Below are positions 1 through 64,000 of a stretch of DNA of 64,000 nucleotides, in pieces (position 1 is the stretch's first letter; every line of letters starts with the position of its first letter). Where the stretch lies: the NCBI GenBank assembly GCA_001875255.1, contig MJAN01000005.1, forward strand, positions 1 through 64,000, written 5' to 3'. This stretch comes from Candidatus Sabulitectum silens. Lineage in GTDB: Bacteria > Fermentibacterota > Fermentibacteria > Fermentibacterales > JCC-6. The position numbers and the translations under genes were made by a program. The notes beneath the pieces were generated by a model that was not told the DNA's origin, did not search any database, and was given only the letters and a program-made list of their open reading frames with translations.

Positions 1-42
1 CTGAACCGAGGAAAGATATATTCCCGGAGGGAGGTGGATTGA

Positions 43-315
43 ATGGAAACGGGCCACTGGATACTATTCGGCGGACTTATCGCGGCCCTTGCCGGGATGT
101 ACTTCATGGTGCGTATCCTGGTCTATCTGAGATCAAGGGGAGAAAGGATCAACTGGTTCCTGCTGAGGCTTCAGTGGTTCCGGTACATGTCACGCTACAG
201 GGAGCTCACCATCGAGGCCGAAGGAGAGACCGGCCCGCTTCTTCGCCTGTACACCACTTCCATGATCATTGCCCTGGTTCTGGTTATCACCGGAGCGTTC
301 CTGCTCAGCGGCTGA
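43..315 (+). CDS. small two-helix membrane protein
   Basis: A 90-residue protein preceded by a strong Shine-Dalgarno (GGAGG, 30-34). It has a hydrophobic segment near residues 6-28, a basic, aromatic-rich middle, and a second hydrophobic segment near residues 70-88. This suggests an inner-membrane protein with two helices and a short soluble loop. I do not recognise the family. Its end overlaps the end of the convergent coiled-coil gene by about 11 bases. The window starts 42 bases upstream, so its operon partners are not visible. Confidence 0.6.
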   Translation: METGHWILFGGLIAALAGMYFMVRILVYLRSRGERINWFLLRLQWFRYMSRYRELTIEAEGETGPLLRLYTTSMIIALVLVITGAFLLSG

Positions 316-625
316 TCCCCTTCAGAAGCATTACAAAGGTTGAAACGGCTTCAAGGGCCTTTTCAAGCCGGGCATCCGCCTTCCCGGTATCGCTCAGGTA
401 CTCCCTGAGAAGGGCGTTCGCTTCATGGAGATCCCTTTTTGCTTTTTGCAGCTTTTCCTCCGCATGGGCAAGCTCAAGTACGATGAGCCTGTCCCGGATG
501 GCGGAAACATCTTCGATACTGTCCCGTATCCTTGCCGCTTTTTCGGTGTTCTCCTGGCTCAGCAGACTCAGTTCCGCCGTTCTCAACCTTGCGATCACGG
601 AGAATACCCTATCCATTAGTGCCAT
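305..625 (-). CDS. hypothetical coiled-coil protein
   Basis: A 106-residue, highly charged protein rich in Leu, Glu, Arg and Ala, predicted to be almost entirely helical coiled coil. It has no signal peptide and no recognisable catalytic motif. A GAGGGGGG Shine-Dalgarno precedes the ATG. It follows the upstream lipoprotein gene after 14 bases, so the two are probably co-transcribed. The function is unknown. A structural or adaptor role for the lipoprotein is only a guess. Confidence 0.6.
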   Translation of the reverse strand: MALMDRVFSVIARLRTAELSLLSQENTEKAARIRDSIEDVSAIRDRLIVLELAHAEEKLQKAKRDLHEANALLREYLSDTGKADARLEKALEAVSTFVMLLKGISR

Positions 626-639
626 AAACCATTCCCCCC

Positions 640-1464
640 TCAGAAACCGCCATGTCCCTGTATGTGAAGGTCCTTCAGCTCTTCAGCCATGATTCGCAGT
701 GAAACCGAAAACCCGGGACTTTCCAGAGTTGCCATCAGCTCTTCATGAACCCCGGGCAGATCCAGCCAGGCTCGGTGGAGGGTTTCCATGGTTCCCAGCA
801 GCTCGAGAATGTGTTCGTTGAGAATCAGTATCTCCTCCCCATGACCGCTTCCGCCCTCCTGTGTGATGAGGGATCTGCTCCTGGAACCCGTCAGATCATC
901 GTAAGACCCCTGAAGGGAAACCGCCGCCAGACGGATTATCTCCGCCGACGCCGTGGCTATGCTGTCCAGAGAACCCGAAGCCGACCCCATTGCGGAAATC
1001 ATGGATTCGTTGTCCTTCCTTACCCTGCCCATGGCCACCAGGGAACCGATAAGAAGTGAGGCCGGACCGGAGAGTGGGTCACCCGGTGAAAGGACCGGTG
1101 TGCCGCTGTTCACGCTGAGGGCTTCCAGGAGTAGAGCATACTCAACCACTTCAGCTGAAGTACTCTTAAGGGCATAACCGGCGGAGACAAGCGCCGCGGT
1201 CACCGTGGTGGTGTCCATTTCCATCTGAAAGTCGCCCCTTCTTTGAAGAAGTATTCTTTCCACCGCTTCGGGGGATTCACGGATGCGCTCCAGATCGGCC
1301 ATGACAGCCAGCTCTATTGCCGCCTGAACAGCGGAACCGGAGGCGGAACCGAGCAGCTCGGTCTGCTGGTGGAAAAGGGTAAAGTCGGTGCTTTCCCTTG
1401 TTGAGCAACCGGTGACCGCAAGGAAGAGCAGTGCTGTAACGGCATAATGCTTGAATAAATACAT
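640..1464 (-). CDS. predicted lipoprotein, unknown function
   Basis: A 274-residue protein with a lipoprotein signal: hydrophobic residues 8-19 and lipobox VTGC with Cys20. The mature part is helical, rich in Ala, Ser, Glu and Leu, without cysteines or enzyme motifs, and is probably anchored in the envelope. I do not recognise the family. It is the first gene of a two-gene unit with the downstream coiled-coil gene. The 112-base gap to the divergent plus-strand gene is AT-rich and must hold both promoters; no clear hexamers can be assigned there. Confidence 0.6.
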   Translation of the reverse strand: MYLFKHYAVTALLFLAVTGCSTRESTDFTLFHQQTELLGSASGSAVQAAIELAVMADLERIRESPEAVERILLQRRGDFQMEMDTTTVTAALVSAGYALKSTSAEVVEYALLLEALSVNSGTPVLSPGDPLSGPASLLIGSLVAMGRVRKDNESMISAMGSASGSLDSIATASAEIIRLAAVSLQGSYDDLTGSRSRSLITQEGGSGHGEEILILNEHILELLGTMETLHRAWLDLPGVHEELMATLESPGFSVSLRIMAEELKDLHIQGHGGF

Positions 1465-1576
1465 GTCTTTAATATCGATGCCCGGTTAAAGCCAGGCAAG
1501 CCCGGGGGAATACATCTTACGCCATGCTAGCGGAAAGAGTATATATATATTATCTTTCGGGGTCTTCGAAGGGGGT

Positions 1577-2803
1577 TTGATTGCAGTCATCACTTCTCGG
1601 GCAGCAGGCCTGTCAGTGCCTTACCGGGCTGAAAACGCCGTAACTGATATACTCCAGGCCCTGCCGGGGGAACTTCAGCAGCCCAGGGATGTGTACAAGA
1701 CCCTGGGAATAGATCGCATGATAGGATGGAATATCTACAAGCTTCACGAGGTGGAGGATTGTTTCCTTTCCGTGCGGCACATTCCCAGGAAGGCAGCCTT
1801 TAAGGGTTTCCTTCGGGCGGCTTCCAAGCTTGGGGTCCCGGACCAATTGCTGAAAACCGCCGAAGAGAACTTCACCGAGTTCGAAAACCTCGTCGAGCTC
1901 CACGCAGGGGACCGTCCCAGCATGGAAATGATGCTGCTGGCATACTCGGAAGAGGGCATGGAACAGGCCTCCGTCGACCACAGGAAACTGGCCTTCACCG
2001 GTAACCGCTTCCTTTACGGCCTTGAAGCAAGAACCAGGCTTACAGTAACCCTCTTCGAGCCCAACGGCCGTCCCGATTCATGGAAGCTGACACTTCTCAA
2101 GGGTTCCTTCGGCCTCAGAAGGAACAGACCTGATATACCCTGGTTCTATGTACGCCCCAGGCTTTTTACTGAACTGTCCGACAGCGCCCAGATACCCCGG
2201 AGCGAACCCCTTGTTCAGCAGGAGAACGGAGAGCTTCCATACTATATCCAGTTCTGCAACTGCTCCCTTCCCGGGTTGAAGTCCCGCTCCCGGTTCGTAG
2301 ACAGCGTCGAGGAGATCTTCCCCCTTCAAACCGGTAATGCCGGTCTTATGGACCTTGTCTTCGCAGAGGTTCTCGAGCTGAACAACTTCTATATAGACAA
2401 GGACGGCAGCACTTCCGCAAAGGTGATTACCCCCTGCCATAACGCCGCAACCGACATCATTATGCCCACCTCCGAGATGGAGAAGTCTGTCTTCGCCCCC
2501 AGAATAGTTTCCTCGATACTTGAGGAAACGGAATCTTACAACGAGAATGTGATCGGAATGGCCCAGTCCATACTGCCGGTGGTGCCCTCCTTCGAAATAC
2601 TGCCCACGGTGAACATGAACAGGCTGGAGGGTGTTCCCAACTACTTCGAAATAATTCAGGACCTTTTCAAGAGGCGTGATCTCAACCCGCTGAACTACAC
2701 CACGATAAGAACCCATGTTGCTTTCCCCATAATCCCATCAAATATCGATGTAGCCTGGAAGGCAAAGGTCGGAGAACCTGTTCCGGAATCACTTAAAGGA
2801 TAA
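1577..2803 (+). CDS. hypothetical 408-residue protein
   Basis: A long intact frame, unusual in this window, starting at TTG with AAGGGGG almost touching it; the next in-frame ATG is about 46 residues in, so the start is uncertain. The first 100 or so residues look all-helical and might be a DNA-binding or regulatory module. The rest is mixed alpha/beta with no motif I can name. There is no signal peptide or membrane helix, so it is probably cytoplasmic. An isolated transcription unit. I do not assign a function. Confidence 0.55.
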   Translation: MIAVITSRAAGLSVPYRAENAVTDILQALPGELQQPRDVYKTLGIDRMIGWNIYKLHEVEDCFLSVRHIPRKAAFKGFLRAASKLGVPDQLLKTAEENFTEFENLVELHAGDRPSMEMMLLAYSEEGMEQASVDHRKLAFTGNRFLYGLEARTRLTVTLFEPNGRPDSWKLTLLKGSFGLRRNRPDIPWFYVRPRLFTELSDSAQIPRSEPLVQQENGELPYYIQFCNCSLPGLKSRSRFVDSVEEIFPLQTGNAGLMDLVFAEVLELNNFYIDKDGSTSAKVITPCHNAATDIIMPTSEMEKSVFAPRIVSSILEETESYNENVIGMAQSILPVVPSFEILPTVNMNRLEGVPNYFEIIQDLFKRRDLNPLNYTTIRTHVAFPIIPSNIDVAWKAKVGEPVPESLKG

Positions 2804-2841
2804 ACATTCAGAGCTGAGGCCCGATGTTATATATATATCCC

Positions 2842-2870
2842 TTGACATCTTCGTAGCGTATATGTATACT
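2842..2870 (+). promoter_or_regulatory. consensus sigma-70 promoter upstream of malQ
   Basis: A perfect -35 TTGACA (2842-2847), a 17-base spacer and -10 TATACT (2865-2870, five of six matches). Transcription would start near 2877, leaving a leader of about 180 bases before the malQ start. It is among the best housekeeping promoters in the window and lies just after an AT-rich tract (2826-2838). Confidence 0.75.
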
Positions 2871-2940
2871 TGTTTCGTCAAAGGAACCAAGCAATGGCGT
2901 GCGGGGAAAATGGTTTCTTTGACACCTTCCTTCCTTATGG

Positions 2941-2969
2941 GCGCCGGAGCATCTCAGATGCTTCGGCGT
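2941..2969 (+). promoter_or_regulatory. strong stem-loop in the malQ leader
   Basis: A near-perfect inverted repeat with left arm 2942-2953 and right arm 2957-2968: 12 pairs including one G-U, with a 3-base loop. No T-tract follows, so it is not an ordinary terminator. It lies between the consensus promoter and the malQ start codon. It could be a leader structure controlling translation or stability, or a protein-binding palindrome. The role is inferred. Confidence 0.5.
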
Positions 2970-3057
2970 CTAACATTATACCCCGTGCCTTCCCCCTTCG
3001 AATCGGTTATTTTCCCCTTTCCGGAGGTGGTTCCGGTTCTTTTCTGACGGGAGTTAA

Positions 3058-4416
3058 ATGCTGTTCTCAAGGGAAACCGGGGTGCTGCTTCACCCCACAT
3101 CACTGCCGGGGCCATGGGGAACAGGAACCCTGGGTGCAGAAGCTGAAGGGTTCATAAGATGGATGGCCGACTCAGGACTTTCCGTCTGGCAGGTTCTTCC
3201 CATCTCCCCTCCTGTTTACGGTCACTCCCCGTACCAGACCCTCTCCTCATTTGCGATCAATCCGATTCTGCTATCCCCTGAAAAGCTCCTTTCCCGGGGT
3301 TTGCTTCTTCCGGAAGAAGCGGACAGGCACACGAGCAAAGCCCGGGGCAGGGTTAACTGGAAACCCTTGGCGACAGGAAGTATCTTCTGGAGAAGGCGGC
3401 ACGCCGGGCCATCGACAATAACCCGGAGGTTTCCACGGTTTTCGGCGAAGACGATGGGTGGTGGAATGGAGCAGATTCTCAACAAGAAAGGAAATGAACC
3501 GGGGAAAACCCTGGCATCTCTGGAAGAACAATGCACCTCCCCCGGAGGACAGGCTTGAGATACACGCAATGGTGCAGTTCCTTCTTGAGGAACAATGGCT
3601 TGCCCTGAGGAAACTGTGTGATTCCCTGGGCATAAGGATACTGGGAGACATTCCCATCTACACCGCCCACGACTCGGCGGACGTGTTTTCAACCGCTCCA
3701 TCTTCAAACTGCTTCCTTCAGGGGCTCCGGCTTTTGTTGCCGGTGTTCCACCGGACTACTTCAGCTCCACCGGTCAGCTTTGGGGCAATCCGGTATACAA
3801 CTGGGAGTCCAGCGGCGAAACCGGCCACCGCTGGTGGACATGCCGTGTGCGTCGGGCCCTGGAGCTCTTCCATACCGCCAGGGTGGACCACTTCAGAGGT
3901 TTCGAGAGCTACTGGGAAATACCCGCCGGGGCTGAAACAGCGGCTTCCGGAAAATGGGTACCGGGTCCGGGATCCCCCTTTTTTCAGGAACTGCGAAGGG
4001 ATCTCGGCGAACTGCCCCTTGTGGCGGAAGACCTCGGGGTTATCACCAGTGCCGTCCGCGAACTCAGGAGGGAATGCGGTTTCCCCGGCATGACGGTGCT
4101 TCAATTCGCCCTTACTGACAGGAGTTTCTCCCTGGAGGAAGTCCCCCGTAACTCCGTGATCTATACCGGTACCCACGATAACGATACCACAGCGGGGTGG
4201 ATAACCTCCAGGGGAAAAGAGCTGGGCTACACTTCTGTGGATGAGGTGGTACAACTTGCCCTCTCATCCCCCGCCGGGCTGGCTGTGATACCAATGCAGG
4301 ATATCATGGGACTGGATTCCAGAGCAAGGATGAACACACCTGCCACATCCCGGGGCAACTGGAGTTTTAGGCTTCAAGACCTTCCGCCGCCTGTCTCCCT
4401 GGAACGCACCGGTTGA
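3058..4416 (+). CDS. malQ: 4-alpha-glucanotransferase (amylomaltase), frameshifted
   Basis: A GH77 amylomaltase, which transfers maltodextrin segments between glucans in cytoplasmic maltose/glycogen metabolism. The N-terminus has the family signature (RxTGVLLHPTSLPGPWGTG, then WQVLPISPP and GHSPYQ). Later frames carry GDIPIYTAHDSADV, the catalytic region VDHFRGFESYWEIP, and the acid/base region AEDLGVI followed by THDND. Homology crosses three frame changes (near 3365, 3465 and 3695). Each is equivalent to one missing base, which suggests consensus errors rather than decay. The C-terminus may also be shifted near 4370. It stands alone behind its own promoter. Confidence 0.85.
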
Positions 4417-4510
4417 CAATTCCCTTTTCTTCAGCATTATACACCCCATGAAAAGCGGCAGAACTCTTTCATTACGTTCAGCTTCCCGCGGTGTTTTCGC
4501 ATGGCGCCGT

Positions 4511-4535
4511 TGGGCGGGTTTCTCCGCCCATAAAT
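4511..4535 (+). terminator. possible terminator after malQ
   Basis: A 7-bp perfect stem TGGGCGG/CCGCCCA (4511-4517 and 4524-4530) with a 6-base loop, followed by an A/T-rich stretch but no real U-tract. It lies between malQ and trpB and is the only hairpin in that gap. Confidence 0.4.
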
Positions 4536-4605
4536 AACACTCTTTAGACAAACCATATCTTTATCTTTTGTAACTGCTTGAACAGCAGCAACTCAGGAGT
4601 GTATC

Positions 4606-5878
4606 ATGCAACGATTCTCTACGAGGAGCAGCGATTATCTGCCCTCCTGTTACACAAATTTGAAGCCTTTTCTTCCCTCCCTTCCCCCGCCGCCGGTGGG
4701 ACCCGACGGCAATCCGGTGGGTCCGGAGGTACTTCAGGCCCTCTTCCCCTCGGGGCTGATCGAGCACGAGGTTACCATGGAGCCAACGGTGCCTATTCCC
4801 ACCGAGGTGCTGGAAGCATACAGGGTATACCGGCCATCCCCTCTTATACGGGCCGTTAAGCTGGAAAAATCGCTGAATACGCCGGCCCGCATCTACTACA
4901 AATACGAGGGTACGAACCCCGCAGGAAGCCACAAGAGCAACACAGCCATTCCACAGGCCTTCTTCGCCGCCAGGGACGGCATGAGCAGGATCTCAACGGA
5001 AACCGGCGCCGGCCAGTGGGGCAGCGCCCTTTCCCAGGCATGTGCCATGTTCGGGATAGATCTGGATGTGTTCATGGTCCGTGCAAGCTACCTGCAGAAG
5101 CCCCTGAGGAAAACCTTCATTGGAATCCACGGAGGCAGGGTCCATGCCAGCCCCAGTGATCGCACAAGGTCCGGAAGGTCCTTTCTGAAGGATGACACAG
5201 GTCACCCGGGAAGCCTTGGTATCGCCATCAGTGAAGCGGTGGAATGGGCTCTGGATCGTCCGGATTCCTGCTACAGCCTGGGAAGTGTTTCAGACGCGGT
5301 CTGCCTGCATCAGTCCATAATTGGCCAGGAGGCAATTGCCAGATGGAGGAGATGGGTGATTTCCCACGGAGATCGTAGCCTGTGTCGGCGGTGGCTCCAA
5401 CTTCGCCGGTCTGGCATTTCCCTTCATTGAAGGAACACTTACCGGTGGGCCTGGCATTGAGTTCACCGCGGTGGAACCTACCGTCTGCCCCACTCTGACG
5501 GCGGGGAAACTTAAATATGACTTTGGTGATGCCTCCGGTCTCACTCCCAGATACATGATGTACACACTGGGAGCGGGATTCGTGCCTCCGCCGATCCATG
5601 CCGGGGGATTGAGATACCACGGCATGGCACCCCTGGTGAGCCACCTGGTCAAGCTGGGCATCGTGAACCCCGTTTCCTATGACCAGAAGAAGGTACTGAA
5701 TGCCGGAAGGCTCTTCACCAGGGTGGAGGGAATACTCCCCGCCCCTGAATCGGCCCACGCAATTGCCAGGGCAATGGACTCCGCCGTTGAGGCCAGGGAA
5801 AGAAAGGAGGAAAGGATAATCCTATTCAACCTGAGCGGCCACGGTTTCCTTGACCTGGGCGCATACGAGGTCACCTGA
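4606..5878 (+). CDS. trpB: tryptophan synthase beta chain, TrpB2 type (frameshifted)
   Basis: A PLP enzyme condensing indole and serine to tryptophan. About 424 codons overall. The N-terminal region resembles the TrpB2 subfamily, the PLP lysine lies in PAGSHKSNTA, ETGAGQWG follows, and CVGGGSNFAGLAF is the phosphate-binding loop. Two frame changes occur near 5340 and in the C run near 5360, both explained by one lost base. There is no trpA or other trp gene nearby; TrpB2 enzymes are often encoded away from trpA and may salvage indole. An AGGAG site precedes the ATG and a hairpin terminator follows. Confidence 0.9.
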
Positions 5879-5884
5879 AGTTTT

Positions 5885-5925
5885 GAAGGGCCCGGCGAAG
5901 ACCTCCTCGCCGGGCCCTTCCTTTA
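5885..5925 (+). terminator. rho-independent terminator of trpB
   Basis: A 14-bp perfect GC-rich stem (5885-5898 with 5907-5920), an 8-base loop, and a short T-rich tail. It begins 7 bases after the trpB stop. Confidence 0.9.
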
Positions 5926-5926
5926 C

Positions 5927-5955
5927 TTGACCCGAAGGTGCCGCCGGTGTATGCT
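5927..5955 (+). promoter_or_regulatory. probable sigma-70 promoter of the lamin-tail gene
   Basis: -35 TTGACC (5927-5932), a 17-base spacer and -10 TATGCT (5950-5955), 28 bases before the start codon at 5984. It follows immediately on the trpB terminator. Confidence 0.5.
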
Positions 5956-5983
5956 TTAGCCAGTTGTTAGAAAGGGGGAGTGC

Positions 5984-6469
5984 ATGTCAGTACTTCTTTT
6001 CCTGGTTTTGTCAGCTTCATTCAACGCACCTCTGCTGAACCAACCGAGCGGCGGCAGCCTTGTTATAAACGAGATAATGATCGACCCCCTCTACTCGTCC
6101 AACGGTCTGATGGGGCAGTGGATAGAGCTCTACAACAACACAGGCGGCTGGGTAAATCTGGCGGACTGGAGAATAGAGAACGAAGAGGGCCAGCAGATCA
6201 ACTTCTCCTCGGAACTCGTTCCCCCCGAGGGGTATTTCGTGGTGGGAGCCAGCGGCATCACCGGAGAGAACGGCGGATACTCACCCAACGCCGTATGGAA
6301 CAACTTTTCCCTTTCAACCAGCGGAAGCCTTAAGCTGGAAAGCCGTCAGATCGACAGAAGTGAGTTCTTCAGCTGGGACGCCACCTGGGACCTATATCCC
6401 GGTGCTTCGCTGGAGAGGGCCAACCCGGGCTGGTCGGCCAACGACCCCGACAGCTGGTTCACAGTATAG
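5984..6469 (+). CDS. secreted lamin-tail-domain protein
   Basis: Residues 1-13 or so form a short signal peptide. Next comes a lamin-tail (LTD) immunoglobulin-like domain: LVINEIMIDP, QWIELYNN, VNLADWRIEN, VPPEGYFVVGA and SLERANP are typical of extracellular LTD proteins. The stop at 6467-6469 is probably premature: in the next frame the usual LTD ending (a GNGDLGTPGNQN-like stretch) follows to about 6610. The true end therefore likely overlaps the convergent deaminase gene. Function unknown; LTDs occur on secreted or surface proteins of many environmental bacteria. A GGGGGAG site lies before the ATG. Confidence 0.75.
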   Translation: MSVLLFLVLSASFNAPLLNQPSGGSLVINEIMIDPLYSSNGLMGQWIELYNNTGGWVNLADWRIENEEGQQINFSSELVPPEGYFVVGASGITGENGGYSPNAVWNNFSLSTSGSLKLESRQIDRSEFFSWDATWDLYPGASLERANPGWSANDPDSWFTV

Positions 6470-6555
6470 ATGCCTACGGAAACGGCGACCTCGGAACGCC
6501 GGGCAACCAGAACAGCGTTTTTCCGACGGCTTCGGGCAGAACACCTGGGCCTTCA

Positions 6556-7065
6556 TCAAGGCTTTCGTTCACTGACCTCATCTTTACAGCTGTCAAAGCT
6601 TTTCGCACTTGAGTAATCAGCAAGATCGTATTTTATCAAGGTTTCGGGCATTTCCTGCCTGTCCAGCCTTACATCGGCTTCCCTGAAGAAGGTTTCCGCG
6701 TGGGTTGAGTGGTAGTCGCTGAAAACCACCACCCTTTTTATCCCGGCTCCTATCAGGGCCTTGGCGCAGGTAGTGCAGGGCATGTTGGTTACATAGGCTG
6801 TGGCGCCTGCTATTGAAACACCGTTCTTCGCCGCCTGTGTAATTGCGTTCATTTCCGCATGGTTGGTTCTTATGCAGTGGTCGTTCACTATAAGGCAGCC
6901 GATGTCGTCGCAGTGGGGAAGGCCTGGAAGTGAGCCATTATAGCCGGTGGCCAGAACATGCTTGTGCCGCACAAGAACGCACCCGCAGTGCATTCTGGGG
7001 CATGTTGCCCTTTCGCTGGCCAGCATGGCCAGTTTTAGAAAATACTGATCCCAGGATGGTCTCAT
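6556..7065 (-). CDS. dCMP deaminase family protein (ComEB-like)
   Basis: A zinc-dependent deoxycytidylate deaminase, converting dCMP to dUMP for dTMP synthesis. Zinc and catalytic motifs are visible: the HAEMNA motif (His and catalytic Glu) and PCTTC (two Cys). Extra upstream Cys/His residues (the CPRMHCG region and the HCDDIGCLI segment) match the accessory zinc site of this family. The 169-residue length fits. The start at 7065 is chosen because GGGAGAAG precedes it and family homology begins there. It follows the outer-membrane barrel gene by 19 bases on the same strand. Confidence 0.85.
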   Translation of the reverse strand: MRPSWDQYFLKLAMLASERATCPRMHCGCVLVRHKHVLATGYNGSLPGLPHCDDIGCLIVNDHCIRTNHAEMNAITQAAKNGVSIAGATAYVTNMPCTTCAKALIGAGIKRVVVFSDYHSTHAETFFREADVRLDRQEMPETLIKYDLADYSSAKSFDSCKDEVSERKP

Positions 7066-7084
7066 CTCTTCTCCCTTCCTTACC

Positions 7085-8544
7085 CTATTCCAGGTTCCAG
7101 TCAAGCTGAATCCCCATGGCGTTCCGGCTGCTGCCCGGGGTTTCCTCGTACCCGGTTCCAAGGCTTTCTTCACCCTGCATTGAATACCAGGAGTATTTCC
7201 CGCGAAGAACCGCATTCGGTGAAATATGTACAGAAACCGCCGCCTGAAGAAGTACCGCTTTATTGTAAAGGGCCGATGAGCCGAACTGCCCCGGAAAGGA
7301 CAGTGAATAGGCATACACCCGGCTTTCCCAGCCATCGGTGCTGCAGGCTGCCCCCGAAAGGGAGTACTCAAAGGCCTGTGAGAGCCTGTGCCTCAGCCTG
7401 GTTTCCAAACCGGCCCCCCTTTCCGAGGCACCCTCTTCAGAGGAGTAGAACCGGAAGGGGAGCTTCAGTGACAAGGAGAGGTTTCTCCCAGGGCTCCAGG
7501 AAGCACTGAACCTTCCGCTGAGGTTCCCTTCGGACTGGGAACTGGAAAGCACCAGCCGCTGGCTGAGTTCGGTCCTTCCTGAAAACCCCTGGGTGAACTG
7601 AACTCCCGCCCTGAGCCTGTTCCCCTGTTCACGCTGGAGAAGCAACAGACCGCCGTGGATAACGAGACCGCCGGAGGTTCTTGCCCGGATGCCATAGCCG
7701 GCACCTATATTGTGCTCAGTTCCCATTGCCCCGGCGGTTCTGGGCATGCCGCCGGTGTTCCTGCTCAAGGTAAGACCATGACGGAACCGGGGAAGACCCC
7801 TTGTTGCGGACAGGACAAAGTTGGTAATGGAGTCGAGATCGGTGACGAACTCTCCGGTAAGAAGTGACTCCTTTCCCTGGATATAGAGGTCGGCCCCGAA
7901 CCGTGTGCTGATTTCCGTGGTATCTGATCCCCGGCTGACCGAGGCAAAGGACAGCCCGGCGGGGCCCCAACCCGCCCTGAAGGCACCAAGCTTCTCGGAG
8001 ACGGTTCCCCGGGATTCCACCTCCCCCGGGGACCGATGCAGGCCTGTTTCACCGGGATCGATATGGGACCACCCCAGAACTCCGGCAAGTGACAGCTTTC
8101 CGTGGGTGAGATGGGAGGCCAGGCCTGAGAGCATTGCGGCATCGGACATACCCGGCTTTCCGCCGGCTCAAGACGAATTCTCCAGGGTGAAGGCTTTGAC
8201 AGGGAGAGAGGGTCGGTGGATCCCCAGGAGCCGGGATGGCTTAGAAGGAGGCCCTGGGCGAACTGAACCCTGAGTGCCCCTGCAGATGCGGTGAAATTCT
8301 CTTCCCTTGAATACTGCAGGCCTGCTGATATGAGGTCAGCCCATTCTTCGCCGGGATCCTTCTCGGTGAGCAGAACCGCATGCCAGTTAGCGGGATCAAA
8401 GCGGAAACGCTGATAGAAAGACAGAGCATCTCCCTGCCAGTGGTTCTCGGTGATGCCCCTTGGACGGGGCCAGCCGATGGAACCCCTTGCCCTGACATCT
8501 CCGGGAAGGTTCATAACGAGAAGGATAAACAGAATTGAGGTCAT
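7085..8544 (-). CDS. outer-membrane beta-barrel of the HhH-barrel family (frameshifted)
   Basis: The N-terminus is a signal peptide (residues 1-20). Then comes a segment with LLTEKDPGEEW, FAQGLLLSHPG and alternating beta strands rich in aromatic and glycine residues. In Bacteroidetes a single polypeptide of this family carries tandem helix-hairpin-helix repeats followed by such a barrel. Here the barrel is separate, and its start overlaps the stop of the upstream HhH-containing gene by 4 bases (ATGA). One frame change near 8155 joins the two halves. The tail ends in an outer-membrane-type strand. Function unknown; the family link is from memory of its motifs. Confidence 0.65.
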
Positions 8545-9571
8545 ATGGTAAGATAAGGCCTGAGATTCTCAAGGGTAGACGGACCTATACCAGGGACCTC
8601 GATCAGTTCGTCCACGGTCTTCAGGGGGCCGTAGGTTTCGATGTAGTTCCTGATCGCCGAAGCCTTTGAAGGGCCGATTCCCGGTATTTCGATCAGCTCT
8701 TCCGCAGTGGCATTGTTCACGTTAAGGGGAAAATGGGTTTCTCCTGTTACTTCCTGCGGCGGCTGGAACTCCGCAGGGGCAGGCCTGAAACCTGCGCCTC
8801 CGTAGGAAAGACATATGGAGTGGCCCGACTGGAGGTCGGGGTGCGTGTTGTACCCGTATTGAAGCCCTGCTACGGAAATGTTTACATGGAGAGAGAAACC
8901 CATTCGGACCGGCGGTGTTAACAACGAAGCGGCCAGGGTTACACCGGGATAGGGCTCGACTGATGTGCAGGCGGAGAACTCCTTACCCGAATACTGGTGG
9001 AACGAAGCGCCCCCGGAAAGTGTTACGCCTTCGTATGGACAAAGGCCGATGGCCCCGAAGTTCGAGGAACGGCCCCATGCCGTCGGAGGCAGGGGCGGAG
9101 CTGTAGAGGCCGCGGCAGGAAGCCCCCAGATAGAGCCCTGTAACTGGTCTGGCGATCAGGCCTATGTCCGTTGAGAAAGCACCGGAACCTCCGTAGCCTT
9201 CAATGGCAAGCCTGTGGTAAGACCCGGAAAGCCCGGCAACGAGACTGCGGGCGAGGGTGAATGCCCCGGCGGCGGTTGTTGTTGCCTCGGAGTAACCGTT
9301 CCTGCCGGAATAGGATGCATAACCGGCAAGGGCCAGGGATTCATTCGCCCAGCCGCCGGCGGCGGCGGTACGATCAAGCTCCTTGAAGCCGAATGGGCGG
9401 GCGGCGGACACGGCGAAGGCAGTTTCCGTTAGCAGACCGATGGAAGAGGGATTTACGCAAAGCGCAAGATGGGTTCTTGGGAACAGTGCGGAGGCGGCTC
9501 CCCCGGAAAGCCACGGGGATTCGCTTTGGGGTTCGACGCCGCCACCGCAATGGCAAAAGCAGATGGGTCAC
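8541..9571 (-). CDS. beta-barrel protein with C-terminal helix-hairpin-helix domain (frameshifted)
   Basis: The start is GTG at 9571 behind an excellent AAGGAG. A signal-like N-terminus and a PorV/UPF0164-like barrel region follow (NPSSIGLLTETAF, AARPFGFKELDRT, GLSYG-type closing strands), but the frame changes near 9540, 9500 and 8950. The last 60 residues are two ComEA-type HhH motifs: LNVNNATAEELIEIPGIGPSKA and VDELIEVPGIGPSTL. HhH domains bind DNA; ComEA homologues act in DNA uptake. The gene overlaps the next barrel gene by 4 bases, so the two are translationally coupled. The fusion itself could be affected by the frame errors. Confidence 0.6.
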
Positions 9572-9700
9572 GATTCTCCTTCCTGCAATTATCAGTTACC
9601 GCCATCCGCTGTGTTTTTTCAACCGGCAATTGACCAAAGGCGGATTTATCGCCATTATAGATAAAGTGCGATATTGTTTTCTCTGTCGGAAAGAGGAAGA

Positions 9701-10614
9701 ATGAAATTACTGGCAGCTGTTCTGTCCGTGCTGGCTTTTTCGGCCTTCGCGGGGGGGCTTCCTTTCGCCCACTTCGGGCTGCTGGATACACCCTCGGCAA
9801 ACCTTCTAAGACACACCGAAATTGCCATCGGAGTGGGCGGCACCGGCTACTCAACCGAAGACTCAACGGGATCCTCAAACATGGATGTCGCGGTTGCAGG
9901 TTACATGGAAGTCGGTCTTTTCGGCAGGGGCCAGATTGGCGGTACATACCTTGGCGCGGCGGGCTTTCCGGAACCGCCCGGGGCCTTGTCTTAAGGGAAA
10001 CCATAAACAGACCCGGTATCTCCGTTGGCGTCGAGAACCTCATAGGAGAGGAAAACTACGAATTCTATCGCCACGACAACGACAGCCTTTACAACTATCC
10101 CAATGCCCAGAACTTCAGTATCTACGGAGTTATCACCAAGGATTTCAGCTACTTCATCTCCCTGCCCATCTGCCTCAACATAGGCTTTGGTACCGGCAGG
10201 TTCCAGCAGTCCGATGAAGCGGTGGACGGCTTTGAGAACCCTTTACCGGGTGTTTTCGGTAGCATTCTGGCTCATCCTTCAATGGATTCGGAAATAATGG
10301 TGGAGTGGGACGGCCGCGATCTGAACGTAGGCGGACTGTACCGGCTGAACAGGAACTTCACTGTAATGGCTGCGGCTTCAGAACTCGAGCACCTTTTCGT
10401 TTCCAGCGATTCCGGGTCTTCCACACAGGATGTTATGCAGAGCGCAAAGTTCACGATTGGCCTCCAGGCAACAATAGGACCATTCCTCAACCGCACGGAA
10501 CTCGACCCTTATCAGAGGCTCCGATACACCGACGACGATGAAGCCCTGCAGGCACTTGAGGAGATACGCGCGGCCCGGGAGGAGATCAGAGAGCTGGAAG
10601 ATTCCATTCGCTGA
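9701..10614 (+). CDS. predicted outer-membrane protein (frameshifted)
   Basis: A signal peptide of about 17 residues (MKLLAAVLSVLAFSAFA) precedes a Gly/aromatic-rich, beta-strand-rich region beginning LPFAHFGLLDTPSANLL, as in outer-membrane barrels and exported porin-like proteins. One frame change occurs near 9985. The final 25 residues form a short charged coiled coil (EEIRAAREEIRELE). An AGGAAGA site precedes the ATG at 9701. It is divergent from the HhH-barrel gene. I cannot name the family. Confidence 0.55.
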
Positions 10615-10704
10615 ATTTCCGTTGACAGAAGCACCATTCTCTGCAATCTTAGACGATTGGAGAATAAAGACATATCCTATCATTAAATAACGGAAAGCGA
10701 AATA

Positions 10705-12179
10705 ATGGCACGCCTGGGAACCATCGACTGCGAAAGAATCATGAAGCGTACCAGGCTGAGCACCCTGGCGGCAAAAGTTCTGAGGGAAAGGTTTCCCGAT
10801 GCACCGGATCCGGTGAAGATCTGGCTTCCTTCAAAACCCCGGTGGGAAAGGCTCCTCCCCGACCTCGACATATTCCGCAGTGAACTCGAGGGGGTAAAGA
10901 AGCGCGGTGGCAAGATAGTGCTCTACGGCCACGACGACATGGACGGCGTTACCGGCATATTCATAGGCCTGCGTGTGCTAAGGAACGAGAATTTCCATGT
11001 GGTTCCGATCATTCCCAGAAGGGACATCGAAACCTACGGCATAAGGCCCGGGAGGCTTCAGGGGCTCCTGGAGCCGGAGGACCTTCTTCTTACGGTGGAT
11101 TACGGCTGCAGTGCAGTTGAAGGGGTTAAATGGGCCCGTGACCACGGTGCCAGGGTGGTGATCACCGACCACCACACGCTAAATCCGCCCCTTCCCGAGC
11201 TAACGCCATGGTGGATCCCCAGATAACCGGGGGAGCCGCGGCGGACCTGGCCGGCTGCGGAGTTCTCTACGGGGCCCTGGTACACCTCTTCCCCAGGTGG
11301 GAAAAGGATGCTCAGCTGCTTGCGGCGGTTGCTCTTGGAACTGTCAGCGACAGGGTTCCTTTCACCGAATGGAACAGATATCTGCTTCACTGCTTCTCCT
11401 CAATAAAGGAATCAAGGCTCACCGAGGGTTTGAAGCTCCTCATGGAGAAGTGGCCCTGCAGAAAGCACGCCTGGACAGGGGCCATGGTAAGACAGAGGAT
11501 AACCAGTACCATAGGAAAAGGCGACCACAGCGGCATTGCGTCCATGATAGACTTCATGTCCAGCTACGATGCCACATGGTGCGAGAAGTTCTGGGAAGAG
11601 ATGAAGACCAACAGCGAAGAACGGGGGAAGGCACTCAGCGACATCGTCACCTCGGCCATACAGAAGAAGGATTCAGAAGCTGATGCCCTGGGAATGGTCC
11701 TCATCTTCCTGGAAGACATACCACCCGCCATGGGCGGAACCCTTGCCAGCAGGCTTTGCAAGATCTACCGCCGGGGAACCATCGTTGTTACCAGAAGGGA
11801 AGACGGCAAGCTCATCGGGGATACCCGCTCCATAGGGGACTGGAACATGGCCGGTTTCCTTGTCAGTATGCGGAATGTTTTCTCCAGCGCCGGCGGACAT
11901 TACCGGGCGGCGGGATTCAGCTACGAGGGCACCGACTGGGAGTATCTCAGGAATCTCCTCATCACCCACATGACCGAATATCCCACCCAGCCCGTTCCCG
12001 AACCACACATCGACCTGTATCTTGATGAACTCCCGGATCCTGCTCAGTTCACCTGCCTGGCCCCCTTCGGCCCGGGCTTCCTTCCTGTGGCTGTGAAGGT
12101 GGGTTCCATGCGGTATCTGCTGCAGCTGAACAACAACTGCCAGGCAAACTGGTGCATAACCGAGGACAGCGGAGAATAG
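10705..12179 (+). CDS. DHH/DHHA1 phosphoesterase, RecJ-like (frameshifted)
   Basis: A single-strand nucleic-acid exonuclease or phosphodiesterase of the DHH superfamily. Visible motifs are GHDDMDGVT (motif I), DYGC (motif II), VITDHHTL (the DHH motif), then a C-terminal DHHA1 substrate-binding region ending SAGGHYRAAGF. One frame change at about 11203, where GAGGCT appears to have lost a G, splits it into two frames. About 490 residues overall, shorter than canonical RecJ, so RecJ-like rather than recJ. It precedes the epimerase gene by two bases. Confidence 0.8.
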
Positions 12180-12181
12180 AA

Positions 12182-13135
12182 GTGAGTCATTATCTGATCA
12201 CCGGCTGCGCCGGATTCATCGGCAGCAGCCTGACGGATGCGCTGCTGGCCCGGGGAATGAAGGTTACCGGAGTTGACGCCTTCAGGGACTACTACGACAC
12301 CTCCCTGAAAAGAAGAAATGTATCCTCCGCCCAGAACAGTGATCTTTTTACCCTTGCTGAGGAGGACCTCTCCGGAGATACGGCTTTCCTTGACCGGTTC
12401 ATAGACCCCGGGGAACAGCTGGTAATTTATCACCTGGCAGCCCAGGCCGGTGTGAGAAAATCCTGGGGCTCCGACTTCACCGTGTACACCCGGGACAACA
12501 TCGAGGCAACCCAGAACCTTCTGGAATGGGCTCTTAAAAGGGGCGGCGTGGTTAACTTCGTCTACGCCTCCTCATCATCCGTTTACGGCATCCCGGAAAA
12601 GCTCCCCATGGTGGAGGACAGAACCGTTCCCATTCCCCACTCCCCCTATGGTGTAACAAAGCTTGCAGCTGAAAACCTGGTGCGGCTCTACACCGCCAAT
12701 ATGGGCCTGCCCTCGGTCAGCCTGAGGTTCTTCACCGTATACGGCCCCCGTCAGCGGCCGGACATGGCCTTCAACAGGTTCATCACCGCAGGGCTCCGTG
12801 GCGAACCCATCGGGGTTTTCGGCACCGGAGAGCAAACAAGGGACTTCACCTATATTGCCGACATCGTCCAGGGGCTTATCCTGGCGGAAAATTCCACCGG
12901 CGGCCTTGCCATGAACCTTGGCGGAGGCAACAGGGTGACCCTTCTTCAGGCAATAGAGACCCTGTCGAACATCATGGACGATCCCCTTGAGATCTCTTTC
13001 ACCAAGGGTAAAAGGGGTGATGTCCCCGATACCTGGGCATCAACGGACCTTGCCAGGAGTGAACTCGGTTGGATGCCTGAAACACCCCTGGAAGAAGGTC
13101 TGATACGGGAGTTCCACTGGATTAAAAACCGGTAG
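12182..13135 (+). CDS. NAD-dependent nucleotide-sugar epimerase (UDP-glucuronate 4-epimerase-like)
   Basis: An extended short-chain dehydrogenase/reductase of 317 residues. The Rossmann motif is TGCAGFIGS at the N-terminus; catalytic residues are the SSS segment and Tyr/Lys in SPYGVTK. FRDYYD and VYGPRQRPDMAF are typical of UDP-glucuronate 4-epimerases and the related RmlB/GalE group. It probably makes nucleotide sugars for envelope polysaccharide. The start is GTG at 12182, two bases after the DHH gene, so the pair is an operon. The exact substrate cannot be read from sequence. Confidence 0.85.
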   Translation: MSHYLITGCAGFIGSSLTDALLARGMKVTGVDAFRDYYDTSLKRRNVSSAQNSDLFTLAEEDLSGDTAFLDRFIDPGEQLVIYHLAAQAGVRKSWGSDFTVYTRDNIEATQNLLEWALKRGGVVNFVYASSSSVYGIPEKLPMVEDRTVPIPHSPYGVTKLAAENLVRLYTANMGLPSVSLRFFTVYGPRQRPDMAFNRFITAGLRGEPIGVFGTGEQTRDFTYIADIVQGLILAENSTGGLAMNLGGGNRVTLLQAIETLSNIMDDPLEISFTKGKRGDVPDTWASTDLARSELGWMPETPLEEGLIREFHWIKNR

Positions 13136-13217
13136 ATTTGCCCCCTGCCATTCAGGTTCGTATATTTTCCTTCTTATAAATAACAGCATTCCCCGTCTTT
13201 ATGAAAGGAAGCTTCCT

Positions 13218-15885
13218 ATGCGAACCGCATTATCCATTCTCATACTGTTCCTTTTCTCCCTGCAGGCCAATGGTGAAGCCATTGTTTACACTCTCGAAAA
13301 CGGCCTTCGAGTTGTGCTCGACGAGATGCACTTCGCCCCCTCGGCGGTGGTTCTGGTTCAGTACGAAGTGGGTTCCAGGAACGAGTCAGCTGACATAGCA
13401 GGCATCAGCCACTTCACCGAGCACATGATGTTCAACGGAACACAGGACATGCCCGGGCAGATGTTCTGGCAGCTGGTTCAAAAGGAAGGCGGGGTAGCTA
13501 ACGGGGGCACCGGCGAGCACTTCACGAACTATTTCATCTACCTTCCCTCTTCCAAACTGGAGAACGCCCTGAGAATTGAGGCCGACAGAATGCACAACTG
13601 CCTCATGGACTCCGCCGCCATTGCCCAGGAGATAGGTGTGGTAACCGACGAGTGGAGGCTTTCAGTAGACTCCCCCGACGGCCAGCTTTATCAGAGGGCC
13701 CGGGGGGAGTTCTACGGCGACCACCCCCTGGGAAGACCGGTGATAGGATTCTCAGAAACCATTGCCGCCTACAACGAACAGACAGTCAGGGACTATTACG
13801 AAACATGGTACAGACCATCAAACGCGGTTCTGGTTGTGGCAGGCGACTTCCAGACCGAGGAAGCCATGGCAATGGTTGAGGAATACTTCGGTTCCATTCC
13901 CTGCCAGGGCCCCACACCGGACAATGTACCGGAGATCACCAGCCTCGACTTCCGGAAAGGGTCGACATAGAGTATCCCGCTGAGGCCGACCGTTTCATGG
14001 TATGGTTCAGGGGCTGCTCCTATGATTCTCCTGACCTTCCAGCGCTCTTCCTGCTGGCAACCCATTTCAGCGCAGGCAGACTTGGATGGCTCGAACGGGA
14101 GATGGTGAACAAGGGTCTTCTCTCGGCGGCATATGCTTCCAGCCCTGGGCAGGGATGAAAACCCTTCTCCCTGTACGGAGTCGTTCAACCGGGTATCAAC
14201 ACCGACAGTGTGATAACCCTTATAAAAGAGGAGGCATTCCGCCTCACCCGGGAACCCATTGATCCCGCCCGTCTTTCAATGCTGCAGAGCTTCCTTGTGG
14301 CAAGGGAGCTAACAAGCGTTGATACACCTGTAGCACAGGCCTACAGGCACGCCTACGATCTTTCCATGTCCGGAGAGCTGGAAGGATGGAAGCAAATACT
14401 TGAAATGGCTGCTGAACTGACCCTGAAGACCTTATGGAGACGGCCTCAAGGTACTTTACGCCGGACCGCATGATGATATCGGTGCTCCATGCCCAGGAGG
14501 GCGGATCCGGATCCCAGGGAACTTCCACGGCGGGGACCACGGAAACAAGCGTGCCGGAGATCACCGACTGGAGCGGACTGAACCTTACCGCCGATTTCCA
14601 GCTGCCTGAGTTCTCCATTTCCCGGGGTGTTGAGAGGTTCGTTCTCGACAACGGCCTTGTTCTGCTGGTCAAGGAAGACCACAGTTTCCCCAATGTGGAG
14701 ATAATGGCCGCAATACCCATGTCTTCCAGAAGGGAAGATCCCGACAGGTGCGGTCTAACCTCGATTACCACGGAACTCATGCTCAGGGGAACCGATGAGA
14801 TGGGCTATGAAGCATTCCACGAGAGGCTTGCGGTTCTGGGCAGCGGCATCTGGATCCAGACCAATAGCAACTATTCAATGGCAAACGTATACGGGCTAAG
14901 CGAGCATGCAGACACCTATTTCACCTCCCTTTCCGACCTGCTCATGCGCCCTGCCCTTGGTGAGGAGGATTTCCAAAGCGTTAAAACAAAGCTTCTCGGC
15001 AGCCTTGAGAGATACAGGGAAAGCCAGTTTTACATGGCCCGTAACGGCATCGATGAGATACTGCTGGAACCGGGTAACCAGAGGACCGCCACTATAGAGA
15101 CCGTGGGTTCCATAACAGTGGAGGACGCCCGGGAATGGTGGAGGACCACCGTCCGCCCTGAAGGCACCGTCATCTCCATAGTGGGGGACATAACGCCCGA
15201 AAGGGCACTCAGCCTCGCCAATAACTACTTCGGAGACTGGGAAAACCCCCGGGATGCCCTTCCTGAACATACTGACCTCGCCTTCAGCTCAGCACCGGGA
15301 GATACCCTTGTCATATCCATGCCCGGCAAGATACAGGTAGCCGAGTACATTGCCTGCATGGGGCCATCATACGTAACTGAAGACTACGTCCCGTTCAGGA
15401 TAATGTCTGGCATCCTCGGCGGGGGAATAGGCTCCAGGCTCGGCAAGAACGTCAGGGAAACCCAGGGTCTTGCCTATATGGTTGGAGCCTGGCTGGAGGG
15501 AGCCAGATCCGGCTCAGTCACCGGAAACAGGTTCACCGGCTTCCTCTCCACCGGCTCTCCCCTGGCAGAGAGAGCCCTCTCGGCAATGGCAGAAGAACTC
15601 AATAGGATCGCCGATGAAGGGGTGGAGGAAGAAGAGCTCCTTCTGGAACAGTCGAGGACCATTGGCCAAAACGCCATCAGCTACGACTCATACGATTCCC
15701 AGGCAAGGTACTTCGCCAACTGCGAGATCATGGGGATCCCCCTGGACAACGACCAGACCACCCTTCAGGAGATCACCCGGCTTACACCGGAATCTGTCCG
15801 GGAGGTGGCTGCAAAGTACTTCACCGAGGACTGGTTCGTGGTGGTTGCCGGGGGAGTGGACGAGAACCTCCAGCCACTGGAATAG
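13218..15885 (+). CDS. secreted tandem M16 zinc peptidase (frameshifted)
   Basis: Signal peptide (residues 1-19), then an M16 peptidase half with the inverted zinc motif HFTEHMMF and downstream Glu in EIGVVTDEWR. A second M16-like half (from about residue 470) begins RFVLDNGLVLLVKEDH but lacks HxxEH, as in two-domain M16 proteins where one half only shapes the cavity. Total about 888 residues. Frames change near 13965 and 14420, each matching one lost base. A further in-frame TGA at 14156-14158 falls where Trp is plausible. Likely degrades peptides in the periplasm or outside the cell. A terminator follows. Confidence 0.85.
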
Positions 15886-15898
15886 CTAAGGAAAGAAC

Positions 15899-15936
15899 AG
15901 GGCGGTACGGCAAAGCCTGTACCGCCCTATTTTATT
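15899..15936 (+). terminator. rho-independent terminator of the M16 peptidase gene
   Basis: A 10-bp perfect stem AGGGCGGTAC/GTACCGCCCT (15899-15908 and 15919-15928) followed by TATTTTATTTT. Located 13 bases after the stop codon. Confidence 0.92.
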
Positions 15937-15949
15937 TTACAACTATAAG

Positions 15950-15983
15950 TTACGCAATCTATTTGTCAAATTTACGGATGGCT
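15950..15983 (-). repeat. dispersed 34-bp element, copy 1
   Basis: A minus-strand copy of the 34-bp repeat (starts AGCCATCCGTAAATTTG, ends ATTGCGTAA). It contains the last seven codons and the TAG stop of the FN3 lipoprotein gene (15959-15961), encoding AIRKFDK. Beyond the core toward the M16 terminator, similarity to the other copies fades. See the finding on this family. Confidence 0.9.
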
Positions 15984-16357
15984 TCAGCTCCAACGGTAAC
16001 ACCGGCCTCGTTGGACCAGGTGGAGAAGCCTCCTTCGTTGGTAACCTTGAGGGCATAGTACCAGGTGCCGGCGGAGAGGTTCTCGTCGTAGTACTCTTTG
16101 TCGTACCTGTCGTAGAAAACCCCGAGAACCGTGGCGGAGCCGGGGTTGTTCTTTATGTCCCCCACCTGAGAGCGGTAGAGGGTGTAGCTGTAGAAGTCGT
16201 CGTCGGGAGAGGCGTTCCACCGTACCCTTGCCGTTGACGGGCCTGTGAGCAGAACGGTGATGGCAACGCCGGAGGGGCCGGGGTCGAAGGGGTTGTCGGG
16301 CCCGCAGGCTGATATCAGTACCAGAAACAGTACCGCAGTAACCGCGAGCCCTCTCAT
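15959..16357 (-). CDS. FN3-domain lipoprotein ending in the repeat element
   Basis: A 132-residue lipoprotein: signal MRGLAVTAVLFLVLISAC with the lipobox ISAC, then one fibronectin type III-like domain (VRWNASPDDDFYSYTLYRS, GTWYYALKVTNEGG, WSNEAGVTV). I start at 16357 because GGAGG lies 6 bases before that ATG; the upstream in-frame ATG overlaps this site. The last seven codons and the stop lie in the dispersed repeat, so the C-terminus AIRKFDK may be an acquired tail. It follows the next lipoprotein gene by 24 bases, and the FN3 domains of the two are related. Confidence 0.75.
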   Translation of the reverse strand: MRGLAVTAVLFLVLISACGPDNPFDPGPSGVAITVLLTGPSTARVRWNASPDDDFYSYTLYRSQVGDIKNNPGSATVLGVFYDRYDKEYYDENLSAGTWYYALKVTNEGGFSTWSNEAGVTVGAEAIRKFDK

Positions 16358-16381
16358 GACAACCTCCATATTAATCAGGTT

Positions 16382-17377
16382 CTACTCAGTGATATCGTCA
16401 TCGTCCCTGGCCTCGAGCTTGTAGTTGTCGTAGGTGTAAACGAGTATGCCAATTATCTCGCTGAAAGTGTCACCTGAAGCAGCAGGATACTGGTAGGCCT
16501 TCACCATTCCAGTACCGGAGCCGTCATCAACCAGGAACTCACCATACTGGTCAGGATCCGTGGTGGCGGTCACATCGGAAATGGAGACGAAAACTGCCTC
16601 CCATTTCTCCTGGTTGATATCAACTGTGGAAATTGACTCGGGACCGGGGATAGGATGGCCGCTCTCTACGAAGTCCACAGACTGTACGACCACCTCTGTG
16701 AGATCATAAAACTCCTGCACATACCCGGAAACGACAACACTGTCTCCCCTCTGGAAGCTATCCATTATGCCCTCGTAGCCATAAAGAAGCAGTCCTGACC
16801 ACTCCCCTCCCTGGGAATCCATGATGGAGACAAGCTCACCGGAAGAGTTGTTGTAGAGTTCACCGGAGGCGGATGTAACTATTCCTGTCACCGTTACATC
16901 GTCGCCGTTGTAGGGTGATTCGTCCTGCTGGCCCTGTATCTCGTAGCAGGAGAGGACGCCACCGCCTCCACCACCGCCGGAGGAGTCCGGTGTGGTGATG
17001 GACACCTCGTTGCTCCAGGCGGTGAGCTGGGAGGAGTCGACTGTCTGGAGGGCGTAGTAGTAGGGGGTGTTCCAGGCGAGGTTGGCGTCGGTGTGGGTGA
17101 GTGTGGCTATATCGGTGAAGGTGCCCACCAGTGTTGCTGAAGAGGGGCTGGCGGCTATGCCGGAGGTCAGGGAGCGGTAGAGGTTGTATGAGGCGAAATC
17201 GGTGTCGGGGCACTGTGTCCAGGTGAGTGTGGCGGTGTTCTGACTGACAGCGGCTGAAAGTGTGGAGGCCGTTGGGTTGGTTCCGCCCCCCTGGGGGTTG
17301 TCCTCGTCGTCGCCGCAGGCGAAGACAAGGAGGAAAGCCATGAGAACGGCGGTGGCCGCCGTGATGCGAAGGGTCAC
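16382..17377 (-). CDS. lipoprotein with FN3 and OB-fold domains
   Basis: A 331-residue lipoprotein: signal ending LLVFAC, an Asn/Gly/Thr-rich spacer, and an FN3 domain similar to that of the downstream lipoprotein (CPDTDFASYNLYRS, TPYYYALQTVDS, WSNEVSITT). A run of seven glycines follows, then a C-terminal OB-fold-like domain (EIQGQQDESPYNGDDVTVTGIVTS, DSVVVSGYVQEF, VDDGSGTG) resembling those in YhcR/ExeM-type surface nucleases and DUF5689 proteins. No nuclease domain is present, so binding rather than catalysis is likely. The start is GTG with GAGGAG upstream. First gene of a two-gene unit. Confidence 0.75.
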   Translation of the reverse strand: MTLRITAATAVLMAFLLVFACGDDEDNPQGGGTNPTASTLSAAVSQNTATLTWTQCPDTDFASYNLYRSLTSGIAASPSSATLVGTFTDIATLTHTDANLAWNTPYYYALQTVDSSQLTAWSNEVSITTPDSSGGGGGGGVLSCYEIQGQQDESPYNGDDVTVTGIVTSASGELYNNSSGELVSIMDSQGGEWSGLLLYGYEGIMDSFQRGDSVVVSGYVQEFYDLTEVVVQSVDFVESGHPIPGPESISTVDINQEKWEAVFVSISDVTATTDPDQYGEFLVDDGSGTGMVKAYQYPAASGDTFSEIIGILVYTYDNYKLEARDDDDITE

Positions 17378-17488
17378 TTCTATCTCCTCTCGGTTTTTCG
17401 GTTCTGCCTGTGTAACATAATTCAGTGAATCTCGTTCCCGTAACCGTTAATTATAATCGGGGATCATTCCTGAAGGAACGGAGAAAAT

Positions 17489-19539
17489 ATGCTCGCTGTT
17501 GTTTTGCTGATGCTGCTGCCCCCGCCCCGGCGGAGATACCCCATGAGATAACCTTTCACGGCCATACAAGGGTCGACGACTTCTACTGGCTGAGGAACAT
17601 CGAAGACCCGGCGGTAACTGATTACCTCCTGGCGGAGAACACATACACCGACTCCATCATGGCCAGGTCCCGGGAACTGATGGATACCATTCTTGAGGAG
17701 CTGATCGAAAGGATACCTGAGGACGAGTCTTCGGTGCCATACTACAGGAACGGCTGGTGGTACTGGTACGAATACCCCCCCGGGGCCGACTACGCAGTGA
17801 ACATGAGAAGGACCCACCCGGACGGTGAGCCCCTGGTGCTCCTCGACGAGAACAGTTACGGTGATCTTTACGGGTACTTCGACGTCGGGATGATCTCCGT
17901 GAGCCCGGACAACCGCACACTGGCCTGGGCCTACGACACCACCGGAGGCCACTGGTACACCCTGGTCTTCCAGGATATCCATACAGGGGACACACTGGAC
18001 GTCATAAACAATGCATCCGGGGACCTGGCCTGGGCGGCGGACTCCCGGATGGTGTTCTACGGCCTGAACGACAAGACTGGAAGGACCGAACGGATCATGC
18101 GCAGGACCATAGCCTGCGACGACGAGATAACCCTTTCACCGAGGAGGACCCCACCTTCTGGCCCTGGGTGGAGAACTCCACCGACGGCAAGTGGGTGCTG
18201 CTGGGCACCGCCAGCTCACTTGAATCCGAGTACCGCATACTGCCCTCGGCCACCCCACGGGATTCCATGGTCCTGGTGCATCCCCGTACCGAGGGCTTGA
18301 ATACTACATCTACCCCTCGGATTCCACCCTTTTCATTCAGACCAACCTCCCCGGAGAGAACTACGCGGTGATGCGGGCCCCGGCCTCTTCCCCGGGAATT
18401 GACAGCTGGACCACTGTGATACCCCACGACGAAGGGACCCTGATAGAGGAACTCGACGTGTTCAACGATTTCCTGGCGGTCTCCCTTCGCAGCGGCGGTC
18501 TCAGAAGGCTCTACCTTGCCGACAGAGAGACCGGCGGGGGCCGTTACGCCGACCTGGGCGGGGAACCCGCCACATTCTACACCTCGGCAAACTACTCAGC
18601 GGATGCGGATTCCATCAGACTTTTTTACACCTCACTCACAACGCCGTGGTCCATGATCTCCTACCATGTAGAGGACGATTCCGTGAAGACCCTGAAGACC
18701 ACATTCGCCGGGGAAGGCTATGACCCTGACCTCTACACCGCCGAGAGGATAATGGTGCCCGCCGGGGACGGTGCCCTCGTTCCGGTGGGAATGGTATACA
18801 GGACCGACCTCTACAGCCCCGGGGAGAACCCGCTGCTGCTCTACGGATACGGGGCCTACGGCATGAGCCTGGACCCTATGTTCAGCGCCGGTCTCCTCTC
18901 CCTTCTGGACAGGGGCTTCATATACGCCGACGCCATGTGCGGGGGGGAAGCGAAATGGGCCGGAGCTGGTATCACCGGGGCAGGACACTAAACAAGATGA
19001 ACTCCTTCACCGACTTCATAGCCTGCGCCGAATACATGGCAGACCAGGGATACTGCGACGCTGAGAGGATATTCGCCATGGGAGAGAGCGCCGGCGGTCT
19101 CCTTATGGGTGCGGTTACCAACATGAGGCCGGACCTGTGGCGGGGAGTGGTCGCAGGTGTTCCCTTCGTGGACGCCCTTACCACCATGCTTGACCCCACC
19201 ATACCCCTTACCACCAACGAGTACGACGAATGGGGCAACCCCGGTGAAGACCCCGAGGCATACCGGTACATCCTCTCCTACTCACCGGTGGACAATCTTC
19301 ACGAAACTGAGTATCCCGCCATGTACGTCTTCACCGGGGTGAACGACTCCCAGGTGGGCTACTGGGAGCCGGCGAAGTGGGTGGCGGGAATACGCAGGGT
19401 AAACACCGGTGATTCTCCCGTTCTTCTCAGGGTTAACATGGGCTCGGGCCACGGAGGCAACTCGGGAAGGTACGGCTGGCTGGCGGACACCGCGGAAAAG
19501 TACGCCTTCATACTGGAACAGGCGGGTATCAGGGAGTAG
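17489..19539 (+). CDS. secreted prolyl oligopeptidase family (S9A), oligopeptidase B-like (frameshifted)
   Basis: The ATG at 17489 opens a hydrophobic signal (MLAVVLLMLL). A C run near 17520 then shifts the frame into the family start (HGHTRVDDFYWLRN). The beta-propeller half is followed by an alpha/beta hydrolase with GYGAYG, HVRGGSEMGR, nucleophile Ser in GESAGG, Asp in GVNDSQVGYWEPAKW and His in GSGHGG. Frames change near 17520, 18130, 18290 and 18955, always by one missing base. About 690 residues. An exported peptide-cleaving enzyme that may work with the neighbouring M16 peptidase. Its end overlaps the convergent GGDEF gene by 11 bases. Confidence 0.85.
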
Positions 19540-20496
19540 GCTTCCTGTACTTACAGGTGCAGTTCCTTCCCGAGGACTTCGCCTGGTACATGGCGTTGTC
19601 GGCCTTTTTCAGAAGCGTACCGGTTTCGTCCCCTGCTTCTGCCTGGGCGATACCCAGTGAGATGGTAACCGGCGGCAGGACCCTGCCGTCGGTTGTTATC
19701 ACCTTTGTTTCGCTTATTGTCTTCCTGACCCTTTCCGCCACGATCCAGGCGAATTCCATTGGAACACCGGCCAGCAGTATTATGAACTCCTCCCCGCCGT
19801 ACCTGGCGCAGAGGTCCGTCGGGCGCAGGCTGTCCACCGCCATCCTGGCCACGGCGGAAAGGACGTCGTCGCCGGCGTCGTGCCCGTAGCGGTCATTGTA
19901 TTTCTTGAAGTAGTCCACATCGAAGAGTATCACACTCAGAGGCAGGTCGCTGAGTGTGTGCCGGGCCAGGAGCCTTGGAAGCTGAACCTCCACCCAGCGG
20001 CGGTTCTTCAGGCCGGTGAGGACATCAAGCATGGCGTCTTTCTCGAACCGCCGGCGCATTCTGATGTTCTCGGTAATGGTATCGTCGCTGGCCCTCATCC
20101 TGTCCGCCAGGAGCAGGAGCATGTTGCAGGCAAAGGCGTGGGAGGCGGAAATGAGCCCCCAGAACGAGGCCTCGTCCACCTCCAGTATCCTGGATGGCTC
20201 CTTTGCCACCACGAAGGCCGATGCCGGGCTGTCATCGATCACCGAGAGTTCGCCAACGGTTTCACCAATGTTCAGCACCGCCACGGGATCGCTCTCGGGG
20301 CTGTCGAGGTGCACCGTGAGCGCACCCTCAAGTATGATGTAGAGTTTCTGGTTGCTCTGGCCGGCCTGATAAGTGTTTCCCCCTTATCCATTTCGATAAC
20401 TGGACACTCGCGGAAAACCTCCATGGCCTGGTCACCGGAAACCCTTCTGAGGATGAAAAGATCCTTTATATCGTTTATGGTAAGCGAGTTGTTCAT
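19529..20496 (-). CDS. cNMP-binding-domain diguanylate cyclase (frameshifted)
   Basis: An N-terminal cyclic-nucleotide-binding-like beta-roll (residues about 10-120, with GETVGELSVIDDSPA typical of the CAP family) is followed by a GGDEF domain. DVDYFKKYNDRYGHDAGD holds the metal Asp, GGEEF is the active signature, and RPTD five residues before it is an intact inhibitory I-site. It should therefore make c-di-GMP and be product-inhibited. One frame change near 20370 lies inside the cNMP domain. GGAGGGG precedes the ATG. No c-di-GMP phosphodiesterase is nearby. Confidence 0.85.
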
Positions 20497-20626
20497 TGCC
20501 CCTCCAGAAAATGCATTTGTACGAACTCTTTGGAATATTGAAGACTACCGCTCAAAAAACCAGTTCTCCACTTTCTTTTCCGCGGGAAATAGAATATTTT
20601 GCCCGTATCAACCGGAGGTGTATTTA

Positions 20627-21274
20627 ATGAACACATATCCCGCAGTGAGAGATCCGGGTTCCATCGAGCTTCTCTTCAGAAGCGTGCGAAACAGCCCCCG
20701 GCCCGACAAGATAACCACCGACTACCTTGCTTCCATCGGATTCCGCCGGCAGTCCGACGTAAAACTCCTTGAGCTTCTCTTCTTCCTGGGCTTCATCGAC
20801 AGCAACCTCTCCCCCTCGGAGCTCTGGAACGCCGCGTCGGACTCCGATGAAATCGCCTTCGCCTCCATCCTTGCAGGGGCTCTGTCGAAATCCTACTCCA
20901 AGGTCTTCGAAATCTATCCCGACGGCAGGAACATCGACGGCAAGGCCCTGATGACCCTCTTCAAGGAACAGACCGGAGTGTCGGACACCGAAGCGGCCTA
21001 CATGGTCCTCACCCTTCAGGTCCTGGCGGACATGGCGGACTTCGGCAAAGGCGAAACCCTGCAGCAGAAATCCCCGCCGTCCCGGCGCCTGAGGAAGAAA
21101 AAACTGAACCCTCCCCCTCCCTCCCGGATGTTCCCGACGAGCCCGCCACCCACCATCGAGATCCCCCGTGAGGGCCTCTCCCTGAACATCACCATACCCC
21201 CGGAGGCCATGGACAAGGAGATGACCGAGATCGTAAAATCCCTTCTTAAAGCCATCCGTAAATTTGACAAATAG
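20627..21274 (+). CDS. DUF5343 family protein ending in the repeat element
   Basis: A 215-residue protein with the DUF5343 (PF17278) pattern: RPDKITTDYLASIGFRRQSD, LLFFLGFIDS, YSKVFEIYPDG, and the conserved LNITIPPEA tail. The family is small, alpha-helical and of unknown function, and in my experience is scattered in accessory or defence-rich regions. GGAGGTG is placed well before the ATG. A Pro-rich linker lies at about residues 150-185. The last seven codons and the TAG stop lie in copy 2 of the 34-bp repeat, giving the C-terminus AIRKFDK shared with an unrelated lipoprotein. Confidence 0.75.
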   Translation: MNTYPAVRDPGSIELLFRSVRNSPRPDKITTDYLASIGFRRQSDVKLLELLFFLGFIDSNLSPSELWNAASDSDEIAFASILAGALSKSYSKVFEIYPDGRNIDGKALMTLFKEQTGVSDTEAAYMVLTLQVLADMADFGKGETLQQKSPPSRRLRKKKLNPPPPSRMFPTSPPPTIEIPREGLSLNITIPPEAMDKEMTEIVKSLLKAIRKFDK

Positions 21275-21283
21275 ATTGTGTAA
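21250..21283 (+). repeat. dispersed 34-bp element, copy 2
   Basis: A plus-strand copy, one mismatch in the last part of the core (ATTGTGTAA). It covers the 3' end of the DUF5343 gene. With copies 4 and 5 it aligns without gaps for about 65 bp (21247-21311), adding AGCAG and TAAAGCATG blocks downstream. The TauE permease start is 50 bases beyond the core. Confidence 0.9.
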
Positions 21284-21333
21284 GCTCTAGCAGTACAACA
21301 ATTAAAGCATGCACTACCAGGGAAGATAACGTC

Positions 21334-22144
21334 ATGGAAATAGAGATTATAGCCGTTCTTTTCGGCATGGCCTTTTTTTGTGAGCTCGTGGATTCCACAC
21401 TGGGAATGGGATACGGAACAACACTTACACCGGTGCTTCTTCTTATGGGATATCAGCCTATGCAGGTGGTCCCGGCGATACTGCTTTCAGAGCTTATTAC
21501 CGGGGGATTCGCCGCCTTCGCCCACCACAGGCTGGTAACGCCTTCTTCGACTTCAGGAACGACACTGACCACAAGATCGTGAAAAGATGGGAGCGCTGGG
21601 CTATCTCCCAAAATCGAATGATGCCCGGATTGCCTACATACTGGGCATCTGCAGCCTGATCGGCGCGGTGGGGGCGGCGATCTTCGCCGTTAACCTGAAG
21701 GCGTATCTTTCACCGATCATAGGCTTCATTGTGCTGGCCATGGGAATACTGATCCTGGTAAGGCACAGAAGCCCCGGCGGATTCAGCTGGAAGAAGGTCA
21801 CCGGCCTGGGAGTAACAGCCGCCTTCAACAAGGGCCTCTCCGGTGGAGGTTACGGCCCCCTGGTGACCAGCGGTCAGATACTTTCCGGCGTTAACGGAAA
21901 GAGCGCAATTGCCATAACCAGCATGGCGGAAAGCTTCACCTGCCTGGTGGGGGTGGTTACCTACCTCATCATTGGAACACAGGTCAACTGGGGCATTGCT
22001 CCTCCGCTTATTGCCGGAGCAGTGCTGAGCGTACCTCTCAGTGCCTTTCTCGTGAAGAGAATAAACACTGAGAAGTTCACCCTTGCGGTGGGCATCGCCA
22101 CCACGGCACTAGGAGCGTTGACCCTCTATAAGGTGTTCTTCTAG
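21334..22144 (+). CDS. TauE/SafE family permease (frameshifted)
   Basis: A sulfite exporter TauE/SafE (DUF81) family membrane protein of about 270 residues with eight or so helices. The N-terminal half contains CELVDSTLGMGYGTTLTPVLLLMG and the repeat of the motif comes later as FNKGLSGGGYGPLVTSGQILSG, both typical of the family. The substrate is unknown; sulfite, sulfonates or organic anions are known for relatives. One or more frame changes lie between 21540 and 21590. It ends tail-to-tail against valS with overlapping stops. Confidence 0.85.
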
Positions 22145-24484
22145 AGGTAGTTGATCACCTCGGCCCGGGTAACCGCAAGCAGGTCCGCCTCGAAGGGCTT
22201 CAGCTCGGCGGGGGCATCGATGGAGTCCAGGGGGGTGGCCATGCTGAGGTTGTTCTCGCTCTTCCACCTTCTTGCCTCCTCTATCACCGTGAGGGCACTG
22301 TTGCCAAGGCGGAGAGCCTCCGGGTCCATGTAATCCCTTTCAGGCCATGGGGCCACATGTATCGAGGGGTGCTTCTCCGTGTCCATGAACACTCCGTGGT
22401 ACAGCTCTTCTGATATGTGAACCAGTATCGGGGCGAAGAGCTTCAGCACAGTGTAAAGGCTGTGTACAGCGTGTACTGGGCGGCTTCCCTTCCCCGGCTG
22501 TCGTCGCCGTAGAGCCTGCCCTTGGCAATCTCCAGATAGTTGTCGCATAGCACCTTCCAGAAGAAGCCCTCGGTTTCCCTCATACAGGTGGAGTACTCGT
22601 ACTGCTCCATTCCCGCCGTGGCTTTCCTGACGGTATCGGTGAGCCTGCTGAGAAGCCATCTGTCGAAGGGGTGGAGTTCCACTTCCCTGGCGGGGTCGAA
22701 CCCCTCCAGTCTGCCTTCGGCGAACCTGGTGGCGTTCCAGAGCTTTGTCACGAGCCTTCTTCCCTCGCCGAGAACATCCTTGCTGAAAACAACATCGGTC
22801 CCCAGTTTCGAGGAACAGGCCCAGTATCTGAGCTCGTCGGCTGAGAACTGCTCGAGGGCGGCAATGGGATCACCGGCAACATTGCCCTTGCTCTTGGACA
22901 TTTTCTGCCGGTTGGGGTTCAGTGAGTGACCGGAGATCATTACATGGCTCCAGGGTATGGTGCTGGAGTGGAGAAGTGACTTTGCGATGGTGTAGAACGC
23001 CCATGTCCTGATTATGTCGTGGGCCTGGGGTCTGAGGGCCATGGGGAAGATGTTTTCCCTCTGGTCTTCCTCGCCCCACTTCCAGTTTATCTGGGGGGTA
23101 AGGGAACTGGTCGCCCAGGTATCCATTACATCGCTTTCCGGCCTGAAAGCACCTCCTCCGCACTGTGGGCAGGGGCTCTTCGGGCTGTCCACCAGGGGGT
23201 CCACCGGAAGGTCTTCCTCCCTGGCGAAAATGGGGCGTCGCAGTCCTCACAGAACCACAGGGGAAGGGAACACCGTAGAACCGCTGCCTTGAGATGCACC
23301 AGTCCCACTTCAGGTTTTCCACCCAGTGGTCGTACCGCACCCTGAAATGGGCGGGGTGCCATTTGATCTCGCTGCCCTTTTCAAGCAGCTTATCCTTGAG
23401 GTCGAGGATCCGGATGAACCACTGCATGTTCACAAGGTATTCCAGAGGGGTTCCGCACCGTTCATGAACGTTCACCGCGTGGCTTATGTCTTCCCCGCCG
23501 GTCCTGTGGCCCTCGGTGTCCAGCCTCTCCACTATCACCTTCCGGGCCTTCTTCCAGTACATGCCCTGGAGGAAGCCGGTCTTTTCGTTCATGTGTCCCC
23601 GCTGGTCGAGGATTATTCTCAGGTCGAGGTTGTACTTCTCCCACCACTCTATGTCTGTGGTGTCGCCGAATGTGCAGCACATGACCACTCCGGAGCCCTT
23701 GTCAGCGGCGACCTTCTCGTCGGCCAGTATTTCCACCTCCCTGTCGTAGAGGGGAACCAGTGCTTTCCTGCCCACAAGATGTTTCCACCTTGCGTCGGAG
23801 GGGTTCACGAAAACAGCCACACAGGCGGGTATCAGCTCGGGTCTGTGGTGGCGATGGGAATGGTGCCGCTGCCGTCGGCCAGTTTGAAGAGAAGGTCGTG
23901 GAAGTGGCTGGGGAACTCTTTGTCCTCGGTTTCCGCCTGGGCAACTGCGGTCTGACATTCGGGACACCAGAGCGTGGGTGAGTTCTTCCTGTAGACCCTT
24001 TCCTTCTCCACAAGATCAAGGAATGATCTCTGGCTGAGCCTCTGCACCCACGGGTCGATGGTGGTGTACATGAGGGACCAGTCGCAGCTGAAACCGAAGC
24101 TGTTCCAGAGATCCCTGAACTGAGCTTCGGCGTCCTTTGCAACCTCGAGGCAGAGCTTAACGAACTCGCCCTGGTCATGTCGGTGGCCTTTACGTTCTTC
24201 ACCTTCTCGGTGAACCTTTCGCTGGGCAGACCGTTGTCATCGAAGCAGAAGGGATAGAAGACCTCTTTACCGGTCATTCTGTGGTATCTGGCCATTACCT
24301 CGGCCTGGACATAACTGAATATGTGCCCCATATGGATCATTCCGCTCACCGTGGGCGGCGGGGTGTCTATTGAGTAAACCTGCCTGCCGGAATCGGGGTT
24401 GAACCTGTAAATGCCCTCTTCCTGCCAGTGCTTCTGCCACCTGGGCTCCGATTCCTTGGGGTTGTATCTCTTTGCCAGTGCCAT
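22141..24484 (-). CDS. valS: valyl-tRNA synthetase, archaeal-like type (frameshifted)
   Basis: A class Ia aminoacyl-tRNA synthetase charging tRNA-Val. The HIGH motif appears as HMGH in TPPPTVSGMIHMGHIFSYVQAE; the editing domain includes TRPELIPACVAVFVNP (partly out of frame); KMSKSKGN is the second ATP motif. FCFDDNGLPSERFTEK and the short length (about 780 residues, no C-terminal coiled-coil arm) mark the type found in archaea and a minority of bacteria. Frames change near 24190, 23850, 23240 and 22450. The start codon overlaps the glyS stop by one base; last gene of the operon. Confidence 0.9.
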
Positions 24485-25822
24485 CAGCTCTGCTCCTGTC
24501 CTTCCCAGCCCCGGGCCATTATTCGGCCCATGACCTCCACAAGGCTGTCTATGTCTACCCTGATCTGTTCGAGTGTGTCACGGTCCCGGATGGTCACCCT
24601 GTTGTCCTCAAGGCTGTCGAAATCGAATGTGATGCAGCAGGGTGTGCCTATTTCGTCGTTCCTTCTGTACCTCTTGCCTATGGAACCGGTTACGTCGAAA
24701 AGCACCGGCCAGTGGGGCCTGAGCAGGTCGGCGACCTTTTCCGCAGGTTCGCTGAGCTTCTTTGAAAGGGGAAGGACCGCCGCCTTCACCGGGGCAAGCT
24801 TCCTGTGGAGGCCGAGAACCACCCTGGTGCTGCCGTCGATCTCCTCTTCCCGGTAGGCGTCAAGCATTACCATGAGGAAGGTTCTCCCCACTCCCCCCGA
24901 GGTTTCCACCACATAGGGGGTTATTTTCTTTCCGGTTTCCTTGTCGAGAATGGTCAGGTCCTTGCCGCTGCCTGCCATCTGGGCCTTCAGGTCGTAATCG
25001 GTCCTGCTGGCAATGCCCTCGAGTTCTCCGAAACCTTCCTCACCGGAGAAGGGGTACCTGTATTCGATGTCGGTGCATCCCGTTGCGTAGTGGGCAAGTT
25101 CCTTTTCCGTATGCTTTCTCAGCCGGAGATTCTCCTTCTTTACTCCAAGGGTGTCGGTGTACCAGTTGAACCTCTTTTCCACCCAGTACTCGTACCACTT
25201 CTCCCACTGGTCGGGGTGACAGAAGAATTCCATTTCCATCTGTTCGAATTCCCGGCTCCTGAAGATGAAGTTCCTCACGGTTATCTCGTTCCTGAAGGCC
25301 TTGCCGATCTGGCGATGCCGAAGGGAAGTGATCTTCTGGTGGAGGTTACGATATTCTGGAACTGGGCGAAGATAGGCTGACAGGTCTCAGGGCGGAGATA
25401 GACCATGGAGCCCTCGTCCTCGAGGGGACCCATGAAGGTTTTGAACATGAGACCGAAGTTCCGGGGCTCGGTGAGTTCACCACCGCACTCGGGGCAGCGG
25501 TGGCCCTCTATGTGATCCTGCCGGAACCTGCCCCTGCATTCCCTGCAGTCCACCAGGGGTCGTGAAAGTTCTTCAGGTGTCCCGATGACTGCCAGACATT
25601 CGAATGGGTAATTATGGCGGTGTCCACCCCAACCACATCGGAGCGGGAACGGACCATTTCATGCCACCACAGTTCGGTGATGTTCCTTTTCAGCTCGGCC
25701 CCCAGGGGGCCGTAATCCCAGGCGGACTGAAGACCGCCGTAGATCTCGCCGGACTGATAAACGAAACCCAGCCTTTTCGCCAGGGAAATAATGTTCTTCA
25801 TAAGGTCGTTACCGGGTTCCAT
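24484..25822 (-). CDS. glyS: glycyl-tRNA synthetase, alpha2 class II type (frameshifted)
   Basis: A homodimeric class II GlyRS: the N-terminus has [19 protein letters not shown], a Zn-type cysteine segment follows (CRECRGRF and CPECGGE), then [13 protein letters not shown] and FRNEI (motif 2, partly out of frame) and [10 protein letters not shown], with the C-terminal anticodon domain ending near 24490. Frame changes lie near 25550 and 25300. The ATG at 25822 has AAGGAG 7 bases upstream and overlaps the recO end by 14 bases. This type is standard in archaea and eukaryotes and common in some bacteria, unlike the alpha2beta2 enzyme. Confidence 0.92.
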
Positions 25823-26564
25823 CAAGAATCTCCTTCATGACTTTTTCAGATTTAAGCCCAAGCCTGTGCTCGAGGTGCACCTGGGCATACTCCTTCAACA
25901 GCGAATGGCACTGAATATAACCACCCGGCCAAAGACCGACCCGGGAGAGGGGTTCGAGGTCTGAACTCTGAGCTCTGGCGAGGAAGCTGACAATACCTGA
26001 CTTCACCGGAAAACCCGGCTCTCGGCATCGGTCACAAACTATTCCTCCGTTGGCATGGGACCATCGGGGATCCTCCCCGGGAGGGTTGCCGCAGGCAACG
26101 CATAAATCGGCGGAAAGACCGTGACCGGAGAGCTGAAGCAGCTTCACTACTCCTCCGCAGACCACCGGCCAGGGATACGCGCCGGCTTCCAGAAGGCGGA
26201 ACACCGACTCGGTCAGCCTGTAAACCGGGCCCGAGGGCTCGTTCCCGTGGCTCACCACCGCAAGCAGCCAGTCGGAAAACAGGCCGGCACCGGCGAATGC
26301 TCCATGGTTGGTTCGCAGAAAGGTGTTGTGAGCAATCACCGACGCTTCTGTGGCCGTATCCAGTTCCCGGCCCTCTCTCCGTGAAAGCTCGAGGTCTGTC
26401 TGGCTGAAGAGCTCCAGTCTTCCCAGAAACTTGTTACCGGGTCTCAGAGCACCCCTTGCCATGGCGGATATTCGGCCGAAATCCAGGGAGTAGAGCGTCA
26501 GTATGAGTGAGGAGTCGCTCCATCTGATCCTTCTCAGAACGAATGCTGGAGTGGATGTTCTCAA
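25809..26564 (-). CDS. recO: DNA repair protein RecO
   Basis: 251 residues: an N-terminal OB-fold (FVLRRIRWSDSSLILTLYS, then MARGALRPGNKFLGRLELFSQTDLEL), a helical middle, and a CxxC...CxxC zinc site (CVACGNPPGE and CDRCRE). RecO loads RecA with RecR in gap repair. It is one of the few intact frames in this operon. Its start overlaps the corC-like stop (ATGA) and its 3' end overlaps glyS, so translation is coupled on both sides. Confidence 0.92.
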   Translation of the reverse strand: MRTSTPAFVLRRIRWSDSSLILTLYSLDFGRISAMARGALRPGNKFLGRLELFSQTDLELSRREGRELDTATEASVIAHNTFLRTNHGAFAGAGLFSDWLLAVVSHGNEPSGPVYRLTESVFRLLEAGAYPWPVVCGGVVKLLQLSGHGLSADLCVACGNPPGEDPRWSHANGGIVCDRCREPGFPVKSGIVSFLARAQSSDLEPLSRVGLWPGGYIQCHSLLKEYAQVHLEHRLGLKSEKVMKEILDGTR

Positions 26565-27763
26565 CCAGTCTCTCCGGAAAGGGGAGATATCCTTATGAAG
26601 ACGATACGCTGACCGCTGACCTTTTCCACGGTAAACCGCCAGGATTCTATTTCGGCGGATTCCCCGGGCTCCGGTATTCTGCCCAGCCGGTGGTATACCA
26701 GGCCTCCGGCTGACTCGTAATCCTCATCTTCTTCGAGATCGGTTTCCAGGAGGTCGTTCAACTCATCCATGGGAAGCCTTGCGTCAACACGGTAGGAATC
26801 GTTGCCTATCTTCTTCACCATGGGGGGTTCCAGGTCGTACTCGTCCCTTATATCACCGAAGACCTCTTCCACGATGTCTTCCATGGTGACTATTCCGGCC
26901 ATTCCGCCGTACTCGTCCACAACCACCGCCATGTGTATGCGACTGGTCTGGAACTCGGCGAAAAGCTCATCTATTCGCTTGAACTCCGGGACGAAATAGG
27001 CCTCACGGAGGATGGACTCAAGATGGAAGTCCTTTCCCTTTCCGTTGGTTTCCACACCGAGAAGGTCCTTCGCATAGAGAACCCCGGCTATGTCGTCGAT
27101 CTTTTTCCTGTAAACGGGGATGCGGCTCCTTCCAGCCTTCCGGACCTGTTTCACTATGCTTTCAATGTCGTCGGAGAGCTCGATGCTGTCCACATCTATC
27201 CGGGGGACCATGACCTCCCTTACGATCTTGTCGGAAAAGTCTAGAATTGAATCCACCAGCTCCTGCTCTTTTTCAAGCTCCTCCTGGTCGCCCTTCTCCC
27301 GCCTCTGTTCAAGCCAAAGGGTGTCCGGCGGGGTGTATGCCCAGTCGTCGGAGTCTTTGTCTTCCCGGCCAAGAAGTATTCTGGAAGGAACTCGGAAAAG
27401 CAGGGTGAGGAGACCCATCGGGATCCTGAATATCTTGGCCGCCCCCCCTTCGGTGAGCCCCTGGGCAGTCACCGGAGGAATGATCTCCGAGAGGATGGCG
27501 GCAATGAGTATGATCACCCCGCCGGAAAGCCAGGGGGAATAGCCAGTGGTCCGGGCGGTGAGGGCGGCACCGGCACCTATGAGTACAAGGCCGCAAACCC
27601 TTCCCAGCCAGATGACCCTAAGGCGAAGGGCGGCGCCCCGCCTTCTGTCCGATGGGTCCCTCCCTATGGAAGTAACAAGTTCAGGAAGGGCCGCACGGCA
27701 ACCGTTGGCTGACCCGGCCAGTATGATACCGCAGGCAAGCAGGAGCAGACCTGTCGTGCTCAT
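26561..27763 (-). CDS. CNNM/CBS-domain transporter-associated protein, HlyC/CorC family
   Basis: 400 residues, intact. Residues 1-130 contain three hydrophobic segments of a shortened DUF21/CNNM membrane domain. Then come a tandem CBS pair (REVMVPRIDVDSIELSDD, RSRIPVYRKKIDDIAGVLYAKDLL, HMAVVVDEYGGMAGIVTMEDIVEEVFGDI) and a C-terminal CorC_HlyC domain (YRVDARLPMDELNDLL). Relatives affect Mg2+ or Co2+ export. It lies between ybeY and recO, an arrangement common in bacteria, with 4-base overlaps at both ends. Confidence 0.9.
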   Translation of the reverse strand: MSTTGLLLLACGIILAGSANGCRAALPELVTSIGRDPSDRRRGAALRLRVIWLGRVCGLVLIGAGAALTARTTGYSPWLSGGVIILIAAILSEIIPPVTAQGLTEGGAAKIFRIPMGLLTLLFRVPSRILLGREDKDSDDWAYTPPDTLWLEQRREKGDQEELEKEQELVDSILDFSDKIVREVMVPRIDVDSIELSDDIESIVKQVRKAGRSRIPVYRKKIDDIAGVLYAKDLLGVETNGKGKDFHLESILREAYFVPEFKRIDELFAEFQTSRIHMAVVVDEYGGMAGIVTMEDIVEEVFGDIRDEYDLEPPMVKKIGNDSYRVDARLPMDELNDLLETDLEEDEDYESAGGLVYHRLGRIPEPGESAEIESWRFTVEKVSGQRIVFIRISPLSGETG

Positions 27764-28181
27764 TTCGGGCCCCCAATATCAAGTGCCTTTGCAACAAGCT
27801 CCCGGGTCAGCCTGTTCATCTCTTCGGTGTCGGTTTCGTTGTCGTGGGTCTTGCCACGGAGATGAAGCCAGCCGTGGTAAACCCTCTCCAGTATATCGGA
27901 AAGGGGGGTGCCAGCCTGCCGTCAATGTACACTACTCCCTCGGGGCTGTCCTGCCCAGGCGAGGAGAGATCGAAGGTTAGTACATCTGTGGGCCTGTCGA
28001 TGTGGCGCCACCGGAGATTGAGGAACCGCATTACGCCGGGGTCGCATATCACGAACTCCACCGGGTCTTCAATGGTTCTCTCTATGATCCCTTCCAGATG
28101 TTCAAGGTCCTCGGAAGGATTGTCCAGAATGATTTCCAGGGAGGGTCCGTGGGGTTCCGCGGGAGGTTTTTCACTTTCCAT
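27760..28181 (-). CDS. ybeY: endoribonuclease YbeY (frameshifted)
   Basis: A zinc endoribonuclease for 16S rRNA 3' maturation and ribosome quality control. It has LNLRWRHIDRPTDVLTFDL, then after a frame change near 27895 the metal motif HGWLHLRGKTH (His at positions 1, 5 and 11). The break follows a C6T3 run and looks like one lost G. The start overlaps the pgpH end by 11 bases and the stop overlaps the corC-like start (ATGA). About 140 residues, normal for the family. Confidence 0.9.
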
Positions 28182-30233
28182 GGGGGAAGTTCTTTACCCT
28201 TTCATAGTTTTTTTTGTTTAAGACGTTCAGGAACACTCTGATCACTTCTCTCTTATCCGCTGGAGAAAGACCGCAGTTGTCGAACTGACCTGTTTCTTCC
28301 TTTTCTCTCAGTATTCTGGCAGCCATTTCCGCCTTCAGCTCGTCGGTGGCCTTACTTCCCTTGGACTGAACAAAACCGCGTATGGCTGATGATACGGAAT
28401 CGGCGAGCATTATTATGGCGGACTCATCGGTGCCGGGAATGGGATTGTGATAATGATAGAGGTCTTCGTCAAGCTGGGCCCCGGGGGGAAGCTCTTTTTC
28501 AGCCATCTCAAGGAAGACTTTTACCGAGGAATCTCCGTGGTGCTCATGTATGATGTTCCTTATTTCCCTGGGAAGATGGTACTTCTTCGCAAGCTTAAGA
28601 CCGTCGGTGACATGGGCGACTATCACAGCGGCGCTTTCCGCAGGGCTCATGTTTATGTGGGGGCTTGTATTTTCCGCGTCCTCCATGTTTTCCACGAACA
28701 TACCGGGGTTGGTAAGCTTGCCTATGTCATGGAAGATCCCACCTAGTTTTGCTATGTCGCTATCGGCGCCAACCGCTTCGGCGGCATCGTGGGCCATTTC
28801 AGCGATCTCCATGGAGTGACTGTGGGTTCCAGGGGCCTTCAAACGAAGCTGTTCCCTGAGGGGATGGCTGTCTGAGCCCAGCCTCTGGTAGGTAAGGGCG
28901 GTTGGCTTGCCGAAGAGTATTTCCAAAGGATGAACGAGAACACGTACCATGCCGATAACCGCAAGGGGGACCCCGATGAGGAACAGCCAGACCAGGGGGG
29001 TGAACTCCCTGCTGCCGGAAGCACCGGCGGTGGAAAGCAGCCAGAAGACCAGAACAGATGAAACCACCCCGGCAAGGAGGCCCAGGGACGTTGCCATGTC
29101 GTTCAGGTCCCTTATGAGCAGGGCCACCAGGCATGAGGGAACGAAGGCAATGAAGAAGGTGGTAAGGGGGTGGGGTGAGTAGAGGGCGAAAACCGTGCTG
29201 AAGACCCCCGCCAGGAACCAGGAGTAATGGACGGCGTAGTCCTTTGACCTGCTGTCAAAGAAAACCGATGTGATGCCGGCTCCCAGCATGGTAAAGGAAA
29301 AGATGGAGATCTCGTTGACCCCGGATTTAACAAGAAGGACCGTGAGAAGAAGGGTAGCCCCCAGGCGGAGAACAGGAGCATGCCGTCGGAGAAGGATGAA
29401 ACGGCCCCGGAACCTCTGCTATGATGAAGATAAAGGAAGGCGATAATAAAAAGCAAAGCTGTGAGCCCGCCCTTGGCAGTCCTGTGCTCGAACTGCCCCT
29501 GCTGCACCGAGGGAGATTCCAGCATGGAATCCCAGTACCGGCTGATCTCGGTGGTAAAAAGCCCGCCCGGAGGAAGTATCTCCTGTCCTGTGGTGAATGT
29601 TCTCAGATCCCTGGGAAGTGAGGCGATAGACCTCTCTATCATGCTGTCCCTGGAGGCGTGGTCGATGATGAGGTCGGGAACGATTTGCTGAAGGACTCGG
29701 GCAATGACCTCTTCAGAAACCCCCCTTCGCTGGAGGTCCATTCTCATGGCATCCCTGAATTCGGAAAGGGTGAGGAATTCCGATATGCTTTCCTGCTGCC
29801 CTCCGGATACCACGGCGAGGCTCCCCCCGTATGTATCACGGAGTTCGTCAAGGTCGATAACACCATTTTCATAAAGGCTTCTGACCCTGCTGGCGAAATA
29901 GTCGGCCTGGAGTGAATCCTCCCTGGTGTCACCGGCAAGCAGAGCTTCTATTTCCAGGGAAACACTACTGGAAACGGAGTCTTCCCGGCGGAGGTGAACC
30001 GGTGTCTCCTCCCGGACATCCGCAGCCATTTCAGCCAGCTCCGCCTGGGTGTGGGGCACCGAGAAATCGTGTACGGCTATTATGCCCTCGGGGACCGGTT
30101 CCCCTATCTTCATGTTCCTGTCGGAGATGGCTCCACGGGAGTCAAAACCTATGAAAACCCCTGCCAGAAGAAGCAGCCAAAGAAACGCCGAAAGGACCGA
30201 AACGGCATTCTTACCGAGGAAGGACACTCTCAT
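28171..30233 (-). CDS. pgpH: 7TM-HD cyclic-di-AMP phosphodiesterase, PgpH-like (frameshifted)
   Basis: About 687 residues: an N-terminal membrane anchor, a 7TMR-HDED extracytoplasmic domain (about 45-270), seven membrane helices (about 280-430) and a cytoplasmic HD domain. The HD motifs are GTHSHS, HDIGK, HVTDG and HEHHGD, matching c-di-AMP hydrolases of the PgpH family. One frame change near 29350-29400, in the membrane part. It lies between phoH and ybeY as in many bacteria and overlaps both (4 and 11 bases). No diadenylate cyclase is in the window. Confidence 0.88.
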
Positions 30234-31164
30234 GGGGATTCCTCTCTGCTGAATGCTTCGATCATCCTCTGAACCAGAGGATGACGCACCACGTCGGCCT
30301 GATCGAGGTAAACAAAACCTATTCCGCTCACATTTCTCAGTATTTTCGCCATTCGTACGAGACCGGAACCCACAGGGGGCTTGAGATCTATCTGGGTGAC
30401 GTCGCCGGTTACCACAAGCCGGGAACCATAGCCCATCCTGGTAAGGAACATCTTTAGCTGGGTAAGAGTGGTATTCTGGGCTTCGTCAAGTATCACGAAG
30501 GCGTTGTTGAGGGTCCTGCCCCTCATGTAGGCCAGGGGAGCGACCTCGATGATCCTGCTCTCCATGTATTTCTGTACCCTGGCCGGAGAGAGGGTGTCGT
30601 TCAGCGAATCGTAGATGGGCCTGAGGTAGGGGTCTATCTTCTGCTGGAGGTCCCCGGGAAGGAAACCGAGATTCTCTCCGGCCTCTACGGCGGGCCTGGT
30701 AAGGATTATTCGTTCTACCCGGCTGTCCTGCAGGCGGAACCGCCGCTGCCACCGCCAGAAAGGTTTTCCCGTTCCAGCGGGACCTATTGAGAATACCAGC
30801 TCGTTGCTGGTCATGGACCGCATGTAGGATTCCTGCCCCGGGGTTCTGGTATGATCCTTCCCGCCCGTCCGGGAACATTGAAATCCAGGCCCTCGGCCCT
30901 TAGTTCCGGGAACTCTATGGCCTTCGCAAGTTCACTTCTGCTGATCCTGCCATGTGCCTGGAGGCAGGCCATGAGCCTTTCCGTGGCCGCCTGTGCCCTG
31001 TCCAGGCTGTGGCGGTCTCCGGTGTAGACGAGGCTTCCGTTCCTGTAAACCGCCGCGACACCCAGCCCCCGACAAATCTCCCTGAGATTCTCATCTCCGG
31101 GACCAAGCAGCCTGCCGGCATCGTCCGGAGCAAGGGGAATCCGTCTGCTTTCATTCTTCATCAT
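30230..31164 (-). CDS. phoH: PhoH-like ATPase (frameshifted)
   Basis: A PhoH/PhoL family P-loop protein with RNA-related roles. An N-terminal KH-like region includes DENLREICRGLGVAAVYRNGSLVYTGD. Walker A is GPAGTGKTF split across a frame change near 30755; AVEAGENLGFLPGD and the Walker B NAFVILDEAQNTT follow. A further change lies near 30830. First gene of the operon that runs to valS; its stop overlaps the pgpH start (ATGA). Two adjacent ATGs are possible starts (31164 and 31161). No clear promoter was found upstream of it. Confidence 0.88.
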
Positions 31165-31182
31165 AGTGATGCAAATATAAGA

Positions 31183-31210
31183 AACTCCCCGCCTTCACGG
31201 CGGGGAGCTT
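31183..31210 (-). terminator. terminator of the LysM gene
   Basis: A 9-bp perfect stem CTCCCCGCC/GGCGGGGAG (31185-31193 and 31199-31207) with a 5-base loop. On the minus strand it is followed by TTTCTTATATTT. It lies 27 bases past the LysM gene and just before phoH. The plus strand also has a T-run after the stem. Confidence 0.85.
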
Positions 31211-31233
31211 CTTTTTTGGTCAGGAAGGCTCGG

Positions 31234-31899
31234 TTACTGACGTCCGCCGCGTGTTCCGCCGCGGGGGATGTTCAGTACCTGGCCGGGATAGATCAGGTTG
31301 GGATCGCTGATCTTGTCGCGGTTGCCCTCGTAGAGCTGAGGCCATTCGCCCCTGTTGTTGTAAACGATGCCGTATCCGGCGATCTTACCGAGGTAATCGC
31401 CCTCTACAACTGTGTAGGTGCTGGCCATGGGAACGGGGACCACTATGGTGTCACCGGCGTAGATGAGGTTGGGGTCGCTGATGTGGCCGCTGTTGCGCTC
31501 GTAGATGCGGGGCCATTCAGAGCCGTTGCCGAAGTAGTAGTGGTAGCTGGCGATCTTCCAGAGGCTCTCGCCCTCGACGATGGTGTGGTTGACACCGCTG
31601 TTGCGGAGCCTGTTGATCTCGCCGCGAAGCCAGCTGATGTCCTGGTTGAGCTGGTTGACGATTGCCTGAAGCTCGTCGCGCTCGGCGCGGAGAGGAAGTA
31701 CGAGGCCCTCCCACTCTTCAACCACTGCGTCGGCTTCGGCCTTCTGCCATTCCCAGTAAGCTATCTGAAGTTCGATGTCCTTGTCGCCCATTGCCTCGAT
31801 CTCGTCGCGGCTGTAGTCCTGCAGATCCTCCACCGTGTAGCTCTTTGCGAATGAAAGAGCGGCGAAGAGGACCAGCGCGAAAATCATTGTGTAACGCAT
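31234..31899 (-). CDS. secreted protein with two LysM domains
   Basis: Start chosen at 31899 because GAAGGGG precedes it and a clean signal peptide begins there (MRYTMIFALVLFAALSFA). A helical region (to about residue 110) with coiled-coil character precedes two LysM peptidoglycan-binding modules: HTIVEGESLWKIASYH with NLIYAGDTIVVP, and YTVVEGDYLGKIAGY with NLIYPGQVLNIP. No catalytic domain, so probably a cell-wall-binding structural protein. It follows the Lpp-like lipoprotein after 13 bases; the pair looks like an envelope-tethering unit. Confidence 0.85.
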   Translation of the reverse strand: MRYTMIFALVLFAALSFAKSYTVEDLQDYSRDEIEAMGDKDIELQIAYWEWQKAEADAVVEEWEGLVLPLRAERDELQAIVNQLNQDISWLRGEINRLRNSGVNHTIVEGESLWKIASYHYYFGNGSEWPRIYERNSGHISDPNLIYAGDTIVVPVPMASTYTVVEGDYLGKIAGYGIVYNNRGEWPQLYEGNRDKISDPNLIYPGQVLNIPRGGTRGGRQ

Positions 31900-31912
31900 G
31901 CTATTCCCCTTC

Positions 31913-32185
31913 CTATCTTCCGGTTCCGCCGAGTGCCTGGTACTCGGCCTGAAGTTCTGCCTTTTCCGCTTCAAGCTCAACTATCTGGGCTTCAAGCTGA
32001 GGGATTTCCTCGTTAAGACTGGCGTACTCGTTCTCAAGGCTGACTGCCCTGGCTTCCGCGGCCAGTGCCGCTGCGCGAGCCGCGTCCCGTGCGCGAAGCT
32101 GTTCTTCGCTGGGACCGCAGGCCGCAACCAGCAGGACCATTGCCAGGAGAGCAATGAAGAACAATGAAGTTCTTGTTTTGAGCAT
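31913..32185 (-). CDS. small coiled-coil lipoprotein (Lpp-like)
   Basis: A 90-residue lipoprotein: hydrophobic signal and lipobox VAAC, then an uninterrupted Ala/Glu/Leu heptad coiled coil (LEAQIVELEAEKAELQAEYQ). It resembles Braun-type lipoproteins in plan, without a C-terminal Lys, so any peptidoglycan contact is more likely made by its LysM partner. The ATG at 32185 is preceded by GAGGAGGAG. First gene of the pair. Confidence 0.75.
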   Translation of the reverse strand: MLKTRTSLFFIALLAMVLLVAACGPSEEQLRARDAARAAALAAEARAVSLENEYASLNEEIPQLEAQIVELEAEKAELQAEYQALGGTGR

Positions 32186-32307
32186 CTCCGACTCCTCCTC
32201 TCGGTTACTCCGATTTTGAGTTTCACGTTGCATGGAATCCTGAATACGATGTGTTCTCATGACCCCCTGCCCCATCCAAAGGGACCGTACCATTATCCAG
32301 AAAGCTA

Positions 32308-32337
32308 TTACTAATTCACAGCGCACCGCGCTGTCAA
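32308..32337 (-). promoter_or_regulatory. promoter with overlapping palindrome upstream of the Lpp/LysM genes
   Basis: On the minus strand TTGACA (32337-32332) is followed after 17-18 bases by a weak -10 (TAGTAA or TTAGTA, 32308-32314). A perfect 7-bp inverted repeat ACAGCGC-N3-GCGCTGT (32318-32334) overlaps the -35 and fills most of the spacer. This is the position expected of a repressor operator. The transcript leader would be about 120 bases. The promoter and the operator role are inferred. Confidence 0.45.
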
Positions 32338-32383
32338 GATGCAACAGGCCATCCGACAAAGGATATATACTATTTATCATACA

Positions 32384-32776
32384 TCAGGGAACAGTGTCAA
32401 CCTCACCCATCCCGCCTATCAGTGCTGAGAACAGGAGGATACCAAGTACAAGTCCCAGGGCGTCAGCGGCGAAGTCCCCCAGGGAACAGAACCTGCCCGG
32501 GACGAAGTGCTGATGTAACTCGTCGGTGGCGGCCCAGAAAAGCCCCGCCGCGAGCATTTTCCTTCTGGTCCTGTTCTTTCCGAACAGGTCGACATTAAGG
32601 ACCAGGGCAAGGGCGAGTCCGCCGAACTGACACATGTGGAATACCTTGTCCTGATGGGGAAAGAGCTCAAAGGGGGGTTTGAGCGAAGGCTGATGGCTGA
32701 GGGCAGCGATGAGGAAGGCTACAAGAAGCAGGAACAGCCTTGCGGGTATTCGATCCATCCTTTCCCTGTTTGTCAT
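32384..32776 (-). CDS. VanZ-like membrane protein
   Basis: 130 residues with three or four hydrophobic segments and the VanZ-family pattern DELHQHFVPGRFCSLGDFAADALG. The family name comes from teicoplanin resistance but its biochemical role is unclear. Its start overlaps the stop of the upstream GGDEF-type gene by 4 bases, so they are coupled. A second small membrane protein in this envelope cluster. Confidence 0.8.
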   Translation of the reverse strand: MTNRERMDRIPARLFLLLVAFLIAALSHQPSLKPPFELFPHQDKVFHMCQFGGLALALVLNVDLFGKNRTRRKMLAAGLFWAATDELHQHFVPGRFCSLGDFAADALGLVLGILLFSALIGGMGEVDTVP

Positions 32777-34779
32777 CTTGAACGGTCCCGCTCATAGAAC
32801 TGGTCCACCTCGGTTATAGAGGAAAACCCCGGACGGTGGGAGATCCCTTCAGCCATTGCCATGGCAATTCCCGGGAGCTTCTTTATCATCTTGTCCACAT
32901 GGGATACCGCTCCGCCAATGCAGACGCGCACCTCAATACTCCTGCCGGAGGTGGCAACCGGCGAATCGGCGAACTCTTCGTGTATCCTTGCGGCGAAGGC
33001 TTCCGCGGAAACCCGATCCACCTCCTGGAGGCACACCAGGAAACTGTCGGCTCCGCACCGGGCGAAAATCGCATCTTTCCCCACAGCATCTTGAAGCCTC
33101 CGGGCAGCGATGCCCAGCACATGGTCTCCGGCTTTGTACCCCCAAGTCTCGTTCATCTCGCTGAAGCCACAGATATCCACCGCAAGAACGGTTATGGACC
33201 ATGCCCGGTTCCTTACTCCCCTTACCATGTCATCCAGGCGGTCGTGGAAGGATGAAAGCAATGGGAAACCGGTCAGCCTGTCATTCTCTTTCATCCTTTT
33301 CAGGGAATCCTGCAGGCTCTTCCTGCTTACGGCAAGGCTGAAGACCGTGGCAAATGCCGTTAGCAGGAAGAGGTCTTCCGGGGAAAAGTACTGCTCGCTC
33401 TCACTCTCCACGGTGACCACCCCAAGCACCGTGCCCATATCCTCCAGGGGCACTGCGCAGCATGATCCGGCCCTGCCTCCGGGTTCATCGGATAGGCCAT
33501 AGGTCCTGGTGGCTTTCTGCCCAACCCCCATACGGAGCCTTCTCATTGGCTCCCTTCTTGTTACGGCCAGACCGGCGAAGCCGTCCTTCAGGCTGAACTC
33601 CCTGCCTGCCCTTCCTTCGCTGAAGGGGCCCATGGATTCAAAAACATGCAGCTTACCCCTTTCACCAATGATGGCCACGGTGGCGGTGGTGTCGGGGAAG
33701 GTTTTCAGTATTCTGGAGACCAGCCTGTGCACGGCGGCTCTGATATCACTTATGCGGGCCATCTCTTCGCAGATGGCAAGGAAGCCGTCGTTCCCTGGCA
33801 GATGTGACCTTTCCCAGGCAACCGAGAGGAGGAATGCGGAATCCACGAGAAGGGGTGCCGAGGCCTTCCTGGATTCCAGGGAATCGAAATCGAGGACCAG
33901 AAAACCATGCAGCTTCCCCTCCCTTCGAAACTGGACCAGTGTAACCCAGGGAGCGGTGACGGTTCCCGTGTACCAGGGAAGCCCTCCGCTGCCTCCCACC
34001 GAAAGCTTCTCCGCCTCTGTATGAACCATATCTCCTGGACATGACTCAAGGGCGAGTATCACCGGATCATCCCGGCCGGTCATGTACCTGCTTGAAACAT
34101 TCCCGGAATCGACCACGAACTCGTCGAGGGTGGAAACACCCCTCTCGTCCCTGATGAACAGAAAGATCCCATTGGCCCCGGTGCTTTTCTTCAACACCGG
34201 GATTAGACTCCTTGCCACGTCGTCGGGGAACTCCGGCGGGGGTTCCTGTGTTTGCTTAACGTTATCGGAAGATTCTGGAACGGATTCCTTACCTTCCTTG
34301 AGATATTCCACCAGGAACAGGGAAACCAGTGGAATTACTCCGGCGGCAACAGCTTCACCTATGGATCGCAGCATGCCTCCGGCGTTGAATGTACCGGCTG
34401 AAAGGCCCGTGGCCCTCGTTATAACCGATGAGAACTCCACCACAGCCAGTGATACGCCGGCGGTCAGAACGGGGCCGGACACAGTTTCCCTCTTCATCCA
34501 GATGAACAGAAGGGGGTAAAGGAAAGCAGCGGGGCCGTAAGCGCCGCCCCAGAACTGAATGGCGGTGTTCAGCAGCGCTGCGGTGAAGAGCACAAAGCCC
34601 GTGTCGGGAGTTCTGTCGCGGTTGAGGATGAAAAGGCCAGGGCTGCGAAACCCGCAAGGGCAATGAAACCCGCCGCAAGGGTTCGGAAACCCCGCGGTGA
34701 GCCCTGAAGCGTTAACAAGGCCCGTTAGTGCCGCCGCAAGCAGCAGAAGCCCTCCGGCTGTTCTTCCTCCCAAAACCAT
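32773..34779 (-). CDS. membrane GAF-GGDEF protein with degenerate active site
   Basis: Start set at 34779, where GGAAAGGG precedes ATG and a membrane region begins; the longer upstream frame looks non-coding. About seven N-terminal helices (residues 1-170) are followed by two GAF-like regions (about 190-330 and 350-500) and a GGDEF-like domain. The signature GGDEF is GADSF, so cyclase activity is unlikely and a regulatory or c-di-GMP/GTP-binding role is more likely. Near 34640-34675 the frame gives implausible Cys/Pro-rich sequence, while another frame encodes AGFIALAGFAALAFF, so two compensating indels hide in this apparently open frame. Confidence 0.75.
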   Translation of the reverse strand: MVLGGRTAGGLLLLAAALTGLVNASGLTAGFPNPCGGFHCPCGFRSPGLFILNRDRTPDTGFVLFTAALLNTAIQFWGGAYGPAAFLYPLLFIWMKRETVSGPVLTAGVSLAVVEFSSVITRATGLSAGTFNAGGMLRSIGEAVAAGVIPLVSLFLVEYLKEGKESVPESSDNVKQTQEPPPEFPDDVARSLIPVLKKSTGANGIFLFIRDERGVSTLDEFVVDSGNVSSRYMTGRDDPVILALESCPGDMVHTEAEKLSVGGSGGLPWYTGTVTAPWVTLVQFRREGKLHGFLVLDFDSLESRKASAPLLVDSAFLLSVAWERSHLPGNDGFLAICEEMARISDIRAAVHRLVSRILKTFPDTTATVAIIGERGKLHVFESMGPFSEGRAGREFSLKDGFAGLAVTRREPMRRLRMGVGQKATRTYGLSDEPGGRAGSCCAVPLEDMGTVLGVVTVESESEQYFSPEDLFLLTAFATVFSLAVSRKSLQDSLKRMKENDRLTGFPLLSSFHDRLDDMVRGVRNRAWSITVLAVDICGFSEMNETWGYKAGDHVLGIAARRLQDAVGKDAIFARCGADSFLVCLQEVDRVSAEAFAARIHEEFADSPVATSGRSIEVRVCIGGAVSHVDKMIKKLPGIAMAMAEGISHRPGFSSITEVDQFYERDRSR

Positions 34780-35045
34780 CCCTTTCCGTCTCTGTTCTTC
34801 AAGGGTTAAATTTAGCGAATAACTGAGGTCAGCTGCCAGTCCACAGAAAGAGGGAAAATGTGCATCGGCCACAGGCACTTGACGCCGGGGTATGATTTGA
34901 ATGATTTTTGAAGACACGGTTGACCCGAGCTTTTCCCATTCGAGAACAAACGCGAACAGTTCCATATACAATTCATATAAATTGAATTACAGAAACCAGA
35001 TGTACAATCACCGCCCTGCGGCGGAACACCATGGAGTGATATTCA
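34780..35045. other. divergent intergenic region between the GGDEF-like gene and rho
   Basis: A 266-base gap. It should contain the minus-strand promoter of the GGDEF-like gene and the plus-strand promoter of rho. An AT-rich segment (34963-34990, with TATACAATTCATATAAATT) is the likely rho promoter area, but hexamers cannot be assigned with confidence. No conserved peptide or RNA structure was recognised. Confidence 0.4.
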
Positions 35046-36362
35046 TTGCAGAAGAACAGCCGTAACAAGAGAGGGTCCCAGGGCAAACATCGCCGTGTAA
35101 TATCCGGCCCGTCCGCCTCCGACCTCGATTCGAAAACCCTCGCAGAGCTCCAGGCAATAGCCAGGGAAGCCGGCATTAAAAGGGTTACCAACATTCGCAA
35201 AGCCGACCTCGTAACAATCATCATGGAGAACAAGGCCGAGAAGAACGGGCTCGGGTACTCCAACGGAGTTCTTGAGGTCCTGAACGAGGGATACGGATTC
35301 CTGAGGAACGCTGCATGCAACTATCTTCCCGGTCCCGACGACGTGTATGTTTCTCCCAGCCAGATCAAGCGTTTCAATCTGATGACCGGGGACTCAATCT
35401 CCGGACACTCAAGAAAGCCACGGGAGGGCGAGAAGTATGCCGCCCTGGTGAGGTTGGAAACCGTTAATGGCGCCGGCCCGGAAGAGTTCTCCACAAGGCG
35501 CAGGTTCGACGCCCTTACCCCGTTCTACCCCGAAGAGAAGTTCAACCTCGAAACCACCCCGGAGCAGTACTCAGGGCGCATCATGGACCTCCTGGTCCCC
35601 ATCGGCAAAGGCCAGAGGGCTCTCATCGTCTCGCCGCCCAGGGCGGGAAAGACGATCCTTCTACAGCACCTGGCCAACGCCATCAGCCAGAACCACCCTG
35701 ATGTGGAACTCATCGTTCTCCTCATAGACGAAAGGCCGGAAGAGGTCACCGACATGAAGAGAATGGTACAGGGGGAGGTAATAAGCTCCACCTTCGACGA
35801 AGCCCCAAAAAGACATGTCCAGGTAGCCGACATGGTCATGGAAAAATCCAGAAGGCTGGTTGAAGCCGGCAAGGATGTGGTGGTCCTCCTCGACAGCATC
35901 ACCCGTCTTGCCAGGGCGAACAACCAGGTCATTCCCCACTCGGGCAAGATCCTTTCCGGCGGTGTGGACTCCAACGCCCTGCAGCGGCCCAAGAGATTCT
36001 TCGGTGCCGCCAGGAACATCGTTGAAGGCGGAAGCCTCACCATCATCGGAACCGCGCTTGTCGATACCGGCAGCAGAATGGACGAAGTTATCTTTGAAGA
36101 GTTCAAGGGAACGGGTAACTGTGAGATCGTCCTTGACCGCCGACTTGCGGACAGAAGGGTCTATCCGGCCATCGACATAACCAAGTCGGGCACCCGCCGT
36201 GAAGACCTCCTCCTCGACGAGGAAACCATCAGCAGGGTATGGGTCATGAGGAAAATTCTGGTGGAAATGAGCCCGGTTGAGGCAATGGAGACCCTGAAGA
36301 AGCAGCTTTCAAAACACAAATCCAACCGCCGATTCCTTGACAACATGCAGAATTACGAGTAG
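35046..36362 (+). CDS. rho: transcription termination factor Rho
   Basis: 438 residues, intact. N-terminal Rho_N helix-rich region ([13 protein letters not shown]), then a cold-shock-like RNA-binding OB-fold ([29 protein letters not shown]) and the hexameric ATPase with Walker A (SPPRAGKT), Walker B ([11 protein letters not shown]), the Q-loop and R-loop regions, and [22 protein letters not shown]. Start at TTG 35046, with GGAGTG 8 bases upstream. Rho terminates untranslated transcripts. It heads a plus-strand housekeeping cluster followed by rpmE. Confidence 0.96.
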
Positions 36363-36394
36363 TATACGGCGGTTTTCGGCTGGAGGAAAGTAAA

Positions 36395-36614
36395 TTGAAA
36401 AAGATATACATCCCGATTACAAGGAAGCGGTTTTTCCTGTGCCTGCGGTAACGAAGTTCGTACCAGGTCCACAAGGGGCGACCACAAGTTCGACATCTGT
36501 TCCGCCTGCCATCCCTTCTACACCGGTAAGCAGAAGCTCATCGATTCAGCGGGCAGGGTTGACAAGTACCTCAGGAAGTACGGTATCGAGCAGAAGGACG
36601 ACCAGGAGAAATAG
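36395..36614 (+). CDS. rpmE: 50S ribosomal protein bL31 (two frame breaks)
   Basis: Reading across three frames gives a complete zinc-type bL31: the [11 protein letters not shown] start, a CAC cysteine pair, then [13 protein letters not shown] and [11 protein letters not shown]. The breaks fall where a G is missing after the first lysines (near 36402) and where T6 has become T5 (near 36433), the clearest evidence in the window that indels are sequencing errors. GGAGG at 36382 precedes TTG 36395. rho-rpmE is a common order. Four cysteines make it the Zn2+-binding form. Confidence 0.85.
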
Positions 36615-36633
36615 CAATTCCCGACCGGTTTTG

Positions 36634-36660
36634 AAACGGGGGGCTTCGGCCTCCCGTTTT
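36634..36660 (+). terminator. terminator of rpmE
   Basis: An 11-bp stem (36634-36644 with 36649-36659, one G-U) capped by a TTCG tetraloop and ending in TTTT. It separates rho-rpmE from the yqhQ-prfA group. Confidence 0.92.
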
Positions 36661-36680
36661 CTCACATACGGAAGTAAATC

Positions 36681-37649
36681 ATGCAAAGTAACAGACCGAA
36701 TATCGGTGGTCAGGCCCTGATAGAAGGGGTCTTCATGCGTGCGCCCCTTAAAGCTGCCGCAGCTGTCAGACGGGCCGACGGATCAATAGTTGCCCTTGAT
36801 ATGTCCACAATGGTGCCGAAGAAGCGCACGGGCATTTTGAGCAGGCCTGTATTCAGGGGAGCGGTTAATCTCATAGAGACCCTGAAACTCGGTTTCAGCG
36901 CGTTGAACTGGTCCGCCGAGGCGGCTGAGGAGAAGAAGGATGGCAAGGAAAAGTCCGGCTCCTCCTTCGGCGTGATCCTCTCCAATATAGCCGCGGTTGC
37001 CATTGCCCTTGTGCTCTTCGCCTGGCTTCCCCTGAGGCTGGGGCAGTGGATGGTTCCCGCGGGGCTTACCGGAGGCACCCAGCAGTTCCTGATTCACATA
37101 ATTGCCGGGGTTTTCCGCATTATAGCCTTCGTTCTTTACATTGCGGGTATTTCCCTGATGCCTGAGATCAGGCGGGTGTTCATGTACCACGGTGCTGAAC
37201 ACCAGGTTATCCATGCCTGGGAGAACGGATCGGATGACCTTGCGGAAGATGCCCGGGGGAACACACCCCTCCACGCCAGATGCGGGACAAGCTTCCTTAT
37301 GTATGTGATGATAATCACGATCATCTGCTACACCATCATAGACTCCACCGTGTATCTCATAACCGGGGTTTCCCCGGCGGCCCACTGGAGAGTTCTCTAC
37401 CATCTTCCCCTTATTCCGCTGGTTATGGGAATAGCATATGAAGTACTAAAGGCCGCAGACAGACACATAGAGACCTCCTCCCTGGCCAGGTTGCTGTCGA
37501 AACCGGGACTTTGGCTCCAGCACCTTACAACCAGGAAGGCAACCCCGGATATGCTGGAGGTGGCGGAAACCGCCGCCAGAATGGCCCTGGGAATGGACAT
37601 TCCGGAAACAGTGGAAATACAGAACCCTCAGAAGGAAAAGAACAGATGA
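36681..37649 (+). CDS. YqhQ/DUF1385 family membrane protein
   Basis: 322 residues, intact. NIGGQALIEGVFMRAPLKAAAAVRR is the conserved N-terminal signature; membrane helices lie near residues 95-120, 135-160, 205-235 and 245-265; the YHGAEHQVIHAWE motif and the TPLHARCGTSFLM segment are typical DUF1385. Function unknown. The family often lies between rpmE and prfA, as here. Its stop overlaps the prfA start (ATGA). Confidence 0.9.
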   Translation: MQSNRPNIGGQALIEGVFMRAPLKAAAAVRRADGSIVALDMSTMVPKKRTGILSRPVFRGAVNLIETLKLGFSALNWSAEAAEEKKDGKEKSGSSFGVILSNIAAVAIALVLFAWLPLRLGQWMVPAGLTGGTQQFLIHIIAGVFRIIAFVLYIAGISLMPEIRRVFMYHGAEHQVIHAWENGSDDLAEDARGNTPLHARCGTSFLMYVMIITIICYTIIDSTVYLITGVSPAAHWRVLYHLPLIPLVMGIAYEVLKAADRHIETSSLARLLSKPGLWLQHLTTRKATPDMLEVAETAARMALGMDIPETVEIQNPQKEKNR

Positions 37650-38719
37650 ACCACGGCGAAGAACAGTCAGGAATAAGGGAACGGCTCAGCGAGATAGACG
37701 GGGAGCTCTGCAAACCTGAAACCCTCCGTAACCCCCATCTGATTAAGTCCCTGAATACCGAGAGGTCCGCCCTTGTGAAGATAGACGAAGCCTGTCGGAT
37801 ATCATGGACACCGAATCACTCCTGGAGGAGATGCGGGCGGCGGCAGGAGGGGACGACCCCGAACTTTCCGAGATGGCTCAGGGGGAGATACCTGCTCTGG
37901 AAGAACGTCTGAAGTCCCTCAACAGGAAGCTCAAGATACTTCTCATACCCCCGGACCCAAACGACCAGAAGGGTGTGGTCATGGAAATAAGGGCTGGGAC
38001 CGGCGGTGAGGAGGCAGCCCTTTTCGCAGGGGATATATACAGAATGTACAGCAGTTACGCCCAGAAAAGGGGATGGAAGCTGGATGTGATAGGTACAAGG
38101 GAGAGCGAAAGAGGCGGACTGAGGGAGATCATCTTCAATCTTTCCGGGCAGAATGTCTACAGCAGGCTCAAGTACGAGTCCGGTGTACACCGGGTCCAGC
38201 GTGTTCCGGAAACTGAAACCAGTGGCAGGATCCACACCTCTGCCTGCACCGTGGCCGTTCTTCCCGAAGCCGAGGAAGTTGACATCGACATAAACACCGA
38301 AGACCTGAGAATAGATGTTTTCAGGGCCTCGGGCCCCGGTGGCCAGAGCGTGAACACCACCGATTCCGCAGTACGGATAACCCACGTGCCCACTGGCACC
38401 GTTGTGTCATGCCAGGACGAGAAGAGCCAGCACAAGAACAAGGCCAAGGCCATGAAGGTCCTGCGCTCAAGGCTTCTTGCGGTGAACAGGAAGAGGAAGA
38501 GGCGAAAAGGTCCGAGAGCAGGAAAGCATGGTGGGCTCCGGAGACCGCTCGGCAAAGATAAGAACCTATAATTTCCCCCAGGGACGGTTCACCGACCACC
38601 GTATACACCTCACCCTTCATTCCCTGGATGCCATACTGGGCGGGGAGCTGGACCAGGTAATAGACGAACTGGTCAGGTCCGATCAGGAACGGCTTCTCGC
38701 AGGCAGGTCCGAGGGTTGA
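37646..38719 (+). CDS. prfA: peptide chain release factor 1 (frameshifted)
   Basis: RF1 recognises UAA and UAG and releases the peptide. The catalytic GGQ lies in [25 protein letters not shown]; the codon-recognition domain contains [14 protein letters not shown]. Frames change near 37797 and in a GGAAGA repeat near 38500, after which the RF1 C-terminus ([16 protein letters not shown]) resumes. Length about 357 residues, normal. The ATG overlaps the upstream stop, and the prfA stop overlaps the prmC TTG. Confidence 0.92.
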
Positions 38720-39564
38720 CGGTTCGCCGGGCCATGAAGAGGGCGGGGGAACTCATGGAAGCCTCCGGCCTTGAAAGCCCCCTCTGGCAGGCAAGGGTAT
38801 TAGCGGCACATGTGCTGGGCCTGTCCCCGGCACAACTGGTTAACACCGCGGCGGTCTCCTTTTCCCACGGGAATGAGGAGACTTTTTTCCCTGGTAAAAA
38901 GACGGCTTTCCGGAGAGCCCCTTCAGCATATCACCGGCAGCTGGGATTTCTACGGCAGGACCTTCAGGGTAACCCCCGCCGCACTGATCCCCAGGCCTGA
39001 AACGGAAGAACTCATCGGCCTCGTTCGAAAAATGCACCCCGGGGGCCCCGGCTGATCCTGGACCCGGGAACCGGAAGCGGGGTCATAGGCATCACCCTTG
39101 CCCTGGAGTTCCCTGAAGCAACCGTTATAGCCACGGACATTTCACCCTGTGCCATAGAGCTCGCCTGGCAGAACGCGAAAAGCCTGGGGGCGGTGAATTA
39201 CCTTCCTGTGATCTGCAACCTGGCTGAACCCTTAAGGGGCTGTTTCCACGGAATAGCCGCAAACCTTCCCTACATCCCCACAAAGGACATAGCCGGTCTG
39301 GCCAGGGAGGTTCGTGACCACGATCCCCTTCCGGCCCTGGATGGTGGGCATAACGGTCTATCTCTTATATTGGAGCTGATCGAACAGGCCTCCGGTCTTC
39401 TGAAGCCCGGCGGTTTTATTGCACTCGAAACCGGTTTTGACCAGGAGATAGCCGTCGTAGAATCTTTTTCCCGGGGGCCGTGGTCCAGTATCAGCGCCCA
39501 TCGGGACCTTTCCGGGAACCACAGGTTCGTAACGGCGGTGAGGAGCGATCGTGCCATCAGTTAA
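38716..39564 (+). CDS. prmC: peptide chain release factor N5-glutamine methyltransferase (frameshifted)
   Basis: Methylates the GGQ glutamine of release factors, encoded just upstream. An N-terminal helical domain (residues 1-75), then SAM-binding [15 protein letters not shown] and the catalytic NLPYIP (NPPY-type) motif. Frames change near 38882 and 39050. The start is TTG 38716 overlapping the prfA stop; an alternative is ATG 38734. The 3' end overlaps the ispG start by 14 bases. Confidence 0.9.
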
Positions 39565-40602
39565 CAGTGTTTTCGTCGGCGGTATCAAAATGGGGGGCGG
39601 AGCCCCTGTGCTGGTTCAATCCATGACCACCACCCGAACCTCCGACACCCGGGCTACACTGGCTCAGATAGAACGGCTGGCCACTCTAGGCGCGGAGATA
39701 GTCAGGGTCTCGGTTCCCGATACCGATTCAGCACATGCCCTGGAAGCCATTGTTGATCAGTCACCGGTTCCGGTGGTGGCGGACATACATTTCAGCGCCG
39801 ACCTTGCCTTGATGGCAATCAGGGCCGGTATTCATAAACTGAGGCTTAATCCGGGGAACATCCGCAGGCGGGAGGATGTCACCCGCATCGCCGGTCTTGC
39901 GGCGGAGAAAGGCATTCCAATAAGGATAGGGGTTAATTCAGGCAGCGTTCCCGCCGACCTCAGGGAGAAGCACATGGGGGTGAATGAGGGCTCCATGTGG
40001 GAGGCGGCCCGAAGGCATATCACCCTTCTTGAGGAAGCCGGTTTCAGGGATATAGTCCTTTCGCTGAAGGCTTCGGATCCCATGCTCACCGTAAGGGTGA
40101 ACCGTCTGGCCTCGGCAAACTGCCCCTATCCCCTTCACCTGGGGGTAACCGAAGCGGGACCAATGGGTACCGCCGGCATAAGGAGCGCCGTTGCATGGGT
40201 ATCCTTCTTAACCAGGGGATAGGCGACACCATCCGTGTTTCAATTTCCGGTTCACCGGAACCGGAGCCCGGCGCCGGATGGGAGATACTGTCATCCCTGG
40301 GTCTTAGAAGACGTTTCCCCAGAATTGTCAGCTGCCCGACCTGCGCCCGGGCCAGGCTGGATGTGGAGGCACTGGCCCTGAAGGTAAAGGGTATCACCGG
40401 CTCAATGGAACTGCCGATCACCATCGCCGTAATGGGATGCGAGGTCAACGGCCCCGGCGAAGCCCGGGACGCGGACCTTGCGGTTATCGGAACCCCCACA
40501 GGCATAATTCTTTGGCGAAGGGGAAAGTCCCGTGGCATAGTGAAGCAAAATGAACTCGAAAAGGCACTGATAGAGGAAATTGAAAGGTTTGAAAGGCGGT
40601 AA
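39551..40602 (+). CDS. ispG: (E)-4-hydroxy-3-methylbut-2-enyl-diphosphate synthase (frameshifted)
   Basis: An iron-sulfur enzyme of the MEP isoprenoid pathway. The N-terminal TIM barrel has PVLVQSMTTTRTSD, ADIHF and KLRLNPGNI; the C-terminal 4Fe-4S domain has SCPTCARARLDV and VMGCEVNGPGEA. One frame change near 40192. GAGGAG precedes the GTG start. About 350 residues. It shows that this organism makes isoprenoids by MEP rather than relying only on mevalonate. glnA follows after 4 bases. Confidence 0.93.
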
Positions 40603-40606
40603 CTGA

Positions 40607-42031
40607 ATGAGCAACGGCATAATTGAGGCGGCACAGAATAAGCTCAAGGAAAAGGGGATCGAAGAGATAGACATCAGGTTCACCGACATCCAGGGCTACT
40701 GGCGCCATGTCACCCTTCCCGTATCCTCTGCCCCCAGTGACCTTTTTCTGCGGGGAGTAGGCTTTGACGGCTCAACACTTGCCGGGATGAGCAGCACCGA
40801 AGCCGGAGACCTGGCCCTTATTCCCGACCCCAGAAGGCTCTATTTCGATCCCTTCGCCAGGAAACCCACCGTGGCCCTTTTCGGCGACATCGTGGATTGT
40901 GTAACGGGACACCCCTACAGCCGGGACCCCAGGGGGATCGCAAGGAAAGCCTGCAGCCTTCTGAAATTCGCCGGAATAGCAACGGACAGCTTCTGGGCAC
41001 CGGAGTTCGAGTTCTACCTTTTCGATAAGGCCCGTTACTGGTCCCGCCCCGGCACCTCTGGATACGAGTTCAGGAACATAGAGAACCCCGGCGCCTCGGA
41101 AGATTTCGACACCCACGGCCTTGTACACGCCACCCACAGCGGCTACCACGCGATGTTCCCCCTCGACAGCCTTCACGACATCAGGGGAGAGATGGTGGCA
41201 AAGATGCAGGAGGCTGGCCTCAGCGTTAAGTACCATCACCACGAGGTGGGAAGGTGGGGGCAGGCGGAGATAGAGGTAAACTTCTCCCCCATGATGGTCA
41301 GCGCCGACAATGTGATGATAGCCAAGCACATCATCAGGAATGTTGCCCTCAGCCACAACATGGCTTCCACATTCATGCCGAAACCAATCCCGGGGGAGCC
41401 AGGAAGCGGAATGCACTTCCATCTCTACTTTGAGAAATCCGGGGAGAGGATATTCTACAAGAAGGACGGTTACTGCAGTCTCAGTCCCACCGCCAGGTCG
41501 GCAATAGCAGGCATACTTCACCACGCCAGGGCCCTTTCCGCATTCACCAACCCCAGCGTAAACAGCTACCGTAGACTGGTCCCGAACCAGGAAGCCCCGG
41601 TCTACAGATTCTTCAGCGGTCCGAACCGTTCAGCGGCGATAAGGGTTCCCGCCTACGCCCGTTCACCGAAGAAAATGCGCTTCGAATACCGGACCCCCGA
41701 CGGCACCTGCAACCCCTACCTGGCCATGGGGGCCATGCTCATGGCGGCCATCGACGGCATAAAGAATGAAATGGAACCGGAAAAAATGGGCTTCGGCCCC
41801 ATCGACGAGAACGTGTTCCGCGATGGATACGACACCTCCGGACTTCATTGTCTCCCCACCAGCCTCCACGAGGCCCTGGACTCCCTGGCCGAGGACCGCG
41901 ACTTCCTTCAGACAGACGATGTCTTCACCCCGGATCTCATCGACGCGTTCCTTGATGTTAAGGGGAAAGAGGCTGACCTGTTCAGGGGAAATCCGCATCC
42001 GCTGGAACACGGGCTTTACTTCTCTCTCTAA
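40607..42031 (+). CDS. glnA: glutamine synthetase type I
   Basis: 474 residues, intact. FDGSTLAGMSSTEAGDLALIPD, FWAPEFEFYLFD, GQAEIEVNFSPM, MPKPIPGEPGSGMHFH and NRSAAIRVPAYARSP are the ATP, metal and glutamate-binding segments. The C-terminal NLYDLPPEE-type adenylylation tyrosine of GSI-beta is absent, so this looks like the GSI-alpha group, regulated by feedback rather than GlnE. Last gene of the yqhQ-prfA-prmC-ispG-glnA unit, followed by a terminator. Confidence 0.95.
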   Translation: MSNGIIEAAQNKLKEKGIEEIDIRFTDIQGYWRHVTLPVSSAPSDLFLRGVGFDGSTLAGMSSTEAGDLALIPDPRRLYFDPFARKPTVALFGDIVDCVTGHPYSRDPRGIARKACSLLKFAGIATDSFWAPEFEFYLFDKARYWSRPGTSGYEFRNIENPGASEDFDTHGLVHATHSGYHAMFPLDSLHDIRGEMVAKMQEAGLSVKYHHHEVGRWGQAEIEVNFSPMMVSADNVMIAKHIIRNVALSHNMASTFMPKPIPGEPGSGMHFHLYFEKSGERIFYKKDGYCSLSPTARSAIAGILHHARALSAFTNPSVNSYRRLVPNQEAPVYRFFSGPNRSAAIRVPAYARSPKKMRFEYRTPDGTCNPYLAMGAMLMAAIDGIKNEMEPEKMGFGPIDENVFRDGYDTSGLHCLPTSLHEALDSLAEDRDFLQTDDVFTPDLIDAFLDVKGKEADLFRGNPHPLEHGLYFSL

Positions 42032-42042
42032 GGACTGAACAC

Positions 42043-42072
42043 GGGGCATGCCGCCGGGGCATGCCCCCTTTT
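42043..42072 (+). terminator. terminator of glnA
   Basis: GGGGCATG pairs with CATGCCCC (42043-42050 and 42060-42067) around a 9-base loop, followed by CTTTT. It lies 12 bases after the glnA stop. Confidence 0.8.
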
Positions 42073-42088
42073 GAAAGGAACCTGCAAC

Positions 42089-42616
42089 ATGAGTTTTCCG
42101 CTGTGCATATTGATAGCCGGGTCCATGGCCGCATTCCCCTCCTGGATAATCACACCGGACGGGATCGCCGGAATAACCAGGGACACCGTCCGGGAAGACC
42201 TCGCAGTGTTCGGGGAAGAGAACCTTGAGGATACCAGGGAACACCTTGGCGAAGGATACTACGCTGAAGGAACCCTTATCGGCGGAGGCACCGAGAACGA
42301 ACTGGCAGTCATCTGGGAAGAGGGCAGAATATCCCAGATACGGATCCAGGGGTCCGGTCCGAGAACCGCCGAGGGTATAGGGCTGGGATCAAGGCTGACC
42401 GACCTCGAGGCGGTGATCGGAGAATTCCAGATGGCTGGTTTCGCATGGGACGCCGAGGGTTGGGTCGACCTTCAGGGAACGGTTTACGAAGGGCTGTACA
42501 TAAGGCTGGTGCCCGATACCCCGGTTCCGGAACGATTCATGGGCGACGAACTTTTCTCCTCTTGCGAGCTGAGGGAGTACGACCCGGCGATCACGGATAT
42601 TCGGGTATTGTTCTAA
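42089..42616 (+). CDS. secreted hypothetical protein
   Basis: 175 residues. I start at the second ATG (42089) because AAAGGAA precedes it and a signal peptide (MSFPLCILIAGSMAAFPS) begins there. The mature part is acidic, with beta-rich stretches (ENELAVIWEEGRISQIRIQG, VPERFMGDELFSSCEL). No motif recognised. Its last bases overlap the end of the convergent arylsulfotransferase-like gene. Confidence 0.55.
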   Translation: MSFPLCILIAGSMAAFPSWIITPDGIAGITRDTVREDLAVFGEENLEDTREHLGEGYYAEGTLIGGGTENELAVIWEEGRISQIRIQGSGPRTAEGIGLGSRLTDLEAVIGEFQMAGFAWDAEGWVDLQGTVYEGLYIRLVPDTPVPERFMGDELFSSCELREYDPAITDIRVLF

Positions 42617-43952
42617 AGCCAGCCCTCTACCATTTCCGGGGAAACCCTCACCACTTCAAAGAGGGTGGCAACGAGTTCCTGATCCTCCCCGGCCCGATGG
42701 GGTTATAGAACTCCCAGACTGTTTCTCCCTCTGGTGTTACCTCAAAAGCTCTCCCCATCATTGATTCGGTGATGAGGGTGTTACCGTTGGGAAGCCTCTG
42801 GCAGGAACCCGCTCCCACGGAATAAAAGGGGTCATCACCATCGCCCCGATAAAGCCAGAGCACCTCGCTGGTTGCAGGGTCGATCTGAAGGACGGTGGAT
42901 CTCCGTATCAGACCCTGATTGTCATACACCAGCATTGTGCCGTCATCCAGCACCGTTGGCTGATGCTGCATGTGCCAGAGGTCCGATTCCGCCCAGTAAA
43001 CGGATTCCTCCTCAAGGTCCACGGCGCAGACAAGGTCGATGGCTCTGTGGGAAAGAAGCACGGTGTTGGGCCGCAGGGGACCTTCATACCCCTCGGGCAG
43101 GGCATCCGGTTCTATGTATTCAATGGTATTGGCGTGGAGGACATCTCCGCCGTCGGGCATCCTGCGAAGTACCGGAGCATATCGGGAATTCCTGATGACA
43201 TCAAGTGTGGAAATGCGGCGGATCTCGTTTCCCAGGGAATCAAGTATCACTATGAAGTCTTCCGCTATGGTCTTACCCGGGAAGTATGAGGGGTTTTCGT
43301 GTATGGTCCTGCCTATGGCATAGATATTTCCCTCACGATCCACGCAGATATCGTGGTGGGCACCGTTCCAATCGCTGTACCAGAGGAGGTTTGAATCCCG
43401 GTCGACCTTTACCACTCCCCCGGCCTCTATCATTACGGTAAGATCCCCATTCGCATCGAGATGTGTTCTTCGCCAGTACGCGAAGGGCATTCCCTGGTCC
43501 TGGGCATCCGGCCAGAGGCCGTAAATGGAGACCTGGTTGTTGAACCAGTCGTGGACCACCTCTCCGTTCATGTCGATCATGGTAACCCCGGGACCATGGC
43601 CGGAGATCAGTATGTTGTAACCCTGGAAGGCCCTTGATGTATCATGGACGGTGACTCCCGTTTCCACCGGAGCCTCTTCATATCCCGGCAGATAACCGAT
43701 GGAGCGAAGAAGCTCCAGCTGTTCCCTTTCGATATCGGTGAGGCCATCTTCCTCCAGGGTGGTTTCCCGGGCTTCCCACCATGCTCCGGGGGGCATCTCG
43801 GTTTCCTCCTGTACTTCAGGGGCATCGTCGAATGAATGAAGGAACTGAAGCATTTTCATTCGTGCATAACCTCTGTACCGATATCCCACCGGGACAGCGA
43901 TAATAAGGATAAGAATCGCCGGGATTAAGGCCTTTTTGCCTGGTCTGATCAT
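42613..43952 (-). CDS. membrane-anchored arylsulfotransferase-like beta-propeller protein (frameshifted end)
   Basis: An N-terminal membrane anchor (residues 8-24), then a six-bladed propeller-like region: GYNILISGHGPGVTMIDMNGEVVHDW, YWRRTHLDANGDLTVMIE, WNGAHHDICVDREGNIYAIGR, DVLHANTIEYI and WHMQHQPTVLDDGTMLVYDN are the arylsulfotransferase (ASST) family pattern with conserved histidines. A G run near 42697 shifts the frame; corrected, it continues past the apparent stop to TAG at 42613. Substrate unknown; bacterial ASSTs move sulfate between phenols, but many family members may do other chemistry. Confidence 0.75.
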
Positions 43953-44038
43953 TGGAAGCCCCCTGAATATGCATTATGATTTTGTACTGGCGGGGTAAGG
44001 AATATAGCTTAAAGACCCTATTACGGAAAGGGAGAGAA

Positions 44039-44794
44039 ATGCATCTGCATCACATCGAGAACGGCCTGATCCTTTTTAACTTTCCGGAAGTTGAGGGGTT
44101 CGATTATGGCTTCAACCTCTACGGGCTCCGGAACGAAGATGACATCCTGCTCATCGATGCCGCATTCCGCTCCCAGGCCCGCAGGGTGCTCAGGGAACTC
44201 AGGAAAGGTCTCAGCCTCACCCATCTGGTGGCCACACACTTCCATAACGATCATATAGCCGGGCTCATGGCCCTTCCGGAGGGAATTACCCTATTGGGGA
44301 GCCCAAAATACCGGCGCACCCTTTCGAAGCATATTCCCCAGAAAGTCACACCGGTTCAGTTTGAAGAGGCATTCAGTTTCGGCCGCTTCTCTCTGCGATT
44401 CATTCCGGCGCCGGGGCACTCTCAATGCAGCATACTGATCGACATCAACGGAGAATATCTCCACGCCGGGGACAATCTCATGGCACGGTACGATGGCAGG
44501 AGGATACTGCCCTGGGTTCAAAGGGGGCATATAGAGGAGCACATTCAGTCCCTTAATTTGATAAGGGCCATGAAAACCGATGGAGTTCTCCTGTCCCACG
44601 GCCCCATGATAGAGGGAAAGAAGAACATAGCCCGGGAGATCGATCTGAGGATCATGTATCTGGAAAAAATGCTCGACCCTTCCCCGGGTATTACCCTTGA
44701 AGAAGTGCTTGCCGATTCACCGGAGAACTGGGTGGGACATGATCATTTCAGGGAGATCCTGAAAGGACATCAGCAGGGGAGTCAGCCAGTATGA
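44039..44794 (+). CDS. metallo-beta-lactamase-fold hydrolase
   Basis: 251 residues with the MBL zinc motif HFHNDH, a later HS in APGHSQCS, the Asp in HAGDN and a final HG in LLSHGP. The start at 44039 follows AAGGGAGAG. Such enzymes hydrolyse thioesters, lactones or phosphoesters; the substrate is not readable. The long C-terminal helix region (after residue 200) is typical of the glyoxalase II-like subgroup. Its last 47 bases overlap the end of the convergent cyclase gene. Confidence 0.85.
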   Translation: MHLHHIENGLILFNFPEVEGFDYGFNLYGLRNEDDILLIDAAFRSQARRVLRELRKGLSLTHLVATHFHNDHIAGLMALPEGITLLGSPKYRRTLSKHIPQKVTPVQFEEAFSFGRFSLRFIPAPGHSQCSILIDINGEYLHAGDNLMARYDGRRILPWVQRGHIEEHIQSLNLIRAMKTDGVLLSHGPMIEGKKNIAREIDLRIMYLEKMLDPSPGITLEEVLADSPENWVGHDHFREILKGHQQGSQPV

Positions 44795-45284
44795 CCCTGA
44801 CGGGAGAGCCGTCGGCCCCCTGAAACTTCAATGGGAAAGCCAGCATAAGGTATTCTCCAGGCACTATACTGTCGAGGACCAGATTCTCTATCACAGGTAT
44901 TCCGGCGCCCAGTATTGCTTTATGGGCGGCGTCGGTTCCCGGGTGATCTATGGAAATGGAAGCGGTTCCCACAAGAACCGTTCCACCGGAAACGATCTCA
45001 GAGGCTTCCTCCGGGGTGACAGGCCCCCTCAGGAGAACCGCTTTCCCCCTGAAATCCCCTGCGGTCTCCAGAAGGGCCGGCACCATGAAAGGGTCGAAAC
45101 CGTCTATGGTCCTGCCATCCTCGAATCTGTGCCTGGGGGCATCCATGTGGGTACCCGTATGCAGGGACATCGTCACCGAAGAGGATGAGAACTCCCCGTT
45201 CTGGACCGTTTCCCTTTTGTATTCAACATCCCCGGGCCATACGGCCATTCCCTCATGGATGGTCTTTGTTATATCATGGAGCAC
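44748..45284 (-). CDS. cyclase family protein (kynurenine formamidase-like)
   Basis: 178 residues with the metal motif HTGTHMDAPRH near residue 42 and DGFDP/GPVTPEEA segments typical of the manganese or zinc cyclase family (PF04199). Members hydrolyse N-formylkynurenine or related cyclic amides. No kynurenine pathway gene is nearby, so the substrate is open. It follows the RNase D gene by 32 bases in the same orientation, and converges with the MBL gene with a 47-base tail overlap. Confidence 0.85.
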   Translation of the reverse strand: MLHDITKTIHEGMAVWPGDVEYKRETVQNGEFSSSSVTMSLHTGTHMDAPRHRFEDGRTIDGFDPFMVPALLETAGDFRGKAVLLRGPVTPEEASEIVSGGTVLVGTASISIDHPGTDAAHKAILGAGIPVIENLVLDSIVPGEYLMLAFPLKFQGADGSPVRVILADSPADVLSGSP

Positions 45285-45316
45285 TTTTCACCAGCTTTCC
45301 TCCCGGCATCAGGGGA

Positions 45317-46498
45317 TCACAGTTTTACGAACTTGATGGTACTCCCTTTTCTCAGAGAAATGGCAAGCTTGCCCGTAAGGACATCGACGAGCTCCGGACC
45401 CAGCACCTCCTTCCGCCATTCGGTAAGGTCTTCACGATCCATGAGCTGCTTCAGGTTCTTCGGCGGCTTCTCCAGGATCGACTCGAAGCTCTCCCTGGGC
45501 AGGACCAGAGCAGGGGAAAGATCCAGTGCTTTGGACTTCATCTTAAGGAATATCCTGAGAATGTCCTTCCTGGCGGAGTATCCCCAGTCGTGCCTCGGCA
45601 TGGTTATCACCGGCACATCCTTCGGAGGATTCTTTCTGCATTCCCGGGCGATCTCCACTATTGCGTTGCCGTACTTATCCACGAATCCACCGGGAAGCCC
45701 CCGAAGCCTCTCTATGGCCTGGATGTTCGCCGGGGCAAGGACCGCGAGCCTGCACAGAAGGTGATCCCGGGCCACGAAAACCCTGGGTCTGTTCATCCCT
45801 TCAGCCACCTTCTCCCGCCATTGCACAAGGCTCCACAAAAGCGGGAAATTCGCCTTTTTAACCTTCCCGGCGGACCTTGCCTTACCGAAGAGCTTCTCCA
45901 TGGATACCGCATATGTCTCCGCCCTGAGCAGGGGCTCCTGCTCACCCAGGAACCAATGGGTCCTTCCCTTCTTCTTCAGCTGTGAGGAAAGGGTACCGTG
46001 TATCTTGATCAGATAGCGGACATCATCGAGGGCGTAGTCCAGCTGCCCCTTGTTTAGCGGCCTGGCGGACCAGTCGCTCATTGAGTACTGCTTGATTGCC
46101 TTAACGTTACACACGGACTGGACCAGGTTGACAAGGCTTATCTGTTCTCCGTAACCAAGGAAAGCCGCGGCTATCTGGGAATCGAAGAGGTTAATCACGG
46201 AAAAGCCGGGGATGGTCCCGAAGAGGATTGCCAGGTCATTCCTTGCGCTGTGAAGAACCTTAACGGTGGTCTCGTCTGAGAAAAGCTGGGATAGAGGCGA
46301 GAGATCCTTAACAGCAAGGGGATCCACCGCAACTGGTCCTATGCCCTCCGCAGCCAGCTGAATCAGGAAAAGGTCCGGCCAGTATCGCTTCTCACAGTGG
46401 AACTCGGTGTCGATGGCGACCACCGGCTTTTTTCGGAGTTCACATATCAGGGATTCAAATGTGGTCTGGTCCTCAACAAGGTCGGGGAAACTGCTCAT
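45317..46498 (-). CDS. rnd: ribonuclease D-like 3'-5' exonuclease
   Basis: 393 residues, intact. DEDDy exonuclease motifs: AIDTEFH (motif I), VLHSARNDLAIL (II), and YALDDVRYL (III). One or two HRDC-like regions follow (about 195-290 and 300-380). The start at 46498 has GGTGGAGGA in front and overlaps the stop of the upstream gene (ATGA). RNase D trims tRNA and other stable RNA 3' ends. Confidence 0.9.
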   Translation of the reverse strand: MSSFPDLVEDQTTFESLICELRKKPVVAIDTEFHCEKRYWPDLFLIQLAAEGIGPVAVDPLAVKDLSPLSQLFSDETTVKVLHSARNDLAILFGTIPGFSVINLFDSQIAAAFLGYGEQISLVNLVQSVCNVKAIKQYSMSDWSARPLNKGQLDYALDDVRYLIKIHGTLSSQLKKKGRTHWFLGEQEPLLRAETYAVSMEKLFGKARSAGKVKKANFPLLWSLVQWREKVAEGMNRPRVFVARDHLLCRLAVLAPANIQAIERLRGLPGGFVDKYGNAIVEIARECRKNPPKDVPVITMPRHDWGYSARKDILRIFLKMKSKALDLSPALVLPRESFESILEKPPKNLKQLMDREDLTEWRKEVLGPELVDVLTGKLAISLRKGSTIKFVKL

Positions 46499-47243
46499 TC
46501 CTCCACCGTTATCGCGGTTGACTCCCGGTGAAAGGGACAGAAGACCATCCCTTCCCTTATCTCGTAGTACTTGTAGCCATTGTCGGGACAACGCCAGCCT
46601 CCCCTTCTTCCGAATTCTTCAGAACTGATCGTGTAAATGTTTTCGAGCGAATCGGGAAGGCTGTATCCTGCTTCCAGAAAGGCCCTTATCTCGGCAGCCA
46701 CCGAATCCCTTCGCATTGCACAGTTGTCTGAACCGACATACAGGCCATCTCCCAGGTGGCCTTCGGTGCATGTTACCATACCTGTGGATTCATTGAACCG
46801 GTAGGGCTCTCCGGATACCGGACAGACTCCCATCGGGTTTAAGGCGGCACTGGCCCGGCAGAGCATTACCGCAGATCCAAGCAGGTTGTCAACGGCTGTA
46901 TCCCGGGAAACCAGAAGACCTTCTCCGGTGGAGAACCACAGCACCCTGCTTCCCCTCTCTTCCGTTGAACCGGCCATCCTGATCCCGTCCTCGTCGGTGC
47001 CGCTGAAAATGAAAGTTTCCGGCACGGGGACCCCTGAAGCCCTCCCAGGAAATCCGGGCTGAGACCCGAGGCCAGCTCCGGGGTCATCATATCAAGCGCC
47101 TGCCGGGGGTTTCCGGAAGACAGCGCTTCTGCATAGATCAGAGAAGCCTTCTCAAGGGAAATGCCAAGGCTTCCCGGCCTTGAAAGAACCGCAAGGAGCA
47201 GAGAGGCCAGGAACACCCATGCGGGAAATATGAACCGTTTCAC
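46495..47243 (-). CDS. exported protein with prepilin-like Cys-rich repeats (frameshifted)
   Basis: Start at GTG 47243 overlapping the upstream stop (GTGA). An N-terminal hydrophobic helix (FIFPAWVFLASLLLAVLS) precedes a helical region; after a frame change near 47030 come two similar segments, CPVSGEPYRFNESTGMVTC and CPDNGYKYYEIREGMVFCPFH. The CP...G..Y....GMV.C pattern resembles the C-terminal Cys pair of pilin-like or zinc-ribbon proteins. Family not identified. It sits between an outer-membrane protein and RNase D in a tightly overlapped operon. Confidence 0.55.
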
Positions 47244-48185
47244 CTGGTTCTGCCCCCTGAATCTCCGGAGGACCCGGAGGAGCCTGTTCTTCCGCCGGAT
47301 GTCACACTGAAGAGATCGCCAAAGTTCCATCCGATACCGCTGACCATGAGTCCCCATTCCTTGTTCACATTCTCGCCGCTGAGCCTGAAGAACACGTCCA
47401 CATCAAGCTTCAGCTGTGTATTGTCGAGTTCAATGCCGGTGCGGAAATCAACATGGGAAACACCGCTTCCGGGGATTTCCTGCGAATCTATCTCGGTTTC
47501 GCCCCTGCTGGCCATTTCAAGACCGAAATTGAAATCCAGCTCCCGGTTCACCGGAAGGATCATTCTGACCCCGCCTCTGAATTCGGTTCCCGGTGATGTG
47601 TCGGCGGAGTCGGACATGGTTCCGTGGACGCGGTCCCATGCGGTGAAGTAGTGTCTAAGACCCCCTGAAGCCTGAAGCCTTGGACCTGAGGCAGGTCCTG
47701 ACAGGGGCAGCTGGACGGTTCCGGACACCTCCGCTGCAACATGCCTGTCGCTCTCTGTGTACTCCCCGGAATCCAGGGTGCCTTCAGTGTGGTCTCAGGG
47801 CTCCCCTGAGGATCAGCTGAGGATCCCTGCTCATCCAGCCCTCTACGGAAATCCAGGGGTCAGCTATGCCTGCTCCGGCTGTTTCCCCGGGGCCGGTGAA
47901 CTGAAGGAAACCGGGGATGATGAGCCTGATGGTGTGACTGGGGGTGAGGCCGTAGCTTCCAGCCCACATGAATCGCAGAATGCCGTAGGATTCCCGGTGC
48001 TCATACAGGCTGTCGAAGTTAAGGGTGTCGGTTTCCCAGTACTCGCTGAAGGAGAAGTACCCAAGGGAAAAATCGCTGTCGGTACCGGTCACCGGCAGCA
48101 CATGACTCATGTAGTTAGAAGAGAGAGGATCCCATGCCATGGTGGAACAGACCACCAGCAAAAGAACTGACAGGGTTTTTCTCAT
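47240..48185 (-). CDS. predicted outer-membrane beta-barrel protein (frameshifted)
   Basis: Signal peptide of about 17 residues (MRKTLSVLLLVVCSTMA), then beta-rich sequence with alternating hydrophobic residues (LRFMWAGSYGLTPSHTIRLIIPGFLQF, then FNFGLEMASR and VDVFFRLSG), as in MetA-pathway or transporter-like barrels. A frame change near 47780 joins the halves. The C-terminal tail is Gly/Ser-rich. Coupled to the acylphosphatase upstream and to the next gene by a GTGA overlap. Function unknown. Confidence 0.6.
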
Positions 48186-48214
48186 TCGGCATCTTCCTTT
48201 CTGTAGGCACTCCT

Positions 48215-48513
48215 CTACCGGAGAATGGAAAACCTCCGGAGTAGGGTTCGCCCGGGCCCTTCTTCATTACTTCCACGCAGTGCACTGAAGCCCCGGGAGG
48301 GCCGTGATGGAGCAGTTCCATCATGCTTTCCACGGCGTCTTCATTCCCGGAGAGGGCGGCTTCCACCGACCCGTCGGGCAGATTCTTCACAAAACCGGAA
48401 AGGGACAGGCTTCTGGCCCTGGAAAGCACCCAGTACCTGAACCCGACTCCCTGAACCTGGCCGCGCACCCTTACATGAACCGTAATATAACCGGCTTCAG
48501 TATTATCGATCAT
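48215..48513 (-). CDS. acyP: acylphosphatase (probable frame break near the end)
   Basis: A small enzyme that hydrolyses acyl phosphates. The active loop GQVQGVGFRYWV and the catalytic Asn in GFVKNLPDGSVEAALSG are intact. Past residue 90 the frame runs on into the next gene; a one-base correction near 48250 gives a normal ending (RRFSILR, stop at 48215-48217) and a length of about 98 residues. It lacks a Shine-Dalgarno: the start codon sits 6 bases after a -10 box, so its mRNA is probably leaderless. First gene of the operon that continues to rnd. Confidence 0.88.
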
Positions 48514-48519
48514 GTTGTT

Positions 48520-48548
48520 TCTATAGACCAGATTCCCATTTCAGTCAA
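48520..48548 (-). promoter_or_regulatory. sigma-70 promoter of the acyP operon
   Basis: Minus strand: -35 TTGACT (48548-48543), a 17-base spacer and -10 TATAGA (48525-48520). The ATG follows only 6 bases after the -10, placing the predicted transcript start at the start codon itself. Confidence 0.7.
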
Positions 48549-48635
48549 GCTCTTTTTCCATCAGTTGACCTCAAAGGGTTATGTTAGCATGCTTTCGTGA
48601 TAAGATGAGCATCATTTTCTCAAGGAGGGGTCAAA

Positions 48636-50616
48636 TTGAAAACTGCCGTTATCCTGCTTATGACACTTGGAATAACCGCCGCCGTGGCGGCTCCTTCTAT
48701 ATGGGGCGTGCCCGGACTCTACCGGGTGAGCAGGGCCATGCCGCTTGGGTTCAACGAAATGTCTTTCGGCATAGGATTGAACTACTGGACCGCGGCGAAC
48801 GAATACAGAAACTTCATCTACCACAGCCACTATCTTCCCCAGACGATCCTCTTTCCTGAGATCACCGAAACGGAACACACCGGCCAGGGAATGCTCACCC
48901 TGGGCTACGGCGTCTGGGACTATGTGGACATTGCCGCCATCGCCACCTATTCAGGCACAATGTACGAGCGAGACCTCTACGAAGAGCGCTCAACAGGCCA
49001 CTGGGAGAATGTTCACGGTTTCGAAGGAGTCAACCTGGCGGTCCACGGCGGTTACAACCCCATCCCGAACCTCGAGGATGTGATCTGGTTCGGTGGTACC
49101 TTCAGGTTTGGCATGTCCCCGGCGGATACCGCCTTCATGAGGGCCCTGGATGACCCCGATGGCAGATGGCATACCGGTCAGATAATAAGTACTCTCAGAA
49201 AGCCCTTTACCACCACAGGCAACTCCTCCCTGGGGGCAGACCTTCTGATTTCCGGAGACTTTGGCAGATGGATACCTATGGCGGCGGTGAAGGCTCACCT
49301 CAACCTGGGCTATTCGAAGTATACCCAGAACTATCATTTCACGGATTTCCGGGTAGAAGCAGACAGCGTTGGCTGGAGCTACTCCGACTCCACCGACATC
49401 GCTCTCGAAGTTTCCGACGGCATTTTCTCCTGGGCCTTTGGTATTGAGATCCCACCCCCACGCCGATATTTTCTTTGAGTATTCCAGCCAGAAGCTCCTC
49501 GACCGCGACGATGCAACGGTTTCCTACTTCACCCCTGGCATCCGGTTCAAGAATGCTTCCGGCACATTTATAGATGTCACCTTCGACCTCAGCACCAGCA
49601 CCTTCGATCCCCTCTACTACGACCTGGGGCATGGCCTCTATCAGCAGGGCGAGGTCACCGAGGCCGACCGCGCAGAAAGGGCACCCCTTCCCATAGGCGG
49701 CACCTTTGACTACGGTGTTGGTATCGGAGTTGGCTTCTCCTCAGACATGATGACCGAAGACAATGGCCCAGATCTCTCCACCCTCAGCGGAGTGGTAACC
49801 GATTCCATCACCGGACTGCCGGTGTTCGCCACCATTACCTTTCCCGGAGTGCCCATCGCCAACGTAACAAGTGACGAGGAAACAGGTTTCTACACCCACC
49901 GCATACCAGCAGGTGAGGTTCCAGTAACGGTAATAGCCGGGGGTTACGCCCCGGCAAACGCCATGGTGGTAATGGGCCGCGAGCAGTCCGCCACTCTGGA
50001 CTTCGCCCTGGTTCCCAACCTGGGCACCATCAGCGGTTCTGTGAAAGACGGCCAGGGCAGGCCGATCGAGGGAGCCTCAGTTACCATCGGAAGCACCGAA
50101 CCGGTCACTGTCAGCACCTCCAGCGCAGGTGTTTTCACCGCCCAGGTGGAAGCCGGCACATGGCCTATAGCGGTCCAGGCCGATGGCTTCATAGCCGACA
50201 ACAAGTCGGTAACAGCAATTGCCAATGAAACTGTCCGTGTGGAGTTTTCCCTCAGGCAGGCCCTTCGCGAGGGCGAAGTGATGAGCTTCGACAACATCTA
50301 TTTCGATTCCGGCAGTGCGAACATAAAGCCGGAAAGCTACCCCATACTGGACAGTGTGGCCATCCTTCTTCGTGACAACCCCTCAGCAAGGATGCAGATA
50401 GCCGGTCACACCGACAGCGACGGCAGCGCCAGCTCCAACCAGACCCTAAGCGAGCGCAGGGCCCAGTCGGTTTACCAGTACCTTGTAAGCAAGGGAATAG
50501 CGGGCAACAGGCTTACCACTATTGGCCATGGCGAATCCAACCCCGTAGCGCCCAACGACAATGCCGCCAATAAGGCCAGGAACAGAAGGATAGAGTTCAC
50601 CGTACTCAGCATATAG
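48636..50616 (+). CDS. OmpA-family protein with carboxypeptidase-type repeats (frameshifted)
   Basis: Signal peptide (MKTAVILLMTLGITAAVAA), then a beta-barrel-like N-terminal domain to about residue 375. Two carboxypeptidase-regulatory-like Ig domains follow: LSGVVTDSITGLPVFATITFPG and ISGSVKDGQGRPIEGASVTIGS. The C-terminal OmpA/MotB peptidoglycan-binding domain has FDSGSANIKPESYPILD, GHTDSDGSASSNQTLSERRAQSV and ESNPVAPNDNAANKARNRRIEF. A C run near 49455 breaks the frame. TTG start with AGGAGGGG upstream. It links outer membrane and peptidoglycan. Confidence 0.88.
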
Positions 50617-50633
50617 AACTGCAGCATCGCCAG

Positions 50634-50666
50634 GGGGTCCGGCGGAATGCCGGGCCCCTTCTTCTC
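50634..50666 (+). terminator. terminator of the OmpA-family gene
   Basis: A 10-bp stem (50634-50643 with 50649-50658, one G-U) with a 5-base loop, followed by TTCTTCTC. It lies 17 bases after the stop. Confidence 0.85.
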
Positions 50667-50763
50667 GTGTGGGCGTTGTTGCCGGGGATGATCGAAGGAC
50701 ATCCGCCAGGTTGAGAACAGGCCCATGGTGTATTAGTTTCCAGACTTGCTTTAGGAGGCGGGT

Positions 50764-51775
50764 ATGAACGAGGCCGGGGCCTTTCTCAACGGTCTGTATG
50801 TGTCTCTGGACATCATTGGCCAGATGGCCCTGCTTGTCCTGCTTGGCTTCATAATGGTCCGCAGGGGATGGATAGGCGATGGCACCATGTCCGACCTTAC
50901 CCGTTTCCTGATAGACGCGGTGATCCCCGCTGCCTTCATACTGGCCATGACCCGTTCCTTCACATTCGAACTCCTTGAACGTGGAGGAGTACTCGCCCTT
51001 GTGGCCACTGGATGGATCCTTATCTCCTGGCTTTTCGGAACCCTTTGGTTTCGGGCGTTCCCGGGGATATCCCCATCGAAGGACAGGGCGGTCACAGCAA
51101 TGATGATGATTTCCAACAGCCTGTACCTTCCCCTGCCGGTAATACTCGCGGTTACACCTCCGCAGCTCCATGACCAGGCCATCGTCTACATATCGATAAT
51201 CGCCGTTCCTTCTTCTCTGGCCATGTGGACCGCCGGTGTTCTACTTCTTGGTGGTTCGGGGGTTCCTTCGGTCCGCCAGCGGCTGAAGCTGGTGTTCAAT
51301 CCCCCATTGATATCGCTGATAGCGGGAATACTCCTTACACTGATTCCAGGTGTAAGGGAAACGGCCAGGGGTGAAGCCGGGGCTTTCGTTCCCCTGAAAA
51401 GCCTTTTTTCCGCCGCCGGCTACCTCAGCAGCCTTCTATCCCCACTGGCAATGCTCATACTGGGCGGAATGATAGCTTCGGGGATGGGAAGGGGCGAGGC
51501 CGGTCTCAGGAACTCGCTTCCCCTGATCATCATACGGCTCCTGCTGGTCCCGGCGGTGGTCTATGGCCTCATAAGATGGGCCCTTCCCGGCCTTCCCCCA
51601 CTGGCAGCCACCATTCTCCTGCTGGTTTCCGCCGGCTCCCCCGGCAACGAACCATGCCCTTGTGGCCCGTAGATACCACGGAGAGTGGGAACTTGTTGCT
51701 TCTCTGCAGCTCGTGGTTCATCTTGCAGCACTTGTCACGCTGCCCCTCTGGCTGAGCATGGGGCTCAATCTGTAA
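50764..51775 (+). CDS. AEC-family auxin-efflux-carrier-like permease (frameshifted)
   Basis: About 337 residues with ten predicted helices in two five-helix halves: the first begins MALLVLLGFIMVRRGWIGD, the second LISLIAGILLTLIPGV, with a short loop between. ISNSLYLPLPVILAV and the NHALVARRY region near the end are typical of AEC (PF03547) transporters. A C5 run near 51640 appears to hold one extra base. Substrates in bacteria include dicarboxylates; unknown here. AGGAGG precedes the ATG. Copy 3 of the dispersed repeat lies 19 bases after its stop, in the opposite orientation. Confidence 0.85.
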
Positions 51776-51794
51776 GGTCTTAGTCTGCTTAGTT

Positions 51795-51828
51795 TTGCGC
51801 AATCTATTTGTCAAATTTACGGATGGTT
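51795..51828 (-). repeat. dispersed 34-bp element, copy 3
   Basis: A minus-strand copy with three differences (AACC at the left edge, GCGCAA at the right). It is the exception in context: it lies between two plus-strand genes, 3' of the AEC permease and 27 bases before the propeller lipoprotein, so no gene in its own orientation ends in it. TAAGCAG after the core still matches copies 4 and 5. Confidence 0.9.
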
Positions 51829-51855
51829 TTATATATCTTTCCAGAAAGGAGAGCC

Positions 51856-52989
51856 ATGAAAAGAACATTCTATCTCTTATCCATTGTGCCCCTTCTGGCG
51901 GGCTGCGGCAGCAGGCCCCTTGAGGAAGACCCTTCCATGGGTGCCATCCCTGACACCATTACCGTTTCCCCCCGGGATACCATTGGGATCCTCTTGGGCG
52001 ACTCAAACTACGTCTTCGCAACCATCGCCGATGCAATAACCCTGGACGGAGGAGTGACCGCGATCCTTGACGAAGCCAAGGGATGCGCCAGACTTTACAC
52101 CCCCGAGGGTGAGTTCATAAGGCAGGTGTCCAGAAGCGGCAGCGGCCCCGGCGAACTGCTCAGGCCCGGAGGGATCGTCAGGCTTTCGGACAACACCATA
52201 GGGATACTGGACCATGCTACGGGATTACAGAGGTTCTCCGCCTCCGGTGAATTCATGGAACTCAGGACCGATTTCCTCGGGCAGAATGTCCCGCAGTGGG
52301 CCTGGGGGGTGAACGATATGGGATATGTAGGCGCCATAACGAAGATGGAGCCATCTGAAGAGGAGATGATCGTAAGCTTCATAGTAGGTAGATGGGACGA
52401 TGCCTCAGAGCCAGGAGTGGAATACTTCAGGAACAGCTTTTCCTTCAACCCCCAGCGAATGGACGAGTTCCTTCGGAACTCTTTCTTCTCCGCCAGTTTC
52501 GCAGCTTCTCCGGAGGGGTTGGTGTACGTGGCTCCCACTTCTTCGGAAACCTATGAAATAGATGTTTTCAACCCCGATGGAAGCCTTCTCACCACCATAA
52601 GCAGGGAAATGCCCCGTGTATCCAAAACCTCCGAGGAGCTTGCCGATGAGACCGCCATGATGACCGCCATACTGAAGGAAAGGGGAATACCGGAGGACCA
52701 CATAATGTACGAACCGGATCCCTATCGCTGGATGATTCAACCCCAGGGCCTTGGGGCCGACGGCGAAGGCCGGGTCTGGGTAAGGAACGGAACCAGCGAT
52801 CAGGTCATCATGGATGTGTACGATACCGGGGGTGAGCACCTGGCGGTGGTGCGGTTCCAGGGGGTTACCCAGCCTGGAAGCATGGATTTCATCAACCTGA
52901 AGGTCCAGAATGGGACCATTCTGGTTTACTCCCTTCAGGACCCGGAATATCCCAGACTTTATGTGGTGGACATGCCGGAGATCCCCTGA
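51856..52989 (+). CDS. six-bladed beta-propeller lipoprotein
   Basis: A 377-residue intact lipoprotein: signal MKRTFYLLSIVPLLAGC with a LAGC lipobox. The mature protein has repeated blades (LYTPEGEFIRQVSRSGSGPGELLRPGGIVRLSDNTIGILD, RFSASGEFMEL, LGADGEGRVWVRN) typical of 6-bladed NHL/TolB-like propellers. I start at 51856 with AGAAAGGAGAG upstream; a longer frame would begin inside the repeat copy. Function unknown; such proteins bind ligands or partners at the cell surface. It converges with the FG-GAP gene. Confidence 0.8.
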   Translation: MKRTFYLLSIVPLLAGCGSRPLEEDPSMGAIPDTITVSPRDTIGILLGDSNYVFATIADAITLDGGVTAILDEAKGCARLYTPEGEFIRQVSRSGSGPGELLRPGGIVRLSDNTIGILDHATGLQRFSASGEFMELRTDFLGQNVPQWAWGVNDMGYVGAITKMEPSEEEMIVSFIVGRWDDASEPGVEYFRNSFSFNPQRMDEFLRNSFFSASFAASPEGLVYVAPTSSETYEIDVFNPDGSLLTTISREMPRVSKTSEELADETAMMTAILKERGIPEDHIMYEPDPYRWMIQPQGLGADGEGRVWVRNGTSDQVIMDVYDTGGEHLAVVRFQGVTQPGSMDFINLKVQNGTILVYSLQDPEYPRLYVVDMPEIP

Positions 52990-52992
52990 GCT

Positions 52993-54653
52993 TCAGAGCA
53001 CCACGACCCTTGCTTCCGCCACTCCGGATGGGGTTTCGTACCTCAAGAGGAACAAGCCTGTCCGTTCACCGGGGTCCCACAGCACCGATCCGGATAGCCC
53101 CTGGTCGGCCTGATAACTCTCCACCAGCCGTCCTGAACAGTCGAAAACGGACAGCTGGCCGCTGCCCGGGGAAAGGAATGCAACAAGGGCTCCACGGCAG
53201 GGGTCTGCGAAACCCTGAGAAGGGGAAGACCGTGAACCGGAGCCGGAGAAATGCTGATACCGGAAAAGCCCTCGCCCTCAACCGCGGTAATGTGCTGGTT
53301 CGCAGTTATGCCGTAATGGGTTCCACAAGCCCCGAGGGCCAGTGTATCTCCAGAGAATCCACAGTTCAGCATCGAAAAGACCGAACTCCAGGGGAAGCTG
53401 TGAAGATCATGGTAGCCCTCACCGCCCTTTACCCATCGGGTAAGGGCGGTTGACCCGAACCGGGCGGTGGCCCAGGCACCCACAGCATCCCGGTTGGAAT
53501 CGGTCCGCGGAGTGTTACCGTGAGATAGTTGGCAGGGAGGGTTTCGCTCTGGTCATTCCTGAACAGCACGTACTTGTCTATGTGTCCCACTGCGAAGAGA
53601 TCGATGTCTCCATCGTTGTTGTAGTCCCCCAGGCTGTACCGAAGTAGTCTCCCATGAATTCTCCGGAAAGCCCCAGCTCGCTGCCCACATCGGAAAATGT
53701 GCCGTCGCCGTTGTTCCTCCACATGATATTGGAGTAGGTGTAAAAATCGTGGTGTGAAGCAAAAATGTCCAGCCAGCCGTCGTTGTTGTAATCGGTGAAG
53801 GCAGCGGTCCGGGTGTCGGTGTGACCGGTTACCCCGGCGGCGGAGGTGACATCTGAGAATGTGCCATCTCCATTGTTCTCGAAGAGCTTGCACCCGGGAG
53901 AACTGTAGTTGGCCAGGTAGAGGTCCGGAAGGCCGTCGTTATTCCAGTCGCCCACTGTTATTCCCGTGGTGCTTCCTCCGAACTCTACCCCGGCGGCGGC
54001 GGTCACATCGGTGAGTGAACCGCCGTCGTTCCGAAGAAGGGTATTGGGGGAGCTGCCGTAGGTCCCCAGGTATATGTCCGGGTCGCCATCCATGTCGTAG
54101 TCGATGCATGCGGCGCACCACCAGCTGCCGACCGCCGACGGACCCTGGGCAAAGACCCCGGTGCCGGAGTTCAGCAGTACCTGGCATCCCGAAGAGGTAA
54201 GGGAAAGCAGGTCCAGGTTTCCGTCGTTGTTGAAGTCCGCTACCAGCGCAGGGGCTCCGGTTATGCCGCTGCCGGCAGTTATCTCCGTGAAGGTTCCGTT
54301 GCCGTTATTCTCAAAGAACTTCGTGGAGGAACTCCGTGACAGGATGAGGTCGGTATGGTCGTCACCGGTCATTTCTCCCCAGAGGATCCTGTTGGCCCCA
54401 GTCCTGCTAGACCAGCCTGTGCTGTTACATCGGTGAACTGGGTCCCGTCGTTCCTGTACAGCCAGAAGCCGGAACCGTCCTGGTTGGAAAAGGCCACATC
54501 GAGATCACCGTCTTCGTTGTAGTCGCACCAGGAGACCCCGTGCCCAAGTCCATTCTGACCGCCTATGCCCATCTGGGCGGAAACCTCGGTAAAGACCTGC
54601 TGGGCAAACCCGGTGGAAACAGCCAGCAACAGTGTTATCGTCCTGAGAAACAT
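52993..54653 (-). CDS. secreted FG-GAP/ASPIC repeat protein with C-terminal sorting-like tail (frameshifted)
   Basis: Signal peptide MFLRTITLLLAVSTGFAQ. At least six Ca2+-binding FG-GAP/VCBS motifs follow (DYNEDGDLD, DFNNDGNLD, DYDMDGDPD, DWNNDGLPD, DYNNDGWLD, DYNNDGDID), then an ASPIC/UnbV-like segment (NRDAVGAW, TRWVKGGEGYH) and a FlgD/T9SS-like tail (LSVFDCSGRLVESY ... GLFLLRYETPSG). Frames change near 54390, 53640, 53500, 53330 and 53200. Likely a surface or secreted calcium-dependent propeller. Its leader and signal peptide are close copies of those of the GH85 gene next upstream. Confidence 0.8.
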
Positions 54654-54727
54654 GTCGCCCCTTTCCGCAAAGCAAGCTTCACTTCCCCTGTTAGTAGGTC
54701 ACGTTTAAATAGTTCCACTGCTTTTGC

Positions 54728-54761
54728 TTACGCAATCTATTTGTCAAATTTACGGATGGCC
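54728..54761 (-). repeat. dispersed 34-bp element, copy 4
   Basis: A minus-strand copy starting 3 bases after the GH85 stop codon (54765-54767). Aligns gap-free with copies 2 and 5 for about 65 bp (54764 down to 54700). The FG-GAP gene starts 75 bases beyond the core in the same orientation. Confidence 0.9.
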
Positions 54762-54764
54762 TTA

Positions 54765-57002
54765 CTACAACACCATACACTTCCTCGTAAGGGAACCGGC
54801 GGGGCAGTCCAGCTTGTAGACATAAAGACCCGATGGGACAGTATCGGTGTTCCAGTTCACCCGGTACTCTCCCGCCTGGAGTTCCGCGTCCACCAGATTC
54901 TCCACGACCCGGCCGGAGAGGTCGTAAACCCGAAGGGTGGTCCTGCCGGGGCCGGGGAGATTGTAGCCAATTGAGAGGATGCCTCTAACTGGATTGATTG
55001 CAGGATGCTGAAGGAAGAGTGAGCCGGAGTTCCCACCGCCGATGCCTGTGGTCTCCCAATCTATTGTGGTGGATACAGCCTCTGAGAAACCAAATTCCGG
55101 ACTCACTGCCTCGATGAGTATCTCCGTCTGTTCCTCACCTGGAGGCCTTGTTACCAGAGGAACGAAACAGGCGTTGCCGGGGGTTGCCCAGAGGAAGGTT
55201 CTGCTATCGTCGGCGTTAAGTCTGTAAACATTGTATGTGTAAACATCCGATGGTGAATGCTCCCACCTGAGCCTTATTGCCCCGCTGGTGTCATCCATCT
55301 GGCTGAACTGCTCCACATAGGTCCGGAAGGTGGCTGGGGGATATCGGTCTCTCCCCTTATGACCCCCATCCTCCCTATGAGGGCGGTGTAGTCCTGTACC
55401 GCCTCCGTGGTGGAAAAATAGATCCCCGCCACCGCCATGGTGGAGCCGGACTGTCCAGCCAGGGAGTAGGTGAAGGTATTCCAGCCTGGGGTTTCCGCTT
55501 CGGGAACCTGGATATACTGGAAGGTTTCCGGGCTGCTTGCCAGGGACATGGCCGCTTCCATTCCAGAGGGGTCCCCGGAGTTCTCTGCGTACCACACAAG
55601 GAGAAGGGAATCCGAGGGCTCTATTACCGCGTCGGTCTTGAACAGATAGAGCATGGTGCCGTTACCCGGATTAAGGTCCCCTGAGACCTTGAGGCAGTTA
55701 CCGCCATAGTAGGAGCTCTCCCAGCTCATTTCAGGGTAGAGGGGGGTGGAGGAACCGTGGGCCATCCATCTCCATGTGGGCAGAACATCCTGCTGGCTTC
55801 TGTTGTGCCATTCCAAATCGGAGAGCATATCCCCCTCGATGGAATACATGTAGCCCTGCCCGGTGTTGAAGTTGGTCACGAAGGGGAAGGAGGTGATGGG
55901 GGTCCTGGCGGCGTAGTAGTGGGCAAGCCCCTTCCAGGGATGGGGGGTGTCGGTGTTCGATGGATCCCTGTTCGCGCCGCTCCAGAAACGGTTCGCCCTG
56001 GTATAGAAGGCCTGGTGGCTGGCGGCGTTGGTGTATGTCCAGTTAGGGCAGTAGAACCCCAGGGAGGTTACATGGTCGCCCTCCACGGGAAAGATGGCGT
56101 TCCAGTCCACCCCGGTGTTGTAGCCGTTCGCCTGGACATCCACACCGGCATAGAGCTCATAGGGGCTTCGTCCAAGCGACAGGGCATGGGTAGCTGAATT
56201 CTGAAGACCGGCGGCGCTCCACCAGAAGTTAAGGAACATATGCTGTGACACAAGGTCGTCGCCGTACTGAAATACCAGTCGTTGTTGTCGTTAAGGGCGT
56301 TCTGCCAGTTGATTCCCCCGGCCTCGGTCATGGCGTCATACCACTGTATTTCCAGATCGGAATTCTGCTGTATGTATATCATGAAGTCACGCATGTCCTG
56401 GGCAAGCTGGGCATTGCCCCCGGCGGTCTCCTGATTGATGAACCAGCCGTCAAAGCCGTAGTATTCAGTCATTTCGATGAGCTTGTCCGCAACCGGGAAG
56501 GTGGATCCGTCCTTCTGCACAAGGTCCCACACCCACTGTATCTGACCTCCGTAGGCCGTGGGTGGCAGGAAGATGGTTCCGTAGACCGGGACACCATTTC
56601 TGTGTCCGGCGTCTATTACCCCGGGATTAGGGGCCAATATGAGTCCCTCACCTGAGCTTCCACCCCAGAATGTGAGATGATCGATGTACTGCCAGTAGTT
56701 GAAGGCGTAGCAGTCGATGCCCGTTCCGCCCTGGGAAGGGTTGAAGCTGGTTGAGGGATACATGATGCTCAGGCTGAAACTCCGCCCTGATCGATACTGG
56801 CATTTGCGTTGCACTGGGTATCGCCGTAGGAACGGCTGGCCAGGGAAATGAAGCTCCGATTGTAGGGGGCGTCGGCGTCCCCGGCGGGGGTCCAGGCAAG
56901 GAGTTCATTAGGGAACCAGTAGGAAGCATAGGGCTGCCCGGGGGGATCCTGGGCAAAACCGGTGGAAACCGCCAGCAGAAGTGTGATCATTCTAAAATAC
57001 AT
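54765..57002 (-). CDS. secreted GH85 endo-beta-N-acetylglucosaminidase (frameshifted)
   Basis: Signal peptide MYFRMITLLLAVSTGFAQ. The catalytic domain matches GH85: FNYWQYIDHLTFWGG, APNPGVIDAGHRNGVPVYGTIF and YYGFDGWFINQET, where the N-Q-E triad holds the catalytic Asn and Glu of substrate-assisted catalysis. A carbohydrate-binding-like beta region, an FN3-like segment (RLRWEHSPSDVYTYNVYR) and a FlgD/T9SS-like tail (TTLRVYDLSGRVVENLVDAEL, PSGLYVYKLD) follow. Frame changes lie near 56790, 56240 and 55330. GH85 enzymes release N-glycans from glycoproteins, so this organism may use eukaryotic or host-derived glycoproteins. Flanked by repeat copies 4 and 5. Confidence 0.85.
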
Positions 57003-57075
57003 GTCGCCCCCATCCGTTAACCAAGCCTGCAAGACCCAAAGGCGGGTCATGCTTATATTGTTTTACCGCTTATTG

Positions 57076-57109
57076 TTACGCAATCTATTTGTCAAATTTA
57101 CGAATGGCT
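57076..57109 (-). repeat. dispersed 34-bp element, copy 5
   Basis: A minus-strand copy directly abutting the tadA stop codon (57110-57112), zero bases between. One core mismatch (ATTCG). Extended similarity to copies 2 and 4 runs to about 57048. The GH85 start lies 74 bases beyond the core. Confidence 0.9.
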
Positions 57110-57571
57110 TTAAACCTGCTCCGCTCCCCTCCGCTTTCTGAAGAAATCCTTCAGCATACTCGATGACTCATCAGCGAGAACTCCCCCCTGCACCGTTGGA
57201 TAGTGGTTAAGGTGGCGCATATCAAGGAGGTTGGTGACAGAGCCGAAGGCGCCGAATCTCTTGTCCCAGGCGCCGTAAACCACCCTGGGGATCCGGGTGA
57301 CAAGGATGAGGCCGGCGCACATCACGCAGGGTTCCAGGGTTGCGTAAAGGGTGCAGTCCTCCAGCCTCCAGTCCCCTCTTGCCCTGCAGGCGGCGTTTAT
57401 CACCAGGCATTCCGCGTGGGACTGGGGCAGATGCCTTTCGGCGGTCCTGTTTGAGTCGCGAAAGAGCTCTCCGCCGCCGGTGACAAGGACGGCACCCACT
57501 GGGACCTCTCCCCTGGAGAAGGCCCCGGCGGCCTCCTCCAGGGCTACTCTCATGTATCCTTCGTCGGTCAC
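57110..57571 (-). CDS. tadA: tRNA-specific adenosine deaminase
   Basis: A 153-residue zinc deaminase making inosine at tRNA wobble position 34. HAECLVINAA (His and catalytic Glu) and PCVMCAGLI (two Cys) are present, with N-terminal EVPVGAVLVTGGGELF. The start is GTG 57571, overlapping the pepP-like stop (GTGA). Last gene of a four-gene operon; the dispersed repeat begins at the base after its stop, where a terminator would be expected. Confidence 0.92.
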   Translation of the reverse strand: MTDEGYMRVALEEAAGAFSRGEVPVGAVLVTGGGELFRDSNRTAERHLPQSHAECLVINAACRARGDWRLEDCTLYATLEPCVMCAGLILVTRIPRVVYGAWDKRFGAFGSVTNLLDMRHLNHYPTVQGGVLADESSSMLKDFFRKRRGAEQV

Positions 57572-58815
57572 TCGGCCGCCATGAGGCTTCGATCTCGTCC
57601 GGTGTCCTGGGGAAGCCTTCGGAAAGAACGGTGTTGGTCTCCTCTCCCACCAGGACATCGTCCTCAATCCTTATGCCAATGCCCTCTTCGGCGCTGTAGA
57701 AGCCGGGCTCCACGGTGAACACCATCCCCGGGGCGATGGGAATGTCCGATACGTTCTCGTCGTGGGTATCGAGGCCAAGGTGGTGACCGATGCCGTGGTA
57801 GTAGAACTCGCCGATGTCCTCGGGCTTCTCGATCTCACCCCTTTCCATCATTATCCCTTTGTAGGCCTCCAGGACCTCGTCGTTCCATTCCCGGTGCAGC
57901 TTCCCCGGCCTGAGGAGTTCTATTGCCTTCTGCTGTATCTGGAGCACCATTTCCATGAGCTCCCGCTGCCTGGGTGTGTATTCGCCGCTGACGGGGACAG
58001 TTCTGGTGATGTCGGCGCAGTAGAGCCCCTTCATTGCCCCGTGGTCCACAAGGAGCAGCTCGCCCTGGGCCAGTTCAGTATCGTTGGAGTTGTAGTGAAG
58101 GCAGGTGGCCCTGCTCCCCCCGGCGGCTATGGCGGGAAAGGCGGGCACCTTCTCACCGGCCCTTGCCCACTGGTACAGCAGGATAGCCTCGAACTCCGTT
58201 TCGTTCATACCGGGCTTCAGCTCCCTGACCGCCGCCTCAAAACCTGCGGGTAAGGTCGATGGCCCCCTTGATGCCCTTGATCTCATCCTTGTCCTTGATC
58301 ATTCTCAGGGCGAAGACCGCATTGGATATGCTCCTGACACTCAGACCGGGATAGGCCTCCCTGAAGCGGTTCACGAAGAGAAGCCGTTTCCCCGGTGCGC
58401 CGTCTATTCCGCAGTTGTGCCAGTCGAACCAGAAGTTCTGAAGCCTCTCCCTTGAAACGAGCTTGTCCAGGAACTTGTTCTCTCCGCCGGTGAACATGAC
58501 ATTCTTGATGCCACTGCGCTCGGTTGCCTGTTCCCTGGTGAGAACGGTGCCGAACCACTTGGCATACTCCTCGTCGTAGGGGGATATATAGAGACTTTCC
58601 TGGGGATCCCGGCCCTTCAGCCGCCACATAACAAGTGTGGTTTTCTCCTGTGTGATCCCGGTGAGGTAATAGAGGTTCCTGGAGGGGGTATAGGGGTATG
58701 ATCCGTCGGCGCTGGTGGGTTTCGAGGATGATGCCTGCACAACTATGCAGTAGTCTTCCTTCATGCCGTCGGCAAGCTTTCTGCGCCTTTCGGCGAACAC
58801 TTCCGGTCTGGTCAT
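57568..58815 (-). CDS. pepP: Xaa-Pro aminopeptidase family M24B (frameshifted)
   Basis: An N-terminal creatinase-like domain (RNLYYLTGITQEKTTLVMWRLKGR) and a pita-bread M24 domain with all five metal ligands: Asp in VDHGAMKGLYCADITRT (two Asp), His in YHGIGHHLGLDTHD, Glu in FTVEPGFYS and Glu in GIRIEDDVL. Frames change near 58245 and 57580; corrected, the protein ends EIEALMAAE. It removes N-terminal residues before proline. The start at 58815 follows AAAGGAT and is 2 bases after the nitroreductase stop; the stop overlaps tadA. Confidence 0.9.
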
Positions 58816-58817
58816 CT

Positions 58818-59382
58818 TTATCCTTTCAGTATCAGTTCGTTCACAGGGTGTTTGGGAACATGATGGATTCCTTCCCGGTCCCGCCAGTACTGTGTTTCCG
58901 GGAGCTCTTCTCCAGGATAACCTTCTCGTCGGGGTAGCCAGGGCGATCACCAGCCGGGGGGTATACCCCGGAGCCGGGGCAACCTCCGCCGCTGACTCCC
59001 TGGAAAAGCTGAGAAGCATGCAGCTCCCCGCGCCCAGGTCAGCGGCCTCCAGAACTATGTACGACGCCGCTATGCCCACATCGATCCCGGTAAAGCTCTT
59101 CTCATCCTCAGGGGCGTGAATAACTATGTATGCCACCGGCCTTTCACCTTCTTCCGGACCGTTCCAGTCCTTGAGGTGCCCGGCCCAGCCGATGGAGCCG
59201 AAGAGAGTGTCCCTTTCTGCGGGCTCGGTAATGATGCTGAACCGAAGGCGCTGAAGGTTGGAGGCGCAGGGAGCCAGCCCGGCAGCCCCTACCATTGAGA
59301 GAAGGTCCTCCCGGGGAATATCCCTGTCCTCCTGAAATCTTCTGTAGCTCCTTGTTCTCTCCGCCATTTCCATGAATGTCAT
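58818..59382 (-). CDS. nitroreductase family protein (frameshifted)
   Basis: About 188 residues. ERTRSYRRFQEDRDIPREDLLSMVGAAGLAPCASNLQRLRFSII is the FMN-binding nitroreductase N-terminus; DVGIAASYIVLEAADLGAGSCML is the usual middle segment. Near 58955 and 58915 two frame breaks hide the true end (REGIHHVPKHPVNELILKG). AAGGAG precedes the ATG at 59382, and the start overlaps the stop of the acyl-CoA synthetase gene (ATGA). Flavin enzyme reducing quinones or nitro compounds; substrate open. Confidence 0.85.
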
Positions 59383-62057
59383 TTCAGCTCCTTTTCCACG
59401 TCCACCACGGAACCGCCGGGGGAATGGTCCACCTTGAAGTCCCTGTTCTCGAAGAGATGCACCATTCTGGGATTGTCGGTGGTTGTCTGTGCATAGACCT
59501 TTTTCATGCCCCATTCCCGGGCAATTTCAAGGCAGACATCGGTGAGCATTCCACCAAGTCCCCTGTTCTGCCACCTGTCGCTTACCAGAACGGCGTACTC
59601 AACCGTTTCCAGGTCGGGGTCCGCCACCAGGCGCCCGACACCTGTAAGCCTTTTCTCCCCGTTCTCCTCGATCTCGGATACGATGGCCATTTCCCTGTCG
59701 TAGTCAATGTAGCAGTACCTTGTTGCCACCTCGTGGGTGGACCAGTTGAAGAAGAAACGGAACCGGTTGTATATGGACTCCCTGGAACAGCTTCCCAGGA
59801 GCTCCAGCCATCTTGGCTCATCTTCGGGCCTTATGGGTCTCAGGGTTACCGGGTGCCGTCGGAGAGCTTCCCTGCCGTGGTGTACTCCTCGGGATAGGGG
59901 CGCAGGGCAAGATGGGCATATGGCTTGGCCGGGGCCGGGAGGGGTTTCACCACCGCCCTGGCGTCCAGGGCCACCATGCCGTCGGGACCCACTACCAGGG
60001 GATTTATGTCCAGCTCCACTATCTCAGGATTGTCCGCGGTGAGATATGAAAGCCTCATGATGACATTCAGAAGAGCGTCGACATCCACCGGGGGACGCCC
60101 CCTGTAGCCGTTGAGCAGGGGCCATATCTTCAGGGTCTCCAGCATTCTTCTGGCAAGCCTCTCATTAAGGGGGGGAAGCCCAGGGAGCTGTCCCCCCAGA
60201 GCTCGGCTTCCACTCCTCCCATGCCGGTCATTATGACGCTTCCGAACACCGGGTCCTTCTTTATACCAAGTATCATCTCCAGGCCGTGCTTCATCTGAAC
60301 CATTTTCTGCACGGTTACTCCGCTTATCTCTGCGTCGGGACACGCTTCCGAAGCGCTTTTCATTATTGCGTGCCACCCCTCTTCAACCTGCACGGGGCTT
60401 TCCAGGTTCAGTTTAACGCCCCCGGCGTCGGTCTTGTGGGTTATCTGATCCGACCATACCTTGAGCACCACCGGATAGCCAATTTCCCCGGCCAGGCGTA
60501 CCGCTTCTTCCGGGGTTGTGGCGGGAACCGGTCTGGTTACGGGAATGCCGTATATCTCAAGAAGCTCCTTTGAATTCTCCTCGGAGAGTATCGATTCACC
60601 GGTGGAAACATAGGAGTTAACCCTTTCCCTCATGGCCCGGCGGTGGAGGTGGAATTCCACGGGGATGTCCCTTGGGGTCTCATAGAGGGTCTCCAGGTTC
60701 CGGGAGTAATCCACAAGGGTCATGAAGGCTCCCACGGCCTGCTCAGGGGTGCGGTAGGCGGGAACCCCGGAGTCGGCCAGGAGTTTTGCCCCTTCGCTTA
60801 CCCTCTCTCCTCCGAGCCATGCGGCAAGCACCGGTTTTGAGGTCTCCGATGCAATTCGGGCCACCGCCCTGGCAACCGCTGTGGGCTTGGTCATTGCCTG
60901 GGGGGTAAGTATTACCAGAACCGCGTCCACCCCTTTGTCCTTCACCACCGCCTCGGTTGCCCTGGCGAACCTTTTCGCCCTGGCGTCACCAAGGACATCC
61001 ACCGGGTTCCCATGGGACCAGAAAGGAGGAAGGAAGGAATCGCATTCCTCTATTGTTTCCGGTGAAAGCTCTGCCAGAACGCCGTTCTGGGCTATCAGGG
61101 AGTCGGTGGCCATCACTCCGGGGCCGCCGGCGTTGGTGACGATGGCCAGCCTCGGACCCCTGGGAATCCTGTTCCTGCCTATCAGCTCGGCGCAGTCAAA
61201 AATCTCTCCGATGTTCAGGACCCTGGCTATACCGGTTCTCTGGAAAACAGCGTCGTAAATGGCGTCCTCGGAAGCCATGGCCCCGGTGTGGGAGGCGGCC
61301 ACCGCGGCGGATTCCGGGAACCTGCCGGCCTTGTAAACAAGAATGGGTTTGGTCCTGGCAAAGGCCCTGGCGGCGGTGATGAATTCCCTTGCCCGGGAGA
61401 TGGATTCCACATAAAGGATTATGGATTCAGTCTGCCGGTCTTCGCCGAAATAGTCGATGAGATCGGAAAAATCCACATCAAGCATGTTCCCCACGGAAAC
61501 GAAGTAGGAAAAGCCTATTTTTTCCTGTATTGCCCAGTCCAGGACCGATGTGCACAGGGCACCGGACTGAGATATGAAGGCCACATTCCCCTTCCGGGGC
61601 ATTCCCTCGCCGAAACTGGCGTTCAGGCTGATACCCGGCGCTATGATGCCCAGGCAGTTGGGGCCAAGCACACGCATTCCTTCGTATCGGGAAAGGGTTT
61701 CCTTTATCCTTTGTTCAAGGGCCAGGCCCTCTTCCCCGGTCTCCCTGAAGCCGGCGGACATGATGATCACTCCGGCAATTCCAATTTCACCGCACTGCTC
61801 CACCAGACCCGGAACCTGTTCTGCAGGTGTACAGATTATCGCCATGTCCGGCCGCCTTGGAAGGGAGGACAGGTCCCTGTAGCAGGGCACGCCGAGTATG
61901 GCCTCAGCGGAGGCGCTCACCGGGTAAACGACCCCCCGGAAACCGCCCCCCACCAGATTCCCCAGGACAACGCCGCCGACGCTGTTGGGGTTGATGGTTA
62001 CGCCTATAAGGCTATTCGCCTGGGATTCAGCAGTTTTTCAAGCTTGTGAACGTTCAT
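59379..62057 (-). CDS. ADP-forming acetyl-CoA synthetase with C-terminal GNAT domain (frameshifted)
   Basis: About 892 residues. A CoA-binding domain (NPNSVGGVVLGNL, ILGVPCYRDLSSLP) and a succinyl-CoA-ligase-like domain carry the phosphohistidine in AASHTGAMA. An ATP-grasp domain follows (YPVVLKVWSDQITHKTDAGGVKLNL, TGMGGVEAELW, ELDINPLVVG), then a GNAT acyltransferase (LRPIRPEDEPRW, YAVLVSDRWQNRGLGGML). The alpha-beta fusion makes acetate and ATP from acetyl-CoA in fermenters. Pat-type lysine acetyltransferases share this architecture but usually have lost the His; here it is kept. Frame breaks near 62010, 60170 and 59850. The ATG at 62057 follows GGGAG. Confidence 0.85.
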
Positions 62058-62075
62058 TGGGGCTCCCTGGATGAA

Positions 62076-62094
62076 GACTCCACAGAGTGGAATC
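62076..62094 (-). promoter_or_regulatory. palindrome in the leader of the acetyl-CoA synthetase gene
   Basis: On the minus strand GATTCCAC-TCT-GTGGAGTC: 8-base arms with one mismatch. It lies between the predicted -10 (62116-62121) and the start codon, about +15 to +33, where a repressor or an mRNA hairpin could act. Role inferred. Confidence 0.4.
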
Positions 62095-62115
62095 GTTTGA
62101 GGTTACAGCCCCAAT

Positions 62116-62124
62116 ATTATAGCA
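62116..62124 (-). promoter_or_regulatory. extended -10 promoter of the acetyl-CoA synthetase operon
   Basis: Minus strand TGCTATAAT: a perfect TATAAT (62121-62116) with an upstream TGn, the extended -10 form, which needs little -35 help. It overlaps the tail of the hsp20 terminator and lies about 60 bases before the start codon. Confidence 0.6.
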
Positions 62125-62141
62125 AAAGGGGCGCAGCCCCT
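62124..62141 (-). terminator. terminator of hsp20
   Basis: AGGGGC/GCCCCT stem (62141-62136 with 62132-62127 on the minus strand), 3-base loop, followed by TTT. It lies 30 bases past the hsp20 stop. Confidence 0.65.
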
Positions 62142-62170
62142 GTAAGACCGCGCCCCGGTAACATGGATCC

Positions 62171-62601
62171 CTAGCCCTTGATCTGGATCTTCCTGTGAAG
62201 GGCTTTTTCTTCCTTGGGAAGGGAAATGGTGAGAACGCCATCGTTGAACGATGCGTCCGCCTCGTCGGCCTTCACATCGGCGGGAAGGCTGAAGCTGCGA
62301 ACGAAGTTCCGTAGCGCACTTCCCTTCTGTGCCATGTGTCACCGGTCTTTTCCTCTTCCATTTTCTTCTCGCCCTTGATGGTGAGAACACCATTGGCGAC
62401 CTCGATCTCGATGTCGTCCCTGGGTATTCCCGGAAGTTCGGTCTTGAAGACTATGGAATCACCCTTTTCACAGATGTCCACCGCAGGGGCCCACTGGAAG
62501 TCCCTGTTCTCGCCCTCTTCAGGCCAGAGTCCATCAACGAGCTTATTGAATGTCCTGACCATATCGTAGGGCATCAGATCCGCTTTCTTTCTGTAGATCA
62601 T
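62171..62601 (-). CDS. Hsp20/alpha-crystallin small heat-shock protein (frameshifted)
   Basis: About 143 residues. The alpha-crystallin domain begins FQWAPAVDICEKGDSIVFKTELPGI; DIEIEVANGVLTIKGEKK is the conserved strand pair, and the C-terminal half (DGVLTISLPKEE, then the IxI-type tail KIQIKG) is in another frame after a break near 62305. AAAGGAG precedes the ATG at 62601. A holdase that binds unfolding proteins. It has its own sigma-54 promoter and terminator, so it is monocistronic. Confidence 0.9.
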
Positions 62602-62652
62602 TTCTGCTCCTTTCTTCCCTTTCGGGTTGCTTTTGTTCGCACTGTACATGTA

Positions 62653-62668
62653 TGCAAATACCGTGCCA
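62653..62668 (-). promoter_or_regulatory. sigma-54 (RpoN) promoter of hsp20
   Basis: Minus strand TGGCACG (62668-62662), 4 bases, TTGCA (62657-62653): an exact match to the -24/-12 consensus, preceded by T. The predicted transcript start is about 40 bases before the hsp20 ATG. TGTACATG and its reverse complement occur on both sides (62690-62700 and 62644-62652) and could be activator sites. Confidence 0.75.
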
Positions 62669-62754
62669 AACCCTGGAATAGTGGCGTTAGAGGCATGTAC
62701 AGCAACTACTTGCCCGGTTCGTGAAAAGGATGGAATTGATCTATGGTAAAGGAA

Positions 62755-62786
62755 AAGCGTCAGAATGGCGCACCATTCTGACGCTT
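62755..62786 (-). terminator. terminator of the TldD/PmbA-like gene
   Basis: A 14-bp perfect stem (62755-62768 with 62773-62786) with a CGCA-type 4-base loop; on the minus strand it is followed by TTTCCTTT. It lies 21 bases after the stop. Confidence 0.92.
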
Positions 62787-62806
62787 CACCGGCAAACCAG
62801 GTTTTC

Positions 62807-64000
62807 TCAGGAACCCACTACGCTGATGTCGTCGAGGAGGATGGCGGGGTTCTCATACATGCTTCCGGTGTAATGGGAAGCGTTCTCAACGGCAATTGTC
62901 CTGGAAAGCATGTCGTAGATGTTGCCGGCCACCATGCCGTCCTTCACCCTGCCAACAACCCTTCCGTTCTCCACATAGAGCCCGGGGCTGAGCCCCACGG
63001 ACAGGTCGCCATTGAGGATGTTCCCGGAGTGGGCTCCCAGGGCGCCATAGAGAATAACTCCACGGTCCATCATTTTAAGCATGTCATCGAAGGAGGTTTC
63101 CCCGGCTTCGAAGGTGGCGAAGGAGAGGCTGGGAGACGGTGTAAGGGATACCTTTTCTCCCCCCACATGCCGCCCCTGAAACCTGTTCCAAGGGGTTTTT
63201 CACCAAGCTTGGCCGCATAGTCGAGATTGTTGTAGACATTCCTGAAGACACCCTTCTCGAAAATGGGCACCCTGCCGGTTTCAACCCCCTCGTCGTCAAA
63301 GACCCTTCGGCCGGTGGTACCTGTGGTGGGGTCGCTGACAAGGGAGAGAAGCGGGGAGATCACCTGCTTTCCCCTTTTTTCCATCAGGGGAGATATCTTC
63401 TCGTAGAAGGCTTTCCCCGAAGAGGCGGTTCCCAGCCTCCATGTAAATGCGTACATGGCTTCCGGGGGAAGCAGGACCTTCATCCTTCCCCCGCCGATCT
63501 CCACCTCGGGGAGTGAACTCTCAAAGAATTCCTTCGTCCTTTGAACATCTGGGTGGTGGATCACCCCGTCGGATTTGCCCTGGAAGACGTTCCTGAGGCC
63601 GGTGCTGGTCCCGGGGTATATCATGAGCCCCATACGGTAAACACCGGATTCCCTGTGAACCAGGCGGGCTCCAGAGGAGTTCATTATGGTGATCTCGGTT
63701 GTTCCGCAGCCGGCGTTTACTCCAACTATTCCGCTCTTCACTCCGGAATAGAGTTCTTCCAGCTCTTCCATCTTCCCCTTGAGGCAGGGAAAATCCATGG
63801 ACTCCACCGTTTCGTCGTATTCCGCGGTGTATTCCACATCGCCGGAGGCGGGATAGTCGTAGTCGGCTTCCACACCGGCCTTCAGGGAGGCCATGGCATT
63901 GTCCACCAGCTCTTCCCTGTCGATGAGGTTCTTGGTGTAGGACATGCCGGTCATGCCGTTCTTTATCACACGGAGGGAAACGCCGGACTGTATGGAGGCG
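62807..64000 (-). CDS. TldD/PmbA family metalloprotease, 5' end outside the window (frameshifted)
   Basis: The C-terminal 390 or so residues of a TldD/PmbA-type protease. TGTTGRRVFDDEGVETGRVPIFEKGVFRNVYNNLDYAAKLG and GRVKDGMVAGNIYDML are family segments; PmbA/TldE-like proteins usually lack the HExxH-type metal site of TldD, and none is visible here. A frame change near 63160 splits it. TldD/E pairs cleave unfolded peptides and mature microcins; no peptide precursor is seen. The gene continues beyond position 64000. Confidence 0.85.

Follow-up and report, generated by a model that had tools for sequence, protein, structure and literature searches.

A dispersed repeat with gene 3'-end polarity in Candidatus Sabulitectum silens, probably the solo ends of a REP/TIR-type transposon unit

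What kind of element is a short repeat that recurs where genes end? This question is raised by a 64,000-nucleotide stretch of the genome of Candidatus Sabulitectum silens (contig MJAN01000005.1, positions 1 to 64,000; referred to as the window), in which a sequence-only reading described five near-identical copies of a 34-bp repeat, four of them placed at the stop codon of a gene in the same orientation. All five copies are present where that reading put them, with few mismatches (Table 1), and the repetition is real, but the 34-mer makes up the left portion of a longer element of about 66 bp, whose copies are almost gap-free and have a sharp left edge. The placement at stop codons also holds in part: the stop overlaps the left edge at 57110 and lies 3 nt before it at 54762, whereas at copies 15984 and 21249 the reading frame continues into the element as far as a TAG, 25 nt beyond the left edge, and the last eight codons ([EK]AIRKFDK) are thus element-derived. 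Copy 3 (51829) lies 27 nt upstream of a called opposite-strand gene start at 51856. The proposed gene labels DUF5343, GH85 (as GH85_C) and tadA (as a tadA-like cytidine deaminase) are in agreement with Pfam, but the supposed FN3 lipoprotein, ORF 15959-16369, has no Pfam match, FN3 included.

Table 1. Coordinates of the element copies in the window and of the genes that adjoin them.
Feature	Position	Strand	Remarks
Element copy 1	15919..15984	-	Left edge 15984; right end of the second type (CAGGCTTT motif); ORF 15959-16369 (-) stops at TAG inside
Element copy 2	21249..21314	+	Left edge 21249; class A right half; DUF5343 gene end 21274 inside element
Element copy 3	51764..51829	-	Left edge 51829; right half fits either class poorly; no stop codon there
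Element copy 4	54697..54762	-	Left edge 54762, 3 nt past the stop of ORF 54765-55595; class A
Element copy 5	57045..57110	-	Left edge 57110; class A; stop TAA of tadA-like gene overlaps edge
Small ORF, putative lipoprotein	15959..16369	-	C-terminus EAIRKFDK element-encoded
DUF5343 gene (Pfam)	20627..21274	+	C-terminus KAIRKFDK element-encoded
ORF adjoining copy 4	54765..55595	-	Pfam GH85_C; Por_Secre_tail just under cut-off
tadA-like cytidine-deaminase gene (Pfam)	57110..57553	-	3' end is the left edge of copy 5

In the host assembly, which is 71% complete, a model built from 32 of the copies matches 60 copies, spread across 12 contigs and with five inside the window; a 21-mer core pattern gives 47 matches in the host genome, compared with 0 for the reversed control. 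The left module, of about 28 bp, has GTAA adjoining a small palindrome, ATTTGACAAAT. Host copies open with YR-AAGCCATCC, the pyrimidine-purine (YR) dinucleotide being found just before the left edge in 59/60 copies. In the class A copies (n=40), the identity is 93% over the left 28 bp and 52% over the right 38 bp; a second right-end type, seen in window copy 1, carries the CAGGCTTT motif. The two ends of the consensus have an imperfect inverted similarity (GCCATCCGTAA / TTAAGCATGNC).

When all 60 copies are considered, the left edge lies -12 to +26 nt from a same-strand gene 3' end in 31 (27 protein genes and four tRNAs, one of which is left untyped by ARAGORN), as compared with 4.1 for random placements drawn inside the same loci and with 0/60 for the mirror-image arrangement (right edge at the gene 3' end); the gene calls underlying this statistic are from a purpose-written small Markov gene finder rather than from curated annotation. 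The genome-wide search with distances and orientations relative to gene ends, which had been proposed as a check, is therefore in agreement with a non-random 3'-end polarity, and the suggested targeting of gene ends describes these 31 copies but not the other 29/60, which lie away from any sense gene end. In 14/60 copies the gene extends 25 nt into the element and stops there at TAG or TAA, and the genes ended in this way include moaC and two putative patatin-like genes (labelled from their sequences). The element thereby alters proteins, supplying final amino acids and the stop codon to upstream genes.

The sole Y1_Tnp match in the host assembly (E up to 0.001) lies outside the window, at C1:121919-122239, between the inverted copies C1:121789(+) and C1:122879(-), which have their left edges outward and share 25/28 identical bases. 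This arrangement is one of seven neighbouring outward pairs within 1.2 kb, whose spacing is variable (189-1125 bp); most element copies are single. The Y1 protein matches Pfam Y1_Tnp with 29.6 bits, above the cut-off of 23, and NCBIfam REP_Tyr_transpos with an E-value of 2.4e-16 and 59.9 bits (cut-off 80); its best PDB relative is TnpArep 4er8 (E 0.15, not significant). Three features of a REPtron/TIRtron, namely a RAYT-type Y1/HUH gene, inverted flanking copies and many dispersed copies, are found, and movement of the repeat by the transposase would be the fourth. The element is thus most probably, with a probability of about 0.77, the dispersed solo ends of a small REPtron/TIRtron-like (REP/RAYT-type) transposon unit, and this is the best reading because the Y1 gene between inverted copies is found together with the copy number, the polarity and the YR junction without target-site duplication (flank repeat lengths are no longer than in permuted pairs).

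The unit would consist of one RAYT/TnpAREP-type (Y1, HUH) gene and its two inverted flanking copies (C1, about 121,789-122,879). Its transposase would recognise the left module (GTAA with ATTTGACAAAT) on single-stranded DNA, cut after the pyrimidine-purine dinucleotide and paste solo end copies elsewhere, without duplicating the target. Class A copies resemble the downstream end of the unit, and a minority of copies carry the AACT variant of its upstream end. In about half of the copies the left edge coincides with a same-strand gene 3' end or precedes it by a few codons, so that the element gives a new stop codon, and this preference may arise from tolerance of insertions there together with some targeting. 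The right halves are consistent with such an origin for class A: 37/39 of these copies are closer to the downstream than to the upstream end of the unit (mean z 3.55 versus -0.32). The AACT variant is present in 7/20 non-A copies (including the unit's own upstream end) versus 1/40 class A copies (Fisher p 0.0013). The remaining 19 non-A copies have no overall likeness to either unit end (mean z 0.2 and 0.66); what likeness there is consists of a TCAGGC motif, present at a similar offset in ten copies.

Several observations speak against the solo-end reading. A constant left half joined to a freely diverging right half is not what is expected from simple recent copying, the 19 non-A copies are unlike the unit ends, 29/60 copies are off sense gene ends, and the clear hairpin of canonical REPs is absent. 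In addition, the reading frame of the transposase is broken up into two ORFs that overlap (L374 2078-2743 and 2701-3045), so this copy of the unit may be inactive or mis-assembled; the second ORF, in a different frame, has an HTH_23 match (E 0.0063) below cut-off.

The polarity at the 3' ends of protein genes and tRNAs, and a left module that is near-invariant while the right half diverges, could also be explained if the element were a protein-dependent hairpin-less terminator or a 3'-end processing signal, with a factor that binds DNA or RNA, preserves the 28-bp module and acts on transcripts coming in from the left side. The earlier description of the stops as lacking a hairpin holds except at copy 15984, where an inverted repeat (AGGGCGGTAC...GTACCGCCCT) reaches into the element's right end, the sole such hairpin among the five window copies. 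The element itself folds only into a 4-bp ATTT/AAAT mini-hairpin; there is no folding signal in 6 strands and there are no base pairs in a 13-sequence alignment, and the conserved G+C-rich hairpin with a T run of an intrinsic terminator is not found in it. Rfam gives no match in the window, and tRNAs only in 20 further host loci. When the TTGACA within the module is considered as part of a promoter, column counts show no conserved -10. Host copies are uniform, and relatives' copies at the same gene ends differ, which again would suit a terminator. However, copies occur inside apparent operons, 29 of the 60 are away from sense gene ends, and most compared gene ends in sister genomes are without the element. 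At the gatD junction the host element lies about 11 bp upstream of the following called start, and in 8/13 genomes, all without a recognisable element there, the gatD stop overlaps or nearly touches the next start, by reading. A terminator or processing signal is judged quite unlikely.

The comparison with relatives, also proposed as a check, shows native gene ends at orthologous loci in sister species where the element is absent, and this presence or absence at orthologous gene ends favours the solo-end reading (the php comparison covers 4 of 11 loci and the cdp comparison three relatives); none of the nine relatives' gene ends listed for the tadA-like gene has the element. Diverged copies are present in some sister species, and G006 has decayed copies, its Y1 gene search being without a match. 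A second model was built with copies from relatives (ten) and from the host (two), and these match it by construction. The radC 3' ends in G002 and G012, considered as element copies, may be look-alike native coding sequence and are left out of the evidence. At the php, gatD, NFACT and moaC gene ends, both the host and some sister species have an element, which implies that one site received insertions repeatedly or that old copies have changed in step in the host; mobility alone does not explain the latter. It is possible, although unlikely, that a TIRYT-type Y1 pastes solo ends in one orientation where transcribed units terminate (at stop codons, at the CCA of tRNAs, directly behind terminators), with transcription or exposed single strands as its guide and no sequence requirement other than YR, and that a binding protein then keeps the 28-bp module uniform at old sites.

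Four reverse-transcriptase matches in the host were considered for a retroelement origin, which is rejected. Three are on C8, where Rfam matches group II introns around them; they seem to be incidental, inserted behind a terminator close to copy C8:9410. The fourth, on C5, resembles a group II intron ORF in its sequence but is without Rfam support in L232.

Integron attC sites also lie in sense orientation at gene 3' ends, and the sequence-only reading had suggested a cassette boundary. An integron integrase gene is present in the host (TIGR02249, 302 bits, cut-off 265), on another contig than the window. However, pairing RYYYAAC/GTTRRRY boxes are found in 0/60 copies by a scan that, as a control, recovers a single attC from the integron array of the relative G009 (L243) and none from L244. 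The two ends do not pair (13 sequences), and the copies lie on 12 contigs, none of them the integrase contig. An attC-like recombination site at the 3' boundary of gene cassettes is thus largely refuted and scarcely credible.

The short, dispersed units, their imperfectly inverted-similar ends and the seven outward pairs could also be those of a MITE of an ordinary (DDE) insertion sequence, with insertions elsewhere purged by selection. This is very improbable: target-site duplication is lacking, the 700-bp flanks of 50 copies hold no larger common unit past the element save neighbours, short matches and paralogous genes, and it is a Y1 gene that sits between inverted copies. Moreover, if selection against disruption were the only filter, about 4 copies would be expected at sense 3' ends instead of 31, and they would show no polarity.

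The solo-end reading places the element in a kind that has been named. The earlier statement that it belongs to no named family holds for the sequence as such: no exact match is found in the genome-contig or viral-contig collections (from which records very near the host are possibly left out), the plasmid collection has no match, phages give one 20-nt match (E 0.5), and among 40 scanned genomes four match, being the host and three with one two-mismatch match each, the level of the reversed control. The kind itself, a REP/TIR-type repeat flanking a RAYT/TIRYT-like gene, is known, and the comparisons that follow refer to the sections of the cited papers compared here. RAYT genes are bordered by inverted REPs (PMC2817692), and REPs near the 3' ends of upstream ORFs, often giving a TAG stop, have been described (PMC3733652); the host element shares the single gene between inverted repeats, the many solo copies, the 3'-end proximity and the TAG stop. 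Cleavage by TnpAREP at CT/CA dinucleotides (PMC8266576) compares with the host YR junction. The neighbouring inverted copies resemble REPINs/BIMEs (PMC3116915), although the host spacing is variable and most copies are single. Canonical REPs have GT[AG]G 5' of a folding palindrome, whereas the host element has GTAA, no real hairpin, 66 bp and a variable right half; integron attC sites share only the sense orientation at gene ends, the element being without their boxes and folding. In the TIRYT/TIRtron (PMC3733652; probably subclass 2.1 of PMC6006769), a TnpAREP-related Y1 is likewise flanked by non-GTAG inverted repeats, and some TIRs are dispersed like the host repeat, but the GGGGWSAS motif of most known TIRs is absent from the host consensus. 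The C-terminal helix-turn-helix of subclass 2.1 may have a counterpart in the weak, below-cut-off HTH_23 match in the following host ORF. Subclass 2.1 genes are described as having no REP-like sequences nearby (PMC6006769). The polarity and the YR rule measured in the host are without counterpart in the compared sections of the TIRYT literature. The spread of REP-type repeats is called poorly understood (PMC8266576), and this family provides a simple test bed for it, with one transposase gene, 60 solo copies, a near-strict junction dinucleotide, strong polarity at gene and tRNA 3' ends and G006-like sister species with decayed copies. What is new is this repeat sequence with its strong 3'-end polarity, in a kind of system, the REP/TIR repeat with a RAYT/TIRYT-like gene, that is already known.

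The element is a dispersed repeat of about 66 bp, whose left part had been described by the sequence-only reading as five 34-bp copies in the window, all of which are recovered in their places (see the table for coordinates). The host genome is a 2.92-Mb draft in 94 contigs, 71% complete, and its contig C5 opens with the window. A pattern search with a 21-mer core, allowing up to three mismatches, gives 47 matches across this genome, against zero for the reversed pattern used as a control. A sequence-only model built from 32 copies (threshold E up to 1; 150 of 469 first-look candidates scored) gives 60 host copies, the weakest at E 1.1e-4, and this number is a lower bound because the assembly is incomplete. 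A stretch common to the sequences downstream of window copies 54762 and 57110 suggests that gene and element were duplicated together locally.

Positions of element copies and associated features
Feature	Position	Remarks
Window copies (left edges)	15984, 21249, 51829, 54762, 57110
Common stretch	window 54369-57553	78 bp at 81% identity, downstream of 54762 and 57110
Copies flanking Y1 gene	C1:121789(+), C1:122879(-)	left edges outward
Y1 transposase match	C1:121919-122239	PF01797
Patatin-like paralogs	C2:470964-471974, C2:307480-308474	both with element-encoded C-terminal KAIRKFDK
Copies after terminator-like hairpin	C4:110141, C8:9410	hairpins read by eye
Group II introns	L231 1503-5410 (C8:5503-9410)	two ORF regions, five Rfam matches
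Integron integrase gene	C21:151-1417 (L233)	contig end; TIGR02249, 302 bits
Tandem repeat array	L239 4739-4894	13-bp unit; integrase contig

Fifty pattern-found copies align over the full length nearly gap-free, with one copy lacking one base of the left module, and the left edge in this alignment is sharp. The layout is a YR dinucleotide followed, across this edge, by AAGCCATCCGTAAATTTGACAAATAGAT and then by a less conserved right part in which GTAA, TTG, CAA and TTAAGCATG keep a fixed spacing. Among the 60 copies the dinucleotide left of the edge is CG (21), TA (16), CA (13), TG (9) or GG (1). The left 28 bp are 87% identical over all 60 copies. In the 40 copies of class A, defined by a TTAAGCATG-like right end, the mean pairwise identity is 93% for the left 28 bp, 52% for the right 38 bp and 26% for the flank, and ten of the 20 non-A copies have TCAGGC at offset 62-66. 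The sole palindrome is ATTTGACAAAT, which forms a 4-bp mini-hairpin in five of six minimum-energy folds; no conserved RNA or single-stranded DNA fold is found in the element. Direct repeats across the insert, which a target duplication would leave, are not longer than in permuted pairs.

The placement at gene ends proposed by the sequence-only reading extends to about half of the copies in the whole assembly. When genes are called with a home-made gene finder and tRNAs with ARAGORN, 31/60 copies have their left edge at -12 to +26 relative to a same-strand gene 3' end (27 protein genes and four tRNAs), most often at +25 (14 copies), where the stop codon falls inside the element, and otherwise at +12 (four), 0 (four) or -3 to -12 (nine). 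In 2000 trials of random placement at YR positions, drawn from non-coding DNA or the final 27 nt of genes within the same loci, an average of 4.1 and at most 12 copies fall in this range, and the mirror control, comparing right edges with opposite-strand gene ends, gives 0/60. The other 29 copies do not follow the proposed pattern: several are upstream of opposite-strand genes, window copy 51829 among them, some follow a terminator-like hairpin, and some have no called gene nearby. The 3'-end preference would reflect insertion tolerance plus some form of targeting, and the module may also act as a transcript-end signal. One of the two patatin-like genes sits between two element copies with their left edges inward.

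The only host match in the PF01797 search for Y1 transposases lies between two element copies, each abutting the end of a neighbouring reading frame: a reductase-like gene for one, an ORF resembling the uvrA C-terminus for the other (labels by reading). The protein matches Pfam Y1_Tnp above its cut-off and NCBIfam REP_Tyr_transpos at E 2.4e-16, below its cut-off; a second ORF of the unit, in another frame, has a weak helix-turn-helix match, and the transposase frame is apparently split in the draft. In 37/39 cases a class A right half is more similar to the unit's downstream end than to its upstream one, and the 19 other copies prefer neither end clearly. The upstream end also contains TCAGGC, and its AACT left-module variant occurs in 7/20 non-A copies (that end counted) and in 1/40 of class A.

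Comparison of orthologous loci with and without the element, as the sequence-only reading had proposed, was carried out within the genus and finds element-free gene ends in relatives (genomes G001-G012; gene names are our own reading of the proteins). Of the 13 genomes compared at gatD, eight have a stop that overlaps the following start or almost reaches it; the element directly follows the stop in the host, G006 and G002, and other spacers are present in G005 and G007. For NFACT (12 genomes) the last codons and stop stay in place, with the element behind them only in the host and G006, and the tadA ends of nine relatives have no element. In the host moaC, phosphatase-like and CDP-alcohol transferase-like genes the last few codons are element codons, unlike in relatives; the moaC end also holds diverged copies in G005 and G006, and the php gene end holds the element in the host, G003, G012 (decayed) and G001. 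The sites are thus partly common to several species, but host copies bear the host's own left module. This uniformity at common sites points to a binding factor that would keep the left module constant and would most simply be the transposase.

A second model (ten relatives' and two host copies; threshold E up to 0.5) matches 61 times in the host, 12 in G006, five each in G003 and G012, twice each in G002, G007 and G008, once each in G001, G004, G005 and G009, and not in G010 or G011; matches at E of about 0.1 and above may be chance. Three are radC 3' ends (G002:C109, G012:C79, G006:C79), which could be native coding sequence. In G002 and G012 (L134, L135) the final 26 bases of radC are only 2-3 positions off the relatives' left module, and the host radC end (L129) differs from them; the radC end may be either the origin of the left module or an old insertion. 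Of 12 of these copies in relatives, judged by mechanical ORFs, seven end an ORF of at least 100 codons, two follow tRNA-like sequence and three do neither clearly.

At E 0.001, G001, G005, G006, G008 and G009 have no Y1 match. Nine of the relatives' Y1 loci were compared, six further matches being left out; none contains the relatives' left module (up to seven mismatches) or a tblastn match to the host Y1 protein, and six have a readable ORF, IS200-like by reading. Besides the host integron integrase gene, long tyrosine recombinases occur in relatives, with an attC-like site near that of G009. The C8 group II introns are apparently nested and inserted after a terminator-like hairpin, and the intron end precedes an element copy by about 9 nt.

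The copies are best explained, with a probability of roughly 0.77, as dispersed solo ends of a REPtron- or TIRtron-like unit with a RAYT/TnpAREP-type Y1 transposase. Two points slightly lower the confidence: non-A copies fail to align to the upstream end of the unit, and half of the copies are away from sense gene ends. In the papers, as far as covered, no description of the element sequence or of such a polarity test is recognised. According to parts of PMC2817692, PMC3733652 and PMC6006769, the hallmarks of these systems are a RAYT/TIRYT gene flanked by inverted repeats and a dispersed repeat; the present system, with one putative RAYT/TIRYT gene between inverted repeats and a dispersed repeat, has these features. 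TnpAREP cleaves at the dinucleotides CT and CA, as described in part of PMC8266576; the near-strict junction dinucleotide of the element fits this, with a different choice of bases. The element is less usual in its weak hairpin, in GTAA instead of GTAG, in its polarity at tRNA ends, and in a left module that is uniform while the right half drifts.
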